Assembly (NCBI RefSeq): GCF_003075415.1
Contig: NZ_QDAH01000005.1
Location: forward strand, 124,001-188,000
Reading direction: 5' to 3'
Length of the DNA: 64,000 nucleotides
Origin: Microvirga sp. KLBC 81
GTDB lineage: Bacteria > Pseudomonadota > Alphaproteobacteria > Rhizobiales > Beijerinckiaceae
The notes beneath the pieces are model-generated. The model was not told where the DNA came from and did not search any database. It saw nothing but the letters and a program-made list of their open reading frames with translations. This document shows, one piece after another, positions 1-64,000 of this stretch (position 1 is the stretch's first letter; each line of letters opens with the position of its first letter). Position numbers and translations under genes: made by a program.

Positions 1-759
1 ACTGAGACCGGCGCTTATCTCATGCTGCTCATGGTCGCCTGGCGCTCGTCGGACTGCGCGCTGCCAGACGACGATTCAAGGCTCTGCCGGTGGGCTCGCG
101 TAGACCCTCGTTCCTGGGCTCGGATCAAGCCGCGGGTGATGGAGTTCTGGACTCTCGAAGACGGTAAGTGGACGCAAAAACGCTTACTCTTAGAGCGCGA
201 CAAGGTCTGCAAACGTGCAGAGGCTGCGCGCGAAAACGGAAAACATGGTGGGCGCCCTAAGTCCTTGGAAAATAAGGATGGGGCAAACCCAACGGGTTCT
301 TCTCGGGTAACCCAGCAAAAAGCTTCTATCTCTATCTCTAAAGAGTATTCAGAGACTACGTCTCTTCATACTCAAGAGAATGCTCGTCGGCACGAGTGGC
401 CAGACGATTACGAAGATCGGATCTGGAAACTCTATCCGAAGGGTGCCGACAAGAAGGTTTCACTCGAACGGCTGCGAACGCTCTACCGCTCAGACAAGCT
501 GCCCTATGACGTGCTTGTTGCTGGCATCGAGCGCCTGGTCTCACACATCAGCGATCCGAAGTACGCGCCGACGCTCGACCGCTTCATCCGGCAGGAGAAG
601 TGGAACGACGAATACCGAACAGGGCCACCACAACGACCACCCAGCCGCGGCGGAAACCCATTTGTTGAGTTGGCTTTCCAATATCACCAGCAATTGAAGG
701 AAGAGCGATATGAACCAGCTTACGACGACATCGAGATCATCCCTCCCGACCGCACCTAG
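1..759 (+). CDS. DUF1376-type phage replication protein (5' partial)
   Basis: The reading frame is open to the first base of the window, so the true start lies upstream; the first internal ATG is at 22. The visible N-terminal part reads GAYLMLLMVAW, then LPDDDSRLCRWARVD, then RIKPRVMEFW, which is the pattern of DUF1376 (YdaU-like) proteins. In many phages and prophages these occupy the place of a replication initiator. The C-terminal half, after a polar linker (about residues 90-120), is a less conserved DNA-binding-type region. It overlaps the next gene by 50 bases, as expected of a compact phage replication module. The family assignment is from recognised sequence pattern; the initiator role is inference. 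Confidence 0.7.
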   Translation, partial: TETGAYLMLLMVAWRSSDCALPDDDSRLCRWARVDPRSWARIKPRVMEFWTLEDGKWTQKRLLLERDKVCKRAEAARENGKHGGRPKSLENKDGANPTGSSRVTQQKASISISKEYSETTSLHTQENARRHEWPDDYEDRIWKLYPKGADKKVSLERLRTLYRSDKLPYDVLVAGIERLVSHISDPKYAPTLDRFIRQEKWNDEYRTGPPQRPPSRGGNPFVELAFQYHQQLKEERYEPAYDDIEIIPPDRT

Positions 760-1594
760 CCGGGAGATTTCGGATCTGGTTGATCGCCTGAGCAACGCGC
801 TCGAAACCGTGCCGGGGTCGCATCGCCCGGAGATCTGCTCTGCCTGCCTGCCGACCGAGCGGGAACGGCATTCTCTCGCTGAACGAGGCCAGGAGTTGGA
901 GAGGGCGCTCGTTCGTGCAACGGAAACCGAGATCAGAAGCATGGTTTCAACGCTGCGGGCCGCGTTCCCGACGCACGGGATAACGGATTCCGCAAGCGCG
1001 GAGATGAACGTGAAGCTCTTCGTGGCTGCGTTGTCTGTCTTCCCGGCCTGGGCCGTCTCAGAGGCTTGCCGACGTGTGCTGGAGGGTAGGGCAGGGATCA
1101 ACACCGCATTCGCGCCAACGCCGCCGCAAATGGCCGAACTCTGCCGGGAGATCGTGTCACCGTTCCTCGAGGAGCGGGCGAAGATCACGGCGCTGCTCAC
1201 GGCCAAAGTTTACACGCTGCCGACCGACGAGGAGCGGCAGCGGGTGGCTGATGGATTGGCGGCCCTTCTCGAAGACCTGAAGCGGGTTCCTGACGATCGC
1301 AAACGTGAGGTGGATATCGGGAAGAAGGAGCTCGTCGACGCGAGCTCACGGCTGATCAAGCGGCAGCTCGCTCTCGCGGGAATCCATGATGGTCTCCCGA
1401 TGAGCCTCGATATGCGCGCCAAGATCGCTGAGATGGCGATGGACAAAAAATACGAAGACCTGCTGAACGCCGCGACCGAACGGCGCCAGGACATGGACCA
1501 ACCAATAGGGGGCAAAGATGACAAAGAAGGAGACGGCGCAACTCGCGCCTCAGACGGAGAGCCCGCAAGTGCTGGCGACGTTCGGGACGTATGA
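710..1594 (+). CDS. Putative phage replicative helicase loader
   Basis: This 294-residue protein starts at ATG 710, preceded by a GGAAGAG ribosome site, and overlaps both neighbours (50 and 77 bases). Residues about 80-160 show the layout of phage P-type helicase loaders: a helical stretch (LFVAALSVFPAWAVSEACRR), a short linker, then FAPTPPQMAELCREIV, like the 'fpPtpaEf..lc' segment of those proteins. No ATPase motif is visible. Its position directly after a DUF1376 gene mimics the lambda O-P arrangement, where the second protein recruits the host DnaB helicase. The N-terminal third and the charged C-terminal tail match nothing I recognise. The role is an inference from pattern and context. 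Confidence 0.5.
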   Translation: MNQLTTTSRSSLPTAPSREISDLVDRLSNALETVPGSHRPEICSACLPTERERHSLAERGQELERALVRATETEIRSMVSTLRAAFPTHGITDSASAEMNVKLFVAALSVFPAWAVSEACRRVLEGRAGINTAFAPTPPQMAELCREIVSPFLEERAKITALLTAKVYTLPTDEERQRVADGLAALLEDLKRVPDDRKREVDIGKKELVDASSRLIKRQLALAGIHDGLPMSLDMRAKIAEMAMDKKYEDLLNAATERRQDMDQPIGGKDDKEGDGATRASDGEPASAGDVRDV

Positions 1595-2063
1595 GGGGCT
1601 CGTGGATGCGCTGAAGGCGCGGCGCATCCAACAGGGCATGTCTCAGATCGCGCTTGAAGACAGGGCAGGGCTCACCGGTGGCTATGTCGGCAAGATCGAA
1701 GGGAGCGCCGACAAGAAGAACAACAGGGCGATTGGCCGCGAGTCTCTCCCGCTGTTGCTTGGCGCTTTGAAACTCGAACTGGCGGTGGTTCCAGTCGAGA
1801 AGCAAGCATCAAGCAAGCATGCCCTCAAAGCCTTGCCTCGTAAGCTGTTGACGGGCGATGAACTCAAAAAGTTTCTCGAAAATCGAGCCCGAAAAGGTGG
1901 CCGCATCCGTAAGGTTAGGCTGACGAAAAAGCAGCGCCGGGACATCGCCATGAACGCAGCCAAAGCCCGCTGGGAGAAGCACCGTGCGGGCCAAAAGCGG
2001 CAATCGAAGGGCAAGCCGGAACCGATAATCGTGCCGGCATCAGCGCTGCAAGGCGCTGAGTAA
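1518..2063 (+). CDS. XRE-family helix-turn-helix regulator
   Basis: This 181-residue protein has a Cro/CI-type HTH at about residues 25-85 (GMSQIALEDRAGLTGGYVGKI), where the turn and the recognition helix GLTGGYVGKIEG are typical. The start ATG 1518 has a good AGGGGG ribosome site and lies inside the end of the preceding gene. The C-terminal half is very basic (KKQRRDIAMNAAKARWEKHR), so a second nucleic-acid contact is possible. It is the last gene of the rightward replication cluster and faces the leftward polysaccharide cassette. It is probably a prophage transcription regulator; whether it is a repressor or an activator cannot be told from sequence. Confidence 0.7.
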   Translation: MTKKETAQLAPQTESPQVLATFGTYEGLVDALKARRIQQGMSQIALEDRAGLTGGYVGKIEGSADKKNNRAIGRESLPLLLGALKLELAVVPVEKQASSKHALKALPRKLLTGDELKKFLENRARKGGRIRKVRLTKKQRRDIAMNAAKARWEKHRAGQKRQSKGKPEPIIVPASALQGAE

Positions 2064-2386
2064 GCGCCCTTATACAGCTGCAATGGGGCGAGCAAAGAAT
2101 CGTTTGCAGATGTGGATGATCAGCCGGAGAGCGAAAGATGAAAGGTCAAACAAGGAAGTTGTGGGAGCGGTCGGGGTGCTGGACGAGGTCCGCCTTTAGG
2201 AACAGCAAAGGACGGCTCGTCGTCAAACACATTGGATGGGGCCAATGAGCCGCCCGAGGTGAAAGCTGAGTGGATCCCGAAGTCGTCATGCTGGCGCTTC
2301 GCTAGTATGGCGGAGGGCTGTGCCGCCATGGTCTGACCATGGCGGCACAGCCACAACATACCGCCAACGCATACCAACAAAAGGTC
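2064..2386. other. Convergent intergenic region with no convincing gene
   Basis: This 323-base gap separates the rightward XRE gene from the leftward glycosyltransferase, so both transcripts run into it. The only strong structure is a long inverted repeat near its right end (listed separately). A minus-strand open frame exists over 2120-2380, but its residue composition is unlike a protein and it has no ribosome site. I see no RNA gene. Confidence 0.5.
2316..2352. terminator. 18-bp-arm inverted repeat, likely bidirectional terminator
   Basis: Bases 2316-2333 and 2335-2352 are perfect reverse complements separated by a single T. The arm begins GGCTGTGCCGCC. It sits between two converging transcription units, the usual place for a shared terminator. 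No clear T-run follows on the + strand, so a cruciform or another protein-binding role is also possible. Confidence 0.5.
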
Positions 2387-4435
2387 TCAGCGAGCGCCAA
2401 TACGACGCGGGTATGCCATTGCGTAATTGTAATTTATCCCGGACTCATTGACATGCCTCTCGAACACAGGGTGCCCATGCCTCATCTCAATGCCGGCAAT
2501 AGCCTCGCCCCTTGCCTCAATGAACAACCCAAAAAATCGCTCAAGAGCATGCGCTAACGTGCCGTCTAACTGCCCGTCCTCCTCTTCGAATGCAGAGCTA
2601 AGATATGGATAATTGGCGATGGGAAGAAACGATGAGACGCGCCCCGCGAACATACTCCCGGCGACAAAATTGAAGGTCTCCTCATCAAACCGCAATTCGA
2701 ATTCCGCACATAACCGGCGCAGCCATGCCACGTTCATGGCTGATCCCATGAACGTGGTACCATCCTGAATATTGTCCGACGAGGCCACTAAAGCCACTTC
2801 CGGGTTCTTATCAAGAAACAGTTCGAGTTGCCGATCCCGGAGAGATGCGACCAAGGGGCCGACAAGTGAAGCCCTCCACGCATCCCCATTGGCTCGATGC
2901 GTGCTCTTCTTGGTGTGCAACTTCACAAAGTAGCGATAGCCGTGCGCGTGGACTGCTCGTAGGACACCCAAAAATGGGCGAATATCGCGCCCCCAGTTTG
3001 GATAGAAGTAGATGTGTGGATCCTTTAGATGCTTAGCAATCACAGATAGCAGTGCCGGCGAAGGCTCGTCGGGAATGGTAATGAAGACATCATTTCGAGC
3101 CCCCTCCGGAAGCCCTGACAGCAATTCGTGGAGGGTGTCAGGATAGAATGCATGAATTATCTTCGCAACCTGGGTTTGGGCTTCGCTATCAGTCGGAGCT
3201 AAGACTGCACGCGCTTGAGGCGGTCCCATTTTTTTGCCACTAGTTGACCGGAGCGGAAGATAAGGTTTGAGTACTTCTGCACTCTTTCTAAGAAACGCGT
3301 GGCCATACTTCTGGTCAGGTTCCAGATGGGCACCTTCAGCCCACTCATTCCATGCATTGATAAAGACGAAACTCCCTCCACCAACTGGCTTATCTACAGC
3401 GTGAAGTGCTGCCTCAGCCAGCCAGCTGGCGTATCCGCTTGGCCCAGAACCAATGAAACAATGCCCTTGATCTCCGCGTCGGGCTGTATTGTCCCAGCTC
3501 GGGAAGACCGTAGGAATAACGGGGAAGTCAAAGCTCGCGAGTAGACCTCTGGCCCCCGAGACGAGCCTACCATAGTCATAAACGTGGCCGTTATAGCTGC
3601 TGCTAAACGGCGTCACAGTTTGTGTGATCTCGTGCGCATTAATGTTGTGCGGGGGAAACTGAACAGCTGCATCGAACCCGAGAGTGGCAGGATGCTCACT
3701 CAAGCCAAAGGTCATTGCATAGACCAGGAACAGGTCAGTACCTAAGCTCTCTTGTGCGCGCTTTCGCCAACGCTCGATAGTAGCCTGAACATCAGGCAAA
3801 ATCCCCGGGCGGTAAACGATGAGGACTGGGCGCCCATCAATACGGATATATCGAGGATCGTCCATGTATCGAAGAGCGTCATCGATGTAACGAACGTCGT
3901 TTTCTGGCGAATGATCTTGGCCAATAAGCACTTCGGCTTCATGTCCATCCCACCGCCTAGTCCAATTTTCGTTCGCCCAGCACAGGCAGAAATTGAAGTC
4001 TATATCTTTGCGTCGATAAAGGACCTCAAGCGGTCCCTCAAGGAGACGCTTTCCGCCAAACCAGTAATGATAAATGCAAAATCCGGAGATTCCGTAGCTC
4101 TTTGCAAGATTAACCTGCTGTTCAATCACCTGTTCGTTACGAAGATCATAAAATCCGAGGTCCGCTGGAAGATGAGGTTGATAGTGTCCTGGGAACTGCG
4201 GCCGCGCTCGCGTGACATTGGTCCACTCGGTAAAGCCTTTGCCCCACCAAGCATCATTCTCGGGGATAGGATGGAATTGCGGCAGGTAATATGCAACCAG
4301 CTTAACAGGCGCGGACGTGGTCTCAAATTCAGGAGGGCGCCCTGGACGGTATGCGGGATCACGATAGTTGCGCTGGCTGGACTTCAGTTGCTTCAAATAC
4401 TCATGCCCAGCCAATGAAATCGTCGGGTCATTCAT
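2387..4435 (-). CDS. WbsX-RgpF two-domain polysaccharide glycosyltransferase
   Basis: This 682-residue protein joins two families. Residues about 45-390 form a WbsX-type (glycosyltransferase, GH99-like) domain, with LVAYYLPQFHPIPENDAWWG, GKGFTEWTNV, FCIYHYWFGGKRLLE, CLCWANENWTRRWDG and, near its end, INAWNEWAEGAHLEPD. Residues about 410-665 form a rhamnan-synthesis protein F (RgpF) domain, with YFYPNWGRDIRPFLG and FVKLHTKKS. Such proteins build O-antigen or capsule rhamnan-type chains. The start overlaps the upstream methyltransferase gene by four bases (ATGA), so the two form an operon. Codon use and base composition are visibly more AT-rich than the phage structural genes. The position inside a prophage points to a horizontally acquired lysogenic-conversion cassette (inference). 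Confidence 0.85.
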   Translation of the reverse strand: MNDPTISLAGHEYLKQLKSSQRNYRDPAYRPGRPPEFETTSAPVKLVAYYLPQFHPIPENDAWWGKGFTEWTNVTRARPQFPGHYQPHLPADLGFYDLRNEQVIEQQVNLAKSYGISGFCIYHYWFGGKRLLEGPLEVLYRRKDIDFNFCLCWANENWTRRWDGHEAEVLIGQDHSPENDVRYIDDALRYMDDPRYIRIDGRPVLIVYRPGILPDVQATIERWRKRAQESLGTDLFLVYAMTFGLSEHPATLGFDAAVQFPPHNINAHEITQTVTPFSSSYNGHVYDYGRLVSGARGLLASFDFPVIPTVFPSWDNTARRGDQGHCFIGSGPSGYASWLAEAALHAVDKPVGGGSFVFINAWNEWAEGAHLEPDQKYGHAFLRKSAEVLKPYLPLRSTSGKKMGPPQARAVLAPTDSEAQTQVAKIIHAFYPDTLHELLSGLPEGARNDVFITIPDEPSPALLSVIAKHLKDPHIYFYPNWGRDIRPFLGVLRAVHAHGYRYFVKLHTKKSTHRANGDAWRASLVGPLVASLRDRQLELFLDKNPEVALVASSDNIQDGTTFMGSAMNVAWLRRLCAEFELRFDEETFNFVAGSMFAGRVSSFLPIANYPYLSSAFEEEDGQLDGTLAHALERFFGLFIEARGEAIAGIEMRHGHPVFERHVNESGINYNYAMAYPRRIGAR

Positions 4436-5532
4436 TTCAGTTCCCCGGCTGAAGAAAAGGCGAGAGCAATACGGCGGATGACCTTTCTCAAGAGAGGGAG
4501 CCGCGAGAGGATTCGTCGGACACGACCAAGTGCACGCCAGCTAGTACTACCTTCCAAAGCCTGGAGTTTCTCGGTCGCGAGAGCGGCCTCCTTCCGAGCG
4601 AGGGCGGCCTCCTTCCGAGATTGCTCCAATTGCTCCAACGTAACTGCATGCTCATGCATTATGTTGTTGAGAGTACGTCTTAGTACTTGCTTCTCATCTT
4701 CGCTGGCGGCCGCATCAGCGAGAACTCGACGCAATAGAAACTCATCTTCAATTGCGCCACCATCAGAAAAATCGGCGCAAATAATCTCCTCATCTATGTT
4801 TGCGAAATCGCCCCCACAGACAGCAAGATAATAGATCGGTGCAGACGGCTTGGGGTGCGCGCGGCCGGTTAGAGCTTCAATATCAGCAACCCGCAAGCGA
4901 GGAGAAGTGCTCTCTAATGCGATTGAACTCAGATCAGTCAGAGGCGCAATTACGGATGCAGACGCAGAAGTCTGCCCCAACAAGCGAACACTCTCGAAAT
5001 AGGACCGGAGGACACTTTCAAAGGCGTCGAGTTCAAGCTCGTTGATGTGAAATGGATTATGATAGTCGAATTCCCGCGTATACCTCTCTGGGTTGGGCGT
5101 AGAAATTAGAAGTGTGCCGCTTGGCTTAAGTATGCGGCGAAGTTCCTGAATTGCGCGAGCTGGCTCTTGTACGTGCTCGACCGTCTCGAAACACGTGATA
5201 AGATCGAATGTAGCATCAGGAAAGGCCAGCTTCTGGATGTCACCTACTTCAAATTCCAGATTAGGTGAGTCGACATATCGATGCCGTGCATATCGAATGG
5301 CGGCTTCGGAAACATCAACGCCTACAACTCGGCGGGCTGCCGTCGAAAGAAATGCGCTGCCGTAGCCCTCACCACTGGCAATATCCAGTACCACTTTTTG
5401 GTGGGCAAATTGCTTGGCAAAGAAATACCGTAGCAGGTGCTCCGTAGCGATCCTGCCACCCATTCCTGGTATGTATCGCTCACCCGTAAATGGTAACGGC
5501 GGCGGGCTGTTCAACTCTGAGGCGACCGACAC
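4432..5532 (-). CDS. Class I SAM methyltransferase, polysaccharide-type
   Basis: This 366-residue protein has a Rossmann methyltransferase domain at about residues 20-210. Motif I is VVLDIASGEGYGSAFL, followed by the acidic end of strand 2 (VVGVDVS), motif II-like FDLITCFETVEHV, and a later LLISTPNPERYTREFDYHNP typical of methyltransferases found in O-antigen and glycan loci. Residues about 280-330 form a charged helical or coiled-coil segment (LEQSRKEAALARKEAALATE, an internal near-repeat), followed by a basic tail that may lie at the membrane. The start is GTG 5532 with only a weak AAGAG ribosome site. It is translationally coupled to the glycosyltransferase. A chain-terminating or capping methylation is plausible but not shown. 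Confidence 0.85.
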   Translation of the reverse strand: MSVASELNSPPPLPFTGERYIPGMGGRIATEHLLRYFFAKQFAHQKVVLDIASGEGYGSAFLSTAARRVVGVDVSEAAIRYARHRYVDSPNLEFEVGDIQKLAFPDATFDLITCFETVEHVQEPARAIQELRRILKPSGTLLISTPNPERYTREFDYHNPFHINELELDAFESVLRSYFESVRLLGQTSASASVIAPLTDLSSIALESTSPRLRVADIEALTGRAHPKPSAPIYYLAVCGGDFANIDEEIICADFSDGGAIEDEFLLRRVLADAAASEDEKQVLRRTLNNIMHEHAVTLEQLEQSRKEAALARKEAALATEKLQALEGSTSWRALGRVRRILSRLPLLRKVIRRIALAFSSAGELK

Positions 5533-5993
5533 TTGAAACTCTTCTTATTAGGTAAATTTGCAGAAGCGGAGAGGTGTCGGATACAGCACCAACAATTGTA
5601 TGTCGAGGGACCTCTCATCGGCGGCAATAACGCCTGCTTGAGACATCGACATTTTAGTGCTCTCGCTTACCCGGTATTGACCTTCTCAGAGTGACCAGAT
5701 CGCCTGTTCCCGGCGGGCTTTTAGCCGTGTTCATCAACCCACTCACCAGTTCTCAGGAGTAACTGCGGGCGTGAAGTCACCTACAGGCGCGGTGATAAGG
5801 AAGGGCGCGTCACGATCGGGGCAGTTTCTACTCCTGCGCACTACGGCTCGCTGACGAACCGGACAACACGAGTCCCCAGGCTGAATATTCTTGGTTTGTT
5901 CACGTTATCCACATGCCTAGGTGACCTGTGGCAGGTTGACTCAGGGTTACCCCAAATGTTCCTATTCTGTTCTCATTTTCCGTGAGGGCAGAA
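5533..5993. other. Divergent promoter region between cargo cassette and phage genes
   Basis: This 460-base gap separates the leftward polysaccharide operon from the next rightward phage gene, so it must carry promoters for both. A TTGACT element lies near 5938 on the + strand but has no well-spaced -10 box. The left part, next to the methyltransferase start, is AT-rich. No ORF with coding character and no RNA gene could be recognised. Confidence 0.4.
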
Positions 5994-6254
5994 ATGGATC
6001 ACATCGAAGGGCATAAGGTCACCTACTACGTTGTTCAGACGTTCAGCTGGCTCAATGACGAGATTGTCGCGGACGAGCCCAAGGCGGTGCAGAGCGCCAC
6101 GTCCGCGAAACTCGCGATCGAGCGGCTGCCTGAGAACAAGGTGGGCGGCCTGGCATTCTCGCGAACGGGTGACCCTCTCTCTGGCGAATTCGATGACGCG
6201 GTGATCATCGCGCAGAAGGGGACGATTCCGACCGCCGAGGAGGAGTTCGTCTGA
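5994..6254 (+). CDS. Small hypothetical phage protein
   Basis: This is an 86-residue protein starting at ATG 5994, chosen over GTG 5982 because GAGGGCAGAA gives a well-placed ribosome site. It begins MDHIEGHKVTYYVVQTFSW and is rich in beta-prone segments. I do not recognise a family. It ends in TGATG, coupling it to the next gene, so both are probably expressed together as accessory phage genes. Confidence 0.6.
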   Translation: MDHIEGHKVTYYVVQTFSWLNDEIVADEPKAVQSATSAKLAIERLPENKVGGLAFSRTGDPLSGEFDDAVIIAQKGTIPTAEEEFV

Positions 6255-6475
6255 TGCAGCGCCGATATCCTCGGATCCAGATAGACAAACGCTCAAAGTT
6301 GACCGTCGAGCAGATCATCGAAGCACGAATGCGGTATGCACGGGGTGACCGGAACTTCGTCGCAATGGCGAGAGAGTTCGGCGTCAGCCGTTGGGCCATT
6401 ATCGAGACAGTGACCGGCCATAATCATAAAAGCGTGCCGATGCCTCCGCCTCTGATGAATTGGTCGCGGCCATGA
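6254..6475 (+). CDS. Small putative HTH protein
   Basis: This 73-residue protein overlaps the preceding stop by one base (TGATG). Residues about 16-55 (LTVEQIIEARMRYARGD, then MAREFGVSRWAIIETVTG) read as a helix-turn-helix of the Sigma70-region-4/homeodomain-like kind. It is basic and compact, as phage regulatory proteins often are. The target is unknown. Confidence 0.6.
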   Translation: MQRRYPRIQIDKRSKLTVEQIIEARMRYARGDRNFVAMAREFGVSRWAIIETVTGHNHKSVPMPPPLMNWSRP

Positions 6476-6554
6476 CGACAGTCGGGGATCTCAAGAGGCA
6501 AGGGAAGGAAGGCCTTCGTAGCGACAACGATAACGCAGTGTGATGTTATGAAGG

Positions 6555-7358
6555 TCACTCTACTCCTACGCTGCTGCTGGCATCTTTGGCTCTTGCATAA
6601 ATTGATAGGAGATTGGCGCCTCTGATTCTTGCTTGAACCAGGCTGTTGGACGCGTATCGGTCACTCCACACCAGATGATCTAGTTCCAAGTAGATGTACT
6701 CAAGGCTTCTGCGAAAGTCGCCGCTAATTTCTACAATTGCGATCGAAGGAATGTTGGGAATTGAATTAATTGTATCCCTAAATCGAGTTAAGACGAAATC
6801 AACTGCCTCGTCAGATTGCTCGAATTCGAAGTTGGAAATTGGATTGATAATCTGCTGTGCTTGCGCGTCGCCATCTTTCCAATATGTGAAGCTGAGCCCG
6901 CTATTTGAGAGAATGTACTTTGCCAAGTAGTATAATCTAAGCCGATGCTCCTCGAATACCTCTCGCTCCTGCGCTGTCTGAAGCTGCCGTTGCATGATGG
7001 CAGTTTGCTCTGCGCTCTCCTTCGCAGCTGTCCGAAGCTCCTTCTGCTGATCAGCTAGGACTTGGCGAGTTTCCTTTAGCTCTTCACGTTGTAGCCACGT
7101 GGATACGAAGAACCACAGGAAGGCCAATGGAGCAAAGGATCCGGCTAAGAAGTCACCGATCTCGTTGAGTGTTAAGCGAGTGCTTGTAGCCTCACTGGTG
7201 GTTGGCTTCGGCTCAAAGAGGGGCCAGTAGTCGGCAACCCTGAAGGCGATGAGCGCGACGAGAAAACCGAACCAGACGATCGTGATCAGGGCGGCTCCGC
7301 GGAACCACCAATCGCCAGACGTTGTCTTCGGTAATGGCGTTGTTTGCTCTACTTGCAT
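6555..7358 (-). CDS. AbiC-like membrane protein with coiled coil
   Basis: This 267-residue protein has a first transmembrane segment at about residues 22-44, then the motif LNEIGDFLAGSFAPLAFLWF leading into a second transmembrane segment, then LQREELKETRQVL and a coiled coil to about residue 135, and a soluble C-terminal domain. The GDF-x-G-x-F-x-P-L motif followed by a membrane helix and a Q-x-E-EL coiled coil is the layout of putative phage abortive-infection (AbiC-type) membrane proteins. It is transcribed against the surrounding phage genes, one base after the HTH gene upstream of it. The likely role is superinfection exclusion or abortive infection carried by the prophage; this is inferred from architecture, with no experimental match known to me. 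Confidence 0.6.
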   Translation of the reverse strand: MQVEQTTPLPKTTSGDWWFRGAALITIVWFGFLVALIAFRVADYWPLFEPKPTTSEATSTRLTLNEIGDFLAGSFAPLAFLWFFVSTWLQREELKETRQVLADQQKELRTAAKESAEQTAIMQRQLQTAQEREVFEEHRLRLYYLAKYILSNSGLSFTYWKDGDAQAQQIINPISNFEFEQSDEAVDFVLTRFRDTINSIPNIPSIAIVEISGDFRRSLEYIYLELDHLVWSDRYASNSLVQARIRGANLLSIYARAKDASSSVGVE

Positions 7359-7359
7359 C

Positions 7360-7644
7360 TTATTCTGCCCCTGCTTTGCTCTGGGTGAGCCGGCCCGCCA
7401 TCGCTCGTTTCTGTCGTTTGCTCATCGGCGCCTGATAGGGCTTGCCTGCCAAGACCCGCGTCACCTGCACGGTCCTGCGCTCGACTAGTGCACGCCTGGC
7501 CTTGACCGGATCAATCCCGGCCCGCTGGCACATCTTGTAAATCGCCTGCCTCGAGACGCCGGCCATCTCGGCCGCTTCAGCCATAGTGATCTCACCACGC
7601 CTCAGCAGTTCCAGCCCTACAGCCCGTGTCAGGTCGTCCGTCAT
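7360..7644 (-). CDS. Small HTH transcription factor (probable autoregulator)
   Basis: This is a 94-residue protein. ATG 7644 is preferred; TTG 7653 would add three residues but lies inside the palindrome. Residues about 20-45 (ITMAEAAEMAGVSRQAIYKM) form a clear helix-turn-helix, followed by a basic C-terminal half. No Shine-Dalgarno is visible, so the message may be leaderless. A perfect palindrome lies directly at its start, and it is followed after one base by the AbiC-like gene. The two look like a regulator-effector operon. Confidence 0.7.
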   Translation of the reverse strand: MTDDLTRAVGLELLRRGEITMAEAAEMAGVSRQAIYKMCQRAGIDPVKARRALVERRTVQVTRVLAGKPYQAPMSKRQKRAMAGRLTQSKAGAE

Positions 7645-7645
7645 G

Positions 7646-7661
7646 GTTGACAAGTGTCAAC
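7646..7661. promoter_or_regulatory. Palindromic operator candidate
   Basis: GTTGACA-AG-TGTCAAC is a perfect 7-bp inverted repeat with a 2-bp spacer, two bases upstream of the HTH gene's ATG on the minus strand. A further TGTCAA lies at 7675-7680, which reads TTGACA on the minus strand and could be a -35 box 17 bp before the palindrome. A repressor bound here would block that promoter, consistent with autoregulation. Confidence 0.5.
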
Positions 7662-7782
7662 CCGGCCATTCGCGTGTCAAGAGGGCCTAGCTTCCGCACC
7701 GACAGCTCAATCGTTTCAGGCCCGATTTTCTAAGCTGCTGTTCTCAAAGACAAATCAGCCTCGCGAGCGGGGACTGCCAGTC

Positions 7783-7792
7783 TGTGCGGTGC
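7783..7792 (+). promoter_or_regulatory. Phage module motif copy 1 (TGTGCGGTGC)
   Basis: First of eight exact copies of TGTGCGGTGC. It lies 115 bases upstream of the small terminase gene at 7908 and is followed by CCGC, which could pair with GCGG of the motif. It is a candidate promoter for the packaging module. Confidence 0.5.
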
Positions 7793-7907
7793 CAACAGCC
7801 GCCAATCAGACCCATTATCCCCCGCGTCGCCCCGCACGCCCGCGTTCTTCTCATCGGGAAGTGAGCGACCAGCGAACGAACCTCGATCCATCGAGGTAGA
7901 TGATCAA

Positions 7908-8399
7908 ATGGCGAAAACAGAACTCCCTAAGCTCAACACACCAGGACGTACCGTCCTCGCCATCCCCAAGGTCAGGCGCTTCCTCGATCTCATGGTGGAA
8001 GGACAGAAGCTCGTCGACGCTGCTGATGCCGTCGGTCTCAAGCGCAAACGTGCCCGCCTCATCCTGAGAGATCCTGCCGTTCGTAAGCAGTTCTTCCAGG
8101 AGATTGAGGAGCTCCGGGAGAGCGAGAGAGCCCGAAACATTCTCCTCGCGGTCTCCATCAGGGATGAAGGGATGACCGCTGACGCAACGGCTGCAAGCAA
8201 GAAAGTTGCGCTTGAGGCCGCACGCTACCTGGACGGCGATAAGGAGCAGGGCGGCATCACGATCAATGGCGGTCAGAACGTGATTGCTGGCTACGTGATC
8301 AACCTCGATGGGCCTTCTGAAGGGCCGAAGCTGATTTCAAGTCAGCGGCAGGACGACGCTAAGCCATTGATCAATCGAGAGGGCGTTACCGATGTCTGA
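7908..8399 (+). CDS. Terminase small subunit-like DNA-binding protein
   Basis: This 163-residue protein has an N-terminal HTH region at about residues 20-60 (FLDLMVEGQKLVDAADAVGL then KRARLILRDPAVRKQFFQEI), which matches the 'G.s...AA..vGl....a...lr.p.v...f' pattern of phage small terminases. The middle is helical and the C-terminus more variable. It is the first gene of the rightward late region, upstream of the large terminase, as usual. The small subunit recognises phage DNA at the packaging site and hands it to the large subunit. Confidence 0.7.
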   Translation: MAKTELPKLNTPGRTVLAIPKVRRFLDLMVEGQKLVDAADAVGLKRKRARLILRDPAVRKQFFQEIEELRESERARNILLAVSIRDEGMTADATAASKKVALEAARYLDGDKEQGGITINGGQNVIAGYVINLDGPSEGPKLISSQRQDDAKPLINREGVTDV

Positions 8400-8673
8400 C
8401 GGTAACACGCTCACTCGGGTCGATTGCTGCACTGCACGAGCAGACATCGGTGCTGTCGAGGGCATGCCATCCGCTCAGCCAGCAGCCCCGGTGTGTTCGT
8501 TCGTTGCTGCTGGCCATGGTGCCTGCGTTTCGCGAGGCCCGGCGACTGGAGGGGGTGGGGGAAAATCCAGCGCGCAGACAGCAGCTCCTAACCCCCACAC
8601 GCAATTTCCGCCCAAAACATCCGGGGTCTGGTCGGGAAATTTTTTGCACCCGGAATATTCGAGGATGAGATGA
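8392..8673 (+). CDS. Hypothetical phage ORF with tight overlaps
   Basis: This is a 93-residue ORF whose start overlaps the terminase small subunit by eight bases (ATGTCTGA) and whose stop shares ATGA with the next gene. GAGAGGG sits at a good ribosome-site distance. Against it, the product is low-complexity (a run of six Gly/Thr around GGGGG, many Pro and Ala) and matches nothing I know. The 3' part contains a run of six T preceded by a weak hairpin (about 8604-8645), so this stretch may instead be an untranslated leader or terminator. Confidence 0.4.
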   Translation: MSDGNTLTRVDCCTARADIGAVEGMPSAQPAAPVCSFVAAGHGACVSRGPATGGGGGKSSAQTAAPNPHTQFPPKTSGVWSGNFLHPEYSRMR

Positions 8674-8897
8674 ACGTTCGTGCGAAGTTTAAGTGCCAGC
8701 AGATCGTCAGGACCCACGGCAACCCAGAAGGTTCTGCCGAGGTCCGCCTGACCGCCGCCACGAGCGGCGAGGCAAACAAGGAATGGTCGAAATGGACCCC
8801 TAGCGGTTCGATCACGATGCTGATCACTAACCCGTCGGCAATCGAAGCATTCGAACTCGGCAAGGAATACTACGTCGATTTCACCCCTGCTGAGTGA
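8670..8897 (+). CDS. Small conserved-type phage protein
   Basis: This 75-residue protein begins MNVRAKFKCQQIVRT, with GAGG four bases before the ATG. It is beta-rich, with LTAATSGEANKEWSKWTPSG in the middle and ending ELGKEYYVDFTPAE. Proteins of this look recur in alphaproteobacterial podoviruses near terminase genes, but no function is known to me. It is followed at once by a strong terminator. Confidence 0.65.
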   Translation: MNVRAKFKCQQIVRTHGNPEGSAEVRLTAATSGEANKEWSKWTPSGSITMLITNPSAIEAFELGKEYYVDFTPAE

Positions 8898-8903
8898 CAC
8901 GGG

Positions 8904-8930
8904 GGAGGCTTCGGCCTCCTCAGATTTTTT
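8904..8930 (+). terminator. Intrinsic terminator with UUCG loop
   Basis: The stem GGAGGC (8904-8909) pairs with GCCTCC (8914-8919) across a TTCG tetraloop, followed by T6 at 8925-8930. This is a textbook rho-independent terminator after the 8670-8897 gene. Confidence 0.85.
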
Positions 8931-8955
8931 GGCTTCAAAACATTCGAGGGTTGAG

Positions 8956-9453
8956 ATGACACGACACTACTATGGCACCAAGCGCATCATCGCCGTGCCG
9001 ATGACTCGCGCCGAGTACAACGCCTATCGCGGCTGGACAGTGCCAGCTGACGAGAACCCGAATGATGAGGGGTGTCTCGTTGAATACACGGACGGCGATC
9101 GTTCGAACCATCCCAACCATGCTGGCTATATCTCGTGGTCGCCCAAGGATGTCTTCGAGGCGTCCTATCAGCCGTTTACGGCGCTGTCGTTTGGCCATGC
9201 GATCGAGGCCTTGAAGGTCGGTCATCGCGTCGCCCGAGCCGGCTGGAATGGCAAGGGCATGTTTCTGCGCCTAGTGCTCTCCATCCACGATATCCCGCGT
9301 GGCGGCACAACCCACCCGGTCTACCGGCTCACCACCGAAGACGAAGCGACTGCATTGCCGTGGATCGGCATGAAGACGGCCGACAACAAGTTCGTGCCTT
9401 GGCTCGCGTCGCAGACCGACATGCTGGCGAATGATTGGGTGGTTCTCGAATGA
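8956..9453 (+). CDS. Tad2-domain (DUF2829) fusion protein
   Basis: This is a 165-residue protein from ATG 8956, which has GAGGG seven bases upstream; an upstream TTG at 8929 lies in the terminator. Residues about 1-68 form a phage-specific domain (PMTRAEYNAYRGWTVPADEN ... GYISWSPKDVFEASYQP). Residues about 72-165 match DUF2829/Tad2: FGHAIEALKVGHRVARAGWN, GKGMFLRL, then MKTADNKFVPWLASQTDMLA and NDWVVLE. Known Tad2 proteins are phage sponges that bind the cyclic ADP-ribose-type signal of the Thoeris defence system. Whether this fused form binds a signal is inference. The N-terminal domain might alter targeting or oligomer state. Confidence 0.75.
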   Translation: MTRHYYGTKRIIAVPMTRAEYNAYRGWTVPADENPNDEGCLVEYTDGDRSNHPNHAGYISWSPKDVFEASYQPFTALSFGHAIEALKVGHRVARAGWNGKGMFLRLVLSIHDIPRGGTTHPVYRLTTEDEATALPWIGMKTADNKFVPWLASQTDMLANDWVVLE

Positions 9454-9683
9454 GAACCGTCCCCCTCGAACACGGCGAGATCTGCCGGCCCTTCCGCTGG
9501 AAGCAGTTCATCGTGCTCCATCCGGCGAAGCAGCCGGCGATCCTGTGCCTGCATTCGCGGGTGAAGGCGCGGCTCAAGGAGTGGCGGCATCCGAGTGCGC
9601 CGCTGGTTGAGCAAGCGAAACTTGCGCGCGTCGAAGATCCAGATGCGGATTTCGTCGCCGCTGTGGTGAGGACGATTTCATGA
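9450..9683 (+). CDS. Small hypothetical phage protein
   Basis: This 77-residue protein starts at ATG 9450 in an ATGA overlap with the Tad2-domain gene and ends in an ATGA overlap with the next gene. It begins MRTVPLEHGEICRPFRWKQF and is basic in its middle. No family is recognised. The perfect overlaps on both sides support it as real and co-translated. Confidence 0.65.
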   Translation: MRTVPLEHGEICRPFRWKQFIVLHPAKQPAILCLHSRVKARLKEWRHPSAPLVEQAKLARVEDPDADFVAAVVRTIS

Positions 9684-9970
9684 GTGCCGAGATCCTCAAC
9701 CTGTTCGGCAGTGAGCGGACTGAACCGGAAGGGCCTCACCTTTCCGGTCAAGCCGTTTGCATGGCTTGTAAACATGAGTGGGTTGCGGGTGCCCCAGTCG
9801 GCACGGTGCATCTCGAGTGCCCCGCGTGCAAACGGACGTGGGGACAGTTCAAGAACCCGGTCGAGCCCTCGGTCGCGTGGTCCTGCCAATGTGGCGAGCA
9901 GCTGTTCTGGATCACTCCGAACGGTTGCCAGTGCAGAGCCTGCGGGTCGATTCAGGAGGGCATGTTTTGA
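9680..9970 (+). CDS. Zinc-ribbon phage protein
   Basis: This 96-residue protein has four cysteine pairs, CMAC, CPAC, CQCG and CRAC, spaced as two treble-clef or zinc-ribbon units. It starts in an ATGA overlap and ends overlapping the TTG start of the large terminase. Placed directly before the terminase, it might assist packaging or act as a DNA-binding regulator; the function is not known. Confidence 0.65.
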   Translation: MSAEILNLFGSERTEPEGPHLSGQAVCMACKHEWVAGAPVGTVHLECPACKRTWGQFKNPVEPSVAWSCQCGEQLFWITPNGCQCRACGSIQEGMF

Positions 9971-11571
9971 CCGATCTCCTCGAAATGACGGCGGCTCCGC
10001 CGCAAATCCATAGGGACGCCGAGGGCCGTCCGATCTACGTTCCTGACGGGAAGGTACTCCGCGGCTTCATGAAGTCGAATGCCCGAGTGCGGATCATCCG
10101 CGGCCCGATCCGTTCGGGCACGTCGTCGATGAGTTGCTTGGAGATCTATCGCCGGGCGTGCGAGCAGAAGCCGGGACCTGATGGCTATCGGCGGACGCGC
10201 TGGGCGATTGTCCGCAACACCTATCCGGATCTGCAGCAGTCGACCGTCAAGACGTGGCTTGCTTGGTTCCCGGAGAAGGACTTTGGCCGGTTCATCTGGT
10301 CGAAGCCCATGGTGCACACGCTGCGCAAGGGCGATGTGATTGCCGAGGTCGTGTTCCTGGCGCTCGATAAGCCGGAGGACGTGAACAAGCTGCGTTCGAC
10401 TGAATGGACCGGCATCTGGTTCAATGAGCTCGAGTACATACCGAAAGAGCTATTCGACGAGGCGGAATCGCGTGCCGGCTACTATCCGGCGATTAAGGAC
10501 GGTGGCGCGACATGGTCTGGCGTGCTCGGAGACATGAACGCGCCGTCGGAAGACAACTGGCTTGTCATGATGACGGGTGAGGTGCCGCTACCGGAAGACA
10601 TGCCGGATGAGGAACGGCAGCAGTACCAGTGGCCGGAGGACTGGGATTATTTTGTCCAGCCGCCAGGACTAATCGAGATCTTTGGCCCCGACGGCAAGAC
10701 AGTCGTCGATTACAAGCTGAATCCGGAAGCCGAGAACCTGACCTGGATCCCCAAGATCAACGGGCGGCCGCTTTACCTCGAAACGATCAAAGGCAAGTCG
10801 AAGCGCTGGATCGACAGCCGCATCATGAACCGGATCACGGCGCCCGTTGAGGGAACGCCGGTCTGGCCGATGTTCGTTGAAGAGACGCACGTCGCCAAGG
10901 TGCCGCTGAAGTACAATCCCGGGCATCCTCTCTATGTGGGCCTCGATTTCGGGCGAACGCCTGCGGCGATTATCGGTCAGATCATCAACGACCGCTGGGT
11001 GATCGTTGGTGAGGTCATCGGCAACGACATGGGCGCGACCACGTTCGCTCCGATCCTGCGGCGGTGGCTGTTCCAGAATTGCCCTGGCCTGGTCGACGGC
11101 GATTCCATTGGGGCGCTTGAAGAGGCGGTGCGCACCGGCCGGCTCCGGCTCTACGGCGATCCAAAGGGCCAAGACAAGACACAAGCCGACGAGCAGACCG
11201 CCTATGACGTGTTCCGGGATCACGGTATGCGCGTCTCCCCGGCACCGATTCCCTCGAACTCCATTCAGACCCGTATTGAGGCGGTCGAGTTCGTGCTCAA
11301 TGGCATGCGGGATGGCATGCCCCGGTTCTTGCTCTCGCCCAATTGTCGGACGCTGAAGATGGGCATGGCGGGCGGATACCACTTCAAGAAGGGCGATACG
11401 GTGAAAGCCGAACCGGCAAAGAACCGGTACTCGCATCCATGCGATGCCCTGCAATACCTGGTCCTCGGCGCGGGCGAGGGCAGGGTGATGACAGGCCGCG
11501 AACGTCCCAGCAACACGCACGCGGCTCCTGTCCAGACGAGGCAGTCCCGCCGTTCCCTCCGGAGGATCTGA
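9967..11571 (+). CDS. Terminase large subunit
   Basis: This is a 534-residue protein. The start is TTG 9967: AGGAGGG (9954-9960) lies six bases upstream and the TTG overlaps the preceding stop. The ATPase domain occupies about residues 30-260. The Walker A position reads RGPIRSGTSS, where the usual Lys is replaced by Thr; the Walker B-like segment is GIWFNELEY, with the NE form common in podovirus terminases. The RuvC-like nuclease domain has YVGLDFGRTPAAI, YGDPKGQDKTQ and a final HPCDALQY carrying the metal-binding acidic residues. The enzyme cuts concatemers and pumps DNA into the procapsid. The missing Walker A lysine is unusual. Confidence 0.9.
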   Translation: MTDLLEMTAAPPQIHRDAEGRPIYVPDGKVLRGFMKSNARVRIIRGPIRSGTSSMSCLEIYRRACEQKPGPDGYRRTRWAIVRNTYPDLQQSTVKTWLAWFPEKDFGRFIWSKPMVHTLRKGDVIAEVVFLALDKPEDVNKLRSTEWTGIWFNELEYIPKELFDEAESRAGYYPAIKDGGATWSGVLGDMNAPSEDNWLVMMTGEVPLPEDMPDEERQQYQWPEDWDYFVQPPGLIEIFGPDGKTVVDYKLNPEAENLTWIPKINGRPLYLETIKGKSKRWIDSRIMNRITAPVEGTPVWPMFVEETHVAKVPLKYNPGHPLYVGLDFGRTPAAIIGQIINDRWVIVGEVIGNDMGATTFAPILRRWLFQNCPGLVDGDSIGALEEAVRTGRLRLYGDPKGQDKTQADEQTAYDVFRDHGMRVSPAPIPSNSIQTRIEAVEFVLNGMRDGMPRFLLSPNCRTLKMGMAGGYHFKKGDTVKAEPAKNRYSHPCDALQYLVLGAGEGRVMTGRERPSNTHAAPVQTRQSRRSLRRI

Positions 11572-11996
11572 TGGCTGACGGCGATACGTCCCGCGTAGCG
11601 ATCGAGCCTACGATGTGGTTCCTGGTGTTTCAGGACAGCTCCCGGACGCCTTGGGTAAACCTGCTGTCCTGGGGGCGGTTCAAGCATGTGACCGCCTATG
11701 GCTGGGTGCCGGATCAGAGGATGTGGGTCTTCTATGACGTGAGCCTCGGCAATACCCGGATTGCGATCCTTCCGGCGGGGACAGAGGCTGCACAGCAGGA
11801 GATCGAACGGTTGCGGGAACACGGCGTCACGCTGGCGATGAAGCCGCGGGGCAAGGTCTCGCGGTGGTTGCGTCTAGGGTTCTGGTGCGTGCCAGCCATG
11901 GCGCATCTCGTTGGAGTGCCTGGATGTGCGGTGCGCCCAGACCGTCTTTTCCGGCAATGTCTCCGCTATGGAGCGGAGATCGTAGACGATGGGTAA
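11571..11996 (+). CDS. Conserved-type phage protein beside terminase
   Basis: This 141-residue protein starts at ATG 11571, overlapping the terminase stop by one base. Its core (MWFLVFQ ... WGRFKHVTAYGWVPDQRMWV, then FYDVSLGNTRIAILPAG) recurs in podoviruses next to terminase genes. The function is unknown to me. Its C-terminal coding region contains module motif copy 2, so the protein end and a regulatory site share sequence. Confidence 0.65.
   Translation: MADGDTSRVAIEPTMWFLVFQDSSRTPWVNLLSWGRFKHVTAYGWVPDQRMWVFYDVSLGNTRIAILPAGTEAAQQEIERLREHGVTLAMKPRGKVSRWLRLGFWCVPAMAHLVGVPGCAVRPDRLFRQCLRYGAEIVDDG
11925..11934 (+). promoter_or_regulatory. Phage module motif copy 2 (TGTGCGGTGC)
   Basis: This is an exact copy inside the 3' end of the 11571-11996 gene, 54 bases before the ATG at 11989 that opens the portal module. 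Confidence 0.5.
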
Positions 11997-12207
11997 CGTA
12001 TTCAAGCCGAGTAAGGCGCCGCTGCGTATGGCTGAACAACAGGCCGCGGAACAGCGAAGAGAGCTCGCTCGGCAGCGCGGCATTGCTGAAAACCAGCAAG
12101 CCGCGAGTCTGCAGGACACCCTTGAGAACGAGACGAACCGGCTTGCCCGGGTATTCGGCACTCGTGCTCTCCTGGCCGGCACCGGCACACGCGCGACGGT
12201 GAGGTAA
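11989..12207 (+). CDS. Small helical phage protein
   Basis: This 72-residue protein overlaps the previous gene by eight bases. It is rich in Gln, Ala and Arg (RMAEQQAAEQRRELARQRG), so it is largely helical. It ends five bases before the portal gene. Small charged proteins of this kind next to the portal can be head-joining or scaffolding factors; no family is recognised. Confidence 0.6.
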   Translation: MGNVFKPSKAPLRMAEQQAAEQRRELARQRGIAENQQAASLQDTLENETNRLARVFGTRALLAGTGTRATVR

Positions 12208-12211
12208 GCTG

Positions 12212-13759
12212 ATGGCGGCGGATGCGCTTGAGAAGGAAGCCCTCGACCGGCTGAAAGACTGCCGAGCGCAGAAGGTCATGTTCGAGCGTGACATCCGCGA
12301 GGCGTACTTCTTCACGGCGCCGCAACGGTGCCGGGACATCTCTTCGCAGTCGGCGCCAACCCAGACCAAGCCTGAGGATGCAGCAGAACTGCAAACCTCG
12401 CTTGGGATGGAGGTTGCGCAAGATTTCGCGACCGAGATGGTGAACACGTTCATCCCTCAGGCGATCGAGTGGGCACAGCAGAAGCCGGGCGTCGATCTGA
12501 GCGAGGACGATTGGGCGGAGGTGTCAGAGGACATCGAGACCCAATCGACGACGATTCACGAGGCTATCAAGGCCTCAAACTTTTATGCTGCCGCGGCGCT
12601 GACGTTCTTCCCGGATCTGCCGGTCGGGACGTGCGCTATGTGGATCGATGACCTGCGTCCGGCGGAGCCCATCGTTTGCCAGCCGATTCCACTTCGCGAG
12701 CTGGAGATCAACGTCGGTCCCTATGGCGAGATCGATGATCGGTTCGTGGTGCGCCATACCCGGCATCGTCATTTGAAGGCGCTACTGCCAGGGGTCACGC
12801 TCCCGAAAGAGGTTGCCGACAAGGTGAAGATGAAGCCCAATGAGCGCTGCAAGGTGCAGTGGGGCTTTTGGCGCAAGTGGGATCGGACTGACGATGTTGT
12901 CTGGCAGGGCGTGATCCTGGTCGGAAACAAGAAGGTCTGGGATAGCGAATTCGTCGGGGAGGGATCCTGCCCGCTGATCGTCGGACGCTTCGACCCGGAC
13001 ACGATGTATGCCTTCGGCACTGGCCCAACCATCAAGAGCTTGCCGGAACTGCGGCGCCTCGATGAGACCGAGGCGCTCAAGATCGAGAACGCCGACTTCC
13101 AGATCCATCCGCCGTTCTCCTATCCAGATGATGGGATTACCAACTTCAGCGGCGGCATTGAGCCAGGCATGGGATACCCCTCTCGTCCTGGCAGCGGTCG
13201 TGACTTCGTGAAGCTTTCGTTTGAGGGTAACGTCGACTTTACCGAGTTCGAGACGGCGAAGATCGAGGAGCGTATCCGCCGACTTCACTTCGTGGATTTC
13301 CCGGAGCAGCTCGGTAAGACGCCCCCGACGGCGGAGCAGTGGCTTGACGAACTGCAGCGGACGAAGAAGCGCATCGGCACGCCCGGCGCTATCTTCTGGC
13401 GGGAGTTCCCAGCCCAAGTGTTCCTGCGCTTCAAGTTCCTGCTGGAGAAGCGCGGCAAGATCGAGCCGGTCAAGGTCAACGGCAAGGTGCTCTCGCTTGT
13501 GCCTTATGACCCGACCGAAGTCGCCCAAGACCAGCAGGACGCCATGATTGCCAGCCGCCTCCTCGAGATGGCGCGCAATTACTTCCCCGAGATCAGTCAG
13601 GCCGCGATCGACCCTCTGGAAACCCTGACGAACCTGAAGAAGAAGCTCCGCGACAAGGTGGTGAAGATCCGGACGCCTGAGGAAATGAAGCAGGCTGTCG
13701 AGACGATCGCACCGATGATGGGCGGCGGCGGAGCGCCTCCGGGAGTGCCGACAGCATGA
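12212..13759 (+). CDS. Portal (head-tail connector) protein
   Basis: This 515-residue protein is close in size to T7 gp8 (536) and begins with a helical region (LEKEALDRLKDCRAQKVMFE) followed by REAYFFTAPQRC. Residues about 50-90 carry the connector-type signature LGMEVAQDFATEMVNTFIP, and later FGTGPTIKSLPELRRLDE resembles the wing/stem of podovirus connectors (Head-tail_con family). It forms the dodecameric ring through which DNA is packaged and to which tail proteins attach. GAGGTAAG precedes the ATG. It lies between the terminase and the scaffold, as expected. Confidence 0.85.
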   Translation: MAADALEKEALDRLKDCRAQKVMFERDIREAYFFTAPQRCRDISSQSAPTQTKPEDAAELQTSLGMEVAQDFATEMVNTFIPQAIEWAQQKPGVDLSEDDWAEVSEDIETQSTTIHEAIKASNFYAAAALTFFPDLPVGTCAMWIDDLRPAEPIVCQPIPLRELEINVGPYGEIDDRFVVRHTRHRHLKALLPGVTLPKEVADKVKMKPNERCKVQWGFWRKWDRTDDVVWQGVILVGNKKVWDSEFVGEGSCPLIVGRFDPDTMYAFGTGPTIKSLPELRRLDETEALKIENADFQIHPPFSYPDDGITNFSGGIEPGMGYPSRPGSGRDFVKLSFEGNVDFTEFETAKIEERIRRLHFVDFPEQLGKTPPTAEQWLDELQRTKKRIGTPGAIFWREFPAQVFLRFKFLLEKRGKIEPVKVNGKVLSLVPYDPTEVAQDQQDAMIASRLLEMARNYFPEISQAAIDPLETLTNLKKKLRDKVVKIRTPEEMKQAVETIAPMMGGGGAPPGVPTA

Positions 13760-14094
13760 ACATCGACCCGCAAGAACTGAAGGACGCCTGGGCCCGGATT
13801 CTAACCGGGCGCCAGAGTTCGAATGACCATAAGCTCGCCATTCTGTGGCTTCGCCAGGTGCAAATGGAGGTCCTGCCGATGGATGCCCCGACCTGTGCGG
13901 TGCACGACAGCAACGGGCGTAGGAGGCTTGCTCGCGAATTAATCAACTTCGCGGTGAGCGAGACGGATGCCTCCGGAACAGACCAACGAAACCCAGACCC
14001 AGACGACCTCGACGCAGCAGTCGAACGAGGGCGGCGCTCAGCCGCAAACGCAGCAGGGCGCGTCCACAGAGGCGCAAAACGGCGGGTCGACTAA
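13756..14094 (+). CDS. Hypothetical phage protein overlapping scaffold gene
   Basis: This 112-residue protein starts in an ATGA overlap with the portal gene. The first 70 or so residues (DPQELKDAWARILTGRQSSN, KLAILWLRQVQMEVL) look like a normal folded protein. The last 40 are Arg/Ala-rich and lie in a different frame of the scaffold gene, a 128-base overlap. Either the protein really ends there or the overlapping tail is a by-product. It contains module motif copy 3 (CAVHDSN codons). Confidence 0.5.
   Translation: MNIDPQELKDAWARILTGRQSSNDHKLAILWLRQVQMEVLPMDAPTCAVHDSNGRRRLARELINFAVSETDASGTDQRNPDPDDLDAAVERGRRSAANAAGRVHRGAKRRVD
13894..13903 (+). promoter_or_regulatory. Phage module motif copy 3 (TGTGCGGTGC)
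   Basis: This is an exact copy inside the 13756-14094 gene, 63 bases before the scaffold ATG at 13967, which opens the capsid module. Confidence 0.5.
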
Positions 14095-14755
14095 GACCGA
14101 ACGCCCCGATTGGCTCTCTGAGCAGTTCTGGGATCCAGAGGCTGGCCAGATCAAGGGCTCTGATCTCAAGGCGCATCTGGACGAGCTCGCGGCCTTCAAG
14201 GCTGGCGAGGATTCGCGCCGCGCCGCTGCTCCCGAAAAGCCGGATGGCTATCAGCTCCAGCTTCCCGCTGATCTCGAACTGCCGGAGGGCATGTCTTTCG
14301 AGTTCGATGAGAATGACCCGATGGTTGGCCTCGGGCGTCAGATCGCGCATGCGGTGGGGCTCGATCAGGCGGGTTTCGAGAACCTGATGCTCAAGCCGTT
14401 CATCGAGGCGCGGGTTGCCGCCGTGAACGCTGAGAATGCTCGCATCACGGAACTGACCGAGGCCAATGACAAGGCACTCGGTCCGAAGGCTGCAGATCGT
14501 CGAGCTGCGGTCGAGAACTTCATCGCTGCGAAGCTCGGCGTCGAATACGCCGACGTCTTCAAGCACATTTTGCCCGTCGCGAAGGCCGTTGAGGGCTTCG
14601 AGCGCCTTATGCGTCTCAGCTCCTCCGGCGGTATGCCGGGCTTCACACAGACAGGTCGTTCGGGAGGCAGCACCCTGAGCGAAGACGAGTACCAGGCGAT
14701 GAGCCCCGCTCAGCGTCTGGCCCATGCGCGACGGGCCGCCAACGGTAGCCGTTAA
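13967..14755 (+). CDS. Capsid scaffold protein
   Basis: This 262-residue protein sits directly before the major capsid gene. It has a disordered Gln/Thr-rich N-terminus (about residues 1-45), then PDWLSEQFWDPEAGQIKGSD and a long acidic helical body, then a basic C-terminal end (SPAQRLAHARRAANGSR). This acidic-helical layout with a basic capsid-binding tail is typical of T7-like and other podovirus scaffolds. It guides procapsid assembly and leaves before or during packaging. Identification rests on layout and position. Confidence 0.8.
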   Translation: MPPEQTNETQTQTTSTQQSNEGGAQPQTQQGASTEAQNGGSTKTERPDWLSEQFWDPEAGQIKGSDLKAHLDELAAFKAGEDSRRAAAPEKPDGYQLQLPADLELPEGMSFEFDENDPMVGLGRQIAHAVGLDQAGFENLMLKPFIEARVAAVNAENARITELTEANDKALGPKAADRRAAVENFIAAKLGVEYADVFKHILPVAKAVEGFERLMRLSSSGGMPGFTQTGRSGGSTLSEDEYQAMSPAQRLAHARRAANGSR

Positions 14756-14779
14756 GCACCCTTGTAGAGAGGTTGAGAG

Positions 14780-15709
14780 ATGAAGACGCTAGTTGAATAT
14801 GCCAAGGGGCTTGAGACGACTGATCCGGCCCGCCCGCTGATCGAAATGTTCGCCACGTCCTCGGACATCATGGCAGCCATTCCGTTCGATGGCCTGAATG
14901 GTCCTGTCTATCAGGGCTTCCGTCAGGCCAGCCTTCCGACCGTGGGCTTCCGCGGGATTAACGAGGGCGCTACGAGCGGAACCGGCAAGGTGACCCCGTT
15001 CCAGGAAGCCTCGTACATCATCGACCATGATCTCGACGTGGATCGCGCGATCGTGGACCGTTATGGCGAAGAGCGTCGTGCCCGTGAAGAGACCATGGCG
15101 ATGGCCTCTGCCGGCCGCCTCTGGGTTGATACTTTCCTGAAAGGTGACAACACCACGAACCCGCGCGTGTTCGATGGCCTTCAGCGACGCGCCCGCCTGT
15201 TCAACCGCACGATGGTGAACAACGCGGCTTCGGGTGGTGGTCCGCTTTCTCTCTTGAAGCTCGATCAGGCAATCAACAACACCAATCAGCCGACCCACAT
15301 CCTGGCTGACTACTCGATGCAGCCGCTGTTTATCCAGGCAGCGCGCAACACTTCGATCTCTGGTTTCGTGATCCAGTCCTGGGACGAGGTCGGCAAGGCG
15401 AAGATGTCATATGCCGGTCTTCCGATCCTCTGGGGCTACCAGAAGGACGATCACGGTTCGCTCCTGCCGTTCACGGAAGTGGGCGCAGGTGGTGGTGCGG
15501 CTCAGTGCTCCTCGCTCTACATCGTCTCGTTCCGCGACGGTGGCCTGAAAGGTATCGAGCTGAAGCCAATGTCGTTCAAGGACATGGGGCTGCTGCAGGA
15601 CGGCATCACCTATCGCAATCACATGAACTGGGATGTGGGTCTTGTGGACGAGCACAAGTACTGCCTGACCCGCCTCAGCTCCATCACGAACGCGGCCTTC
15701 GTGGGCTAA
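14780..15709 (+). CDS. Major capsid protein (HK97 fold)
   Basis: This 309-residue protein begins MKTLVEYAKGL after a GAGAGG ribosome site. The segments VGFRGINEGATSGTGKVTPF, DHDLDVDRAIVDRYGEE and ILADYSMQPLFIQAAR follow the pattern of Bordetella phage BPP-1-type and related podovirus capsid proteins with the HK97 fold. It lies between the scaffold and a Bbp16-type cement gene, the same neighbourhood as in BPP-1-like phages. A strong terminator follows. Confidence 0.9.
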   Translation: MKTLVEYAKGLETTDPARPLIEMFATSSDIMAAIPFDGLNGPVYQGFRQASLPTVGFRGINEGATSGTGKVTPFQEASYIIDHDLDVDRAIVDRYGEERRAREETMAMASAGRLWVDTFLKGDNTTNPRVFDGLQRRARLFNRTMVNNAASGGGPLSLLKLDQAINNTNQPTHILADYSMQPLFIQAARNTSISGFVIQSWDEVGKAKMSYAGLPILWGYQKDDHGSLLPFTEVGAGGGAAQCSSLYIVSFRDGGLKGIELKPMSFKDMGLLQDGITYRNHMNWDVGLVDEHKYCLTRLSSITNAAFVG

Positions 15710-15719
15710 CGGGCACTGA

Positions 15720-15746
15720 GCGGGGGCTTCGGCTCCCGCCCTCTTT
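15720..15746 (+). terminator. Intrinsic terminator after capsid gene
   Basis: GCGGGGGC (15720-15727), a TTCG loop, GCTCCCGC (15732-15739; one G-U pair), then CCTCTTT. It is the same UUCG design as the terminator at 8904. It probably limits readthrough from the highly expressed capsid gene. Confidence 0.8.
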
Positions 15747-15771
15747 GGATGTAGGACTATAGGAGAGCAAA

Positions 15772-16203
15772 ATGGGTGCTCGCGGTTATAATTTCGACAA
15801 GCTGCTCCAGCTCAAGGACGCTGGCGCTGTCGCTGCTTCTGCCGCCGCTCAGGTCGGCGGCTCGAACCAGATCCTCGATATGGGCGCGGCTCGCTTTGAC
15901 GCGGTGGCCCGGATCAACGTGTCGGCCATTACGGTCGGCGCGGACAACGCCTACGACATCATCGTCCAGGGCTCAAACTCCGCAACGTTCGCGTCTGGGA
16001 TCGAGAACCTGGCGAGCCTGAACCTCGGTAACACGGCGGTTCGCGACGGTGGCGCTCAGACTTCGACGACCGGCATCTATGAATTGCCGGTGACGAACGA
16101 GCAGGCCGACACCGTGTACCGGTATGTCCGGATCTACACGAAGGTCGCCGGAACCACGCCTTCGATCAACTTCGACGCGTTCCTGACGACTCCGATCGGA
16201 TAA
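15772..16203 (+). CDS. Capsid cement (decoration) protein, Bbp16-like
   Basis: This 143-residue protein begins with a helical lead (MGARGYNFDKLLQLKDAGAV), then a beta-rich domain with NQILDMGAARFDAVARINVS and NAYDIIVQGSNSATFA. This pattern is that of the Bbp16 cement protein of Bordetella phage BPP-1, which caps the capsid lattice as a jelly-roll trimer. AGGAGA precedes the ATG. The match and the location after the capsid gene support the call. Confidence 0.8.
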   Translation: MGARGYNFDKLLQLKDAGAVAASAAAQVGGSNQILDMGAARFDAVARINVSAITVGADNAYDIIVQGSNSATFASGIENLASLNLGNTAVRDGGAQTSTTGIYELPVTNEQADTVYRYVRIYTKVAGTTPSINFDAFLTTPIG

Positions 16204-16242
16204 GGCCGGTCGGTTCTCGTATCAGGCAAATAGAGGCAGACC

Positions 16243-16539
16243 ATGGATAAGGTGAAGGTTTACGAGCGGTTCAAGGATGACAAGGGCAATGTCGTCGAGG
16301 CCGTGCACGAGATGTGGGCGGTGGACGCTCGCGAGGCTGTCCAGAACGGCGGTGGCCGGTTTTCGACTTCTCCATTTTCGGACGAGAAGGCAACCGCTGA
16401 CAATTCGCTCAGCGACGAGCTGAAGGTCGTTCATCGCGGTCGTGGTTCCTACTCCGTCATGCGTGGCGAGACTGAACTCCACGAAGGGCTGACCAAGGAA
16501 GAGGCCGAAAAGAAGCTCGAAGAGCTCAAGGCCGCTTAA
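16243..16539 (+). CDS. Small hypothetical phage virion-region protein
   Basis: This 98-residue protein begins MDKVKVYERFKDDKGNVVEA and ends with a charged helix (LTKEEAEKKLEELKAA). It lies between the cement protein and the tail-tube gene and is followed by a terminator. No family is recognised; its place suggests a minor head or head-tail joining role. Confidence 0.6.
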   Translation: MDKVKVYERFKDDKGNVVEAVHEMWAVDAREAVQNGGGRFSTSPFSDEKATADNSLSDELKVVHRGRGSYSVMRGETELHEGLTKEEAEKKLEELKAA

Positions 16540-16571
16540 ATCCCGCAAGGGATGGCTGTGGGGGCGTAGGG

Positions 16572-16599
16572 AAGGCCGGGTCATGTGCCCGGCCTTTTC
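16572..16599 (+). terminator. Intrinsic terminator before tail module
   Basis: AAGGCCGGG (16572-16580) pairs perfectly with CCCGGCCTT (16588-16596) across a 7-nt loop, followed by TT. Module motif copy 4 starts two bases later, so a terminator and a promoter candidate stand back to back. Confidence 0.85.
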
Positions 16600-16600
16600 A

Positions 16601-16610
16601 TGTGCGGTGC
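16601..16610 (+). promoter_or_regulatory. Phage module motif copy 4 (TGTGCGGTGC)
   Basis: This exact copy directly follows a terminator and lies 31 bases before the tail-tube ATG at 16642. GTGCGG of the motif can pair with CCGCAC at 16628-16633. Confidence 0.6.
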
Positions 16611-16641
16611 ATGGGAAGCAGACTGGCCGCACCGTGTCGGC

Positions 16642-17253
16642 ATGGACAGGCTCACGATCATCAATGACGCGCTGCTCGAAACGGGCAACAACCCGTTGAA
16701 CTTCGAGTATGACGGCTCGCCCGAATGGCAGGCCGCCGACTCCGCATACAGGCGCTCGGTCCAGTATCTAATCAGCAAGCACCGCTGGAACTTCGCCACG
16801 ACGACTGTAGACCTCGCCGGGCTCCTGCCGAAGTCGCCCTCGGCGCTGGAGCATTACAATAAGGCATACGCCCTCCCAGCGGACTGCCTGCACGTCGCGG
16901 GCGTCTATCTCAACGGCTATCCGCTCACCCAATACGAGATTGTCGATCACCGGGTCTGCTGCGCATATGACGCTGGGGTGTCGGTGAAATACGTCCGCAC
17001 CCCTTCGCCGGATCAGTGGCCGCCGATGTTCATCGAGCTGCTGACAATGAAGGTTGAGGCCCATCTCCTGCGTGGTCTCAACGAGGACACGGCGAATGCA
17101 GAGCGCCGGGACGCCAGAGTCGATGCGGAACTAGCGGAGTTCCGTTCTCAGTCTGACCAGGAGGAGGGGCGGCGGGTCATTCTACGTTCTCGTACGGCTG
17201 CGAGGCGGCGCGGGCTGGCGAGCCGTGCACCGCGCTTCCCCTATGGGAGCTAA
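16642..17253 (+). CDS. Tail tubular protein A (T7 gp11-like)
   Basis: This 203-residue protein is close to T7 gp11 (196). ATG 16642 is chosen because an upstream GTG at 16585 lies inside the terminator. It begins MDRLTIINDALLETGNNPL and has the family segments SVQYLISKHRWNFATT and YALPADCLHVAGVYLNGYPL. Tail tube A forms the adaptor ring between portal and nozzle. The gene is followed after three bases by the nozzle gene. Confidence 0.85.
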   Translation: MDRLTIINDALLETGNNPLNFEYDGSPEWQAADSAYRRSVQYLISKHRWNFATTTVDLAGLLPKSPSALEHYNKAYALPADCLHVAGVYLNGYPLTQYEIVDHRVCCAYDAGVSVKYVRTPSPDQWPPMFIELLTMKVEAHLLRGLNEDTANAERRDARVDAELAEFRSQSDQEEGRRVILRSRTAARRRGLASRAPRFPYGS

Positions 17254-17256
17254 CCC

Positions 17257-19479
17257 ATGGATCGCGAGGTAAAGGCTCAACGCGACTTCTCCGCTGGGCA
17301 ACTCGATCCGACAGCCCTTCGTCGCGACGATACCGACATCATGCAGGCTGGTCTTCGGACGGCCCGCAATGTCCGCCTGTTGAATACAGGGGCCATTGCT
17401 CGCCGCCCTGGCCGGAGGCTGTTATTCGCGACGACCGGCATCACCGAGCGCATCCGGCCAGCCGCCAACGAATATTGGTATATGACGTTCGAGCCGGGCC
17501 GGGTGATCTTCCGGAGCGTCGGACTGGCGGAGTCCGCTACGTTCAGTGACATGCCGTGGGCAGCCTCTTGGCTGAAGGATTTGCGTTTCGACGTAAGCGG
17601 CGGAAATGTGATCGTCACACATCAGAAGATGCGGCCGCGGGTGTTCTCTTACGACCCCGTCGCGCGGGTGTGGTCGTCCGCGCAGTTCACATTCGCCGTG
17701 GACGCAACGGGTGCCCGCCGCGAGCCCTTTCATCAGTACTTTTCCGGCAGCGGGATCACGATGAAACCTAGCGCCAGGACGGGCACGATCACGTTGACGT
17801 TTTCCAAGCCGGTCCTTTCAAGCGGGCATGTCGGCGTCCGCTTTCGGTATGCTGAACGTCAGGTGCAGATTACAGCGGTAAACTCGTCGACCGTCGCGAC
17901 CGCCACGGTGATCGAGCAATTGCCACCGACTATCAACATCGAGGTAGACAATGTGCGGGGGCTCCAGGTCGGGGATGTCATTGAGGGGCTCATTAGCGGC
18001 GCAAAGGGTCAGGTGGCAGTCATCGACGGGCTTACCGTTCAGGTCCTCGTATCCAAGAACTGGAACGGGTTCGACCTGACCAATGGTACCCCGACCGGAA
18101 CAGGCGAAATGATTGTAGGCCCCCGGTCGAAAATGAAGGTTACGGCTCAGGCAGAAGTCAACCCTACGCTAACGACCCAATGGGAAGAAGCGCTGATGTC
18201 CGATTTCAGGGGGTGGCCTGGAATCGTGCGTTCCGACTCGCAAAGGCTGATCTTCGCGAACTTCCCTCAATATAGCCCCGGCATCTGCTGGTCGGCGGTC
18301 GGCACGCTCAACGACTTTAAGGTTGGGGCCGAAGCTGACGAAGCGATCTTCGAGTACGTTCCGGAAAACTGCACTGTCCTGGATATCGTCGGTGGGGCGG
18401 ACGAGTTCGTGTTCACTGACACGGGCGTGTTTCTCATTCCGATCTCGGCGGCGAATCCGCTGCGCCCCGGATCGATAACCTTCAAGAAAATCACCGAGGA
18501 TGCGGCAGCGCCGGTACGTCCGCAGAGCTCCAGCCAGGGCATCGTTTATGTCAATGCGGGGCGGACGCGAGTTATGGCGATCGTCCCGGTCCGCAGTACA
18601 ACAGTCGAGTCGCAATCCTATACCGTGGACGATCTGACAGAATTTCACGGGCCGCTCATCAAGAGCCCTGTCGCCCTTGCAGTCACGTCGTCCGATGTCG
18701 CCGCCCCGGAGCGATATCTCTATGTTGTCAATGCCGATGGCAGCATGGCGGTCGCCCGCTATGACAGCCGGCAGAAATGGGTCGGCTGGGTGCCGTGGGA
18801 TGGGCTCGGTGCCGTCCAATGGGTGAGTGCTGCTGGCCCGGAGGTCATCGTCAATGCGTCCTACCAGACAGGAGCCGGAGTTCTCCGCTATACAGAGTCG
18901 TTCGACGAGGACCTGCTCCTTGACGCGACACTCGCGTTGGCAAGTCCGACAGGGCAGGCGCCGCTCGAGTTGGAAAACTTCACGCAGCTGACGACGGAAA
19001 CGGGCGAGGCGCTATTCGTCGATACCACCTATGCCTACAATTGGGCTCCGGGAACCACGCTCAGTGTCGTGCGTGAAGGCTGGTACCGCGGGGATTACGA
19101 AATCCAATCCGATGGCTCGCTGTCTGGCATTATCCCTGTCGAGAACGCGGTTGGGCTATTGGGGGGCTTCAACTTCACAGTTGAGGTCGAACCCTTTGTT
19201 CCGCAATCTCAGGAAGGGCAGTCCCGCAAGCAGCGGCTTCGCCGCCGCCGTCTGACACAGGTTGCCGCCGTCGTGCAGCGCTCGCAGGCCATCGAGGTTG
19301 CCGGCCGCCTGGTGGGGTTTTGGAATGCCGGGGAAAACGAAGAGGAAGCACCGCCTCTGCGCGACGAGACATACCGGGCCCGCGTGCTGGGCCGGGAGTG
19401 GGATCCTCGCTGGTCCGTGAAGCAAACGCTCCCTGGCTCTCTGACCATTCTTGAACTGACTTCAGAAGTGACCGTCTGA
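17257..19479 (+). CDS. Tail nozzle protein (T7 gp12/tail tube B-like)
   Basis: This 740-residue protein is near the size of T7 gp12 (794). It begins DFSAGQLDPTALRRDDTDIM, then LRTARNVRLLNTGAIARRPG, the 'F..G...P.l..R.D......G...lrN......G...rRPG' signature of podovirus nozzle or stabilisation proteins. The body is beta-rich throughout. It completes the tail tube below gp11-like protein A, and its placement directly downstream fits. Confidence 0.8.
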   Translation: MDREVKAQRDFSAGQLDPTALRRDDTDIMQAGLRTARNVRLLNTGAIARRPGRRLLFATTGITERIRPAANEYWYMTFEPGRVIFRSVGLAESATFSDMPWAASWLKDLRFDVSGGNVIVTHQKMRPRVFSYDPVARVWSSAQFTFAVDATGARREPFHQYFSGSGITMKPSARTGTITLTFSKPVLSSGHVGVRFRYAERQVQITAVNSSTVATATVIEQLPPTINIEVDNVRGLQVGDVIEGLISGAKGQVAVIDGLTVQVLVSKNWNGFDLTNGTPTGTGEMIVGPRSKMKVTAQAEVNPTLTTQWEEALMSDFRGWPGIVRSDSQRLIFANFPQYSPGICWSAVGTLNDFKVGAEADEAIFEYVPENCTVLDIVGGADEFVFTDTGVFLIPISAANPLRPGSITFKKITEDAAAPVRPQSSSQGIVYVNAGRTRVMAIVPVRSTTVESQSYTVDDLTEFHGPLIKSPVALAVTSSDVAAPERYLYVVNADGSMAVARYDSRQKWVGWVPWDGLGAVQWVSAAGPEVIVNASYQTGAGVLRYTESFDEDLLLDATLALASPTGQAPLELENFTQLTTETGEALFVDTTYAYNWAPGTTLSVVREGWYRGDYEIQSDGSLSGIIPVENAVGLLGGFNFTVEVEPFVPQSQEGQSRKQRLRRRRLTQVAAVVQRSQAIEVAGRLVGFWNAGENEEEAPPLRDETYRARVLGREWDPRWSVKQTLPGSLTILELTSEVTV

Positions 19480-19497
19480 GGTTTCGGGGCGGCCTCG

Positions 19498-19507
19498 TGT
19501 GCGGTGC
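19498..19507 (+). promoter_or_regulatory. Phage module motif copy 5 (TGTGCGGTGC)
   Basis: This exact copy lies in the gap after the nozzle gene, 57 bases before the ATG at 19565 that opens the internal-core module. Confidence 0.55.
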
Positions 19508-19564
19508 ATCCGTCCGGTGCCCCCGCCATTCTCGGATTATGAACATTGTATTTCCGAGGGGCTG

Positions 19565-20032
19565 ATGGGCGATCCAGTATCAGCGGGCCTGATGACGGCT
19601 GCGAGCGCCGGGCTGAAAGTCGCCGGGGGCATCGGCGCCGGGCAGTCGGCCAAGATGGAAGGCAAGATCAAGGCCATCCGCTACAAGACGGCGGCTGAAG
19701 CCGGGCGAGTGCGCGCTATCCAAACCGATGCGGCCTACCGAGATGAGCTCAGCACGACTCTGGCGAACATCGACGCGATCACGGCGGGACAGAACCGAGG
19801 TGTGGATAGCGCCACGTCACGGGCTCTCGCGTCAAAGGCGGAACAGATCAATTCGCGCGCCCGGCAAGTGGCGACCTCGAATGAGATCATCAAGGCCATC
19901 AGCTCCGACACTGATGCTGCGATGGCGCTCTATGCGGGCAAGCAGGCGATGAATGCCAGCATGTTGGGCGTCATCCCTGACGCGCTCAGTGCTGCGCAGG
20001 GGCTGTATAAGGCGGGGCAAGGGTTGGGCTAA
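19565..20032 (+). CDS. Internal virion protein (gp14-like)
   Basis: This 155-residue protein starts at ATG 19565, with GAGGGG well placed upstream; the frame is open further upstream but lacks a ribosome site and would overlap the motif. It is Ala/Gly-rich and helical (SAGLKVAGGIGAGQSAKMEG, then DAITAGQNRGVDSATSRALA), like the small internal-core proteins of T7-type phages that insert into the outer membrane on ejection. It is coupled by TAATG to the next core gene. Confidence 0.65.
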   Translation: MGDPVSAGLMTAASAGLKVAGGIGAGQSAKMEGKIKAIRYKTAAEAGRVRAIQTDAAYRDELSTTLANIDAITAGQNRGVDSATSRALASKAEQINSRARQVATSNEIIKAISSDTDAAMALYAGKQAMNASMLGVIPDALSAAQGLYKAGQGLG

Positions 20033-23000
20033 TGGTTGATATTCTACAGGCATCTGGAGCCCTCAAGCCTCAGCCCGGCCTCGCCGCAGTTCCAGAGAAC
20101 CGCGTGTCTGCGTCGGAGGTCATGGCGCCTTATACGATGACGGCGCGGGCTCTCGGCTATCTCGGCAACCGCCTGGAAGAGGCGACGCTCCCGATGCAAG
20201 AGGCAGCTGGCGCGCAGGCCGTCACGATGGATGCCGATGGCAATGTGAAAGTGAACCGCCGTTGGCTTGAGTTCTCCCAAGGTGATCGCGCCTACAACCA
20301 TGCGGCGAGTGTGGCCGGGCTTGCCATGGCGCGAACGAAGGTCAGCACGGATCTTACCCAACTTCGCATCCAGTTCGACGGTCGACCGGACGAGTTTCAA
20401 AAGGCCGCCGATGCCTATGTGCGGGATATCGGGAAGGGCGGTGATCGGTTTCTTCGGCCCCTGATCCAGCGGGAAGCCGGGAATGTGGCCGGCCAACTTG
20501 CCCGCGGGCTGATGGTCGACAAGGAGCGGGTGGACTTCCAGCGCTTCAACAATGACCTGAATGCACGTGAACAGCAGCTCTCTGATCAGCTGGAGAGCCT
20601 GGCGGAGCAGAGCGGCGTCAACACGCCGGAGTTCCTGGAGAAGCAACAGGAGCTTGTTGATCTGCGTGCGCAACGGGCAGGCAATCCGAAGTTCGCCTAT
20701 TCGCCTGAGCAGGCAGCGATCGACAATGGGCGCACTGGGGAGCATCTGAAGGCGCTCGCAATCGTCGGGCAGTACCGACGCCAATACCTTGAGACTGGCG
20801 ATCTCGCCGGGACGCTGAAGGCAGCGGAGGAGCGGCTTAATGCCGAAGACCTGAAGCTCCCGCCTGATCAGCGGGCGAAGTATCTCGGTGCCATCACAGC
20901 GCGCACTCAGGCTGCGGCGGCTGTCCGGCAGGAGACGATCCGGCAGACGACAGATCAAGCGGATCTGCTGATCACCGCCCTGAACTCCGAGGATAGGGTC
21001 GATCCCCGCACGGTCGACGACACCATAACGACCCTGCGGCAGTACCGCCAATACTCGAAGGTCGCTCAGCTTGAGACAGCGCGCGTCGTCAATGAGATCG
21101 CGCCTATCCTGCGGAGTGGGACGCCTGTCGAGAAGGCCGCTGCAATGGCACGGCTGCGGGGGCAGGCGGCTACTGGCACGACAGATCGCGAGGCCTATTA
21201 TCGCGCCATTGGGGCGGCGGAAAGCAGTGGCGATCCGAACGCGAGAAACCCAAACTCGTCTGCGACCGGCCTTTTCCAGTTCACTAAGGGGACGTGGGAT
21301 CAACTTCGGGAGGATCATCCAGAACTCGGGCTCACTGCTGACGGGCGCACGGACCCTGAGCAGCAGCGCCGCGCGATCCGGATATTCACTGATGAGAACG
21401 AGGCTAGGCTCCGCTCGATCGGGGCTGAGCCGACCGCTCAGAACCTCTATACCGCGCATTTCCTTGGCGGCGCTGGCGCTGTCCGGTTCATCGGCGGACT
21501 CCGCACGAACCCGAATGCACCAGCCGCGAACTATGTCGATCCTGATGCTGTCGACGCAAACCGGACGATCTTCTTCACAGATGGTGGCAGGGGGCGCGCT
21601 CGAACGGCCCAAGAAGTCTACAGTCTCCTTGGAAACAAGGTTGGAGATGCAAGCGGCTCCGTAGGGCAAGGCCCCGTGTACGCCGCTGCCGTGAAGCAGC
21701 TCCAGACCAAGTTCAATGCTGAGGTCGAAGCCGCCTGGACGAAGGTCAAGACGGCCTGGGACAATGGTGATCAGCCGACACAGGATGAGATCCAGAACGT
21801 CGTTGCCCTTGCGCCCCTGCTCTCCGATCCGAAAATGCGGAAGGAGATCGCGGAGCGGTTTGAACGTGAGGAACTGCTTGAGCGGGTCGACGGGCAATCC
21901 GTTGTTGCGATCCGCACCGCAGTCGACGAGTTGGACCGGGCTGCTGAGGCGGGGGATCTTCCTCCAGCCGGCCGGGCTCTGCGTGACGGGCTCGCAAAGC
22001 GTGAAGAGATCCTGACGAAGAAGTTGCAGGACGATCCGCTCTCCCTGGCAGGCTCTGGGCCACTCTCGGGCGAGCTGGGAACGGGTGTGCGGGAATCCAT
22101 CGGCCCGCTCCGCTTCGATAGTGTCGATACCTTGCGGGCCCAATTGCAGCAGCGCGCCATTGTCGCGCGAACCGTGTCGAACTACCACGGGCAGCCTCTC
22201 GGCTCAGTGTTGCGCCCTGATGACGTGCCGCAAGTCCGGCAGATCCTGCAGAGCGGCGACGGTGGCACGGTTTCGGCCTTCTTTAGCGCCATCGGCGGGC
22301 TGGATAACGATGTCCTGTTCGCGACACTGGCAGACAACAAGTTGGCCCAGACCGTTGAAGGCCTGACCAAGACGACAGATTACGGGAAGTACACGGCGGC
22401 TATGTCGGGCATGGATCAACTGCTCCGCCGCAACCCTGATCTGTTCGTGCAGACGTTCGGCGCGGATGCGGTCGCGAAGGTCCAGGGCTGGCAGGCCCGC
22501 CTTGCGTGGGAGACGCCGGACGAAGGGGCCAAGCGCCTGGGCAAGCTGGCGGATGGGCGCACCAGCAAGATCGTTGAGGAGATGCGCTCCGAGGCTCGTG
22601 AATGGGCCAAGAAGAAGGGCGACGATGCGGCGATTAACGATCTCGGCATTGATGCCAGCGCCCGTGCCGCCTTCCTCGCGGATTATCGCCAGATGATCGA
22701 GGACGCCAACATTGAGGCCGCTGACCCGGAGGCGGCTCACAAGGCAGCCCTGACCACACTGAAGACTGTCTGGAAAGAGTCTCCCACAAATGGCGGGCGC
22801 GTGATGAAGCATGCTCCTGAGCAGTACTATCCAGCCGTCGACGGCTCGCATGAGTGGATGCGGCAGCAAGTCGAAGAAACCCTAATCACGCGGCTGGGGC
22901 TTCAACCGAGCCGCACGGGGGGCAAGGGTGGTTCGGTCGAAATGCGGCCGACTACCCCGGCCTATACCCTTGTCTCGACGCCAGAAACGCAAGCCGACAT

Positions 23001-23241
23001 AGCTGCCAAGCGTCCGCCCCGGTATCAGGTCGTCTTCACCAACCCGGCGACAGGCAGGCTTGAGGCCTTCGATGCTCGCTTCAATATCGACAAGGCGATG
23101 GCACCAGTCCGCGAGCGGCAGGCCGAGGCGATGAAGCAGGATCGCCGCAACCTCAGGCGTGAGCAGATAAACCAACAGGTTCAGGACGCGACCACGCCCG
23201 GTTTTGAACCAATCGATCCCGTGACGAGGCTGCCCCAATGA
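20032..23241 (+). CDS. Internal virion protein with lytic transglycosylase domain
   Basis: This is a 1069-residue protein. Residues about 385-490 form an SLT-type lytic transglycosylase: YYRAIGAAESSGDPNARNPN (catalytic Glu at about 397), SSATGLFQFTKGTWDQL and LYTAHFLGGAGA. The rest is long-helical, as in podovirus core proteins that form the ejection channel. On infection the domain would cut peptidoglycan locally so the channel can cross the cell wall. It overlaps the next core gene by four bases (ATGA). Confidence 0.85.
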   Translation: MVDILQASGALKPQPGLAAVPENRVSASEVMAPYTMTARALGYLGNRLEEATLPMQEAAGAQAVTMDADGNVKVNRRWLEFSQGDRAYNHAASVAGLAMARTKVSTDLTQLRIQFDGRPDEFQKAADAYVRDIGKGGDRFLRPLIQREAGNVAGQLARGLMVDKERVDFQRFNNDLNAREQQLSDQLESLAEQSGVNTPEFLEKQQELVDLRAQRAGNPKFAYSPEQAAIDNGRTGEHLKALAIVGQYRRQYLETGDLAGTLKAAEERLNAEDLKLPPDQRAKYLGAITARTQAAAAVRQETIRQTTDQADLLITALNSEDRVDPRTVDDTITTLRQYRQYSKVAQLETARVVNEIAPILRSGTPVEKAAAMARLRGQAATGTTDREAYYRAIGAAESSGDPNARNPNSSATGLFQFTKGTWDQLREDHPELGLTADGRTDPEQQRRAIRIFTDENEARLRSIGAEPTAQNLYTAHFLGGAGAVRFIGGLRTNPNAPAANYVDPDAVDANRTIFFTDGGRGRARTAQEVYSLLGNKVGDASGSVGQGPVYAAAVKQLQTKFNAEVEAAWTKVKTAWDNGDQPTQDEIQNVVALAPLLSDPKMRKEIAERFEREELLERVDGQSVVAIRTAVDELDRAAEAGDLPPAGRALRDGLAKREEILTKKLQDDPLSLAGSGPLSGELGTGVRESIGPLRFDSVDTLRAQLQQRAIVARTVSNYHGQPLGSVLRPDDVPQVRQILQSGDGGTVSAFFSAIGGLDNDVLFATLADNKLAQTVEGLTKTTDYGKYTAAMSGMDQLLRRNPDLFVQTFGADAVAKVQGWQARLAWETPDEGAKRLGKLADGRTSKIVEEMRSEAREWAKKKGDDAAINDLGIDASARAAFLADYRQMIEDANIEAADPEAAHKAALTTLKTVWKESPTNGGRVMKHAPEQYYPAVDGSHEWMRQQVEETLITRLGLQPSRTGGKGGSVEMRPTTPAYTLVSTPETQADIAAKRPPRYQVVFTNPATGRLEAFDARFNIDKAMAPVRERQAEAMKQDRRNLRREQINQQVQDATTPGFEPIDPVTRLPQ

Positions 23242-26200
23242 TGGATATTCTTGAGCCGGCCGCTGGTCCTGGCGCTCGCTTGCCGCTTGGGATTGACGCG
23301 CCGCAAGCGCGCGATCCGGGCATCGGTGATACTCTCGGCGCGGCGTTCCGGCAGTCTTCGACCGTAGGTTCCGCAATTGCCGCTTTGCATGAGCCATTCC
23401 AGCCGGAGGAGGGCTACAATCCCTTAGCCGACATTAAGGATACCCGATACGAGTTCGATTACGGGGAGCGCTTCGCCGCCTCGCGATCCCGTGCGGAAAC
23501 GGAGTGGCTAAAGTCGAAAATCGACCAGGAGATCCAGGACGCGAACACGGTCGCGGCTTCTGGGGTTGCCGGGATCGTGGCTTCAATAGGCATGGGGCTT
23601 GTCGACCCGACAATCGTCTTGCCCGGAGGCGCAATCTACCGGGGCGCCAGAGGCGGCTATGCCATCGGTCGGACGGCACTTTCGGCCGCAGCGGCTGGCG
23701 CGGTCCAGGGTCTCGCATCTGAGGCTATCCTACAGGGCACACAGGAAACCCGCACCACGGGCGATCTGCTTGCCTCGGTGGCAACGTCAACGGTCTTGTC
23801 CGGGCTGCTTGGTGCCGGAGCGGCGGCATTGCTGTCTCGTGCTGAGCGTCGTGCGCTGGAAGTGGCATTGGATCGCGACCGAGTATCTCTCGGGGACGCT
23901 CCTGAGCCGGGGCTCGCCGCTTCCGTTGGCGCGGCGGCTTCGGATACCCGCATCGCTCGCCCGCAATCCTACCTACTCGACAAGGTGCCGGGCCTCGGTG
24001 ACATGGTGGAGCGCGTCTCGCCCGTCCTGCGCACCATGCAGAGCGACTTATCGAGCGCTCGCCGTGCTGTTGTAGATCTGGCAGAGACGGCGCTCGCCAC
24101 CGTGGACAACAAGCTCGGAATCCCGACGACGCGCGGCCCATCTGCTGAACGCGAGATTCGTCTCGCCCAGCGTCAGACAGCCGTTCAACTCGATGACCTT
24201 ATGGATGATGCCTGGAAGCGGTACCGGTTCGGGTCGGTCGATGCAGCTCCAACAGGGGCGCGGCTTCGTGATGCATTCGGGGAAGTCGCCGGACGCACGG
24301 GTGAAAAGCTGTCCTTCAGCCAGTTTGACGATGAGGTCGGCAAGGCTATGCGCCGCGGTGATCAGCATGAGATCCCGGAAGTTGCGGAGGTCGCAAAGTG
24401 GGTTCGCGCCAACGTGTTCGAACCTTGGAAGGAGAGGGCGATCAAGCTCGGCATGCTGCCTGAAGGCGTCGATGTAAAGACGGCGGAGTCGTATTTCACG
24501 CGCTCCTACAACCGGGACAAGATCACGTCGCGGATGAGCGATTTCGTGAAGCGCTCGGCGGACTGGCTGGAGCAGGAGCAGACTCGCAAGTTCGAACTCC
24601 AGGGACGGATTGAGGCTCTCGATGAAGAGCGCCGGTCTATTCAGGCAGAAGCCAAGAAACTGGAGGCGAAGCTCGAACGCGCACAGGAGCGCATCCAGAA
24701 CCTTGATGCCACTGTGAAAGAGCGCGGCATGGAGGTCAACCGGACGGCTGACCGTGTCGATACGCTCGAGGAGAGGCTTGGCAACCAGGAGCAGGAGTTG
24801 TCGGAACTGGCCGAAGCCGTCTCGGCGTTCCGCTCCCAGATCCAGGATCCCGAACTCAGGGCGCAAATTGAGGGGCTACAGCGGGAGGTTTCGGCTCTCC
24901 AACGCGAGGAGCGGCAATCCCGCATGTCGCCGGCTGCTCTTGACCGGGCTGAGGAGGCGGAGCTCAAGCAGCGCTTCCTTGCGACGGACGAAGATAAGAC
25001 CCTGGCAGACATGGTCATCGGGCGCCGGAAGGCTCCGAAGGAACCGAACTTCGCGGCCTACATCGTGAAGGAGGGCGGCGTCCTCGATACTGGCGGCGAT
25101 CTGCGCGCGGCCATCGGCGGGAACAACGCATTTCCTGGGCTGCTCAATCGTCAGGGGCTCTCTCTCGACGAGTGGGGCGAGAAGCTCTGGAACCGGTTCC
25201 CCGGCTGGTTCACCGAACGCCCTTCGCCGGATGAGGTGTTGCGCTTCATTGAGGATGCGCTTCGGGGCAACCAGCCTCATTGGTTCGTCGAGTCTAAGCT
25301 CGCCCCTGATGACCTTCGCCTGATCGAGATGCAGAGCGTTGCCGATGACACCAAGGCGGAGATGGTCCGGCTCGGCTATCCGGCAGAGGATCGTCTCGAT
25401 GTCGCGCGCTTCCTGGCTGATCATACCGAGTCTGTCCCGGCTGGGCCGGAGCGGTTCGATCAACCCGGCATGCCGCCTTTGCCCGCGTCGGTTCTTCTGG
25501 AAGGCGCGGAGGGTGCGCTCGCCCGTGAAAAGGACGTCGTCGCTCAGACCCGCGACGCCATCACGGCGGCTCGGGGTCGGACGGCGCAAGTTGAGAATGC
25601 TGCTGGTCGGAACCGGACCCGCCTGAGTGAGGCCGGGTCGGCTGCTGATCGCAATGTCAAACGGGCGGCGACCCTGGAAGAGCGGCGTGCGATTGCCGAG
25701 AAGAAGCAATCGCTCCTGAATGATGCCCTCGCCATCGCCCGGGACAATGAGGCGGCTGTCTTCGCCAGGATCGAGAAGGAGCTTGAAGGGTGGGGCGGCA
25801 ACTCCGCAAAGGAGGCGCTGTCCGCCATCAAGTCACGCAACAGGGCCATGGAAGGGCGAGACCCGAACCTGCCGCGCCTGACGAGTGCCGACGGCGACGT
25901 ACTCAATGCGGTTCGCCGTATCCATGGCTCCGATCGGCAGATGAGCCGGATGGAGTTGGAGGCGAGGGCTCGCGAGATTGCCGACCGTATCGTCTCCTCG
26001 CCGGATGGCCGGCTGCCTTATGGCGATGCGTCCACGGGTGGGGGCGGTGTGCCGGCGGGCCGCGACGCACCGCGGGGCGCTCTGGCTCAGCGCGAGTTCA
26101 TGATCCCGGATGAGATAATCGAGGACTTCCTCGACGACAGCGTGTCTCATGCAGCGCGTAAGTTCCTTCACACGACCGTGCCTGACATCGTCCTGTCTGA

Positions 26201-27623
26201 GCGCTTCGGTGACTTCAACCTCACTGAGGTCATTCGCAAGATCAACGACGAGGCACAGGCACTCGCTCAAGGGGCAGACGAGAAGCGCTCCGCAGAGATC
26301 TTTGCGAAGCGGGATGCCGCTATCCAAGACATTGCCGCCATGCGCGACCGCATCCGTGGGACCTTCGCTCTCGGCAGCGGAGGAGCTGCTGCGCGTAATG
26401 CAGGCCGCGTCGGTGCCGCCGTCCGAGCGTACAACATGATGACGGATCTTGGCGGCGCGGCCATCTCGTCCATCCCTGATATAGCAGGGTCGGTATTCCG
26501 CTGGGGGTTCACGACCGTTCTGGGAGATGCTTACCGCCCATTCGTTAAGGGCCTGCTTGGCGCATCGGACGGTTGGAAACAGGCCAAGTCGCAGTATAGG
26601 GCCATGGGCATTGCTACCGAGATGGCGCTCGCTACGCGTTCCCGCGCGATCAACGACATCTCGGCAGTCTACCGTCCGGAATCTCGGCTCGAACGTGTTT
26701 TACAGGCAGGAGCTGAAGCCTCTCAGGTGCTCAACCTCCAGGCGCCATGGACGGACTTCACCAAGACGGTTGCCGCGATCACGTCAGGAAACGAGATATT
26801 CCGAGCGACGAAGGCCCTCGCGGAGGGTAAGGCCTCGGCCAAGCAGATCGAGAACCTGGCGGCCTCGGGGATCGACGAACACATGGCACAGCGGATCTGG
26901 AAGTCCTTCGTCGACGGGGGCGAGATCGTTGATGGCGTGTACCTGCCGAATACTGCAGATTGGAAGGACCGTGCCGCGCGCTTGGCGTTCGAGGGCGCCG
27001 TCTCGCGTGAGGCTGATATCGTGGTCGTGACGCCGGGGCAGGAGAAGCCGCTCTGGCTGAGCAAGCCGATCATTGGTCTGATCGGACAGCACAAGAGCTT
27101 CATCTTCGCGGCAACCGAGCGCCTGATGCTGGCCAATCTTCAGCGTCGTGATGCGGCAACTCTGTCGGGGCTGATTACGGGGCTGTCAGCCGGCATGATG
27201 GCGGCGGCCCTGTACTCCGTCGTCTCGGGCAAGCCCCTGCCGGAGCGCCCTCAGGACTGGATCAAGGAGGGATTGTCTCGGTCTGGTATCCTCGGCTGGT
27301 TTGACGAGGCGAACGCGATTTCAGCCAAAGCCACTCGGGGCGGAGTGGATATCTATCGGCTGATCGGAGCTGATAGGCCGTTGTCCCGTTTCTCGTCCCA
27401 GACTGTGCTCTCCCAGCTCATGGGCCCGTCAGCCGGCAAGATCGAGACCATCACGAAGGCAACGGGGGCCGCCTTTGGAGAAGAAGACTGGAGCGGCCGG
27501 GACACGGCGAACGCGCGGCGGCTCATCCCCTTCCAGAACCTGTTTTACCTCAGGCGTCTCCTCAACCAGGTGGAAGATGCCGGGAACGAACTGTTTGGAG
27601 TCGAACCACTCTCTCGCCGCTGA
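23238..27623 (+). CDS. Large internal virion (ejection) protein
   Basis: This 1461-residue protein is of the size class of T7 gp16 (1318). Near residues 105-200 are Gly/Ala-rich hydrophobic stretches (VAASGVAGIVASIGMGLVDP; SGLLGAGAAALLS), residues about 450-570 form a coiled coil (VKERGMEVNRTADRVDTLEE), and the C-terminal 400 residues carry a conserved-looking core with LIGQHKSFIFAATERLMLAN and LITGLSAGMMAAALYSVV. No enzyme motif is recognised. It probably forms the trans-periplasmic channel or DNA motor together with the preceding core proteins. Two ATGs (23238, 23241) are possible starts. Confidence 0.75.
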   Translation: MMDILEPAAGPGARLPLGIDAPQARDPGIGDTLGAAFRQSSTVGSAIAALHEPFQPEEGYNPLADIKDTRYEFDYGERFAASRSRAETEWLKSKIDQEIQDANTVAASGVAGIVASIGMGLVDPTIVLPGGAIYRGARGGYAIGRTALSAAAAGAVQGLASEAILQGTQETRTTGDLLASVATSTVLSGLLGAGAAALLSRAERRALEVALDRDRVSLGDAPEPGLAASVGAAASDTRIARPQSYLLDKVPGLGDMVERVSPVLRTMQSDLSSARRAVVDLAETALATVDNKLGIPTTRGPSAEREIRLAQRQTAVQLDDLMDDAWKRYRFGSVDAAPTGARLRDAFGEVAGRTGEKLSFSQFDDEVGKAMRRGDQHEIPEVAEVAKWVRANVFEPWKERAIKLGMLPEGVDVKTAESYFTRSYNRDKITSRMSDFVKRSADWLEQEQTRKFELQGRIEALDEERRSIQAEAKKLEAKLERAQERIQNLDATVKERGMEVNRTADRVDTLEERLGNQEQELSELAEAVSAFRSQIQDPELRAQIEGLQREVSALQREERQSRMSPAALDRAEEAELKQRFLATDEDKTLADMVIGRRKAPKEPNFAAYIVKEGGVLDTGGDLRAAIGGNNAFPGLLNRQGLSLDEWGEKLWNRFPGWFTERPSPDEVLRFIEDALRGNQPHWFVESKLAPDDLRLIEMQSVADDTKAEMVRLGYPAEDRLDVARFLADHTESVPAGPERFDQPGMPPLPASVLLEGAEGALAREKDVVAQTRDAITAARGRTAQVENAAGRNRTRLSEAGSAADRNVKRAATLEERRAIAEKKQSLLNDALAIARDNEAAVFARIEKELEGWGGNSAKEALSAIKSRNRAMEGRDPNLPRLTSADGDVLNAVRRIHGSDRQMSRMELEARAREIADRIVSSPDGRLPYGDASTGGGGVPAGRDAPRGALAQREFMIPDEIIEDFLDDSVSHAARKFLHTTVPDIVLSERFGDFNLTEVIRKINDEAQALAQGADEKRSAEIFAKRDAAIQDIAAMRDRIRGTFALGSGGAAARNAGRVGAAVRAYNMMTDLGGAAISSIPDIAGSVFRWGFTTVLGDAYRPFVKGLLGASDGWKQAKSQYRAMGIATEMALATRSRAINDISAVYRPESRLERVLQAGAEASQVLNLQAPWTDFTKTVAAITSGNEIFRATKALAEGKASAKQIENLAASGIDEHMAQRIWKSFVDGGEIVDGVYLPNTADWKDRAARLAFEGAVSREADIVVVTPGQEKPLWLSKPIIGLIGQHKSFIFAATERLMLANLQRRDAATLSGLITGLSAGMMAAALYSVVSGKPLPERPQDWIKEGLSRSGILGWFDEANAISAKATRGGVDIYRLIGADRPLSRFSSQTVLSQLMGPSAGKIETITKATGAAFGEEDWSGRDTANARRLIPFQNLFYLRRLLNQVEDAGNELFGVEPLSRR

Positions 27624-27626
27624 CTA

Positions 27627-27636
27627 TGTGCGGTGC
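27627..27636 (+). promoter_or_regulatory. Phage module motif copy 6 (TGTGCGGTGC) with hairpin
   Basis: This exact copy starts three bases after the stop of the large core gene and lies 32 bases before the fibre-adaptor ATG at 27669. GGTGCGGG (27632-27639) pairs perfectly with CCCGCACC (27652-27659), then TT. Confidence 0.55.
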
Positions 27637-27668
27637 GGGGACGCCTGCTCTCCCGCACCTTAGCGCTC

Positions 27669-28397
27669 ATGAGCACGCAGCCCAACATCCTCGATGCCGA
27701 CCGGCTTACAACCTATACGCCCAACAATGCGGTGGGTCCGTTCGATGTCGGCTTCCCGATCTTCGATAGCACTGGGGCGGATCTTTCCGTCACATTGGAC
27801 GGGATTGAGCAAACTGGGAACTGGTCCCTGACCACTGCGCCTTTCTCTGGTTACTGGGGCGCGCCGAACACCTATACCGGCACAATCACGTTCACGGCGC
27901 CCGTCACCGGGATGCTCGTCATTGAGGGGAACCGATCTCCACGGCGCATTTCGCAGTATGCGGAAGGGCGCGGTCTCCCGGCGCGCGATCAGAACACAGA
28001 ATTGAACATCCTGACGGCCGGCGTGCGCGAGATCTGGCAGAGGCTCAAGCGGACTCTAACCGCACCCGCCTCGGATGCGCCGATCGATATGACCCTCCCG
28101 GGCAAGGCGGCGCGGGCGAACCGTGTTCTGGAATTCGATGCGCAAGGGCGTCCGATCACAACGCGCGGCTTTGCTGACGTTGAGGCCCTGACCAACGAGG
28201 CGAAAGGCGCCCGCGATGCTGCTCAAAGCTACGCGGGCGAGACGCTCGGATATCGAAATCAGGCTGAGGGGCACAAAAACGCGGCTCAGGCCGCTGAACT
28301 TTCTGCTGCTGCATACGCGACAGCAGTCGGAGCGCAGATCTTCGATTTCTCTCTCGATAGCGATCTTGCTTTGAATATCTACGACTGGAGTGCCTGA
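27669..28397 (+). CDS. Tail fibre/adaptor protein, T7 gp17 N-terminus-like
   Basis: This 242-residue protein starts at ATG 27669. The N-terminal 125 residues (TYTPNNAVGPFDVGFPIFDS, TGTITFTAPVTGMLVIEGNR, then NTELNILTAGVREIWQRLKR) follow the layout of the T7 gp17 N-terminal domain that docks fibres to the tail. The rest is a short coiled-coil shaft (GYRNQAEGHKNAAQAAELSA). No receptor-binding tip is present in this chain, so it may serve as the adaptor for the following proteins. It is coupled to the next gene by TGATG. Confidence 0.7.
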   Translation: MSTQPNILDADRLTTYTPNNAVGPFDVGFPIFDSTGADLSVTLDGIEQTGNWSLTTAPFSGYWGAPNTYTGTITFTAPVTGMLVIEGNRSPRRISQYAEGRGLPARDQNTELNILTAGVREIWQRLKRTLTAPASDAPIDMTLPGKAARANRVLEFDAQGRPITTRGFADVEALTNEAKGARDAAQSYAGETLGYRNQAEGHKNAAQAAELSAAAYATAVGAQIFDFSLDSDLALNIYDWSA

Positions 28398-29341
28398 TGG
28401 CCCGGATTCCGAGACGCTTTGCCCGAGTCGGCGCAGCCGCTGACCTCCCGACTTTGGCTGCCGCAAATGCCTACGTTGGTCCGGACGGAGAGCCGATTTG
28501 GGCCGGTGGGCAGTTGCGCATGCATGACGGCTCCACGCCGGGTGGCATCCGTCTTCTGTCAGCAGGGGACGTTGCAGGACTGGCGGGGCTCCGCGGAAGC
28601 ATCTTCGGGCTGACGATGTCCAACAACACCGTGGACGGCGCCAACGATATCGACATAGCAGCGGGAGCCGCACGGGATAGCTCGAATGTGTATGATCTGA
28701 CGCTCGCAACGGGCATCACCAAGCGCCTTGATGCAGCCTGGGCTGCCGGTAACAATGCGGGCGGTCTGGATACAGGCGCGAAGGCAGCGAACACGAGCTA
28801 CCATGTTCATCTGATCCGGCGCACCTCGGACGGTCTTGTTGACGCCCTGTTCTCAACGTCCCCAACTACACCCACCATGCCGAGCGGGTGGGCGGCGCGG
28901 CGGCGTATTGGTGCCGTGCTGACGGACGCGAGTGGCAATATCAAGCAATTCCGCCAAGTTGGTGGGTGGTTTCACTACAAGGGGACACTGGTCGTCGACC
29001 ATAGCGGTGTCTCGAATGGTCCGACCCCCACCCTGAGGACCCTGAGCGTTCCAGCCGGTATCAAGGTGCTGGCGGATCTCGGCGGAACGCACAACACAAG
29101 CTCGACCACTGGTGTCGTATTCGTCTGGATTACTGATCCCGATCTTGGTGCTCCGTCCACAGCGGACACCTATTCGGCGATCGCGAGCCGCAATAATGCT
29201 TCCATCAACGCGGCGACGTACAACACGCTCGTCTGGACCAACACGGCCCGTCAGGTTTACTCGATGGATAGCCAGGCCTCGGGCGCCCTTATTTACATCG
29301 CAGTCAAGGGATGGTTTGACCCTCGCGACGAGTACCTGTGA
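28397..29341 (+). CDS. Tail protein, probable receptor-binding or fibre tip
   Basis: This 314-residue protein begins MARIPRRFARVGAAADLP and carries LRMHDGSTPGGIRLLSAG, a phrase seen at the start of phage tail-spike shafts (HDG.T.GG). The middle and C-terminal parts are beta-rich, with many Thr, Ser and Asn residues. It sits between the fibre adaptor and the tail hydrolase, so it is probably part of the host-recognition apparatus. Exact fold and ligand are not recognisable by eye. Confidence 0.6.
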   Translation: MARIPRRFARVGAAADLPTLAAANAYVGPDGEPIWAGGQLRMHDGSTPGGIRLLSAGDVAGLAGLRGSIFGLTMSNNTVDGANDIDIAAGAARDSSNVYDLTLATGITKRLDAAWAAGNNAGGLDTGAKAANTSYHVHLIRRTSDGLVDALFSTSPTTPTMPSGWAARRRIGAVLTDASGNIKQFRQVGGWFHYKGTLVVDHSGVSNGPTPTLRTLSVPAGIKVLADLGGTHNTSSTTGVVFVWITDPDLGAPSTADTYSAIASRNNASINAATYNTLVWTNTARQVYSMDSQASGALIYIAVKGWFDPRDEYL

Positions 29342-29925
29342 TGACCAGGGATGTCTTTGATTTCGCCTGTATCGGGGACAGCCTGACGACAGGTTACGTC
29401 TCTCGAAACTGGACAGCAGAAGTTGCTGCGCTCCTGTCTCTGACCACGTTTCGGCCTGTGGTGTGCTACGACCTGGGGTTGCCAGGGATGATGTCTGATT
29501 GGGGGCTCGCGAATATCGGGTCGGTGATACAGCTCAAGCCTAAGGCGGTCACAATCGCCTTCGGCATGAACGACTCTGATCCGCCGCTCAACATGCCACT
29601 GGCTCAATACGCTGCCAATATGCGTGCGATGATTTTGGCCATCCGCGCCAATTCGCCCGGCACGGCAATCTTCCTGATGACCATGAATGAGATTGCCGTC
29701 GACAGTACCAATCCGGTCCTAGCCGGCAGGAAAGCGAATGTAGCGTACTATTACGATGCGCTCCGGACGGTGGCACGAGAGCAGGGCGTCGGACTGATCG
29801 ACAATCACCCGCAATGGCGGGGCAAGACCCTGGCGGATCTATCAGACGGCATCCACCCAGATCTGCCGGCGCTCCGGCAGATCACCATTCCGAATGTGAC
29901 GACTGCGCTGAAATCGCTACTGTAG
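29341..29925 (+). CDS. SGNH/GDSL-type tail hydrolase
   Basis: This is a 194-residue protein; ATG 29341 overlaps the previous stop (TGATG). It shows IGDSLTTGY (nucleophile Ser14), IAFGMNDSD (oxyanion-hole Asn block) and DGIHPD (Asp169 and His172), the complete SGNH catalytic set. On phage tails such enzymes deacetylate or de-esterify surface polysaccharide during adsorption. This fits a phage that also carries an O-chain-modifying cassette. Extracellular action on host glycans is an inference from context. Confidence 0.8.
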   Translation: MTRDVFDFACIGDSLTTGYVSRNWTAEVAALLSLTTFRPVVCYDLGLPGMMSDWGLANIGSVIQLKPKAVTIAFGMNDSDPPLNMPLAQYAANMRAMILAIRANSPGTAIFLMTMNEIAVDSTNPVLAGRKANVAYYYDALRTVAREQGVGLIDNHPQWRGKTLADLSDGIHPDLPALRQITIPNVTTALKSLL

Positions 29926-29929
29926 TGCG

Positions 29930-30118
29930 CTACCACATCGCAGCGTCGCGGTCGTACTGTTCACGCTCTTCTTTCGTGAGCGGTGGAAGGTGCCGCTGGT
30001 GCCACCATAGCAAGAGCCCCCCTCCCACATAGAGGGTGATGAGGGCGATCAGCAGCAGGGGGGAGGTCGAGGCCATGGCCTGGATATAGCCGCTTTCTGC
30101 CCCTGAGCCAAGACTCAT
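29930..30118 (-). CDS. Possible single-pass membrane protein in lysis region
   Basis: This is a 62-residue minus-strand ORF in the only gap of the lysis region. It has a convincing transmembrane helix (SPLLLIALITLYVGGGLLLW) and a charged tail ending LPPLTKEEREQYDRDAAMW. ATG 30118 is used; ATG 30124 is also possible, and neither has a clear ribosome site. It may be a holin-like or Rz-type accessory, or a spurious frame. Confidence 0.4.
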   Translation of the reverse strand: MSLGSGAESGYIQAMASTSPLLLIALITLYVGGGLLLWWHQRHLPPLTKEEREQYDRDAAMW

Positions 30119-30166
30119 TCCCATCACGAGGACACCATGACCACCGAGACATTCGGGCGGCACTCC

Positions 30167-30176
30167 TGTGCGGTGC
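30167..30176 (+). promoter_or_regulatory. Phage module motif copy 7 (TGTGCGGTGC)
   Basis: This exact copy lies 50 bases before the endolysin ATG at 30227, at the head of the lysis cassette. GCGG of the motif can pair with CCGC about ten bases downstream. Confidence 0.55.
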
Positions 30177-30226
30177 CGCCCCGGCTCCGCCCCCTGATAC
30201 TCGCCCCAACAAGGAAGGGGCGGGGC

Positions 30227-30898
30227 ATGGCTCGAAAGATCAATCAGGAAGGCCTGGAGAAGCTGAAGGGTTTTGAGGGGCTCCGGCTGAAGGCTTACCT
30301 CGATGGCGGCGGCGTTCCCACGATCGGCTACGGCCACATTCGCGGCGTCCGAATGGGCATGACCTGCACAAAGGAGCAGGCCGAAACTTGGCTCCTAGAG
30401 GATCTCGCCCAAGCAGAGTTGGCCGTCGAGCGGGGCGTGAAGGTGCCTTTGACTGACAACCAATTCGCGGCACTGGTCTCTTTCACCTTCAACGTTGGGA
30501 CAGGCGACCCAGACAAACCGAAGGCTCCAAAGGGTTTCCTGACGTCGACACTACTGAAGAAGCTCAACAAGGGCGGCTACGATGCCGTGCCTGAGGAGCT
30601 GATGAAGTGGGTGAATGACAACGGGAGACGGGTTCCCGGGCTTGTGACACGGCGTGCCGCTGAGGCGGGACTGTGGGCTAAGGAATCCTTCGTCGCCTCG
30701 AACACGGTCCCTGCCACCCCGAAGGTGCCACCGGTCATCACCAAAGAGAATGTTACCTGGGCGACGGGTATCCTAACGACGCTCGCGAGTTCGTTCGCCT
30801 CTGGCCCAATGCAGTACGTCTTTGCCGGCGCAGTCGCAGTTGCTTTCGGGCTCGGCTTCTATTGGCTTATCCAGAGCCGCAAGGAGGCTGCTGCATGA
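30227..30898 (+). CDS. Endolysin, GH24 lysozyme with C-terminal membrane anchor
   Basis: This is a 223-residue protein. The lysozyme domain (residues about 1-150) has the T4-type triad Glu17-Asp26-Thr32 with the exact 9 and 6 residue spacing, within GFEGLRLKAYLDGG and GVPTIGYGH. ATG 30227 is chosen over an upstream frame start because AAGGAAGGGG precedes it. After a Pro-rich linker (VPATPKVPPVITKEN), residues about 190-215 form a transmembrane helix (YVFAGAVAVAFGLGFYWLIQ). It cuts peptidoglycan at lysis. A C-terminal rather than N-terminal anchor is less common and could hold the enzyme at the inner membrane until holin action. Confidence 0.85.
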   Translation: MARKINQEGLEKLKGFEGLRLKAYLDGGGVPTIGYGHIRGVRMGMTCTKEQAETWLLEDLAQAELAVERGVKVPLTDNQFAALVSFTFNVGTGDPDKPKAPKGFLTSTLLKKLNKGGYDAVPEELMKWVNDNGRRVPGLVTRRAAEAGLWAKESFVASNTVPATPKVPPVITKENVTWATGILTTLASSFASGPMQYVFAGAVAVAFGLGFYWLIQSRKEAAA

Positions 30899-31152
30899 TC
30901 TGGCTGCTTAGCAACTGGCGCGTCCTGGCAGCGGCTGCGCTCGCGGGCTGGATTGGATTCGAGCTTGGCGGCTGGCGTGAGTACCGCCGTGGTTGGGACG
31001 AGGGCCGGGAAGCTCTGACCGCTGAAACCAAACTGGTCCTCGAGGAGAAGAACGATGAAGCAGCTCGGGCTGATGGGGCTATGCGCCTTTGCCTTACCGA
31101 CCCTGCTTGCCGGCTGTCAGACGATGGCTGGCGCATCGACAAAGCAGATTGA
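30895..31152 (+). CDS. Rz-like inner-membrane spanin
   Basis: This is an 85-residue protein starting at ATG 30895 in an ATGA overlap with the endolysin. It has an N-terminal transmembrane helix (VLAAAALAGWIGFELGGW) followed by a charged periplasmic helix (REYRRGWDEGREALTAETKL, then LEEKNDEAARADGAM). This is the layout of i-spanins. The lipoprotein gene partly nested in another frame (31055) is its likely partner. Together they fuse inner and outer membranes at the end of lysis. Confidence 0.7.
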   Translation: MIWLLSNWRVLAAAALAGWIGFELGGWREYRRGWDEGREALTAETKLVLEEKNDEAARADGAMRLCLTDPACRLSDDGWRIDKAD

Positions 31153-31264
31153 GGCTTCGGTCTGCCGAGACTGGCGTCCGCAACGGTGGGCCTCGACGGA
31201 TCACCCGATTACGGTTGACAACGCCAAAGGAAACAATGCTCGCCGCAAGGCGTGGTGTGGGTGA
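31055..31264 (+). CDS. Rz1-like outer-membrane lipoprotein spanin
   Basis: This is a 69-residue protein whose first 98 bases lie in a different frame inside the Rz-like gene. It starts MKQLGLMGLCAFALPTLLAG, and the lipobox LLAGC gives a lipidated Cys21. The mature part (CRDWRPQRWASTDHP, NNARRKAWCG) has two further Cys that could link subunits. The nested Rz/Rz1 arrangement is a hallmark of two-component spanins; here the o-spanin runs past the end of the i-spanin. Confidence 0.75.
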   Translation: MKQLGLMGLCAFALPTLLAGCQTMAGASTKQIEASVCRDWRPQRWASTDHPITVDNAKGNNARRKAWCG

Positions 31265-31319
31265 CAGTGTAGCTCCTGACCTCGGAACAACCGGGCAGCG
31301 GGCGGCGTAAACAGGGGCA

Positions 31320-31643
31320 ATGATAGTGGGCAAGGACCAGCTGCCGGATACCAACGAGGGCTATCTTGTCCTGCCTCGTCGCATTGGATGGGCTATCGTG
31401 GTGGGTGGCGTTCTTTATGCGGCTGGAACGGGCTGGGCAGCCAACGGCTATGTCAGCCGGCTGGAGAAGCTCGAAGACGCTGATGCCCGGTTCTTTCGCG
31501 AACGCGACGAACGGCGGGCCGCTGTCGACCAAAGACTTGCTCGCCTAGAGCAGAGCCAGGACCGCATTACCCGCCTCGAGGAGCAGGTGAAAATCTCCAT
31601 AGAGATGCTCAAGGAGATCAAGGACGAGCTGAAGCGCCGCTGA
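31320..31643 (+). CDS. Membrane-anchored coiled-coil phage protein
   Basis: This 107-residue protein has one transmembrane helix at about residues 22-42 (IGWAIVVGGVLYAAGTGWA) followed by a long coiled coil to the end (FRERDERRAAVDQRLARLEQ, ITRLEEQVKISIEMLKEIKD). It is in the lysis cassette, so a holin or antiholin role is possible. A single membrane helix with a coiled coil also fits gp67/gp18.5-type accessory proteins. AGGGG precedes the ATG. Confidence 0.6.
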   Translation: MIVGKDQLPDTNEGYLVLPRRIGWAIVVGGVLYAAGTGWAANGYVSRLEKLEDADARFFRERDERRAAVDQRLARLEQSQDRITRLEEQVKISIEMLKEIKDELKRR

Positions 31644-31653
31644 TGTGCGGTGC
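31644..31653 (+). promoter_or_regulatory. Phage module motif copy 8 (TGTGCGGTGC)
   Basis: This exact copy begins just after the stop codon of the coiled-coil gene and lies 45 bases before the ATG at 31699. GTGC and GCAC around AGG form a small hairpin at 31650-31660. Confidence 0.55.
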
Positions 31654-31698
31654 AGGGCACGGCATCCAGACCGATAGTCCTCTCAGAAGGATAGGACC

Positions 31699-32070
31699 AT
31701 GCCTCAGCTTTCCGAACTTACCAGCGCTCCAGCCACGGTCGATGATAACGAGCTGCTCTATGTGCGCTTACCGTCCGGTTCTCCCGTCAGCCGGAAGCGG
31801 ACGATGTCGACCCTCGTCACTTATATCCTCGGGAGTTCGGCTGCTTCCTTGCGCGGGTTCTTTGGGGCCGACCCGGTTGCCCAACCTGCTGGCGCCAGTC
31901 AAGCCGCCGTGCCAGCCACGCCAATTTCGGCGTCAGCTGGCGCGACGTACACGGCGACCGAGCAGCAGTTGATCAACGATCTGAAGGCTCAGGTGAATGC
32001 CCTGACGGTACTCTGTAACGCTCAGAGGGCGGCTCTCGTAAGCCTCGGATTGATCAAGGGAAGTGCTTAG
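31699..32070 (+). CDS. Hypothetical phage protein, last gene of prophage
   Basis: This 123-residue protein begins MPQLSELTSAPATVDDNELL. It contains FFGADPVAQPAGASQAAVPA, a phrase found in small phage structural or fibre-associated proteins, and ends in a helical segment (QQLINDLKAQVNALTVLCNA). It is the rightmost phage gene, 40 bases before the att site. The function is unknown. Confidence 0.6.
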   Translation: MPQLSELTSAPATVDDNELLYVRLPSGSPVSRKRTMSTLVTYILGSSAASLRGFFGADPVAQPAGASQAAVPATPISASAGATYTATEQQLINDLKAQVNALTVLCNAQRAALVSLGLIKGSA

Positions 32071-32109
32071 GCCTGAGTAACAGACCTGAGCAATTTCAAT
32101 GGGATGGGC

Positions 32110-32158
32110 TTGACTCTTAATCAGCGGGTCCAAGGTTCGAGTCCTTGTACACCCACCA
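32110..32158 (+). other. Prophage attachment site: tRNA-Lys(CTT) 3' half
   Basis: The sequence from the anticodon arm (loop CTCTTAA, anticodon CTT) through the T arm (CAAGG-TTCGAGT-CCTTG) and acceptor strand TACACCC-A-CCA is a correct tRNA 3' half. The preceding bases have no D arm or matching acceptor strand, so it is not a full gene. Such half-tRNAs mark the distal end of an element integrated into a tRNA gene. The intact tRNA-Lys and the integrase should lie left of this window. Confidence 0.8.
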
Positions 32159-32224
32159 ATCTTCTCATTAAAACTGAATATAATAGCCGACGAGTTCCTT
32201 CAGGGAGCAGTCCTTTAATGTCGC

Positions 32225-32336
32225 CTGCAGCCTCGGACGTGAAAAGTGGATTTGCACTTTTGGGACCCATCCGATGCTTTCTCCTTGAATGAGAGCATCG
32301 TTGAGAGCGGACCTTCGGTTCCGCACGATGCTCTAG
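32225..32336 (-). repeat. Interspersed intergenic repeat, copy A
   Basis: One of five related copies of a palindrome-rich element. Read on the minus strand it starts CTAGAGCATCGTGCGGAAC and ends ACGTCCGAGGCTGCAG. The short form lacks the 'GGATCCGGTTTT' insert seen in copies B and D. It fuses to the 3' end of the frameshifted P-loop gene. Confidence 0.75.
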
Positions 32337-32890
32337 GATCTCGACCGTCGCGTGCGGCCGAAGGCGTTCGCACGCCTCCTCCACCCGCCGGTGCTCGGCC
32401 GCCGTGTTCCTCTCGATGAACGGCAGCGCGTCCCTGCGCGCACGACGGCGGGAGACATCAGATTGCGAACGCACCGACCCAGCAGCGTGCCCAGGTACAG
32501 GATATGAAGGCCGTGCGAACGCTCAAGATCAATGAAGAACTCGACCTCGCTTCTCAGCCGCAAGCCCTTGATGACCACGTCATGCCCGGACACGGCATAG
32601 CCGCCGACGCGCCGCATGATCTCCGCAAGGCCGCCATCCTGGACCGTGATCGTATCGCAGCCACCGCTGGTCCGCTCGTAATGCCCCGGGACCGCGAGGG
32701 GGCGTCTGCCGCGCGGGTGCCAGAGGCGATACCTGAACGGCCGGCCGCGTCCTTCGCGACAGATCACCGCGATGTCGCTACCGACATCATAGCGTCCATC
32801 CCGCTCCCACCCGTACTCCGTCAGAATGTGGCGAACCAACTCGGTCTTGCCGGCCCCACCTGTTCCCCGCGGGTCGATGATCACTCCCAT
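32337..32890 (-). pseudogene. Frameshifted P-loop NTPase/kinase-like gene
   Basis: From ATG 32890 the protein reads MGVIIDPRGTGGAGKTELVR, with a clear Walker A (GTGGAGKTE), then DVGSDIAVICREG, GHYERTSGGCDTI and FFIDLERSHGLHILYLGT. It resembles small phage or cellular nucleotide-binding kinases. Near 32450-32475 the reading changes frame: sensible sequence (DALPFIERNTAAEHRRVEEA, then CERLRPHATVEIL) continues in another frame and runs straight into repeat copy A, so the original stop is lost. It is inactive unless the shift is programmed or a base error. Confidence 0.6.
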
Positions 32891-33717
32891 CCTCGTATCT
32901 TCCGTTCAGCTCGAACCGACAGGCCGGGAAGACACGTTGGAGTGAAGTGATCATTGCATTCTGGATTAAGGATATTCGTAAGCACCTAATTTAATTCGTG
33001 CAGCAACTCTGGAAGACCGACATCAACGGCACCGTTGTGATGCGGGAATCCAGCATTGTTGCAATGGATCGAGCAGCAGCTCTCACATGCGTCTCCTTCT
33101 CTCGTCACCCTTCCATCTCAATGAACAGGGAGAGCCGAGGAAGTGGTGCTCGGGACGGCAAGAACATACGGCTTGCAGGATACCGCTCGCAGTGGTGCCC
33201 AAGCGCCATCGCCTTGTGGATGCCTGAGACCGTCAGGAGGGAGTGTCCCATCCTTGCAAGGCTTGCACTGGATATCGCCGGTCTCGTCCTGGATTGGTTG
33301 CTCTCCGTCCGGGCCCATGGCATCTACCTGGACTTGGTCGATGCATCGGGCCGGAGCTGCTGCGACCGCACCGACCGCCGGCCCGCGTTCTACCGGGTGA
33401 CACAGAGCTGAGTCCGCATGTACGTGTACGGCCACTGGGTCGATGTGCCGGGCGGTCGGGTCCAGTACCGCGCCCTGGCCGGAGATACGGGCGAAACGGG
33501 GGACACTGGTGCGGCTCGCGCCACCATCCCTACCTCGGCCCGGAGGACTACGTCACCTGCTGCACGGTGCTGCCGCCGAAGCCTGCGCTTGTACGGGATA
33601 CTGTCCCGATGGACGCCAAGCATGTGGCCGATCCGGTGCCGCGCAATATCGCCGCCCCGCCGGTGATCGGTTCCCGCACAGGGAAGGCCGCATGGCACCG
33701 TACAGGATCCGACGCGC
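32891..33717. other. Gene-poor region with coding-like debris
   Basis: The longest frames here (32998-33411 +, 33243 onward +) have odd composition, no good ribosome sites and no recognised families. Around 33480-33700 one + frame (HHPYLGPEDYVTCC, PPKPALVRDTVPMDAKHVAD) looks more protein-like than its neighbours and may be the remnant of a lost gene. No RNA gene or repeat was recognised. Confidence 0.4.
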
Positions 33718-34896
33718 TCAGAGCGGACCACGGCCGATGCCCTGCCGCGCCACGTCGGCGGCCGGCACCAAGCGATACAGGTGCCCTTCCGGATCGTCGG
33801 TCAGGACGTACAGGAACCCGTCCGGTCCCTGGCGGACGTCCCGGATCCGGCCGAGTTCCCCCTCCAGCAACCGCCGCTCATCGAGAGCCCTGTCTTCGCT
33901 GAGACCGAGCCGGACCACCATCTGGCCCGCGAGCGCCCCCAGCCACAGTGACGTGGCCTGGCCCTCTTGCCGGATCGTCAGCCCGGAGGGCGCGATCGAT
34001 GGCAGCCAGACATGCACCGGCGCTTCCACGCCGGGCGCAGTGCTGCCGCCTGAGCCGACCGGGGAGCCGTCGTAGTTCAGGCCATGGCTCACCATGGGCC
34101 AGCCGTAGTTGCGGCCAGCCTGGATTAGGTTGATCTCGTCGCCGCCCTGTGGGCCATGTTCCGTTGCCCAGACCTGCCCGTGCCGCTCGTCGGCGACCAG
34201 CCCCTGCGGATTGCGGTGGCCGTAGGACCAGATCTCGGGCTTGGCACCCGGGACCGAGACAAAGGGGTTTGTACTCGGAACGGAACCATCCGCGTGGATC
34301 CGGATAATGGAGCCGGCATGATCGGATAGGTCCTGCGCCCGGCCAGGCTCCCAGCGATCCCCCAGCGACAGGAACAGGTAACCGTCGCGCGTCACGGCCA
34401 AGCGCCCGCCGAGTTGCTCGTTGGCGCTCGCGGGTGGATCGCTTTCGAACAGGACCGTGTGATCCTTGAGAACCCTTCTCCTCAAATCGAGCCTGCCCTT
34501 CAGGATCCGGACGGTCGACGCCTCAAGCGTGCCGTGGGTGTAGGACAGGTACACGGTTTTGTTTTGGCCGAAGTCCGGGTCCACCGCCACGTCGAGCAGG
34601 CCGCCCTGATCCCCAGTCCGGATGGGTGGCAACCCCTTGATCGCCTGTGCTCGCCCATCCGGCGTGACAAGCTGGAGGCGCCCGGGCTTCTCGGTCACCA
34701 AGAGCCAGCCGTCCGGCAGGAAGCCGACCGACCAGGGAAACTCAAAGGGCCCGGCGACCCGGACGGGGACGAGGCCTTCCGAAGACTCCTCGGCAACGGC
34801 CTCAGGATCCGCCGGTTGCGAGGCCGAAGTGGGCGACGTACCGATGAGGCAGGTCAGAAGAGCAACCGCAAGGGGCCATCCAGTCTGTCGGAGCAT
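33718..34896 (-). CDS. PQQ-type soluble aldose sugar dehydrogenase
   Basis: This is a 392-residue protein; ATG 34896 is chosen because GGGAGG lies upstream and a signal peptide follows (LAVALLTCLIGTSPTSASQ). The six-bladed beta-propeller of the GSDH/YliI family is shown by FPWSVGFLPDGWLLVTEKPG, GLLDVAVDPDFGQNKTVYLS, WSYGHRNPQGLV and WATEHGPQGGDEINLI, with the His and Arg-rich PQQ/Ca-binding surroundings. It would oxidise aldoses in the periplasm and pass electrons to the respiratory chain. Cofactor supply genes are not in the window. It is divergent from trkA, sharing a 214-base promoter region. Confidence 0.85.
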   Translation of the reverse strand: MLRQTGWPLAVALLTCLIGTSPTSASQPADPEAVAEESSEGLVPVRVAGPFEFPWSVGFLPDGWLLVTEKPGRLQLVTPDGRAQAIKGLPPIRTGDQGGLLDVAVDPDFGQNKTVYLSYTHGTLEASTVRILKGRLDLRRRVLKDHTVLFESDPPASANEQLGGRLAVTRDGYLFLSLGDRWEPGRAQDLSDHAGSIIRIHADGSVPSTNPFVSVPGAKPEIWSYGHRNPQGLVADERHGQVWATEHGPQGGDEINLIQAGRNYGWPMVSHGLNYDGSPVGSGGSTAPGVEAPVHVWLPSIAPSGLTIRQEGQATSLWLGALAGQMVVRLGLSEDRALDERRLLEGELGRIRDVRQGPDGFLYVLTDDPEGHLYRLVPAADVARQGIGRGPL

Positions 34897-35110
34897 CGCC
34901 GCCCTGTCCTCCCGCAGCATTTGATGACCGCCGTTCCGGCGAGGGGCGCACGACGCGCGCACGTCCGCTCGACGCCGGGACGATCACGGTGAAGGTTCAG
35001 CCTATGAACTAGGTTGGTGATCCGACCCGACAAGCCGCCCCGGAGGCTGCGTTGCCCAGCCCTTCCTCTGCCCCACATACATGCACCCGGGGTGTGGAGG
35101 CCGAAGGGTC

Positions 35111-36496
35111 ATGAGGGTGATCGTTTGCGGAGCGGGACAGGTCGGCTCGACCATCGCCCGTCACCTCGCCACCGAGGGGATCGATGTCACGGTCATCGAC
35201 TCCTCCCCTGAGCAGGCCCGGCGCGTCGACGAGAGCTACGACGTTCGCGGCATGGTAGGCCATGCCTCCCATCCGGAGGTTTTGGAGCGGGCCGGCGCGC
35301 AAGATGCCGATATGCTGATCGCGGTCACCCGATCCGACGAGGTCAACATGGTGGCCTGCCAAGTGGCCTACTCGTTGTTCAACGTGCGCCGCCGGATCGC
35401 CCGGGTCCGCCACAGCGGCTACCTCGAGAAGAGCCGGCTCGGCCTCTATGCCCGCGACCAGATGCCGATCGACGTCATCATCTCGCCCGAAATGGAGGTC
35501 GCCAGCGGGATCGAGCGCCGCTTCAGAACGCCGGGCGCTTTCGATACGGTGCCCCTGGCGGAGGGGCGGGTGCAGCTTCTGGGCATTCACTGCAACTCGG
35601 GCGCCTGCTCCCTCATCGGGCATCCCCTGAGCGAACTCAAGAGCCTCCTGCCCGATGCCGGTCTCGTGGTCTTGGGGATCGTGCGGGACGGGGAGGCGTT
35701 CGTCCCCCACGGCCAGGACCGTGTCGAGCGGGGGGACGATGTCTACGTGGTGGCCGAGACCCGGCGCGTGGATCGCATCATGCGCTTCCTCGGGCATGAG
35801 GAAGAGATTGCCCGGCGCGTGATCATCGTCGGCGGCGGGAATGTCGGCCTGAACCTCGCCAAGAGGCTGGCCCGATCCGCGCCCGCGACATCCATTCGCC
35901 TTATCGAGCACTCCCGTGAGCGGGCCGAGTTCATTTCGCAGGAACTCGGTGACAGTGCCGTCGTGCTGCACGGGGATGCCCTCGACAAGGAGACGTTGAT
36001 CGAGGCGAATGTCCAAGCCGCCGAGACGATCATCGCGGTCACCAACGACGACGAGACCAACATCTTCACCTCGGTGCTGGCCAAGCGGGAAGGATGCGCA
36101 CGCGCCATCACCCTGGTGAACAAGTCCTCCTACGAGCCGCTTCTGCCGACCCTTGGCATCGATACCGTCGTAGCGCCGAACGCGATCACGATCTCCAGCA
36201 TTCTGCGCCACGTTCGTCACCGGTCCGTTTCGGCTCTCTATACACTGCGGGAGGACTTCGGCGAGGTGATTGAGGCGACAGCCCAGGCGGGCTCCCGGCT
36301 GGTGCACGGCAGCATCCGTCAGGTTGGCGTTCCTGAGGGAATGCTGATCGGGGCGATCGTGCGTGGCGATGAGGTGATCATCCCCACCTCGTCGACGGTG
36401 ATCGAGCCCGGGGATCGGGTGATTGTCCTGGTCACCTATCGCGCCCTGCGCAAGGCGGAGGCCCTGCTGGCCGGCCCATCACGGGACGAGCCATGA
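35111..36496 (+). CDS. trkA: Trk potassium uptake regulatory subunit TrkA
   Basis: This is a 461-residue protein from ATG 35111 (an in-frame ATG at 35081 lacks the family's start). It has two RCK units: an N-terminal Rossmann domain VIVCGAGQVGSTIARHL and a second one VIIVGGGNVGLNLAKRL at about residue 237, each followed by a TrkA-C domain (final one GMLIGAIVRGDEVIIPTSST). TrkA forms the cytosolic NAD(H)/ATP-sensing ring that gates TrkH. It overlaps trkH by four bases (ATGA), so subunits are co-made. Confidence 0.93.
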   Translation: MRVIVCGAGQVGSTIARHLATEGIDVTVIDSSPEQARRVDESYDVRGMVGHASHPEVLERAGAQDADMLIAVTRSDEVNMVACQVAYSLFNVRRRIARVRHSGYLEKSRLGLYARDQMPIDVIISPEMEVASGIERRFRTPGAFDTVPLAEGRVQLLGIHCNSGACSLIGHPLSELKSLLPDAGLVVLGIVRDGEAFVPHGQDRVERGDDVYVVAETRRVDRIMRFLGHEEEIARRVIIVGGGNVGLNLAKRLARSAPATSIRLIEHSRERAEFISQELGDSAVVLHGDALDKETLIEANVQAAETIIAVTNDDETNIFTSVLAKREGCARAITLVNKSSYEPLLPTLGIDTVVAPNAITISSILRHVRHRSVSALYTLREDFGEVIEATAQAGSRLVHGSIRQVGVPEGMLIGAIVRGDEVIIPTSSTVIEPGDRVIVLVTYRALRKAEALLAGPSRDEP

Positions 36497-38004
36497 GAAC
36501 GGGGAATGTCATCTCCCTGCGGGACCGGCTCGCGTTCGGCCCGTGGTCGCCGCCGCGCCTGCGGCCGGTGCTGCACCTGGTCGGGCGCATGCTCCTCGCG
36601 CTCTCGGCGGCCATGCTCCTGCCGGCCGTGGCGGACCTCATCGTGCGCAATCCCGACTGGAGGGCGTTCCTCCTCGGCAGCGGCCTCACCTTCGCCTGCG
36701 GTGCGGGACTGACCTATCTGACCCGCTGCCGCCTGACGGGCGGTCTCAGCCTCCGTCAAGCCTTCGTGCTCACGCCGCTGGCCTGGACCGCCATTGCCCT
36801 GTTCGGCGCGCTGCCTCTCTACATCTCCGACTATGCCCAGTTGAGGGACAGCTTCACCAACGCCTTCTTCGAGTCGATGTCCGGGCTCACCACCACCGGC
36901 TCGACGGTGATCGTCGGCCTCGATGCGGCTCCACCGGGAATCCTGCTGTGGCGGGCTCTGCTCCAATGGCTCGGCGGCATCGGCATCGTCGGGGTCGCCA
37001 TTGCCATCCTGCCGGCCCTTGGTGTCGGCGGCATGCAGCTCTTCCGGACGGAGTCGTCCGACCGCTCCGAGAAGGTGATGCCGCGCGTGCGCGAGATCGC
37101 AATGGCCCTCGGGCTGGTGTACCTCGGCCTCACGGTGATTTGTGGCATTCTCTACTGGCTGGCCGGGATGACGCCCTTCGAGGCGCTCGTGCATGCCCTG
37201 ACCACGCTCTCGACCGGCGGATTCTCCACCTCCGACAGCTCCATGGGCAAGTTCGGCTTGGCGGCGCAGTGGATCGGCACCGCGTTCATGCTGGCGGGCG
37301 GCATCCCGTTCGTTCTCTACGTGCGGCTCCTGCGGGGCGAGCGCGACAGCCTGCGCAACTCCCAGGCGCAGGCCTATCTCGGTTTCCTGCTGGTCATGAG
37401 CGTTGGTCTCACGATCTGGCTGGTCCTGTCGGGCCGGTATGGTCTGGAGGAGGCAGCGCGGCTGGCAGCGTTCAACGTCGTCTCGGTTGTGACTACGACC
37501 GGCTATGCCACCACCGACTACAGCCTATGGGGGAACGTCGCGATCGGCGTCTTCTTCGGCCTCACGTTCATCGGGGGCTGCACGGGCTCGACTGCCGGTG
37601 GGATCAAGATCTTCCGCTTCGAGGTGATGTTCACCGTGCTGCGCAGCTACCTGCGCCAGCTCATCTACCCGAAGGGCGTCTTCCGGCGGATGTATGCCGG
37701 GCGCCTGCTGCCGGAGGACGTGATCGTCTCGGTCGTGGTGTTCTTCGCGTTCTTCTTTGCGTGCTACAGCGCGTTCACTATTCTCCTGATGGCGCTCGAC
37801 CTCGACTTCCTGACGAGCGCGAGCGCCGCCGTGACGGTCCTGGCGAACGTGGGACCCGGACTCGGGCCCACCATCGGGCCCGCCGGCAACTTCGCGACCG
37901 TGCCCGATGCTGCCAAATGGTTGCTTGCATTCGGCATGCTGCTGGGACGCCTTGAGCTGTTCACGGTCCTGGTACTGTTCCTGCCGCAGTTCTGGCGTGG
38001 GTAG
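36493..38004 (+). CDS. trkH: Trk potassium transporter membrane subunit TrkH
   Basis: This is a 503-residue protein with about ten hydrophobic segments and the four selectivity-filter loops of the TrkH/TrkG/KtrB family: SMSGLTTTGSTVI, ALTTLSTGGFSTSD, VSVVTTTGYATTD and NVGPGLGPTIGPAGNF. The third pore helix region includes GCTGSTAGGIK, the gating-loop motif. It forms the K+ path in the inner membrane with TrkA. The length is typical (480-500). It starts in the trkA stop. Confidence 0.93.
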   Translation: MRTGNVISLRDRLAFGPWSPPRLRPVLHLVGRMLLALSAAMLLPAVADLIVRNPDWRAFLLGSGLTFACGAGLTYLTRCRLTGGLSLRQAFVLTPLAWTAIALFGALPLYISDYAQLRDSFTNAFFESMSGLTTTGSTVIVGLDAAPPGILLWRALLQWLGGIGIVGVAIAILPALGVGGMQLFRTESSDRSEKVMPRVREIAMALGLVYLGLTVICGILYWLAGMTPFEALVHALTTLSTGGFSTSDSSMGKFGLAAQWIGTAFMLAGGIPFVLYVRLLRGERDSLRNSQAQAYLGFLLVMSVGLTIWLVLSGRYGLEEAARLAAFNVVSVVTTTGYATTDYSLWGNVAIGVFFGLTFIGGCTGSTAGGIKIFRFEVMFTVLRSYLRQLIYPKGVFRRMYAGRLLPEDVIVSVVVFFAFFFACYSAFTILLMALDLDFLTSASAAVTVLANVGPGLGPTIGPAGNFATVPDAAKWLLAFGMLLGRLELFTVLVLFLPQFWRG

Positions 38005-38126
38005 AGGTCGCGTCCGATCCGGAAAGCGGAATGGGGAATGCTGCGCCCGATAGCGGTCGCATTGAGCTGAGGATGGCTGCGCCGCGAACCAAGACCGAGC
38101 GCGCCTGTTATCCTGATGTCAAGGTC

Positions 38127-38948
38127 ATGGCGGTTCCCATGCGGCGTTCCTCGGTGCTTCTGTCAATGGCGGTCCTGCTGTGGGTGGGCCTCGGACCGGT
38201 CATGGCCCAGGAGCGCGCAGTCACGGTAGGAGTGCCGGCCGGACCTCTCGCCGGGCTCGTGCAGGCCCTGGCCCCCGCGTTCCACGCCGAGACCGGGATC
38301 GCCGCCAGGGCAGCGCCGATGGGGGGCGACGCCAACCCGACAGGCGTGGGTGCCCAGGCCATCCTCCTGCCCAAACGTGTGCTGGAGAGAACCCAACCTC
38401 TCGGCCGCGAGGAGCCCCGGATTATCTTCCATGGGGACGTGATCCTGGTCGGCTCCCGCGCGGAGCGGGCCCGCGTGCGCGGATTGAAGGACATCAAGAC
38501 GGCCCTGCGCTGGATCGCCGCCGCGCGGGGAACCTACATGTCGAGCAGCCCGGCGCTGGGCGTGCGGGAGCTGGAGCTGGCCCTGTGGGACAGCATCGGC
38601 ATCAACGTCCAAGTCCGCTCGACTTGGTACGTGGAGAGCAGGGGCGATGAGCCCAGCGTCCTCAGGGAGGCCGGACTTTGGGGGGCCTACGTCCTCATTG
38701 AGCGGATGACCTGGGCGGCGCAGACGGACCGGCGCGGCCTTGAGATCCTTGTGGAGGGCGATCCGGCCTTGCGCACCGCCTACGCCAGCCATCTCGTTCG
38801 GGAGGACTCCCCCGAGGCGAGAGCCTGGCATGACTGGCTGGCGTCCGAGAGCGCGCGGGCCGCCATTGCGGGCTTTAGACTGAATGGGGTGCGGATGTTC
38901 ACCCCGGCAACTGGCGCGGATGGGGATGGGTCCCAGTCCCGGACGTGA
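38127..38948 (+). CDS. TupA-like periplasmic substrate-binding protein (orphan)
   Basis: This is a 273-residue protein from ATG 38127 (ATG 38139 also possible). It has a signal peptide (SVLLSMAVLLWVGLGPVMAQ), then a PBP-II fold resembling the tungstate-binding protein TupA: RIIFHGDVILVGSRA, GLKDIKTALRWIAAARGTYM, LELALWDSIGIN, LIERMTWAAQ and LVEGDPALRTAY. The N-terminal oxyanion-binding TTTS-type motif of TupA is replaced by VGVPAGPLAG, and the middle is shorter. No permease or ATPase is nearby. It may bind another anion or serve as a sensor. A truncated paralogue lies at 51444. Confidence 0.65.
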   Translation: MAVPMRRSSVLLSMAVLLWVGLGPVMAQERAVTVGVPAGPLAGLVQALAPAFHAETGIAARAAPMGGDANPTGVGAQAILLPKRVLERTQPLGREEPRIIFHGDVILVGSRAERARVRGLKDIKTALRWIAAARGTYMSSSPALGVRELELALWDSIGINVQVRSTWYVESRGDEPSVLREAGLWGAYVLIERMTWAAQTDRRGLEILVEGDPALRTAYASHLVREDSPEARAWHDWLASESARAAIAGFRLNGVRMFTPATGADGDGSQSRT

Positions 38949-38989
38949 TCTCGATGGACCCAGCCATCAGGCCGTCGGGCCCTGGTCGA

Positions 38990-39169
38990 TCAGAAGTTCA
39001 TGACGGTCATGATGATGCCGAAGGCGATGAACGCCAGACAGACGGCCGGATAGACCACCATCAGTCCGCCGGACATGGGAAGGAGCCGCTTTCCCTCCCG
39101 GTTGGGCCGGGCGGCGAGCACAAGGCCCAGGCCGATGATGAGCAGGGCCAGTCCGATCGCCAATAGCAT
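38990..39169 (-). CDS. Small two-helix membrane protein
   Basis: This is a 59-residue protein with ATG 39169 and AGGAG upstream. Two membrane helices (LLAIGLALLIIGLGLVLAAR and VVYPAVCLAFIAFGIIMTVM) flank a basic loop RPNREGKRLLP. A frameshifted relative lies at 51729-51937 beside a fragment of the same TupA-like neighbour, so the two genes travel as a block. The function is unknown. Confidence 0.65.
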   Translation of the reverse strand: MLLAIGLALLIIGLGLVLAARPNREGKRLLPMSGGLMVVYPAVCLAFIAFGIIMTVMNF

Positions 39170-39202
39170 GGTCGTGTTTCTCCTCTCCGGGTCTAGGATC
39201 AT

Positions 39203-39231
39203 GCTCCCACGGATCCAGAGTACCCTCAAGC
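39203..39231. repeat. 29-bp exact repeat, copy 1
   Basis: A 29-bp sequence beginning GCTCCCACGGATCC is identical to 51998-52026. It lies 34 bases upstream of the small membrane protein's start (minus strand). Read on that strand it starts GCTTGAGGGTAC, and CTTGAG could be a -35 box. Confidence 0.7.
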
Positions 39232-39327
39232 AATCCAGAGGACAGGCGCAGGGCCTTCCTCCTTCCATGTCCCACTCGCCCTGCCGGCATCAATCCTGCC
39301 GGAGGATCACCTCGTAGGATGCCGCCC

Positions 39328-39354
39328 TATAATGAGGCCATGCGGGACCGCATG
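39328..39354 (+). promoter_or_regulatory. -10 box with adjacent palindrome
   Basis: TATAAT at 39328-39333 is followed six bases later by CATGCGG-GA-CCGCATG (39339-39354), a perfect 7-bp inverted repeat, all upstream of the broken SpoIIAA-like gene at 39385. No good -35 box is seen, so an activated or repressed promoter is plausible. Confidence 0.35.
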
Positions 39355-39384
39355 ATGTGGTCCGGTACCTAAGAGGACGCTGCC

Positions 39385-39995
39385 ATGCTGGAGGTTCTGC
39401 CTGCCCCCGCACACGTGGTGGCGCTGCGCGTGAACGGACGTGTCGAGAAGGATGACGTCGAGCGCGGCATCGCGGCGGTCGAGGACGCCTTGGCCCACCA
39501 GGAGCGCATCGCGTTGTAGGCCGAGGTCGCGATGACGGGCATGACGCCGGGCGCGTTCACCCGCGATCTCGGCTACGGGTTTGGAAAGCTGCGCGAACTC
39601 CACCGCTTCGCGCGGGCGACCGTGGTGACCGAGCAGGAGTGGATCCGCCGGATCGCCCATGTGCAAGCACGCATGCTGCCCCAAATCGGGATCCGAGCGT
39701 TTGCACCGCGTGAACGGGACGAGGCGCTGGCCTGGGCTTCGCAGCCCGTCACGTCGAGCGAGCCGGAACCTGTGCCGACGGCACCCTCCGTGCACCTGAT
39801 CGAAACGTCCAGACCCGATATGGTCGGCTTCGAGGTGAACGGGCGCATCCACCGGGACGACATGCGCTGCCTGATCACGACCTTCGAGCAGGCCTTGGGT
39901 ACCCACGAGCGGCTGCGCATGCTCGTGCGGGTGGTGAACTTCGATGGGGTCAGCCTCGAGGCCCCGCTGAACCCGGTGCCGTTCGGGGCGCGCGT
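39385..39995 (+). pseudogene. Stop-interrupted tandem SpoIIAA-like gene
   Basis: From ATG 39385 the frame reads MLEVLPAPAHVVALRVNGRV, then EKDDVERGIAAVEDAL, the pattern of SpoIIAA-like (STAS-related) proteins. An in-frame TAG at 39517-39519 breaks it after 44 codons. The frame then continues with GFGKLRELHRFARATVVTEQ and a second similar domain, [20 protein letters not shown]. The end runs into an NhaA remnant instead of a normal C-terminus. Two broken ends make it a probable pseudogene, unless the part from 39532 is still made. Confidence 0.65.
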
Positions 39996-40266
39996 GGGCT
40001 GTTTGTCGGCAAGCAGGTGGGGGTGTTCGCCTTCTCGTGGGCGGTGATCCGCCTGGACTGGGCGGACCTGCCGGCGAACGCCACTTGGGCGCAGTTTCAT
40101 GGCGTGACGCTGCTGTGCGGGATCGGCTTCACCATGAGCCTGTTCATCGGCCTGCTCGCCTTCCCGGCCGCGCGTGCTGCTCGGCTCCGCCCTGTCTGCC
40201 CTGGCCGGGGCTGCCAAGCTGCGCCTGGCGAAGCCGGAGCGGGGAATGAAGCCCGCCCGGGCCTGA
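39996..40266 (+). pseudogene. NhaA Na+/H+ antiporter C-terminal remnant
   Basis: The frame reads [20 protein letters not shown], then [19 protein letters not shown], the highly conserved C-terminal part of NhaA. After LLAFPA a frame change and a deletion lead to [20 protein letters not shown], the NhaA last helix. More than two thirds of the gene is missing upstream, where it joins the SpoIIAA-like relic. It is a deletion scar, not a working antiporter. Confidence 0.75.
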
Positions 40267-40387
40267 CGAGCGCAGGCCGGGAAACATGAGCGGGCGGATG
40301 CCGCGGACAGCCGGCACCGAACGCCCGGGGCGGACCCGGGTACGGTGGCGGCACCCGCAGCCGCGCACCATCGAGCAGCTCGCAATC

Positions 40388-40401
40388 TTGACGTGAATCA
40401 A
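40388..40401. promoter_or_regulatory. FNR/FixK-type box
   Basis: TTGAC-GTGA-ATCAA matches the FNR/FixK consensus TTGAT-N4-ATCAA in nine of ten positions. It lies about 95 bases before the P-type ATPase ATG, a distance suitable for a -41.5 activator site. It suggests low-oxygen control of the ATPase and perhaps the stress protein after it. Confidence 0.55.
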
Positions 40402-40495
40402 GGCTACGGTTTGCGTCATCGCTTTAGCTGACCCATCGACTCTCAAATCCGGGTGCAGGTCGATCCGGTGCGGGCGCGGTTCCAGCGAGGCAGTG

Positions 40496-43252
40496 ATGGA
40501 CCAGGTCAACAGGCTCAACCATGTCGACGGGCGGAGGCCACCCGGATCCATCCCATGGCATGCGGAGACCGCCGAGGCAACGGTGGCCGCATTCGAGACC
40601 TGCCCTGAGGGGCTGAACTCTGACGAGGTCCGGCGGCGGCTTGAACTGCATGGATACAACCGGATGCCCGAGGGCGAGCGGCGCAGTGCGCTCTCCCGCT
40701 TCCGCGCGCAGTTCAACCATGTCCTGATCTACGTCCTCCTCGGGGCCGCCACGGTCACGGTGCTCCTCGGACACTGGGTCGACACGGCGGTGATCCTGCT
40801 CGTCGTTCTCGTCAACGCCGTCATCGGCTTCATCCAGGAGGGGCGCGCCGAGCGCGCCCTGGAGGCCCTCCGGGCCATGATCTCGGCCCAGGCCTCCGTG
40901 ATCCGGGATGGGCAGCGCCAGACGGTCACGGCCGAGGAGCTCGTCCCGGGCGACATCGTGCTGCTCGAAGCCGGAGACCGCGTCCCAGCCGACCTGCGGC
41001 TTCTTCGGGCGCGCAGCTTGCGCATCGACGAAGCCATCCTCACGGGCGAGTCGGTGCCGGTGGAGAAGAGAACGGGTCCGGTCGCCCCGGACGCGGCTCT
41101 TGGCGACCGGACCTGCATGGCCTTCTCGGGCAGCCTCGCGGTGGCCGGGCAGGGGATGGGCGTCGTCACAGGGACCGGGGCCGGCACGGAGATCGGCCGG
41201 ATCACCGCCCTACTGGGCGAGGTCGAGCCCCTCACCACCCCGCTCGTGCGGCAGATGAACCGGTTCGCCCGGATGCTCACGGGGGCGCTCCTGGCTGTGG
41301 CGGCATTCGTGTTCGGGATCGCCGTTGCGGTCCACGGCATGCCGTGGGGCGAGGCCTTCATGGCGGTCGTCGGGCTGGCCGTCGCGGCCATTCCCGAGGG
41401 GCTGCCCGCCGTGATGACGATCACGCTCGCGATCGGCGTTCAGCGGATGGCGGCGCGCAATGCCATCATCCGGCGCCTGCCGGCCGTGGAGACGCTCGGC
41501 TCCGTCTCCGTGATCTGCTCGGACAAGACCGGAACGCTCACCCGCAACGAGATGATGGTGCAGACGGTCGTCACGCCGGACGGGTGCTTCGAGGTAGCCG
41601 GCAGCGGGTACGCGCCCGAAGGCGAGATCCGGCGGGACGGAGCGGCGTTGACCGTGGACGACCGGCCCGTCCTGACGGAGATCGCGCAGGGGGCCTGCCT
41701 GTGCAACGATGCCGGCCTGCGCCGGACGGAGGCGGGATGGGCCGTGGACGGCGATCCGATGGAGGGGGCGCTGGTCTTGCTAGCGATGAAGGCCGGCATG
41801 GATCCGCAGGAGCTCAGGCGTCGGTTCAGCCGCGTCGACGAGATCCCGTTCGACGCGCAGCACCGCTTCATGGCCTCCGTGCACCGCCTGCCCGAGGGCG
41901 GCGCCATCCTGTACGTGAAGGGGGCTCCCGAACCGGTCATCGCCATGTGCGCCAGGGAGCGCACCCGGTCGGGTGAGCGGCCCCTGGATCCTCACTGGTG
42001 GACGGCTCAAGCCGACACGGCGGCGCGCCGGGGACGGCGGGTTCTCGGGATCGCGGCGAAATGGCTGCCGCAGGTCCCATCGGGTTCACTGAGTTTCGCC
42101 GACGTGGAGACCGGGCTGACCATGCTGGGCCTGCTCGGGCTGATCGACCCGCCACGCGAGGAAGCGCTGGCGGCGGTCAGGGAGTGTCAGTCGGCCGGGA
42201 TCCGGATCAAGATGATCACCGGGGACCATGCGGCGACGGCATGGGCCATTGCCGGTGCCCTGGGCATCCATGGCGGCGACGGCGCGGTGATCACGGGCAC
42301 CGCGCTCGACCGAATGGACGACGACAGGTTCCGATCCGCAGTGCGGGACGTGGCCGTCTTCGCGCGCACCAGCCCGGAGCACAAGCTGCGCATCGTCCAG
42401 GCATTGCAGGCCGACGGCGAAGTGGTCGTGATGACCGGCGACGGCGTGAACGACGCCCCCTCGCTCAAGCAGGCGGACGTCGGCGTCGCCATGGGCCGCA
42501 AGGGAACGGAAGCGGCGAAGGAGGCCGCCGAGATGGTGCTGGCCGACGACAACTTCGCCTCGATCGTCGCGGCCGTGCACGAGGGGCGGACGGTCTACGA
42601 CAACCTGAAGAAGGTGATCGCCTGGACCCTGCCGACGAACGGCGGCGAGGCGCTCGCCATCATTGCTGCGATGCTGCTCGGCCTGACGCTGCCGATCACG
42701 CCCGTCCAGATTCTGTGGGTCAACATGATCACGGCCGCGACCTTAGGCCTGACGCTCGCCTTCGAGCCGCCGGAGCCCGGTGTCATGCGCCGTCCGCCAC
42801 GCCGCTTGGACGAGCCGATCGTGTCCGGGTTCCTGGTCTGGCGGATCGTCTTCGTGTCGGTGCTATTCGTCGTCGCTACCTTCGGCATGTTCGAATGGGC
42901 GATCAGGCGCGACCTGCCCATCGAGGAGGCCCGCACGATCGTGGTGAACACTCTCGTGGTGCTGGAGATCTTCTATCTGTTCAGCGTGCGGTTCCTGCAC
43001 GCGCCTTCCCTCACATGGCAAGGCATCCTGGGTACGCGGCCTGTCCTGATCGGTGTTGGCGCGGTTGTCCTGGCCCAGTTCGCTTTCACTTACCTTCCGC
43101 CGATGCAGGCGCTGTTCCACACCCGGGCTCTGTCCTTCCTCGACGGCTTTGCGGTGGTCGCGATGGGTGTGGCTCTGCTCCTCATCCTTGAAATCGAGAA
43201 ACGGCTATGGGGGCGTGCAAGCCGCTTGCAACTCGCTTCGGGTCATCGCTGA
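40496..43252 (+). CDS. P2-type cation-transporting ATPase
   Basis: This is a 918-residue protein from ATG 40496 with GAGG upstream. It has an N-terminal cation-ATPase domain (VRRRLELHGYNRMPEGERRS), TGES at about residue 183, the ion-site helix PEGLPAVMTITLAIG, the phosphorylated Asp in SDKTGTLTRNEM (about residue 343), KGAPEPVI, and hinge TGDGVNDAPSLKQADVGVAM at about 647. PEGLPA and the length place it among P2A/P2-type Ca2+ or Na+/K+-type pumps. The ion cannot be fixed by eye. It is followed after 29 bases by a universal stress protein, probably co-transcribed. Confidence 0.88.
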   Translation: MDQVNRLNHVDGRRPPGSIPWHAETAEATVAAFETCPEGLNSDEVRRRLELHGYNRMPEGERRSALSRFRAQFNHVLIYVLLGAATVTVLLGHWVDTAVILLVVLVNAVIGFIQEGRAERALEALRAMISAQASVIRDGQRQTVTAEELVPGDIVLLEAGDRVPADLRLLRARSLRIDEAILTGESVPVEKRTGPVAPDAALGDRTCMAFSGSLAVAGQGMGVVTGTGAGTEIGRITALLGEVEPLTTPLVRQMNRFARMLTGALLAVAAFVFGIAVAVHGMPWGEAFMAVVGLAVAAIPEGLPAVMTITLAIGVQRMAARNAIIRRLPAVETLGSVSVICSDKTGTLTRNEMMVQTVVTPDGCFEVAGSGYAPEGEIRRDGAALTVDDRPVLTEIAQGACLCNDAGLRRTEAGWAVDGDPMEGALVLLAMKAGMDPQELRRRFSRVDEIPFDAQHRFMASVHRLPEGGAILYVKGAPEPVIAMCARERTRSGERPLDPHWWTAQADTAARRGRRVLGIAAKWLPQVPSGSLSFADVETGLTMLGLLGLIDPPREEALAAVRECQSAGIRIKMITGDHAATAWAIAGALGIHGGDGAVITGTALDRMDDDRFRSAVRDVAVFARTSPEHKLRIVQALQADGEVVVMTGDGVNDAPSLKQADVGVAMGRKGTEAAKEAAEMVLADDNFASIVAAVHEGRTVYDNLKKVIAWTLPTNGGEALAIIAAMLLGLTLPITPVQILWVNMITAATLGLTLAFEPPEPGVMRRPPRRLDEPIVSGFLVWRIVFVSVLFVVATFGMFEWAIRRDLPIEEARTIVVNTLVVLEIFYLFSVRFLHAPSLTWQGILGTRPVLIGVGAVVLAQFAFTYLPPMQALFHTRALSFLDGFAVVAMGVALLLILEIEKRLWGRASRLQLASGHR

Positions 43253-43281
43253 CCTAGATCTTCGTCAAGGAGAATGGTGAC

Positions 43282-44148
43282 ATGTTACGCAGCATTCTGA
43301 TTGCCCTCGATGGCTCCCCCTCAAGCCTGCAAACCGCCGACCGGGGGCTCGAACTCGCCCGACGCCATCAGGCCCACGTGGAGGGGCTCGGGATCGTCAA
43401 CTCGGCATGGATCCAGCGCCCGGAGGCCGTATCGATCGGCGGGATGGCGTACAAGATCGCCCTGGACTTGAAGGAGCTCCAGAGCGCGGCGCAACGGGTG
43501 GATGCAGTCCTGAGGGACTTTCGCGAGCGGGCTGAGCAGGCGGGCATTCCCTCCTTCCAGATCCGCCAATCCGACGGCAATCCCCTTGAGGTGCTCGAGG
43601 TCGAGGCCGCATCCCATGACCTGGTCGTGCTGGGCCGCCACAGCATGTTCGATGTGGACGGCGAGCTCTATGAGCTGCCGCTGTGCGTCGATCGCATCAT
43701 CCGAGGCGAGCCGCGGCCTATCTTGCTCCTCCCGGATGACGGGCTCGGCAAAGGAGAGATCAGCTCACAAACCCAAGTCCTGGTAGCATTCGATGGAAGC
43801 CCGGCCTCGTCGCGGGCGGTTCATATGTTCGCACTCCTTGGATTGGCTGCCGGTCGCGTGATCCATGTCGTGACACTCGATCAGTCATCGCCCAGCCGGG
43901 CTGACGAGACCGCCGCCCGTGCTTGCGCTCTGCTCCGGCGACACGGGGCGGCGGAGACGCATGCCATCGGTCTGGGCAGCAGCGAGGCCGGGACCCCGGC
44001 GGAAACGATCCTTGGGCTCGCGAAGGCGCTCAACATTGGCATGATCGTCATGGGAGCCTATGGCCACCGGGGCATCCAGGAGATCTTCGGATCCTGCACG
44101 AGGGAGGTGTTGAATGCCTGTCCCACGGCCCTGTTCCTACATCACTAG
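43282..44148 (+). CDS. Tandem-domain universal stress protein
   Basis: This is a 288-residue protein with two USP domains. The first starts SILIALDGSPSSLQTADRGL and ends with VLGRHSM; the second starts QVLVAFDGSPASSRAVHMFA and has the ATP-binding loop MGAYGHRGIQEIFGSCTREV. The first domain lacks the full G-2x-G-9x-G(S/T) loop, so probably only the second binds ATP. AGGAGA precedes the ATG. The TAG stop lies at the very start of repeat copy B, so the insertion may have set the C-terminus. Confidence 0.85.
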   Translation: MLRSILIALDGSPSSLQTADRGLELARRHQAHVEGLGIVNSAWIQRPEAVSIGGMAYKIALDLKELQSAAQRVDAVLRDFRERAEQAGIPSFQIRQSDGNPLEVLEVEAASHDLVVLGRHSMFDVDGELYELPLCVDRIIRGEPRPILLLPDDGLGKGEISSQTQVLVAFDGSPASSRAVHMFALLGLAAGRVIHVVTLDQSSPSRADETAARACALLRRHGAAETHAIGLGSSEAGTPAETILGLAKALNIGMIVMGAYGHRGIQEIFGSCTREVLNACPTALFLHH

Positions 44149-44279
44149 AGCATCGTGCGGAAAATTGGATCCGGTTTTCGCTGACGCGGCCCTCCGGTTC
44201 CGCTCTCAACGATGCTCTCATTCAAGGAGAAAGCATCGGACCCAAAAGTGCAAATCCACTTGTGGGTCCGAGGCTGTAG
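44145..44279 (+). repeat. Interspersed intergenic repeat, copy B (long form)
   Basis: Starts CTAGAGCATCGTGCGGA and ends GTCCGAGGCTGTAG. It contains the insert with GGATCCGGTTTT that copies A and C lack. Its first bases supply the stop codon of the USP gene. Confidence 0.75.
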
Positions 44280-44418
44280 AACTCGATCTGTTGAAATGGT
44301 CGAACGAACAGAGCCTCTGCATTGCATGTGATCGTAGAGTGAATGATCGCCGCAATACCAGCCAGGATCTTGCAGCGGAGAGGTTCCCTAATTGACCCGG
44401 GCCTGCATGCCCGAGGGA

Positions 44419-44817
44419 TCAGCTCGTGGGAAAGGTTCGCTCCGCCTTCGGGCGTTCGTCCGGCTCAGCGGCGTCGAGCGTTGCCCAGCCCACGGGACGC
44501 CCGGTGTCGGGGAGGGCCTCCCGTGCCCGCCTCTCGCGGAGAATGTAGGCCTTTGCGATCATCTGGGCCGTCACTGGAGCAGTCAGAAAAAGGAACAAGG
44601 TGATCAGGAACTCGTGGATCGACGGCTTTCCTTCGACAATCCAGAAATACAGCATCGAGGCGATCAGCATGGAGCCGATGCCGAGCGTGGTCGCCTTGGT
44701 GGGACCATGGAGGCGTCGCATCAGGTCCGGCAGCTTCGCAAGACCCAAGGAGCCGACGAAGAGGAAGAATGCTCCGACGAGAATGACAATGGAGATGGCG
44801 CCTTCGACAAGAATCAT
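44419..44817 (-). CDS. mrpG: Mrp antiporter subunit G
   Basis: This is a 132-residue protein; ATG 44817 with GAGG upstream is chosen over a longer frame. Three membrane helices (ISIVILVGAFFLFVGSLGLA, MLIASMLYFWIV, ITLFLFLTAPVTAQMIAKAY) and KLPDLMRRLHGPTKATTLGI identify MrpG/PhaG. It is the last gene of the mrp operon. It is needed for assembly of the antiporter complex. The C-terminal tail is a longer hydrophilic extension than usual. Confidence 0.88.
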   Translation of the reverse strand: MILVEGAISIVILVGAFFLFVGSLGLAKLPDLMRRLHGPTKATTLGIGSMLIASMLYFWIVEGKPSIHEFLITLFLFLTAPVTAQMIAKAYILRERRAREALPDTGRPVGWATLDAAEPDERPKAERTFPTS

Positions 44818-44825
44818 GGGACGCC

Positions 44826-45095
44826 TCACTCGATCACGTTGCCACGGAGAAGATACTTGCACAGCGCGACGGTCGTCACGAAGCCAACCATCGCAAAGAG
44901 GAGGGCGGCTTCGAAGTACATGGTGGTGCGAAACCAGAGGCCGATCACAACGATGAGCCCGATAGTGTTGATGACCAGCGTATCGAGAGCCAGAATCCTG
45001 TCGAGCACATCCGGACCCCTCGCAAGGCGGTAGAGCGTCAGCAGGCTTGCGACTGTGATGGCGGCGGTGGCGATCAGGCAGGCAAAGTCGATCAT
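44826..45095 (-). CDS. mrpF: Mrp antiporter subunit F
   Basis: This is an 89-residue protein with three hydrophobic helices and the family segment RLARGPDVLDRILALDTLVI. It overlaps mrpE by four bases and ends eight bases before mrpG. MrpF is a small structural subunit of the Na+/H+ antiporter. Confidence 0.9.
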   Translation of the reverse strand: MIDFACLIATAAITVASLLTLYRLARGPDVLDRILALDTLVINTIGLIVVIGLWFRTTMYFEAALLFAMVGFVTTVALCKYLLRGNVIE

Positions 45096-45583
45096 TCGAA
45101 GATCTCCTTCAGGCGGCGCTCGTAGCGCTCCTTGATTCGGGCGACGGTGGCGTCCGGATCGGTGGTTTCAAGGCAATGGACAAGGAGAGAGCGCCCGTCG
45201 GCGGAGAGATCGGCACTGACGGTGCCCGGTGTCATCGTGATCGTTCCCGCGAGGGCTGCAATGGCTTCTGCCGTAGTCAGATCGAGAGGCACGCTGATGA
45301 AGCGGGACTTCAGTGAGCCGCCGCGCCGGAACAGCACCCAATAGGCGACTCGGACATTGGAAACGGCTATGTCGACGAGGACGATGCTCATGTACTCGAT
45401 GATCACGACCGGGCGCCGGATGCGCGGGGGAGAGGGCCAATAGCGACTTGTCAGCTTCGGGATCGCCCAGCCAAGGGTGATGCCGAAGGCCACGGCTCCG
45501 GCGGAGACATCATTGACGAGCAGCACCCAGACAAGGGCGATGACGAAGCTGAGGATCGGCTGCGGGAAGAAACGGACCATCAC
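45092..45583 (-). CDS. mrpE: Mrp antiporter subunit E
   Basis: This 163-residue protein has N-terminal helices (ILSFVIALVWVLLVNDVSAG) and the soluble C-terminal part with ALAGTITMTPGTVSADLSAD, the signature of MrpE/PhaE. It overlaps both neighbours by four bases (ATGA). It stabilises the complex. Confidence 0.9.
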   Translation of the reverse strand: MMVRFFPQPILSFVIALVWVLLVNDVSAGAVAFGITLGWAIPKLTSRYWPSPPRIRRPVVIIEYMSIVLVDIAVSNVRVAYWVLFRRGGSLKSRFISVPLDLTTAEAIAALAGTITMTPGTVSADLSADGRSLLVHCLETTDPDATVARIKERYERRLKEIFE

Positions 45584-47118
45584 CGCACCTCATTCTCCGG
45601 CCGCGGTTGAGTAGAGGGGCCCAGAACGGCCTCTATATAGGGCTGTGGACTGATGACCTGGCGCGCGGTTGCCTCCAGGTGGCGGGTCACTGGGCCAGCC
45701 GCAACGGAGAGTAGCGCCGTTCCGAGGATCAGGAAAACCGCAGGGGTAAAAGGCGCGACCCGGCCCGTGGAACGCTGGGCTTCGAAGGTTCCCTCAACGG
45801 CCTCGCTCTTCCAGAACAGCGTCGTACCGGCGCGACCGAAACCGATGATGACGAGGAGACTGGTGGCCAGCACGACCACCCAGATCCAGACGGCGGAAGA
45901 CGACGCCCGGGTCGCGTCGAGGATCATCAGCTTGCCGATGAAGCCCGAAAGGGGAGGAAGCCCGCTCATGGCGACGGCTGCCAGGAAGAAAAGGCCGCCC
46001 AGAAGAGCTGCGTTGGCCATGACAGGGCTCGGCTCGAGATCATCGCGCCAGCGTCCCCGGCGGGAAGCAATCAGGTCATTGAGCAGAAAGAGCGCGCCCG
46101 CTATCAGAGTCGAGTGGAGTGTGTAGTAGAGCCCGGCGGTCAGCCCCTCGACATCGAAGAGCGCGACGGCAACGAGCAGCGAGCCCATCGACCAGACCAC
46201 CGCGAAGCAGACGAGATCCGTGAAGACGCGGCTTGCCAGGACACCAACGGCTCCGATGACCAGAGTCGCAAGGGCGGCGGGCATGATCCAAGGAGCTGCA
46301 ATGGAAGCCGCCATCCCTCCGTCCGTCCCGAAGATCAATGTAAACATCCGGATAATGGAGTAGGTACCGACTTTCGTCATGATCGCGAAGAGCGCAGCGA
46401 CAGGCGCTGGAGCGGCAGCATAGGCCGTCGGCAGCCACCAGTGCAGGGGCACGAGGGCGGCCTTGAGGGCGAAGACCATGAAGAGCAGGAGGGCGCCCGT
46501 CCGCAGGAGCGCGGCGTCGCCAGCCGCAACCTGTCCCACCCTCCCAGCCAAGTCGGCCATGTTGAGAGTGCCCGTGACGCCGTAGATGATGCCGACTGCG
46601 AAGAGGAAGAGCGTCGAGCCGAGGAGCTTGATCGCGACGTACTGGAACCCGGCCCCGAGGCGGCGCGGCCCGCCGCCATGGAGGAGCAGTCCGTAAGAGG
46701 CGATCAGCATCACCTCGAAGAACACGAACAGGTTGAACACGTCCCCGGTGAGAAAGGCACCGTTGATGCCCATGAGCTGAAACTGAAAGAGCGGATGGAA
46801 ATGGTGTCCCTTCTCGTCCCATCCATTGAGGACATGGAGCATGACGGCCGAGGCAAGAATTCCCGAAAGGAGCACCATGGTGGCGGATAGCCGGTCCAGC
46901 ACGAGGACGATCCCGAACGGTGCGGGCCAGCCCCCTAGGAGATAAGGCCTGACCGCCCCGTCCGTCGCGAGAACGAACAGGCTGATGCTCGCGAGGCAGA
47001 GCAGGGCCGTCGCGGCAAACGACACTCGACGCTGTAGGTTCGGAGCCTGCCGGAGGAGCAGGAGGAGCGGTGCCGCCAGACCTGGAACCAGAATCGGCGC
47101 GACGATCCATGCGCTCAT
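45580..47118 (-). CDS. mrpD: Mrp antiporter subunit D
   Basis: This is a 512-residue protein related to complex I NuoN/NuoM. It has about 14 helices, with MGINGAFLTGDVFNLFVFFE, FALKAALVPLHWWLPTAYAA and a conserved Lys in that loop, then SGLPPLSGFIGKLMIL. MrpD is one of the two proton-channel subunits. The length is normal and it overlaps mrpC and mrpE by four bases each. Confidence 0.92.
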   Translation of the reverse strand: MSAWIVAPILVPGLAAPLLLLLRQAPNLQRRVSFAATALLCLASISLFVLATDGAVRPYLLGGWPAPFGIVLVLDRLSATMVLLSGILASAVMLHVLNGWDEKGHHFHPLFQFQLMGINGAFLTGDVFNLFVFFEVMLIASYGLLLHGGGPRRLGAGFQYVAIKLLGSTLFLFAVGIIYGVTGTLNMADLAGRVGQVAAGDAALLRTGALLLFMVFALKAALVPLHWWLPTAYAAAPAPVAALFAIMTKVGTYSIIRMFTLIFGTDGGMAASIAAPWIMPAALATLVIGAVGVLASRVFTDLVCFAVVWSMGSLLVAVALFDVEGLTAGLYYTLHSTLIAGALFLLNDLIASRRGRWRDDLEPSPVMANAALLGGLFFLAAVAMSGLPPLSGFIGKLMILDATRASSSAVWIWVVVLATSLLVIIGFGRAGTTLFWKSEAVEGTFEAQRSTGRVAPFTPAVFLILGTALLSVAAGPVTRHLEATARQVISPQPYIEAVLGPSTQPRPENEVR

Positions 47119-47477
47119 GAGGTCAGGCGCTCCTCAGCAGGCTCCGGCATCTTCGGGATACCCTCGTCCACCCGATCCGACCCAGTCTCGAGAAAACCGC
47201 GCAATGCCAGCACGACGATCAGGGCCGTCATGCCGAACGAGATCACGATGGCGGTCAAGACAAGGGCTTGCGGGAGCGGGTCCGTATAAGTCGTTGCGCC
47301 TGAAGCCATGATGGGAGGCTTGTCGACGACAAGGCGGCCCATGGCGAAGAGGAAGACGTTGCTCGCATAGGACAGCAGGGTCATGCCAATGATGACCGGG
47401 AAGCTGTGCCCCCGCAGGATCAGGTAGATACCCGCTGCACTCAGGACACCGATGGCAATCGCGACAAGAGCTTCCAT
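47115..47477 (-). CDS. mrpC: Mrp antiporter subunit C
   Basis: This is a 120-residue protein; ATG 47477 with a perfect GGAGGT ribosome site is chosen over a much longer open frame. NuoK-like: ALVAIAIGVLSAAGIYLILR, GMTLLSYASNVFLFAMG and DPLPQALVLTAIVISFGMTA. MrpC is the NuoK homologue in the antiporter and lies two bases after mrpA. Confidence 0.92.
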   Translation of the reverse strand: MEALVAIAIGVLSAAGIYLILRGHSFPVIIGMTLLSYASNVFLFAMGRLVVDKPPIMASGATTYTDPLPQALVLTAIVISFGMTALIVVLALRGFLETGSDRVDEGIPKMPEPAEERLTS

Positions 47478-47479
47478 GG

Positions 47480-50400
47480 TCAGACCTCCTTTCCATTGAC
47501 GGTTACCGGAGCCGGAGGCGGGCGCGGCAATTGAATGTCGGTCGGGCCCTTCGGTACTGGCTCCCGTTCGGCGCGAGCTTCCACGCGCGACATCTGGGCA
47601 AGGGACAGGAGCACGGTGCCAACGACTGCAAAGAAGACGCCTGTGTCGAACACCAAGGCCGATGCGAGCTCGAACTCGCCGATGACAGGCAGTCGGATAT
47701 AGCCGAATGTGCTCGTCAGGAATGGACGGCCGAACAACAGCGATCCCAGGCCAGTGAGGCCTGCCAGCAGAACGCCGAGGCCGAGCATGGTATGAGCATT
47801 CAGCCGCAGACGCTCCGCCGTCCATGCGTAGCCGCTCGCCATGGCCTGCATGAGAAGCGCAACGGCAACAATCAGGCCTGCGATAAACCCGCCACCCGGA
47901 TGGTTGTGCCCGCGCAGGAAGATGAACGTTCCCACGGTGAGCGCGAGTGGCAGGAGGACACGCGTGACGACGACCAGCATGAGCGGGTGTGCATCCGCGG
48001 TCTCATCGCCCTGGTGCATCGCCGCGAGCCGTTGTGCTGCGGCGCCCCGGAGCGAGCTGTCGAGCAGAGCGTAGATCGCGAGAGCTGCAATGGTCAGGAC
48101 GATGATCTCGCCGAACGTGTCGAAGCCTCGGAAGTCGACAAGGATCACGTTGACGACATTCGCGCCTCCTCCGCCGGGCTTCGACTGGGCCAAATGGTAT
48201 TCCGAGATCGACTGAAAATCCCGTGTCATCACGGCATAGGCAAGGCCTGCAAGGCCCAGGCCGGCCGCGCAGGCAATAACGCCGTCTCGTGCCTGACGAA
48301 CCCAGCCGGGCTCCATGGGGGTCGTGCGCGGGAGGAGATTGAGCGCCAGCAGCATCATGATCGTCATGACCACCCCGACCGAGATCTGCGTCAGCGCCAG
48401 ATCAGGAGCCGAGAACTGGATGAAGGCAAGCGACACGCCGAGCCCGACAATACTGGTCAGGATAAGCGTCAGAAGACGATTGGCATGAAGGACTGCGACG
48501 GCGAGGCTCGTGACCAGGAGGATGGCCCAGATGACCAGGGCCGGCCCATGGATCGGCAGGAGCGCTCTTCCTCCAGGTGCGTGGATGCCCGATGCAAAGC
48601 CGATGACCCCGACGAAGATGGCCGCAACAATGATCACCGCGAGATACCGAGGTAGTGACTCGGTGTGCAGGGTCGCGACGAGGGCTCTCGCCGCCGCGGT
48701 TGCGCCGTTGACAGTTTGGTCGAAGATGCGCTTGGCGTCCGGTCGTGGCACGGAACCGCGCAAGCGGTCAAACGCTCCATGAAGGACGAGGAGCGCCGCA
48801 CCGCCGATGAACGCCACCGCGCTCATGAGCAGGGCCGATGTGAAGCCGTGCCAGATTGCCAGATGGTAGGACGGCAGGGCTTGGCTGCCGATAACCGCGA
48901 GGGCCGTGCGCTCCACGATAGCTCCTGCGAGCAAGGCGGGCAGAAGCCCGATGGCAACCACAGGTACCACGAGCACCGCCACCGGCAGCCAAAGCCCGAG
49001 CCGCGGCTCGTGCGGATGATGCGGGTAGTCGGTGCGGGCAGGTCCCAGATAGGCCGCGATCGCAAGCCTTGCCGAATAGGCGACCGACAGCAGCGCGCCG
49101 GTGGTTGCAAGGGTTGGCATGATCCAGCGACTGCCTGCATAACGCGTATGAATCATCTCCTCCAGCATCATCTCCTTGGAAAGAAAGCCGTTGAGCAGCG
49201 GCAAACCCGCCATGGAACCAGCCGCGACGAGCGCGAGGGAGGAGCTGATCGGCATCAGGCGCAGGAGGCCACCGAGCCGCCTGACGTCGCGCGTGCCCGT
49301 CTCGTGATCGACGATGCCGGCGCTCAGGAAGAGAGCGACCTTGAAGGTCGCATGGTTGAGAATGTGGAAGACAGCCACGACCGCAGCCATCGGCGTGCCA
49401 AGTCCCAGCATCATGGTCATGAGACCGAGATGGCTGACAGTCGAATAGGCGAGAATAGCCTTCAGGTCATCCTTGAACAGGGCGATCCAGGCGCCGACGA
49501 GCATGGTCGTCAGCCCGACTGCCGAGACGATGAGGAACCACGCCTCCGTTCCGGCGAGCACCGGCCAAAGGCGAGCCATCAGGAAGACGCCTGCCTTCAC
49601 CATCGTGGCCGAGTGGAGATAGGCCGAGACGGGCGTTGGTGCCGCCATGGCATGAGGCAGCCAGAAATGGAAGGGAAACTGTGCCGACTTCGTAAAGGCG
49701 CCCCCCAAAACGAGCAGCATCACCGGCAAGTAATGCGGCGATGTCTTGATGGTGTCGCCTCGCCGCAGGATCTCCGACAGCTCATACGAGCCGGCGATGT
49801 GCCCGAGCAGCAAAAATCCTGCGAGCAGCATGAGACCGCCACCGCCCGTGACCACGAGCGCCATTCGCGCGCCCTGCCGCGCTTCTGGCAAATGATTCCA
49901 GTAGCCGATCAGCAGGAAGGAGCCGAGACTGGTGAGTTCCCAGAAGATGGCCAGCAGGAGAATATTGTCGCTGACCACGATGCCCACCATGGCCCCCTGG
50001 AAGAGGAGCAGATAGGCGTAGAAACGACCCATCGGGTCGTGCTCGCTCAGGTAATAGCGGGCATAGATAATGATAGGCAGGCCAATCCCGAGGATCAGCG
50101 CAGCAAAGAAAAAGCCGAGACCGTCAAGAAAGAAGCTGAACGAGAGGCCAATCTGCGGCAGCCAACTGTATTTTGCCGAAAGGATCTCACCACGGTAGAC
50201 GGCGGGCGCCGCTGCGGCCAGCATTACCAGAGCGGCGCCAGCGGGCAAAACCGTGGCCAAGGCACAGATGGTGCGTCCGGATCTGATCGCCAATGGCGGG
50301 AGCAAGACGGTCAGAAGCGGAAGGAGAGGGAGCAGCGCAATATTCAACGTAACGTCCGGACAGCGGGCGGGAACGAACCATAGCCAAGACTGAAGGTATG

Positions 50401-50488
50401 ACTTAGGCCCATGTCCCTGCGGGACAATGCATCTTGTCCGATCCATACCTGCATCGGAAGGCTCAGCCCCGTGGTATAATGGTTTCAT
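47480..50488 (-). CDS. mrpA: Mrp antiporter subunit A fused to subunit B
   Basis: This is a 1002-residue protein. Residues about 50-800 form MrpA (NuoL-like) with [36 protein letters not shown] and [14 protein letters not shown]. Residues about 830-960 form an MnhB domain ([20 protein letters not shown]). This fusion defines the six-gene group-2 Mrp/Pha type known from rhizobia. The complex exchanges Na+ (or K+) for H+ and supports pH and salt tolerance. The start is uncertain: ATG 50488 adds some 48 residues to the usual N-terminus; ATG 50446 or a TTG near 50347 (LNIALLPLL) are alternatives. Confidence 0.9.
   Translation of the reverse strand: [1002 protein letters not shown]
50473..50478 (+). 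promoter_or_regulatory. -10 box for the 50519 gene
   Basis: A perfect TATAAT lies 41 bases before the ATG at 50519. No TTGACA is seen at 17 bp (TGCATC is there), so it may rely on an activator. It overlaps the 5' end of the long mrpA frame on the other strand. Confidence 0.4.
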
Positions 50489-50518
50489 CAGAAATGCCTA
50501 AGGCGGCTGAGCAACATC

Positions 50519-51253
50519 ATGAACACGTCCGAGTCCCACGCGCATGATGCTTCCCGGACGGCCCCTCATCCATGGCGAAGCGTTCTGTTGGCGGCCTGCG
50601 CCATCATGGCCTTCTCGGTCGTCTGGCTCTATCTCCGCCGCTTCGGCGCCCCCATTGGCGAGGTCTACGTGAAGCTCGTGTTCGCATCCGTCCCGGTGAC
50701 GGGGATGGTGCTCATCGGAATCTGCTTCCTTATCGGTCCGCTGGCGCATTTCTCGCCGAGCGCATGGACGAAGCACCTTCGCCTTCGCAAGCCTTATGGC
50801 CTTCTGGGCCTTTTCTTCGTGGCGTTTCACACCCTGTGGGCCTTGGTTCGGCTGGCACCCGCTCATTACCCGGAATTCTTCGGTCCTAACGGAGCCTTGA
50901 CCCCAGCGGCTGAGCTGTCGATGCTCGCCGGTGTGGCAAGCCTGATGATCCTTGCCGTTCAGGGCATCACCTCGCTACCATCAGTAGAGGCGCGCATGGC
51001 GATAGCGTCCTGGCGCGCGGTCCAGCGGCTCGGCTACTTGGCCCTTGCGCTGGCGCTCGGGCATTTCCTGGTAATTAAGTGGCAGGGGTGGGTTGCTATC
51101 GGGCAGTGGCCTTATGGTCTTCCTCCGCTATCCCTCCTCCTGCTTGTGTTCCTGGTCGCGGTATTTGGAATGCGCTTGGCAGCGCTGTTCTCATCAGGGA
51201 CAAGCAAAACCAGAACAACGGAAGTGGGCAGCCATAGACGATCCGCTTACTGA
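50519..51253 (+). CDS. Ferric reductase-like haem membrane protein
   Basis: This 244-residue protein has about six membrane helices. KPYGLLGLFFVAFHTLWALV and LALALGHFLVIKW place two His residues as haem ligands, as in the ferric-reductase/YedZ (MsrQ) transmembrane family. The C-terminus is short and cytosolic without a flavin or NAD domain, so it needs a partner for electrons. No msrP is next to it. It diverges from the mrp operon. Confidence 0.7.
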   Translation: MNTSESHAHDASRTAPHPWRSVLLAACAIMAFSVVWLYLRRFGAPIGEVYVKLVFASVPVTGMVLIGICFLIGPLAHFSPSAWTKHLRLRKPYGLLGLFFVAFHTLWALVRLAPAHYPEFFGPNGALTPAAELSMLAGVASLMILAVQGITSLPSVEARMAIASWRAVQRLGYLALALALGHFLVIKWQGWVAIGQWPYGLPPLSLLLLVFLVAVFGMRLAALFSSGTSKTRTTEVGSHRRSAY

Positions 51254-51331
51254 CCGGACCCGCCGGTGACGTCCTGTGCCAAGCGTTCTTCAACAAACTC
51301 CAGGGCATCCAGCGCAAGTGCAGCCGGGGTC

Positions 51332-51443
51332 CTAGAGCATCGTGCGGAACCGAAGGCCCGCTCTCAACGATGCTCTCATTCAAGGAGAAAGCATCGGATG
51401 GGTCCCCAAAGTGCAAAGCCACTTTTCACGTCCGAGGCTGTAG
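51332..51443 (+). repeat. Interspersed intergenic repeat, copy C (short form)
   Basis: Starts CTAGAGCATCGTGCGGAAC and ends CACGTCCGAGGCTGTAG. It joins directly to the broken TupA-like fragment, so the repeat marks the truncation point. Confidence 0.75.
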
Positions 51444-51718
51444 GTGCCGACCGTCTGATCGCGCGGCGGCCCCGAGCAGCGCAGTCCGATCGGCGCGGCC
51501 TTGAGATGCGGATAGAGGGCGATCCGGCCCTCCGCACCGGCTATGTGAGCCATCTGGTTCGGGAGGATTCCCCCGAGGCGAGGGCCTGGCACGACTGGCT
51601 GTCGTCCGAAAGGGTTTTAACCGCCACCACAGGTTCCAGTCTGAACGGAGTCGGGTGTTCACCCCAGCAGCCGACAGTGAAACGGAAGGGCAGCAATCCC
51701 GGACGCGAGCCTCGATGA
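51444..51718 (+). pseudogene. TupA-like C-terminal fragment
   Basis: The frame reads IEGDPALRTGYVSHLVREDS, then PEARAWHDWLSSE, nearly the same as the C-terminus of the 38127 protein. The nucleotide match covers about 38725-38953 against 51494-51722. The N-terminal two thirds are missing, replaced by repeat copy C, and the last helix is scrambled. It is a relic of a duplicated block. Confidence 0.75.
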
Positions 51719-51728
51719 TCGAGCCTCT

Positions 51729-51937
51729 TCATCTTATGTTGCCGCTCCAAACGCCCGAGAGGATTCCTGACACGATCATGGCAATGCCAAAGGTCATAAG
51801 TGCGATGCTGACGACTGAATGGAACATCGCGACGCTGCCGGACAGGAAGAAGCGGGCACCCCTTCCCGGTTCGGCAGCACCGCGAGGATCATGCCCAAGC
51901 CCGCGGTGAACAGGACAATCCCGACCACCAGTTTCAT
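51729..51937 (-). pseudogene. Frameshifted small membrane protein
   Basis: From ATG 51937: MKLVVGIVLFTAGLGMILAV, then LPNREG. Here the frame breaks (near 51855), and the other frame continues with RFFLSGSVAMFHSVVSIALM and TFGIAMIVSGILSGVWSGN. Together these match the layout of the 59-residue protein at 38990-39169 (RPNREGKRLLPMSG). One inserted or two lost bases explain the break. Confidence 0.7.
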
Positions 51938-51997
51938 AGCCGCCTCCGTCCGTTCTCAGGTTTGCTCATTGCGTCAGTCCGGTCGGTTAGGAGCTAC

Positions 51998-52026
51998 GCT
52001 CCCACGGATCCAGAGTACCCTCAAGC
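51998..52026. repeat. 29-bp exact repeat, copy 2
   Basis: Identical over 29 bp to 39203-39231 and again upstream (61 bases) of the small membrane protein copy, although the genes around it have diverged or broken. Confidence 0.7.
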
Positions 52027-52550
52027 GGTCGCTGACATGACCTTGGGGCTCTTCGAATAGGCCGAGGGTGAACACAAAGAGAGCTCGGAGCGCCGAAACT
52101 CGACCGTTGCCCGGGTCTGGAGCATCGCGACAATGACCGTCCTCCACCACAATCCTCCCCATCTTGGGCAGCTACCACAGCAATCTTTTTCTGCACTTTG
52201 GTCCAGTTCTGTCGTCGTGAGGTTCACGACAAGACCGCTGAACCGGATGCATGGGTAAGAAGATCGGTTAATGGCACAAAGCGGAAGTAGATTGATGGTC
52301 AGTAATGATGCGTTGAGCGGACCTTCCGCTTGTGACATTGAACTCTCACCGAGGTCTGGGACGAATCCTACTGTCCTACGACATAATTGCGCTTGATAAA
52401 CAGGACGGTCACGCCGCTGCGCATGGACGAGATCGACTTTTGCTCGGTCCTGTTGAAGACAATGTGGCTGACATGCCGTTGGCAAGAGCGCTCTAGATCG
52501 GGAGCAACCAACCAGCGGATCCTTCTGGGTACGGAAATCTTCGTCAGGCC
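52027..52550. other. Gap without recognisable gene
   Basis: Open frames on both strands in this 524-base stretch lack ribosome sites and coding character. I see no repeat, RNA gene or promoter that stands out. Confidence 0.4.
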
Positions 52551-53174
52551 CTATGTGATGAGCCTGCCCAAGATCTTCCCTGTGCTCTGAACGAGAAATC
52601 CCAGCGTCTGCCTTTCAGCTTGCTGGCAGGCGTCTACATGCCGCCAGTATGTTGCCCAACGCATCCACTTCGGCTTGGCGGGCAACTTTTCAAGCAAGTT
52701 CGAACTCGCGCCGATCTTACTGCGCATCTTGCGGGCTCCCCTGTACGCTTGGTCTCGTGCGCTCTCCCGTTGCACGGAATACCCCAAGAGGTAAGCTTGC
52801 CGAGAGGCGAAAACGCGCGCGCCATAAGGAAGATGCAGCGTCATCACGCGCCGGCCGGTCTGAGGGCACACAAACCACCAGCGGAGGCCGCCATAGGGCG
52901 GTGATGTGGTGGCCAGCAGGATCGTCTGACCTTCGGTTCAAACAGTCTTCCCGAAAGAGTCAAAGCGCGTGATGTTGGCAAGGTGCAGGATGCCGATACC
53001 CTTGCAGAAAGTGACATCGTACTCGACCTGACACGCAGACTGGCTGCCGTTCGACCATGCCCATTGCAAGGTGCCGGACCGCGGGCAATCAGGCACAAGG
53101 ATCGCGAGCCTCAGATGGCGAATAACAAGGGTGATGCTGCCTTCAACCGTGGGGCGTCCGCCGCACCTCGCCAT
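52551..53174 (-). pseudogene. Zinc-ribbon-type mobile-element gene with in-frame TGA
   Basis: From ATG 53174 the protein reads MARCGGRPTVEGSITLVIRH and continues to FDSFGKTV, then a TGA at 52938-52940. The same frame goes on with YGGLRWWFVCPQTGRRVMTL, AYLLGYSVQRESARDQAYRG and KPKWMRWATYWRHV to a stop at 52551. The whole has the layout of a roughly 200-residue protein family common in Hyphomicrobiales accessory DNA (GGRPTVEGS start, FICP..GR middle, KPKGM end). The second Cys pair of the ribbon is degraded. It is probably dead by one nonsense mutation. Confidence 0.65.
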
Positions 53175-53244
53175 TTGTTCGCTCCCCAATCCTGAATCTT
53201 CTGGCCAACATCAGCCTCTATAACGTGTTGCAGGAGCTTCGGCT

Positions 53245-53793
53245 TTAGCCTGCCTTGAGCAAGCGGTAGACTGAAGCGCGGCCAATTCCGAGCTTGCGGG
53301 CAATCTCTGTGCCGCCCATGCCCTGTGAGGCCAGATCCTGTACCTTCACTGCGTCAATAGAGGGCTTCCGGCCCTTATAGACTCCCTCTTTCTTTGCCTT
53401 GGCGATGCCCTCCATCTGCCGCTCTCTCCGAACAGCCGTCTCAAACTCCGCAAAGACATCGAGCATCCGAAGGAAGCAGCCGCCTGCTGCCGTGCTGGTG
53501 TCGATCGGCTGGTTGATGGCCTTGAGAGCAACGCCCTTGGCCTCCAGGGTTCGCACGATAGCTGCCAGATCCGCCACAGACCGGGCCAGGCGATCAATCC
53601 GGGTGACAACGATGGTGTCACCCTTCCGGACAAAATCGAGCAGGGTCTGAAGTTCGGAACGGCCTTGAATGGCGGCGCCGCTCTTCTTCTCCGAGCGGAT
53701 CCTCTCGCATCCGGCGGCGCGGAGGGCCTCCTCTTGGGTGGTGAGGTCCTGGTCCGTTGTGCTCACTCTCGCGTAGCCGAAGACCGAGCCCAT
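53245..53793 (-). CDS. Serine recombinase (resolvase/invertase)
   Basis: This is a 182-residue protein; ATG 53793 with AGGAG six bases upstream is chosen over a frame that runs to 53982. The catalytic domain begins GSVFGYARVSTTDQDLTTQ with Ser11 as nucleophile. TIVVTRIDRLARSVADLAAI carries the active-site Arg residues, and the C-terminal HTH is MGGTEIARKLGIGRASVYRL. Size and layout are those of Tn3-type resolvases. Three direct repeats upstream may be its res site. It is the only recombinase in the window. Confidence 0.9.
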   Translation of the reverse strand: MGSVFGYARVSTTDQDLTTQEEALRAAGCERIRSEKKSGAAIQGRSELQTLLDFVRKGDTIVVTRIDRLARSVADLAAIVRTLEAKGVALKAINQPIDTSTAAGGCFLRMLDVFAEFETAVRRERQMEGIAKAKKEGVYKGRKPSIDAVKVQDLASQGMGGTEIARKLGIGRASVYRLLKAG

Positions 53794-53806
53794 GTTCCGC
53801 TCCTTC

Positions 53807-53890
53807 TGTCTCGTTAGGCTTTTAGACCCTTTCTTTATAGTGTCTCGTATATCCTCATCCAACTCAATTGAAACAGAAAAAGTGTCTCGT
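53807..53890. repeat. Three TGTCTCGT direct repeats, candidate res site
   Basis: TGTCTCGT occurs at 53807-53814, 53841-53848 and 53883-53890, start-to-start spacing 34 and 42 bp, directly upstream of the resolvase start. The middle copy continues ATAT. Three subsites upstream of the gene are what Tn3-type resolvases bind, both to recombine and to repress themselves. Only half-sites are visible, not clean inverted repeats. Confidence 0.45.
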
Positions 53891-54241
53891 TGGATGACCC
53901 ATAAGGGTTTTACCGAAATGAAACATGCATTATCCGCCGAATAGTCGCGGCCGGGTGGCTTGTCGGACAGTGCGGTCCGCAATTCGGAGTATACCTCCTA
54001 ATAGGTATTTCGGAATTTAATCATCGTTAATACAATGCAAACCTAAAGCTAACTGTCAGGCTCGCTGCGAAGCGGTTCATGCAAAAAAGGCAGGGCGGGT
54101 TGGTTTCAAGCACAGACACAAGTGCATGTGCATTGGGCCAACTGATCTCCGCGAAATAGAATTCGCATTCCAATCCAACAAATATCCGCACCTCTCCTGG
54201 GCGCAGGAGGTTTGCGCGCGTCTTCGGGGAAGCCTGCCTTC
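53891..54241. other. AT-rich intergenic region
   Basis: This 351-base region separates the leftward resolvase from the rightward secreted-protein gene. It is much more AT-rich than the surroundings and should hold the promoter of the latter. No gene, RNA or repeat was recognised. Confidence 0.4.
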
Positions 54242-55924
54242 ATGGGTACAATTAAGACATTTCTGAATTCTCTAAAAACTCCACAGGCACAAGCAGATGA
54301 CCTTGGGTATACAGAAGAGCAAATCGAGTCCTTCATCCAGGCTGGCAGGATGGAAATCGATGTGCTTGCAAATGACCTTGGGGGCTCTGCCAAGTATGTC
54401 TGGTCGTTTGCGTCCGTTACGAGTACGGGACAGCCGCAGCTAGAAATTGAGGTTTCCGGGCTAAGGTTCTTTATCGAAAACGGGAAAGTTTATCTTGATC
54501 TAAGCCCTCAGTATCTTCCGACAATTGAGGGGCTTGGGGCGGGCAATGAGGCTGTCTCTGTTTTTGACTATACGATCCGACTCGCTAATGGGACTCTGAG
54601 CAGCACTACCGCCACTGTCAGAATCGATGGCATCAACGATCTGGCACTGGCTCAGGCGGACGCCGCGAGCGGCGACGAGGACACGCCCATCACGGGCCAG
54701 GTCACGGCCACGGACGTGGACGGCGACAGCCTCACCTACGTGCTCGTCCAGGGCGCGCAGGATGCTGACGGCAAGCCGGTTGCCGGGCTCACCTTCAATC
54801 CAGATGGCTCCTACAGCTTCCAGGGGCCGCAGGACTTCAACGGCACCGTCACCTTCACCTACAAGGCCAATGACGGCAGCGTGGACTCCAACGTCGCGAC
54901 CGTCACCCTCACGGTGACGCCGGTGAACGATGCGGCACTGGCTCAGGCGGACGCCGCGAGCGGCGACGAGGACACGCCCATCACGGGCCAGGTCACGGCC
55001 ACGGACGTGGACGGCGACAGCCTCACCTACGTGCTCGTCCAGGGCGCGCAGGATGCTGACGGCAAGCCGGTTGCCGGGCTCACCTTCAATCCAGATGGCT
55101 CCTACAGCTTCCAGGGGCCGCAGGACTTCAACGGCACCGTCACCTTCACCTACAAGGCCAATGACGGCAGCGTGGACTCCAACGTCGCGACCGTCACCCT
55201 CACGGTGACGCCGGTGGAGGACACTCCGGTAAATGCGTCTCCAACTGCCTTAAACGACAGGATCGCTCTCTCCAATGACGTCACGGTCACGATTCCTGTA
55301 TCTTGGCTCCTCAAGAATGACGTTGATTCAGATGGTGACACCCTGGTCGTGACAGGTGTAACCAATCTGCCTACAGGATGGACCCTCCAAACCAATGACG
55401 CAGGACACGTCACTGAAATCAGAACTTCGTCCATGCCAAGCAGAGAAGTGGTGCTTAGCTATACTCTGAGCGACGGCAAAGTAACTGGCAGTGCGTCCGT
55501 TACGCTTTTTGTTCCAGTGCAGACGACAGGAGTGAGCAACATCATTGACCTCAGAGAGGTTGACTACGACTTTGCTTGGATTGATGCCAAGAATGGAGCA
55601 GATACCTTCTATTTCGGGTCAAGTGGGCAAGACAATTTCCTAGGTTCTGGCGGCAATGACACATTCAAGTACACAGATTGGAGCCAAGGAGCCGTTGGTG
55701 CTGGCCGAGATGTAATTCTCGACTTCAATGTTTCCGGAGTCGACACAATCGATATTTCTGGTCTTGCATCGACGAGTGGCAACGTCACGGCGGCATGGAA
55801 TAATGCGTCTGATATCCTAACGTTCTCGGATGGTGGTACAAACACCATCGAGATCAGGCTGCAGGGCGTGAATACCTTAACTGCCAACAGCATCATCGGC
55901 GAATCTAGCTTCTTCATTGTGTAG
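54242..55924 (+). CDS. Secreted RTX/VCBS-type adhesin-like protein
   Basis: This is a 560-residue protein from ATG 54242. Residues about 1-130 are unrecognised. Residues about 135-325 are two identical 97-residue tandem-95/cadherin-like units (DEDTPITGQVTATDVDGDSL, FNPDGSYSFQGPQDFNGTVT). Residues about 330-440 form a third, diverged Ig-like unit. The C-terminus has RTX-like NGADTFYFGSSGQDNFLGSG and VILDFNVSGVDTIDISGL, the usual type I secretion end with no N-terminal signal peptide. It is probably exported and Ca2+-binding. No secretion ABC/HlyD genes are in the window. The repeats are GC-rich, the flanks AT-rich. Confidence 0.75.
   Translation: MGTIKTFLNSLKTPQAQADDLGYTEEQIESFIQAGRMEIDVLANDLGGSAKYVWSFASVTSTGQPQLEIEVSGLRFFIENGKVYLDLSPQYLPTIEGLGAGNEAVSVFDYTIRLANGTLSSTTATVRIDGINDLALAQADAASGDEDTPITGQVTATDVDGDSLTYVLVQGAQDADGKPVAGLTFNPDGSYSFQGPQDFNGTVTFTYKANDGSVDSNVATVTLTVTPVNDAALAQADAASGDEDTPITGQVTATDVDGDSLTYVLVQGAQDADGKPVAGLTFNPDGSYSFQGPQDFNGTVTFTYKANDGSVDSNVATVTLTVTPVEDTPVNASPTALNDRIALSNDVTVTIPVSWLLKNDVDSDGDTLVVTGVTNLPTGWTLQTNDAGHVTEIRTSSMPSREVVLSYTLSDGKVTGSASVTLFVPVQTTGVSNIIDLREVDYDFAWIDAKNGADTFYFGSSGQDNFLGSGGNDTFKYTDWSQGAVGAGRDVILDFNVSGVDTIDISGLASTSGNVTAAWNNASDILTFSDGGTNTIEIRLQGVNTLTANSIIGESSFFIV
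54644..55216 (+). repeat. Perfect tandem duplication, period 291 bp
   Basis: Bases 54644-54925 and 54935-55216 are identical as far as I can read, with a period of 291 bp (97 codons). Flanking gene sequence differs in base composition. This suggests a very recent duplication or gene conversion. Confidence 0.9.
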
Positions 55925-56156
55925 GATTGCCAGAAATCTACTGTGGGGCGAACCGATGTCGCAGTTTGCCCCACTCTATTGCAGCAGCATCAATGCTGAG
56001 TTTTGGTTTACAATTTACTTGTAACCTTCTGAACTTTCATCATCCCAGAAGCAAAGTGAAATGATTTGCAGTTTGTTCGTAGCCTGTTGAGATATAACCG
56101 CTATAAAACATACGCGTTTACAGATAAGCTATTGGAATTGTTGGGGCGCAACCTGC
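55925..56156. other. Intergenic region before the att-like remnant
   Basis: About 230 AT-rich bases after the secreted-protein gene. I see no gene, no clear terminator and no repeat here. Confidence 0.35.
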
Positions 56157-56201
56157 CTCTTAATCAACGGGTCCAAGGTTGGAGTCCTTGTACACCTATC
56201 A
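56157..56201 (+). other. Decayed tRNA-Lys 3'-half, old att site
   Basis: This 45-base stretch from CTCTTAATCA to the former CCA end matches 32114-32158 at 41 of 45 positions. Changes hit the T loop (TTCGA to TTGGA) and the CCA end (TCA), so it cannot be functional. It marks the far end of an older insertion at the same tRNA gene. Confidence 0.65.
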
Positions 56202-56327
56202 AAGTTCCTCAATTTATAAAGCAATTTAGATCAGTGCAGCGTCTGGTGGTGTGTAGCCACGCATCCTCAGGCAGTACCTGGGGTAACTAACGCTATCCAG
56301 TAGGCATTCTCCTCTCCTCATTCTGCG

Positions 56328-56400
56328 AGGCCCGCGGGTCAATGTTTAGAGCTGGCTGCTCATAGCAGTCTGGTTGCAGGTTCGAGTTCTGCTGGGCCAC
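56328..56400 (+). tRNA. tRNA-Met(CAT)-like sequence, probably degenerate
   Basis: This 73-base segment folds with tRNA spacing: acceptor AGGCCCG/TGGGCCA (one mismatch, one wobble), anticodon arm GGCTG-CTCATAG-CAGTC with anticodon CAT, and T arm GCAGG-TTCGAGT-TCTGC. The D arm is poor (GGTC/GAGC, no GG in the loop) and no CCA follows. It may be a pseudo-tRNA or one carried on mobile DNA. Confidence 0.45.
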
Positions 56401-56533
56401 TGTCTTGAGGACGGTATCGCCTCCCAATCGAACGGCCTTGTCCGTCACCGCTCATTCACGGATCCGTGAAGGCAGAAAGTTATCTCTTTAGTAGGAGGTA
56501 AGTTGCCGGTCAGGCTCTCAATCCTATTCATCG

Positions 56534-57301
56534 ATGGACCGGATTCAGTACACCGCTATGGTTCCTAATATGAGGCAGGCACGACGAGCAAAAGATCATC
56601 GGGCTAACCGGCTTCTGGCCGCACTTGATCCAGACGATTTCGCCTGTCTTGAGCCTCACTTGGAGATAGTCGATCTACGACGCGGTGCGGCGATCTATGA
56701 CACAGGCGATTTCATTCGCCACACCTATTTCCCTCATGACGCTATTGTCTCCCTCGTCAATGTCTTGGAGGACGGTCGCACCGTGGAAGTTGCAAACTTT
56801 GGCTGTGAGGGAATGTTCGGCCTTCTGAGTGCGCTTGTGACACGCGAGTCCTTTGGGCGCTACATCGTGCATGTATCGGGAACGGCATCGCGGATTCCCT
56901 TTGAGCAACTAAACGAGATCAGGAATACGCGGGCCGGCATTCGCCAGATCATCATGAGGTATAGCGAAGCGTTACTTACCCGGACATTCCAGATATTGTC
57001 GTGCAACGCTGTCCACACCGTGGAGGAGCGGTGTTGTGGTTGGATACTGAATATGCAGGACCGGATAGACCAAGATGTCATGCCTCTCACTCATGAATTC
57101 TTAGCCGAACTGCTTTCCGTGCAACGGTCCACACTGAGCGCGGTGTTAGGAAGGCTCCAAGCCCGAGGCTTGATCAGCCAACGCCGAGGAGCAATTGCCG
57201 TGTTGGATCGTGACGGGCTTGAACAAGCTGCGTGTGAATGCCACACGAAGATAAGACACGTATTCAGTCGGCTTTTGCCCCACACCTACTCGTCAAGATG
57301 A
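56534..57301 (+). CDS. Crp/Fnr-family transcription regulator
   Basis: This 255-residue protein has a cNMP-binding-like beta barrel at about residues 30-140 (IVDLRRGAAIYDTGDFIRHT, FPHDAIVSLVNVLEDGRTVE, VANFGCEGMFGLLSAL) and a C-terminal HTH_Crp (LTHEFLAELLSVQRSTLSAV, LGRLQARGLISQRRGAI). It lacks the N-terminal Cys cluster of FNR and most phosphate-binding residues of CRP, so its signal is unknown. Proteins of this kind are common stress regulators in Hyphomicrobiales. ATG 56534 is used; ATG 56558 or 56570 are possible. Confidence 0.85.
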   Translation: MDRIQYTAMVPNMRQARRAKDHRANRLLAALDPDDFACLEPHLEIVDLRRGAAIYDTGDFIRHTYFPHDAIVSLVNVLEDGRTVEVANFGCEGMFGLLSALVTRESFGRYIVHVSGTASRIPFEQLNEIRNTRAGIRQIIMRYSEALLTRTFQILSCNAVHTVEERCCGWILNMQDRIDQDVMPLTHEFLAELLSVQRSTLSAVLGRLQARGLISQRRGAIAVLDRDGLEQAACECHTKIRHVFSRLLPHTYSSR

Positions 57302-57471
57302 CGCCGCTGAATGCAAACTCTCATGGCAAGCTCTGACCGCAACTGAAGCAGTGTGAGGAAATATACGCCGAGCATCATCGATGTTTATCTGAACTGTCGT
57401 TTTCCCGACAGACGCTGCAAATATTTTCCCACACGATTGAAGAGGCCGATGGTGATTTAGAGGAGCGGGGA

Positions 57472-57735
57472 GTGGCCTATCAGACCGAAAGCAGCGTGAC
57501 TGAAAGTTGGGGCAGTGTTGAGTTCCGTGCAACCATAGAGGATCACTCCCTTGTTAAGTCCCTTCAGGCCATTTTGAAGGAGATCGATGACCAATACGAG
57601 CGGGAGAGGCAGAGCCTCATCACTGCCTTGCCAGATACGTGCGTGAAGGATCGCGCTTTATTCATGCTTGAATCCCGGTATTACCAGCGACGGGAAAACT
57701 ACCTTCGGGAACTCGCCGCCCTTGAGGGCCTGTGA
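57472..57735 (+). CDS. Small helical protein of unknown function
   Basis: This 87-residue protein starts at GTG 57472 after GAGGAG. It is helical: HSLVKSLQAILKEIDDQYER, then SRYYQRRENYLRELAALEGL. It ends in TGATG, coupling it to the HTH gene. No family is recognised. Confidence 0.55.
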   Translation: MAYQTESSVTESWGSVEFRATIEDHSLVKSLQAILKEIDDQYERERQSLITALPDTCVKDRALFMLESRYYQRRENYLRELAALEGL

Positions 57736-57983
57736 TGACTACAACAATCATCAGCATGCCTGTTCCCGATACCTGCATGTTTTCAGCCGGAGAGACCGCT
57801 GTGCTGTGGCGATTACAGGCAGGGGAGCCAATCGACACGATTGCATCGGAACTCGGTTTGGCGGAGCCGATCGTGAGGGAGTATATCAAGTCGATCTTGA
57901 GGAAAGTTCGTCCTCAAGGCATACATCTGAACGCCGTTGTTGAAGCAGACATTTGCAGAGCCGCACTTAAAGACCGCTTCTGA
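57735..57983 (+). CDS. Stand-alone LuxR-type HTH protein
   Basis: This is an 82-residue protein starting in the preceding stop. Residues about 18-60 (SAGETAVLWRLQAGEPIDTI, then ASELGLAEPIVREYIKSILR) form a LuxR/GerE-type HTH without a receiver or sensor domain. It may act with the Crp/Fnr regulator nearby. A MITE is inserted two bases before its stop codon is complete (the target duplication GACC overlaps TGA), so the gene ends exactly at the element. Confidence 0.65.
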   Translation: MTTTIISMPVPDTCMFSAGETAVLWRLQAGEPIDTIASELGLAEPIVREYIKSILRKVRPQGIHLNAVVEADICRAALKDRF

Positions 57984-57985
57984 CC

Positions 57986-58134
57986 GAGGGTGTGTCAGAA
58001 CGCAGACGGTCCGCTCCGCGGAGCAATTTAAATTCTAGAAGGTCTTGGTTGACCTTGAAATCCTCGGCACAAAAGCATGAACTTATACAAATAGTTCGTC
58101 GAGGCGGGGCTTGTTCGAGTTTTGACACACCCTC
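57986..58134. mobile_element. 149-bp MITE-like element
   Basis: The terminal inverted repeats are GAGGGTGTGTCAGAAC (57986-58001) and its near complement GTTTTGACACACCCTC (58119-58134), 15 of 16 matching. The element is flanked by 4-bp direct repeats GACC (57982-57985 and 58135-58138). It has no coding frame. The ends resemble IS5-superfamily insertion sequences, so a full-length IS elsewhere could move it. Confidence 0.75.
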
Positions 58135-58156
58135 GACCCGAAGGAGACATTCCACC

Positions 58157-58930
58157 TTAGGATGCTTTGACGTTCGTGCCCCAGCGGCGGTGCAGGAAGC
58201 GCTCCCAAGGCGAGAACAGGAGGCGGTCTGCAAGGAGCCCAATCAGCACGATCACGATCATGACGCCAATGACCTGCTCCATGGCATTCAGCTCACGTCC
58301 GTAATGAAGCAGGTGGCCGAGGCCGAAGCCGGTGAGGATTGTCACATAGATCTCCGCCGCCATCAGCGAGCGCCAGGCAAAGGCCCAGCCCTGTTTCATG
58401 CCTGTCACTAAGAAAGGTAGCGAAGCAGGCATGATCACCCGGGTCCACTTGTGAAAGCCCTCTGAGCCCATGGTGCGTGCCGCGCGGGCATAGATCGGCG
58501 GAATCGACCGCGCACCGTAATCGGTAGCGATGATCACGGACCAGACTGTGCCCATGATGACAACGAACAGCATGGCGCTCTCGGTCTGACCGAACCAGAC
58601 CAGAGCCAAGGGAACCCAGCACACGCTCGGCAGCGTCTGAAGCCCGAGCGCCAAAGCGCCAATCGTGTCTTCAAGCGTCTGCGATATGCTTGTCAGGAGC
58701 CCCAGCGGTAGGCCGATGAGAACTCCGGCGGCATAGCCGACGAGAAGCCGCTTGAGCGTCACCCAGGCGGCCTCCAGAAGGGTGCCATCCAGCAGCGCCC
58801 CCCACAAATATTCTGCCACATAGAGGGGGGAGGGCAGGAGCACCGCGGACCAGCGTCCGCTGCGAACAGCAATCTCCCATAGACCAACCAGCGCTGCAAA
58901 AAACACAAAGGCGAGCGCGATGCGTCTCAT
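58157..58930 (-). CDS. ABC importer permease, sulfonate/nitrate/taurine type
   Basis: This 257-residue protein has six membrane helices and the BPD-permease EAA-like loop EGFHKWTRVIMPASLPFLVT. The family is SsuC/TauC/NrtB (LPSVCWVPLALVWFGQTESA). It overlaps the ATPase gene by four bases and is the last gene of a three-gene operon. The substrate is unknown. Sulfonates are likely, given no nitrate or taurine enzymes nearby to argue otherwise. Confidence 0.88.
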   Translation of the reverse strand: MRRIALAFVFFAALVGLWEIAVRSGRWSAVLLPSPLYVAEYLWGALLDGTLLEAAWVTLKRLLVGYAAGVLIGLPLGLLTSISQTLEDTIGALALGLQTLPSVCWVPLALVWFGQTESAMLFVVIMGTVWSVIIATDYGARSIPPIYARAARTMGSEGFHKWTRVIMPASLPFLVTGMKQGWAFAWRSLMAAEIYVTILTGFGLGHLLHYGRELNAMEQVIGVMIVIVLIGLLADRLLFSPWERFLHRRWGTNVKAS

Positions 58931-59727
58931 TCCGAAACCGCCTCCAGGGTACCCTTGAGCGCAGCAGCGATCTTTGACGTGTAGCCTGCAAGGTCGGGGC
59001 TATTGATGTCCCGCGGATGGGGCAGTGAGATCTCGAAGATCTGGGCGATGCGGCCTGGAGAGGGCGACATTAGCACCACCCGGTCTCCCAGGCAGACGGC
59101 CTCCCGCACGTTATGTGTCACGAAGATGATGGTCTTGTGACTTTCCATCCAGATACGTTGGATGTCGTCGTAGAGTTGGTCACGGGTGAGCGCATCGAGA
59201 GCCGCGAAAGGCTCATCCATCAGAAGCACCTGCGGATCAGGAGCCAGAGCGCGCGCCAAGGCCACTCGCTGCTTCATGCCACCAGAAAGTTCATGTACAT
59301 GGGCATGCTTGAACTTCTCAAGCCCGACCAGCCTTAGGAATTGCTCAGCGATCTCCTTGCGCTCGCGTTGAATCAGATCCTTCCGCAGCTTCAGCCCGAA
59401 CATCACGTTTCCGAAGGCATCGAGCCATGGAAACAGCGCGGATTCCTGGAACATGACCAAGCGCTGCCGCCCGGGTCCCTCAACCCTCTTGCCATCCGCC
59501 AGCACCTGGCCGCTGTCCGGCGTGGTCAGGCCAGCCATGATGTCTAGGAGCGTGGACTTACCGCACCCGCTGGGGCCAATCAGGCAGACGAACTCCCCCT
59601 CGGCCACCGTGAGGGACACATTCTCAAGCGCCTGCACCGTCGCGCGTGACGAGGTGAACCGTTTCGAGACACCTTCCACGACCAGCTTGGCCGGGATACC
59701 TGTCCCGGACATCGGACGGGACCCCAT
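58927..59727 (-). CDS. ABC importer ATP-binding protein, sulfonate/nitrate type
   Basis: This 266-residue protein has Walker A GPSGCGKST at about residues 51-59, Q-loop MFQESALFPWL, signature LSGGMKQRVALARAL, Walker B VLLMDEPFAALDALT and the H-loop THNVREA. This set and the length fit SsuB/TauB. The start overlaps the binding-protein stop by one base (TGATG); an ATG at 59712 is also possible. It energises uptake with the permease. Confidence 0.92.
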   Translation of the reverse strand: MGSRPMSGTGIPAKLVVEGVSKRFTSSRATVQALENVSLTVAEGEFVCLIGPSGCGKSTLLDIMAGLTTPDSGQVLADGKRVEGPGRQRLVMFQESALFPWLDAFGNVMFGLKLRKDLIQRERKEIAEQFLRLVGLEKFKHAHVHELSGGMKQRVALARALAPDPQVLLMDEPFAALDALTRDQLYDDIQRIWMESHKTIIFVTHNVREAVCLGDRVVLMSPSPGRIAQIFEISLPHPRDINSPDLAGYTSKIAAALKGTLEAVSE

Positions 59728-60698
59728 CAGGGCGTCTCGACCAGACGGGACAGATCAGGGGCGCCCCGCATGAACCCCACCTTCTGTGCGCTCGTCATAA
59801 AGGCCTGAAATGCATCGCGCTTTACATCTGAGGTGATGTTCATGCGGCTCCAGGCCCGGGCAACCAGCTCAGGAGCCATGTCGACGCGGAAGGAGGTCTG
59901 CAATTCCTCGCGGGCAAGACGCTGCGCTTCCTCCGGGTTCTGTTTGATCCACTCGGTCAGTTCGCGATGCGCGGCCACGAAGTTTCGGACCAGGTCACGG
60001 TTCTTGCTGAGGAAGCTGGCGCTGGAGACGAGCACGGTCGTGATGGCATCCTTCTCCTCCACCAGAATCTTGCCCCCGGCCTCGGATTCGAGCCGCGACA
60101 CCCATGGCTCCACGGTCCAGACAGCGTCCAATTGCTTATTCTGAAACAGCGAGAGCTGATCCGGATTGCTGGTGGGCAGAACCTGAGCATCGCCCCCGGT
60201 TTGGGTGATCCGCAGTCCGCCTGCGACGAGCCAAGCCCGGGCAGCCACATCCTGGGTGTTGCCGAACTGGGGTGTGGCGATGCGCTTGCCTCGGAAATCG
60301 GCTGGCTTGGTGAGGTCGGCATCGGGCCGGACAACGAGAGCCGAGCCGCCATTCACGGCGCCGGCAATGACCCGGACCTCATCGCCACGAGAGCGTGCAT
60401 AGGCATTGAGGGCCGGGTTCGGGCCCACATAGGTCAGGTCGAGCGAGTTGGCGAAAATCGCCTCCATGGCGCTTGGGCCCGCATTGTATGTGTACCATTC
60501 GATCTTCACGTCCTGTCCAAGCCGATCCCTGAACCAGTTGCGGCCTTGCCGCTCGAAGGCACGGGCCACCAAGGCTTGAACATGGGTGATGTTCGGAAAA
60601 TGGCCAACCCGCACGATGGTGCCCTGTGCGATGGCGGGGGAGGCTATCACCACAAGAGAGAAGGCCAGCACCAGAATGAACCGGAATCCATAGCGCAT
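59727..60698 (-). CDS. ABC importer substrate-binding protein, SsuA/NrtA type
   Basis: This is a 323-residue protein with a signal peptide (FILVLAFSLVVIASPAIAQ) and a periplasmic-binding fold: VRVGHFPNITHVQALVARAF, YNAGPSAMEAIFANSLDLTY, FRGKRIATPQFGNTQDVAAR and LDAVWTVEPWVSRLE. The family is the SsuA/NrtA/TauA group. It is the first gene of the operon and presumably sets the ligand. AGGCTAGTC-like sequences upstream give no clear operator. Confidence 0.88.
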   Translation of the reverse strand: MRYGFRFILVLAFSLVVIASPAIAQGTIVRVGHFPNITHVQALVARAFERQGRNWFRDRLGQDVKIEWYTYNAGPSAMEAIFANSLDLTYVGPNPALNAYARSRGDEVRVIAGAVNGGSALVVRPDADLTKPADFRGKRIATPQFGNTQDVAARAWLVAGGLRITQTGGDAQVLPTSNPDQLSLFQNKQLDAVWTVEPWVSRLESEAGGKILVEEKDAITTVLVSSASFLSKNRDLVRNFVAAHRELTEWIKQNPEEAQRLAREELQTSFRVDMAPELVARAWSRMNITSDVKRDAFQAFMTSAQKVGFMRGAPDLSRLVETP

Positions 60699-61105
60699 CG
60701 GACTAGCTCCCGTAAGATTAGAGTAGGCTAGGCGCTAGTCTTCTGACGTCAATGGACCAAAGCCTAGAATGAGGCTGAGACAACCTCATCCGCATGGCGC
60801 AAATATCGCGTCCTGGGACATTCCGGAGGTGACGCCGATGTCTGCTTACCCGGCCTAAGCTGACCTCGCTGAAGGGCAGGGAACTTCAGTGGGCAACAGC
60901 CTCCATTGTGGAAGGCAGAAAAATCGTTTCAGAGTATGCGCGTGCGGAAGGCTGCTTATTGAACACGGCTGGCGCGTGGCTTAGAGAGACCGGAACCTAC
61001 GTCTAAGCCAAGTTCAGGCTGTCCCCGATAGTGTAATCATCTCAAGCTGCTACGTTCTCTCCTTGAGATCGTAAGAGGTTGCCTTTGCACAAGGTCTCTA
61101 ACCCC
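60699..61105. other. Intergenic region with ORF remnant
   Basis: About 400 bases upstream of the ABC operon. From 60842 to 61006 a + frame reads TRPKLTSLKGRELQWATASI, then VSEYARAEGCLLNTAGAWLR, ending at TAA. It is protein-like but has no start codon, so it may be the tail of a lost HTH-type gene. Nothing else is recognised. Confidence 0.35.
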
Positions 61106-61324
61106 GTGAAACACCCCAAGAAGCGCTGGAGCAAGACGCATGCGGTCTATCTTGGCGCTGTCTCGGGTATGGGGATCGCCATTGCTCATCAGGTCTATCA
61201 TGCGGCTGTCGGCGAGATCCCTGACGAAAGTCCGCTCGCTCATATCTTACCCGAGTTCATTGGACTTGTAGCAGGTGGTGCTCTGTTACTGGCTGCAATC
61301 GCGGAGGTCCGAAATCGGCTTTGA
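61106..61324 (+). CDS. Small two-helix membrane protein
   Basis: This is a 72-residue protein from GTG 61106 (TTG 61079 is the alternative). It has a basic N-terminus (KHPKKRWSK), then two membrane helices, YLGAVSGMGIAIAHQVYHAA and IGLVAGGALLLAAIAEVRNR. It ends 23 bases before repeat copy D. No family is recognised. Confidence 0.5.
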   Translation: MKHPKKRWSKTHAVYLGAVSGMGIAIAHQVYHAAVGEIPDESPLAHILPEFIGLVAGGALLLAAIAEVRNRL

Positions 61325-61347
61325 GAACACGGTGGCGCGATCTATCT

Positions 61348-61488
61348 CTAGAGCATCGTGCGGAACCGAAGGTCCGCGTCAGCGAAAAGTGGATCCGGTT
61401 TTCCGCTCTCAACGATGCTCTCATTGACGGAGAAAGCATCGGATGGGTCCCAAAAGTGCAAATCCACTTTTCACGTCCGAGGCTGTAG
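61348..61488 (+). repeat. Interspersed intergenic repeat, copy D (long form)
   Basis: Starts CTAGAGCATCGTGCGGAAC and ends CACGTCCGAGGCTGTAG. It contains the GGATCCGGTTTT insert like copy B. It faces copy E across 18 bases. Confidence 0.75.
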
Positions 61489-61506
61489 CCACTATAGGGC
61501 AGGCTG

Positions 61507-61615
61507 GAGCCTCGGACCTGAAAGTGGGATGCACTCTTGGGCTTGATCCGATGCTCCCTTCATAGAGCAGCGCATCGTTCGAGGCGGACCTCCGGTTCCG
61601 CACGAGGCGCTAAGA
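61507..61615 (-). repeat. Interspersed intergenic repeat, copy E (diverged)
   Basis: A more diverged copy in the opposite direction to D (GAGCCTCGGACCTGAAAG at one end, TTCCGCACGAGGCGCTAAG at the other). It ends next to the kup stop, so the D-E pair could act as a terminator for converging transcripts. Confidence 0.65.
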
Positions 61616-61617
61616 TC

Positions 61618-63528
61618 TCAGATTTCCACCGAGCTGCCGATCTCGACTACCTGAGGGGCTGGAATACAGAAGTAGTCGGCGGTGAGCTCCGCATTGCGGT
61701 TCAGCATGGCAAAAATGATCTCGCGCCACAGAGCCATGCCGGTGTAGGTCTTCGTGGCGACCACGGTCTGACGGCCGACATAGTACGTAACACCATCCGG
61801 ATCGAAGTCCGGGATCTGATGTTGCGCCATGGCAAGACGCAGCCCGGCCGGGACATTGGGTTTCTCGGTAAAACCCAGCCGCAGGATCAAGCGCTCGATA
61901 CCGGCGCCAATCGGTACCAGATGGACACGGTCCTCGTCCGCGACCTTCGGAGCATCCAGAACCACCACGGACGCGAGAAACACCCTCTCGTGCAGCACCC
62001 GATTGTGCTTGAGGTGGTGCAGCAGGGTTCCCGGGATGCTGCTCGTCGAAGCCGACATCACCACCGCAACGCCTGGAATGCGGATCGGGGGATCGGCCTC
62101 CAGCTGCCGCAGGAACTCTTTGGGAGCCATGCGCAGGTGCGTCCGTGCCTTCTGCACGAGCTGCTGGCCCCTGCGCCAGGTCAGCATCAGGAACGCTCCC
62201 ACGACTGCAATGAGCAGGGGGAACCAGCCACCCTCGAACAGCTTCGTCGTGTTGGCGGCCAGGAACACCAGATCGACCAGGAGCAGGGATCCGTTCAACA
62301 GGTACACAAGCATCGGCCTGTGGCCCCAATGGAGAGCAACAAAGGTCGCCAGAACGGTGGTGATCACCATGTCAATCGCCACAGCCAGCCCGTAAGCCCC
62401 TGCCAGTCGGCTTGACGTCCCAAACCCGACCACGGCACCGAGCGTCAGGGCCGCCAGGGTCCAATTGACAAAGGGAACGTAGATCTGGCCGCGCTCACGG
62501 CTTGAGGTATGGACAACCCGCAGGCGCGGCAGCAAGCCGAGCTGAATGGCCTGCTGGGTTAGGGAAAACGAGCCTGTGATCACCGCCTGCGAGGCGATCA
62601 CGGTGGCCATCGTCGCCAAGGCTACAAGCGGGTAATGCGCCCAATCAGGGGCCAGATGATAGAAGGGGTTCTCTGCAGCCCCTGGATCGGTCAGGAGCAG
62701 GGCGCCCTGCCCAAAATAGTTCAGCATCAGCCCCGGCATGACGATCAGGAACCAAGCGGCCTGGATCGGCGAGCGGCCGAAGTGACCCATGTCGGCATAC
62801 AACGCCTCACCCCCGGTGACGGCAAGGAACACAGCCGCCAGGACAGCCAGCGTCGTGATCAGGTCCGTGTTCAGGATATAGCCGACCGCATAAGTGGGGC
62901 TGACTGCAGCCAGCACCTCGGGAGCCGCCAGGATGCCGCGGATGCCAAGAAGGCCTAATACGGCAAACCAGACGAGCATGAACGGGCCGAAGATCCCGCC
63001 GATCCAACCGGAACCCATTCGCTGCACGAAAAACAAGATGGCCAGGATCGCAACGGTGATTGGAACCACGTAGGAGCCGAACTGCGGCGCATCGACCGTC
63101 AGCCCCTCGACAGCGCTCAGAACCGAGATTGCGGGCGTGATGGTGCCGTCGGCGTAGAGAAGTGCCGTGCCGACGAGGCCCAGCACGGTCAGATACATGC
63201 GCCAGGATCCAGGCTGGACGCGCCGCACCCCTAGCAGGGCCAGCAGGGCGATGATGCCGCCCTCGCCTCGGTTGTCAGCACGTAGGATGAAGACGCAGTA
63301 CTTGATCGAGATGACGACGATCAAAGACCATAGGATGAGGGACAGCACCCCAAACACCACGTCAGGGGACGCTCCGCCTCGGCTGGCGGCATGGGAGGCC
63401 TCCTTCAGGGCGTAGAGTGGGCTCGTTCCAATATCGCCGAACACAACACCGAGGGCTGAGAGAACCAGCGCCCGGGAGAGAGTCCCGGATCCAGTCTCGC
63501 GCACAGGGGCTTCCACCGTCGCCGCCAT
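61618..63528 (-). CDS. kup: Kup potassium transporter
   Basis: This is a 636-residue protein, the usual length (about 620-640). It begins ALVLSALGVVFGDIGTSPLY ALKE, the Kup/HAK/KT signature, then LRADNRGEGGIIALLALL, YADGTITPAISVLSAVEGL and GGEALYADMGHFGRSPIQAA, with 12 membrane helices and a soluble C-terminal domain. It is an H+-coupled K+ uptake system of the inner membrane, useful at low external K+ or acid pH. It is monocistronic. Confidence 0.94.
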   Translation of the reverse strand: MAATVEAPVRETGSGTLSRALVLSALGVVFGDIGTSPLYALKEASHAASRGGASPDVVFGVLSLILWSLIVVISIKYCVFILRADNRGEGGIIALLALLGVRRVQPGSWRMYLTVLGLVGTALLYADGTITPAISVLSAVEGLTVDAPQFGSYVVPITVAILAILFFVQRMGSGWIGGIFGPFMLVWFAVLGLLGIRGILAAPEVLAAVSPTYAVGYILNTDLITTLAVLAAVFLAVTGGEALYADMGHFGRSPIQAAWFLIVMPGLMLNYFGQGALLLTDPGAAENPFYHLAPDWAHYPLVALATMATVIASQAVITGSFSLTQQAIQLGLLPRLRVVHTSSRERGQIYVPFVNWTLAALTLGAVVGFGTSSRLAGAYGLAVAIDMVITTVLATFVALHWGHRPMLVYLLNGSLLLVDLVFLAANTTKLFEGGWFPLLIAVVGAFLMLTWRRGQQLVQKARTHLRMAPKEFLRQLEADPPIRIPGVAVVMSASTSSIPGTLLHHLKHNRVLHERVFLASVVVLDAPKVADEDRVHLVPIGAGIERLILRLGFTEKPNVPAGLRLAMAQHQIPDFDPDGVTYYVGRQTVVATKTYTGMALWREIIFAMLNRNAELTADYFCIPAPQVVEIGSSVEI

Positions 63529-63716
63529 AGCACCTCGCAGGCTCGGTCCCTGTCTTGATCACCGAGCCAAAGAACAACCCTCACCGCACGGCCAAGTTCC
63601 GGGTGCGGCCAGTCTACTGCTGAGCACAGTCGGTAATGCAAGGTCTCTTGCGAAGTCCGGCTCCCAATCACGAAGCTCATCACTGCCGCAATGCCGGAGT
63701 ATTCCAGGAAGGCCCA

Positions 63717-63762
63717 GCGAACGTCCGATGGTCCCGCCTAGGCGGGACCATCGGACGTTCGC
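63717..63762. repeat. Perfect 46-bp palindrome
   Basis: Bases 63717-63739 are the exact reverse complement of 63740-63762, with no spacer (centre CCT|AGG). The arm begins GCGAACGTCCGATGG. It lies between the kup promoter and the next leftward gene. It could be a terminator, a cruciform or a dimer-joined inverted repeat left by a mobile element. Confidence 0.7.
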
Positions 63763-63882
63763 GGAGCACAGGGGATCTCCAGAGTCTGGCCCAGGGCCGA
63801 CGTTCAGCCCCGAAGCTCGGTCAGTACAATCATCTGATTGCGGGGGGAGCCATCGTCCGGGGAACACCCGGCAGAGATCTCG

Positions 63883-64000
63883 TCAGGCGCGCTTCGCTCC
63901 AAGGCTGGCAATCCCCGGTTCACGGGTGCTGTCTTGCGAACCGGTTGCATTCGAAGGACCGACGACCTGGCCTCCGATCGCGTTCCCGAGTTGGGTCAGA
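63883..64000 (-). CDS. C-terminal end of a gene entering from the right edge (partial)
   Basis: The minus-strand frame ending at TGA 63883-63885 reads LTQLGNAIGGQVVGPSNATG, then SQDSTREPGIASLGAKRA. It is protein-like and open to the window edge. No family can be told from 38 residues, and it may be chance. Confidence 0.35.
   Translation of the reverse strand, partial: LTQLGNAIGGQVVGPSNATGSQDSTREPGIASLGAKRA

Follow-up and report, generated by a model that had tools for sequence, protein, structure and literature searches.

A repeated 10-mer as the likely upstream half of bipartite late promoters in a phage family found mostly in alphaproteobacteria

Eight exact copies of the 10-mer TGTGCGGTGC occur in the late region of a prophage in the window (the whole stretch of DNA analysed, 64,000 nt), and each copy most likely forms the upstream part of a two-part (bipartite) promoter that switches on the virus-particle genes. 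From comparison of related genomes, this promoter is most likely common to a family of bacterial viruses found mostly in alphaproteobacteria. All copies lie on the forward strand within the late region and the other strand of the window contains none, which confirms the tally and coordinates of an earlier note on this DNA; 100 dinucleotide shuffles of the window gave a mean of 0.21 copies and never more than 2. Near-matches with up to 2 mismatches are not enriched in the window (69 vs. 88.7 expected), so the signal is a sharp 10-mer. The host draft genome (6.86 Mb) holds 24 copies, eight in the prophage and 16 elsewhere, and the latter number is close to background, as the reversed control pattern scores 12 in the same genome.

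The 10-mer is accompanied by a second element. An A-N3-T pattern is found 20–22 bases downstream of all eight prophage copies and of one of the 16 other host-genome copies (Fisher p 1.2e-5). This downstream element had been missed in the earlier note. Promoter numbering is assumed and unmapped, with the A of A-N3-T placed at −11 and the T at −7. Under this numbering, bases 7–9 of the 10-mer, which extends from about −41 to −32, coincide with the place of a −35 TTG at a 17-bp spacer. The spacer is 17 bp except for copies 1 and 2, where the A lies at +22 and the spacer is 18 bp.

The eight forward-strand sites are distributed along the late region. Box copy 1 (7783–7792; −10-like element 7813–7818; predicted start 7825) lies upstream of gene 7908, which occupies the small-terminase position. 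Copy 2 (11925–11934; element 11955–11960; predicted start 11967) is upstream of gene 11989 and the portal gene 12212, while copy 3 (13894–13903; element 13923–13928; predicted start 13935) is upstream of the scaffold/head genes 13967 and 14780. Since copy 2 falls within the 3′ end of the conserved ORF 11343–11996 and copy 3 within ORF 13756–14094, some copies are not intergenic. Directly before copy 4 (16601–16610; element 16630–16635) is a terminator-like hairpin at 16578–16595, as the earlier note had described. The ATG of the tail gene that comes next begins exactly at the predicted start, 16642, which would make the transcript leaderless. Copy 5 (19498–19507; element 19527–19532) is upstream of gene 19565, with a predicted start at 19539 that coincides with the ATG of an 8-codon ORF. 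Copy 6 (27627–27636; element 27656–27661) is followed by gene 27669 of the fibre region, where the predicted start (27668) lies one base upstream of the ATG and a leaderless transcript is again expected. Copy 7 (30167–30176; element 30196–30201; predicted start 30208) is upstream of the endolysin gene 30227, and copy 8 (31644–31653; element 31673–31678; predicted start 31685) adjoins the TGA of ORF 31320–31643, with gene 31699 downstream.

Motif-bearing relatives are prophages mainly of Rhizobiales and other alphaproteobacteria, viral contigs, and phage Mwe-JY08. Among these, architecture and synteny are constant, whereas the box letters vary from genome to genome: they are uniform within a genome and differ between lineages. 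Versions include GTGC-GG-TGC (the class of the window), GTGC-GT-TGC, and GTGC-TT-TGC, with GTGC-AT-TG in a distant Ruegeria prophage; the −35 position reads TTG in the GT, TT, and AT classes and GTG in the window's GG class. A −10 element carrying A−11 and T−7 is found at 8 of 8 window sites and, at +20 to +22, after 128 of 170 non-redundant forward sites of the family (shuffles: mean 17.0, maximum 32), compared with 3 of 14 reverse-strand sites. In the other GG phages the element follows 26 of 26 GG sites, a count that includes near-copies, and it is less frequent in the GT class (54 of 81). L227, which encodes protein A (described below) and a divergent head protein (38%), has five copies of TGTGCGGTGC, all five with the element. 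Genes are likewise placed consistently: the tail-gene ATG lies at +31 to +33 in 49 of 57 sources (exactly +32 in 37), and the fibre-region gene is placed likewise in 10 of 10. Among the deeper relatives L129–L133, a single site with the element was found, in L133. When relatives were scanned de novo for any repeated 8-mer accompanied by A-N3-T, 10 of 30 contained a motif-like word, but this serves as a lead only because 11 of 50 control strands also gave some match. The case for L144, the fourth box version, is based instead on synteny and on the element, which follows all five of its sites.

We infer that transcription starts at the predicted positions and that the sites are read by a sigma70-type RNA polymerase; they are probably late promoters used by the host enzyme with a housekeeping-type sigma factor and a phage activator. 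The match to the sigma70 consensus is incomplete, although the box suits a −35 element (TTGACA, about 17 bp from the −10) in position. The T expected at −12 is missing in nearly all of 119 aligned sites, where the base is C in 65%, G in 31%, and T in 2%, and a sigma70 consensus scan of 7400–20400 called none of the five sites there.

The best candidate for the late activator, likely on the grounds of co-occurrence and position, is protein A, a 181-aa protein encoded on the forward strand at 1518–2063 with an XRE-like helix-turn-helix (HTH) and a basic helical C-terminus. All ten long contigs, counting the window phage, encode protein A. When viral contigs were scanned with protein A alone, 23 loci were recovered, 22 of them with a class site and A-N3-T; L167 has protein A and one box without A-N3-T. 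Eight other regions with A-like domains lack a series of such sites. Against the Pfam domain HTH_3 the protein scores 21.9 bits, below the curated cut-off of 23 (E 1.8e-4). Its structural model has a mean pLDDT of 84 (89–98 for residues 21–90), and the fold resembles HipB and restriction-modification C proteins, with HipB as the best PDB matches (TMt 0.82; best E 2.4e-3, none ≤0.001). The left arm also carries further conserved genes. A recognition-helix code for the box letters, sought by class in 48 distinct domains, was rejected: L150 (GG) and L145 (GT) both carry PSGYT, and as GG and GT helices overlap, no code is claimed. TT-class helices are nearly all (Q/H)(E/D)GY, and the TT-class rows, as cut, are without the C-terminal part of protein A.

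The same promoter could instead answer to another phage protein or to a host factor, which we consider unlikely. A 129-aa protein (L065:8984–9373) occurs in 8 of 9 long relatives at an identity above that of protein A, but it was not found in the motif-bearing G002 and has no matches to Pfam or PHROG families, and a host factor alone would account poorly for box letters that differ between phage lineages at every site of a genome. It is quite unlikely that the box is an operator through which protein A or another repressor silences the late promoters in the lysogen by occupying the −35 region. XRE-like proteins are often repressors, and the box does overlap the −35 position. TgrL of Caulobacter phage phiCbK resembles the XRE-like protein A in that it is an XRE-type regulator from a phage of alphaproteobacteria, although PMC10462132 describes it as an early repressor of host genes, whereas protein A is proposed as a late activator. 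The −10 and −35 elements nevertheless seem too poor for strong unaided promoters, and an asymmetric box at a fixed orientation and distance to the −10 would be more typical of an activator site or core promoter.

An alternative sigma factor, of phage or host, reading the whole element without an activator would be consistent with two parts held at one spacing and with the near absence of T at −12. We regard it as very unlikely, as the letters vary between phage lineages, none of the 13 Sigma70_r2 matches in the host genome is on the prophage contig (C5), and a Pfam search of 64 prophage ORFs revealed no sigma factor or RNA polymerase among the 25 families listed of 51. The earlier note had read the repeat as a promoter set for a phage RNA polymerase or for an activator not in the window. 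Its promoter reading is well supported by orientation, the −10-like partner, synteny, and start codons. The activator that it proposed is also likely, although with the best candidate encoded inside the window, and the polymerase option found no support. T7-like phages typically have many such copies in one orientation ahead of their late modules, yet recognition by a single-subunit RNA polymerase has a next to negligible probability given the partner at −10 spacing, the Pfam result above, and the absence of RNA_pol matches in the own genome (a weak test, as 14 control genomes also gave none). The RNA-processing hairpin offered by the earlier note as an alternative draws on copies that can pair with downstream bases, such as copy 4. 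It is highly improbable, as complements of the own class are not favoured downstream: 5-base complements in the 50 bases after GT sites occur at 29 of 81 for the own class vs. 42 for the GG motif, and after TT sites at 11 of 61 vs. 18.

The preferred reading, an activator-dependent promoter, resembles known systems in part. Lambda CI at PRM and the C proteins of restriction-modification systems are small HTH proteins that contact sigma from just upstream of −35, and protein A is likewise a small HTH protein with a modelled HipB/C-protein-like fold (best E 2.4e-3). Their sites are mostly palindromic or paired, whereas the prophage box is a short, asymmetric sequence used at about five to nine promoters per genome. 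T4 middle promoters are similar in that a phage box replaces or overlaps the −35 and acts with a host-type −10 and a phage activator; in PMC2988021, however, the MotA box is centred at −30, with a distance of 12 ± 1 bp to a strong −10, while the prophage box lies 19 bp from a weak −10, at about −41 to −32. Prophage-family sites thus depart from the MotA-type arrangement; their letters also vary with the lineage, and their start site often coincides with a start codon. In Bordetella phage BPP-1 the terminase, head-tail adaptor, head, and tail genes are arranged in a similar order, but its late region contains no GTGC-NN-TG with A-N3-T. Other repeated words do occur in the BPP-1 late region. A literature search that covered few subscription papers found no description of a TGTGCGGTGC promoter, and papers containing the same letters were, among the matches listed, unrelated by title.

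In the proposed mechanism, the GTGC box would lie at −40 to −37, followed by one free base and a −35-like (T/G)TG at −35 to −33, with a poor −10 in which only A−11 and T−7 are kept and −12 is usually C or G. Given these weak −35 and −10 elements, transcription would require an activator, likely the small HTH protein encoded at 1518–2063, bound at GTGC beside sigma region 4. A single regulator for all sites would open the eight late modules together, and two of these (16642 and 27669) would be made as leaderless mRNAs. We are evenly balanced on the wider proposal that a temperate, mostly alphaproteobacterial phage family uses one small XRE-like activator to run about five to nine matching bipartite late promoters in each genome, with several concerted switches of box letters that mark natural activator–promoter pairs and with several leaderless structural operons. 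If true, the finding would provide a sequence-level late-promoter definition for a phage family for which the literature search found none, and would name a testable regulator, protein A. The predicted leaderless starts at 16642 and 27669 would fix gene starts and bear on structural-protein production. The family would also supply natural lineages in which the site of a regulator has changed jointly at many places in the genome, so that it would become directly testable how one regulator and its many sites have coevolved.

Eight exact copies of the 10-mer TGTGCGGTGC lie on the + strand at 7783, 11925, 13894, 16601, 19498, 27627, 30167 and 31644 (shuffle mean 0.21), as the earlier note had reported, and a scan of the window gave no enrichment of near-matches. 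The whole 6.86-Mb draft genome holds 24 copies, 16 of them outside the prophage region; the reversed control pattern occurs 12 times. The prophage corresponds to a 46,438-bp IMG/VR contig, G004, whose positions minus 13,548 give window positions. Alignment of the copies with those of relatives revealed a second, -10-like element, A-N3-T, with its A 21 bases and its T 25 bases past the 10-mer. In the host's own genome this element occurs at +20 to +22 in all eight prophage copies (six at +21, two at +22) versus 1/16 non-prophage copies (Fisher p 1.2e-5). Two of the non-prophage copies form an inverted pair within a longer AT-flanked palindrome (L024:501-560, on contig C43), probably a host operator with no relation to the phage. 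A one-mismatch copy with A-N3-T, CGTGCGGTGC, stands in the prophage left arm (L065:10917-10926, window -2631), either by chance or as an additional site.

Relatives retrieved via the major head protein and portal come from records of Bosea, Rhizobium, Gellertiella, Ferranicluibacter, Brucella tritici, Ruegeria and two Rhizobiales or Hyphomicrobiales, along with one Arenimonas MAG (by name no alphaproteobacterium), many viral contigs and phage Mwe-JY08. These contained 320 forward and 17 reverse sites matching NGTGC(GG/GT/TT)TGC, of which 170 and 14, respectively, were left after near-duplicate removal at 70% flank identity. A-N3-T lies at +21 in 93/170 non-redundant forward sites and at +20 to +22 in 128/170, against a mean of 17.0 (maximum 32) for shuffled flanks and of 18.5 (maximum 39) for other three-offset windows. 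By class, as defined by the two variable letters of the box (GTGC-NN-TG), the element accompanies 24/28 GG, 54/81 GT and 50/61 TT forward sites; the non-redundant reverse sites have it in 3/14 cases. Six other sources of the window phage's GG class carry it at 26/26 GG sites, a count that includes near-copies (L071/L072 and L150/L227).

A single box version predominates in most genomes, and its sites are syntenic: they precede the terminase region and the genes for portal, scaffold/head, tail, fibres and lysis. The Bosea prophage G001 has TGTGCGGTGC in nine forward copies and one reverse, G002 has GGTGCGTTGC, G009 AGTGCTTTGC and many Rhizobiales prophages TGTGCTTTGC, while Mwe-JY08 has (C/A/T)GTGCGTTGAG with the element at +21 in 4/5 sites. 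The minus-strand copy in G001, at 17138 (pieces L038-L040), lies just before the first late site, faces away and lacks A-N3-T at the expected spacing. L144, a distant prophage from Ruegeria with a head protein at 41%, has GTGCATTG five times forward and never in reverse. Its sites lie upstream of the terminase region, of the portal, of the head region and of the tail gene, plus one more place, and 5/5 have A-N3-T at +21 or +22. A large-terminase tree (48 sequences), unsure in parts owing to several long branches, places the TT class in one clade (100/100) and the GG phages with Mwe-JY08 and L075, both GT; the class labels require at least five changes. A trans-acting reader would predict such concerted change of the box at many sites of a genome.

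If the A and T are numbered -11 and -7 of a sigma70-type -10, the 10-mer spans -41 to -32 with a 17-bp spacer, and its bases 7-9 occupy -35 to -33. These three bases spell GTG in the GG class, to which the window belongs, and TTG in classes GT, TT and AT. At -12 the -10 has C (65%) or G (31%) and hardly ever T (2%; 119 sites), and a sigma70 consensus scan of 7400-20400 called 0/5 of the box sites there. On this assumed numbering, the poor -10 and the missing consensus calls would fit activator-dependent promoters, and we regard the promoter reading of box plus A-N3-T as very probable. The nearest described arrangement is the T4 middle promoter (PMC2988021), with its box 12 bp from a strong -10. 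Passages of PMC8631192, PMC5492332 and PMC10386132 do not describe the box motif; PMC10462132 describes an XRE repressor in phiCbK.

A candidate reader is protein A, a 181-aa HTH protein (window 1518-2063, +). Left-arm genes for an integrase, an ATPase, an exonuclease and this one HTH protein are present in 9/9 long relatives, and a 129-aa protein in 8/9. Profile searches found protein A in 10/10 long contigs (G001, G002 and G004-G011), and in 50/89 sources overall with a first profile and 75/114 with an improved one, the misses pooling any true absences with short loci, of which there are many; in its own genome it is the sole match of its kind. Viral contigs scanned with protein A alone yielded 23 loci, window phage included, of which 22 (all except L167) have a class site with A-N3-T; a reverse-strand site of this kind is also present in 3/23. 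The four other loci with protein A at least 53% identical (L147-L150) have TGTGCGGTGC as main version, and loci below 50% have other versions, a correspondence that also tracks phage relatedness. Across the host family an A-like domain occurs in 8/199 genomes, own included. Nine of the 11 A-like places in other genomes were fetched: one, L227, combines related late genes with a divergent head protein (38% to the window phage) and carries five TGTGCGGTGC, 5/5 with A-N3-T, and the remaining eight contain no similar series of box sites.

In the structural model of protein A the HTH is confidently predicted (residues 21-90, pLDDT 89-98); the model is similar to HipB and to C proteins of restriction systems, with no match reaching E 0.001; the HTH_3 score is slightly below the Pfam cut-off. 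Lambda CI and C proteins are comparison systems. A basic helical C-terminus is present in the rows of GG and several GT phages and missing from the TT-class rows as cut, and no clean recognition code between protein and box letters was found. A sigma factor or phage polymerase is a less likely reader of the box. None of the 13 Sigma70_r2 matches in the genome lies on the prophage contig, the 25 Pfam families listed (of 51) for 64 prophage ORFs include neither a sigma factor nor an RNAP, and an RNA_pol search had no match, as was likewise so in control genomes. We lean slightly towards protein A as the activator of the box promoters. Left of the window, at L065:9674-10183, the prophage encodes a protein with a GapR-like DNA-binding domain (Pfam E 3.7e-36). 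The stretch 2387-7358, which separates protein A from the late region, holds minus-strand genes without match in relatives, probably the source of the prophage ORF matches to WbsX glycosyltransferase, RgpF and methyltransferase (Pfam), and perhaps surface-sugar cargo.

Transcription is predicted to start at +32. Among sources with a homologous ORF after a site, the tail gene (window 16642) has its ATG at +31 to +33 in 49/57 (exactly +32 in 37), and the gene at 27669 has it in that range in 10/10; these counts omit four known duplicate loci and keep other close relatives. Because the ATG falls at the predicted start, much of the phage family is predicted from sequence to express both genes from leaderless mRNAs. 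The start predicted for copy 5 (19539) coincides with the ATG of a short ORF of eight codons, MNIVFPRG, whose stop overlaps the start of gene 19565 (TGATG, 19563-19567); 19539-19567 may encode a leaderless leader peptide. The matching flank in the Bosea prophage has no ATG there. Relative to the window phage, L034 has a terminase and portal 92-93% identical and a head protein 39% identical; in L034, as in L227, head genes have probably been exchanged between conserved promoters.
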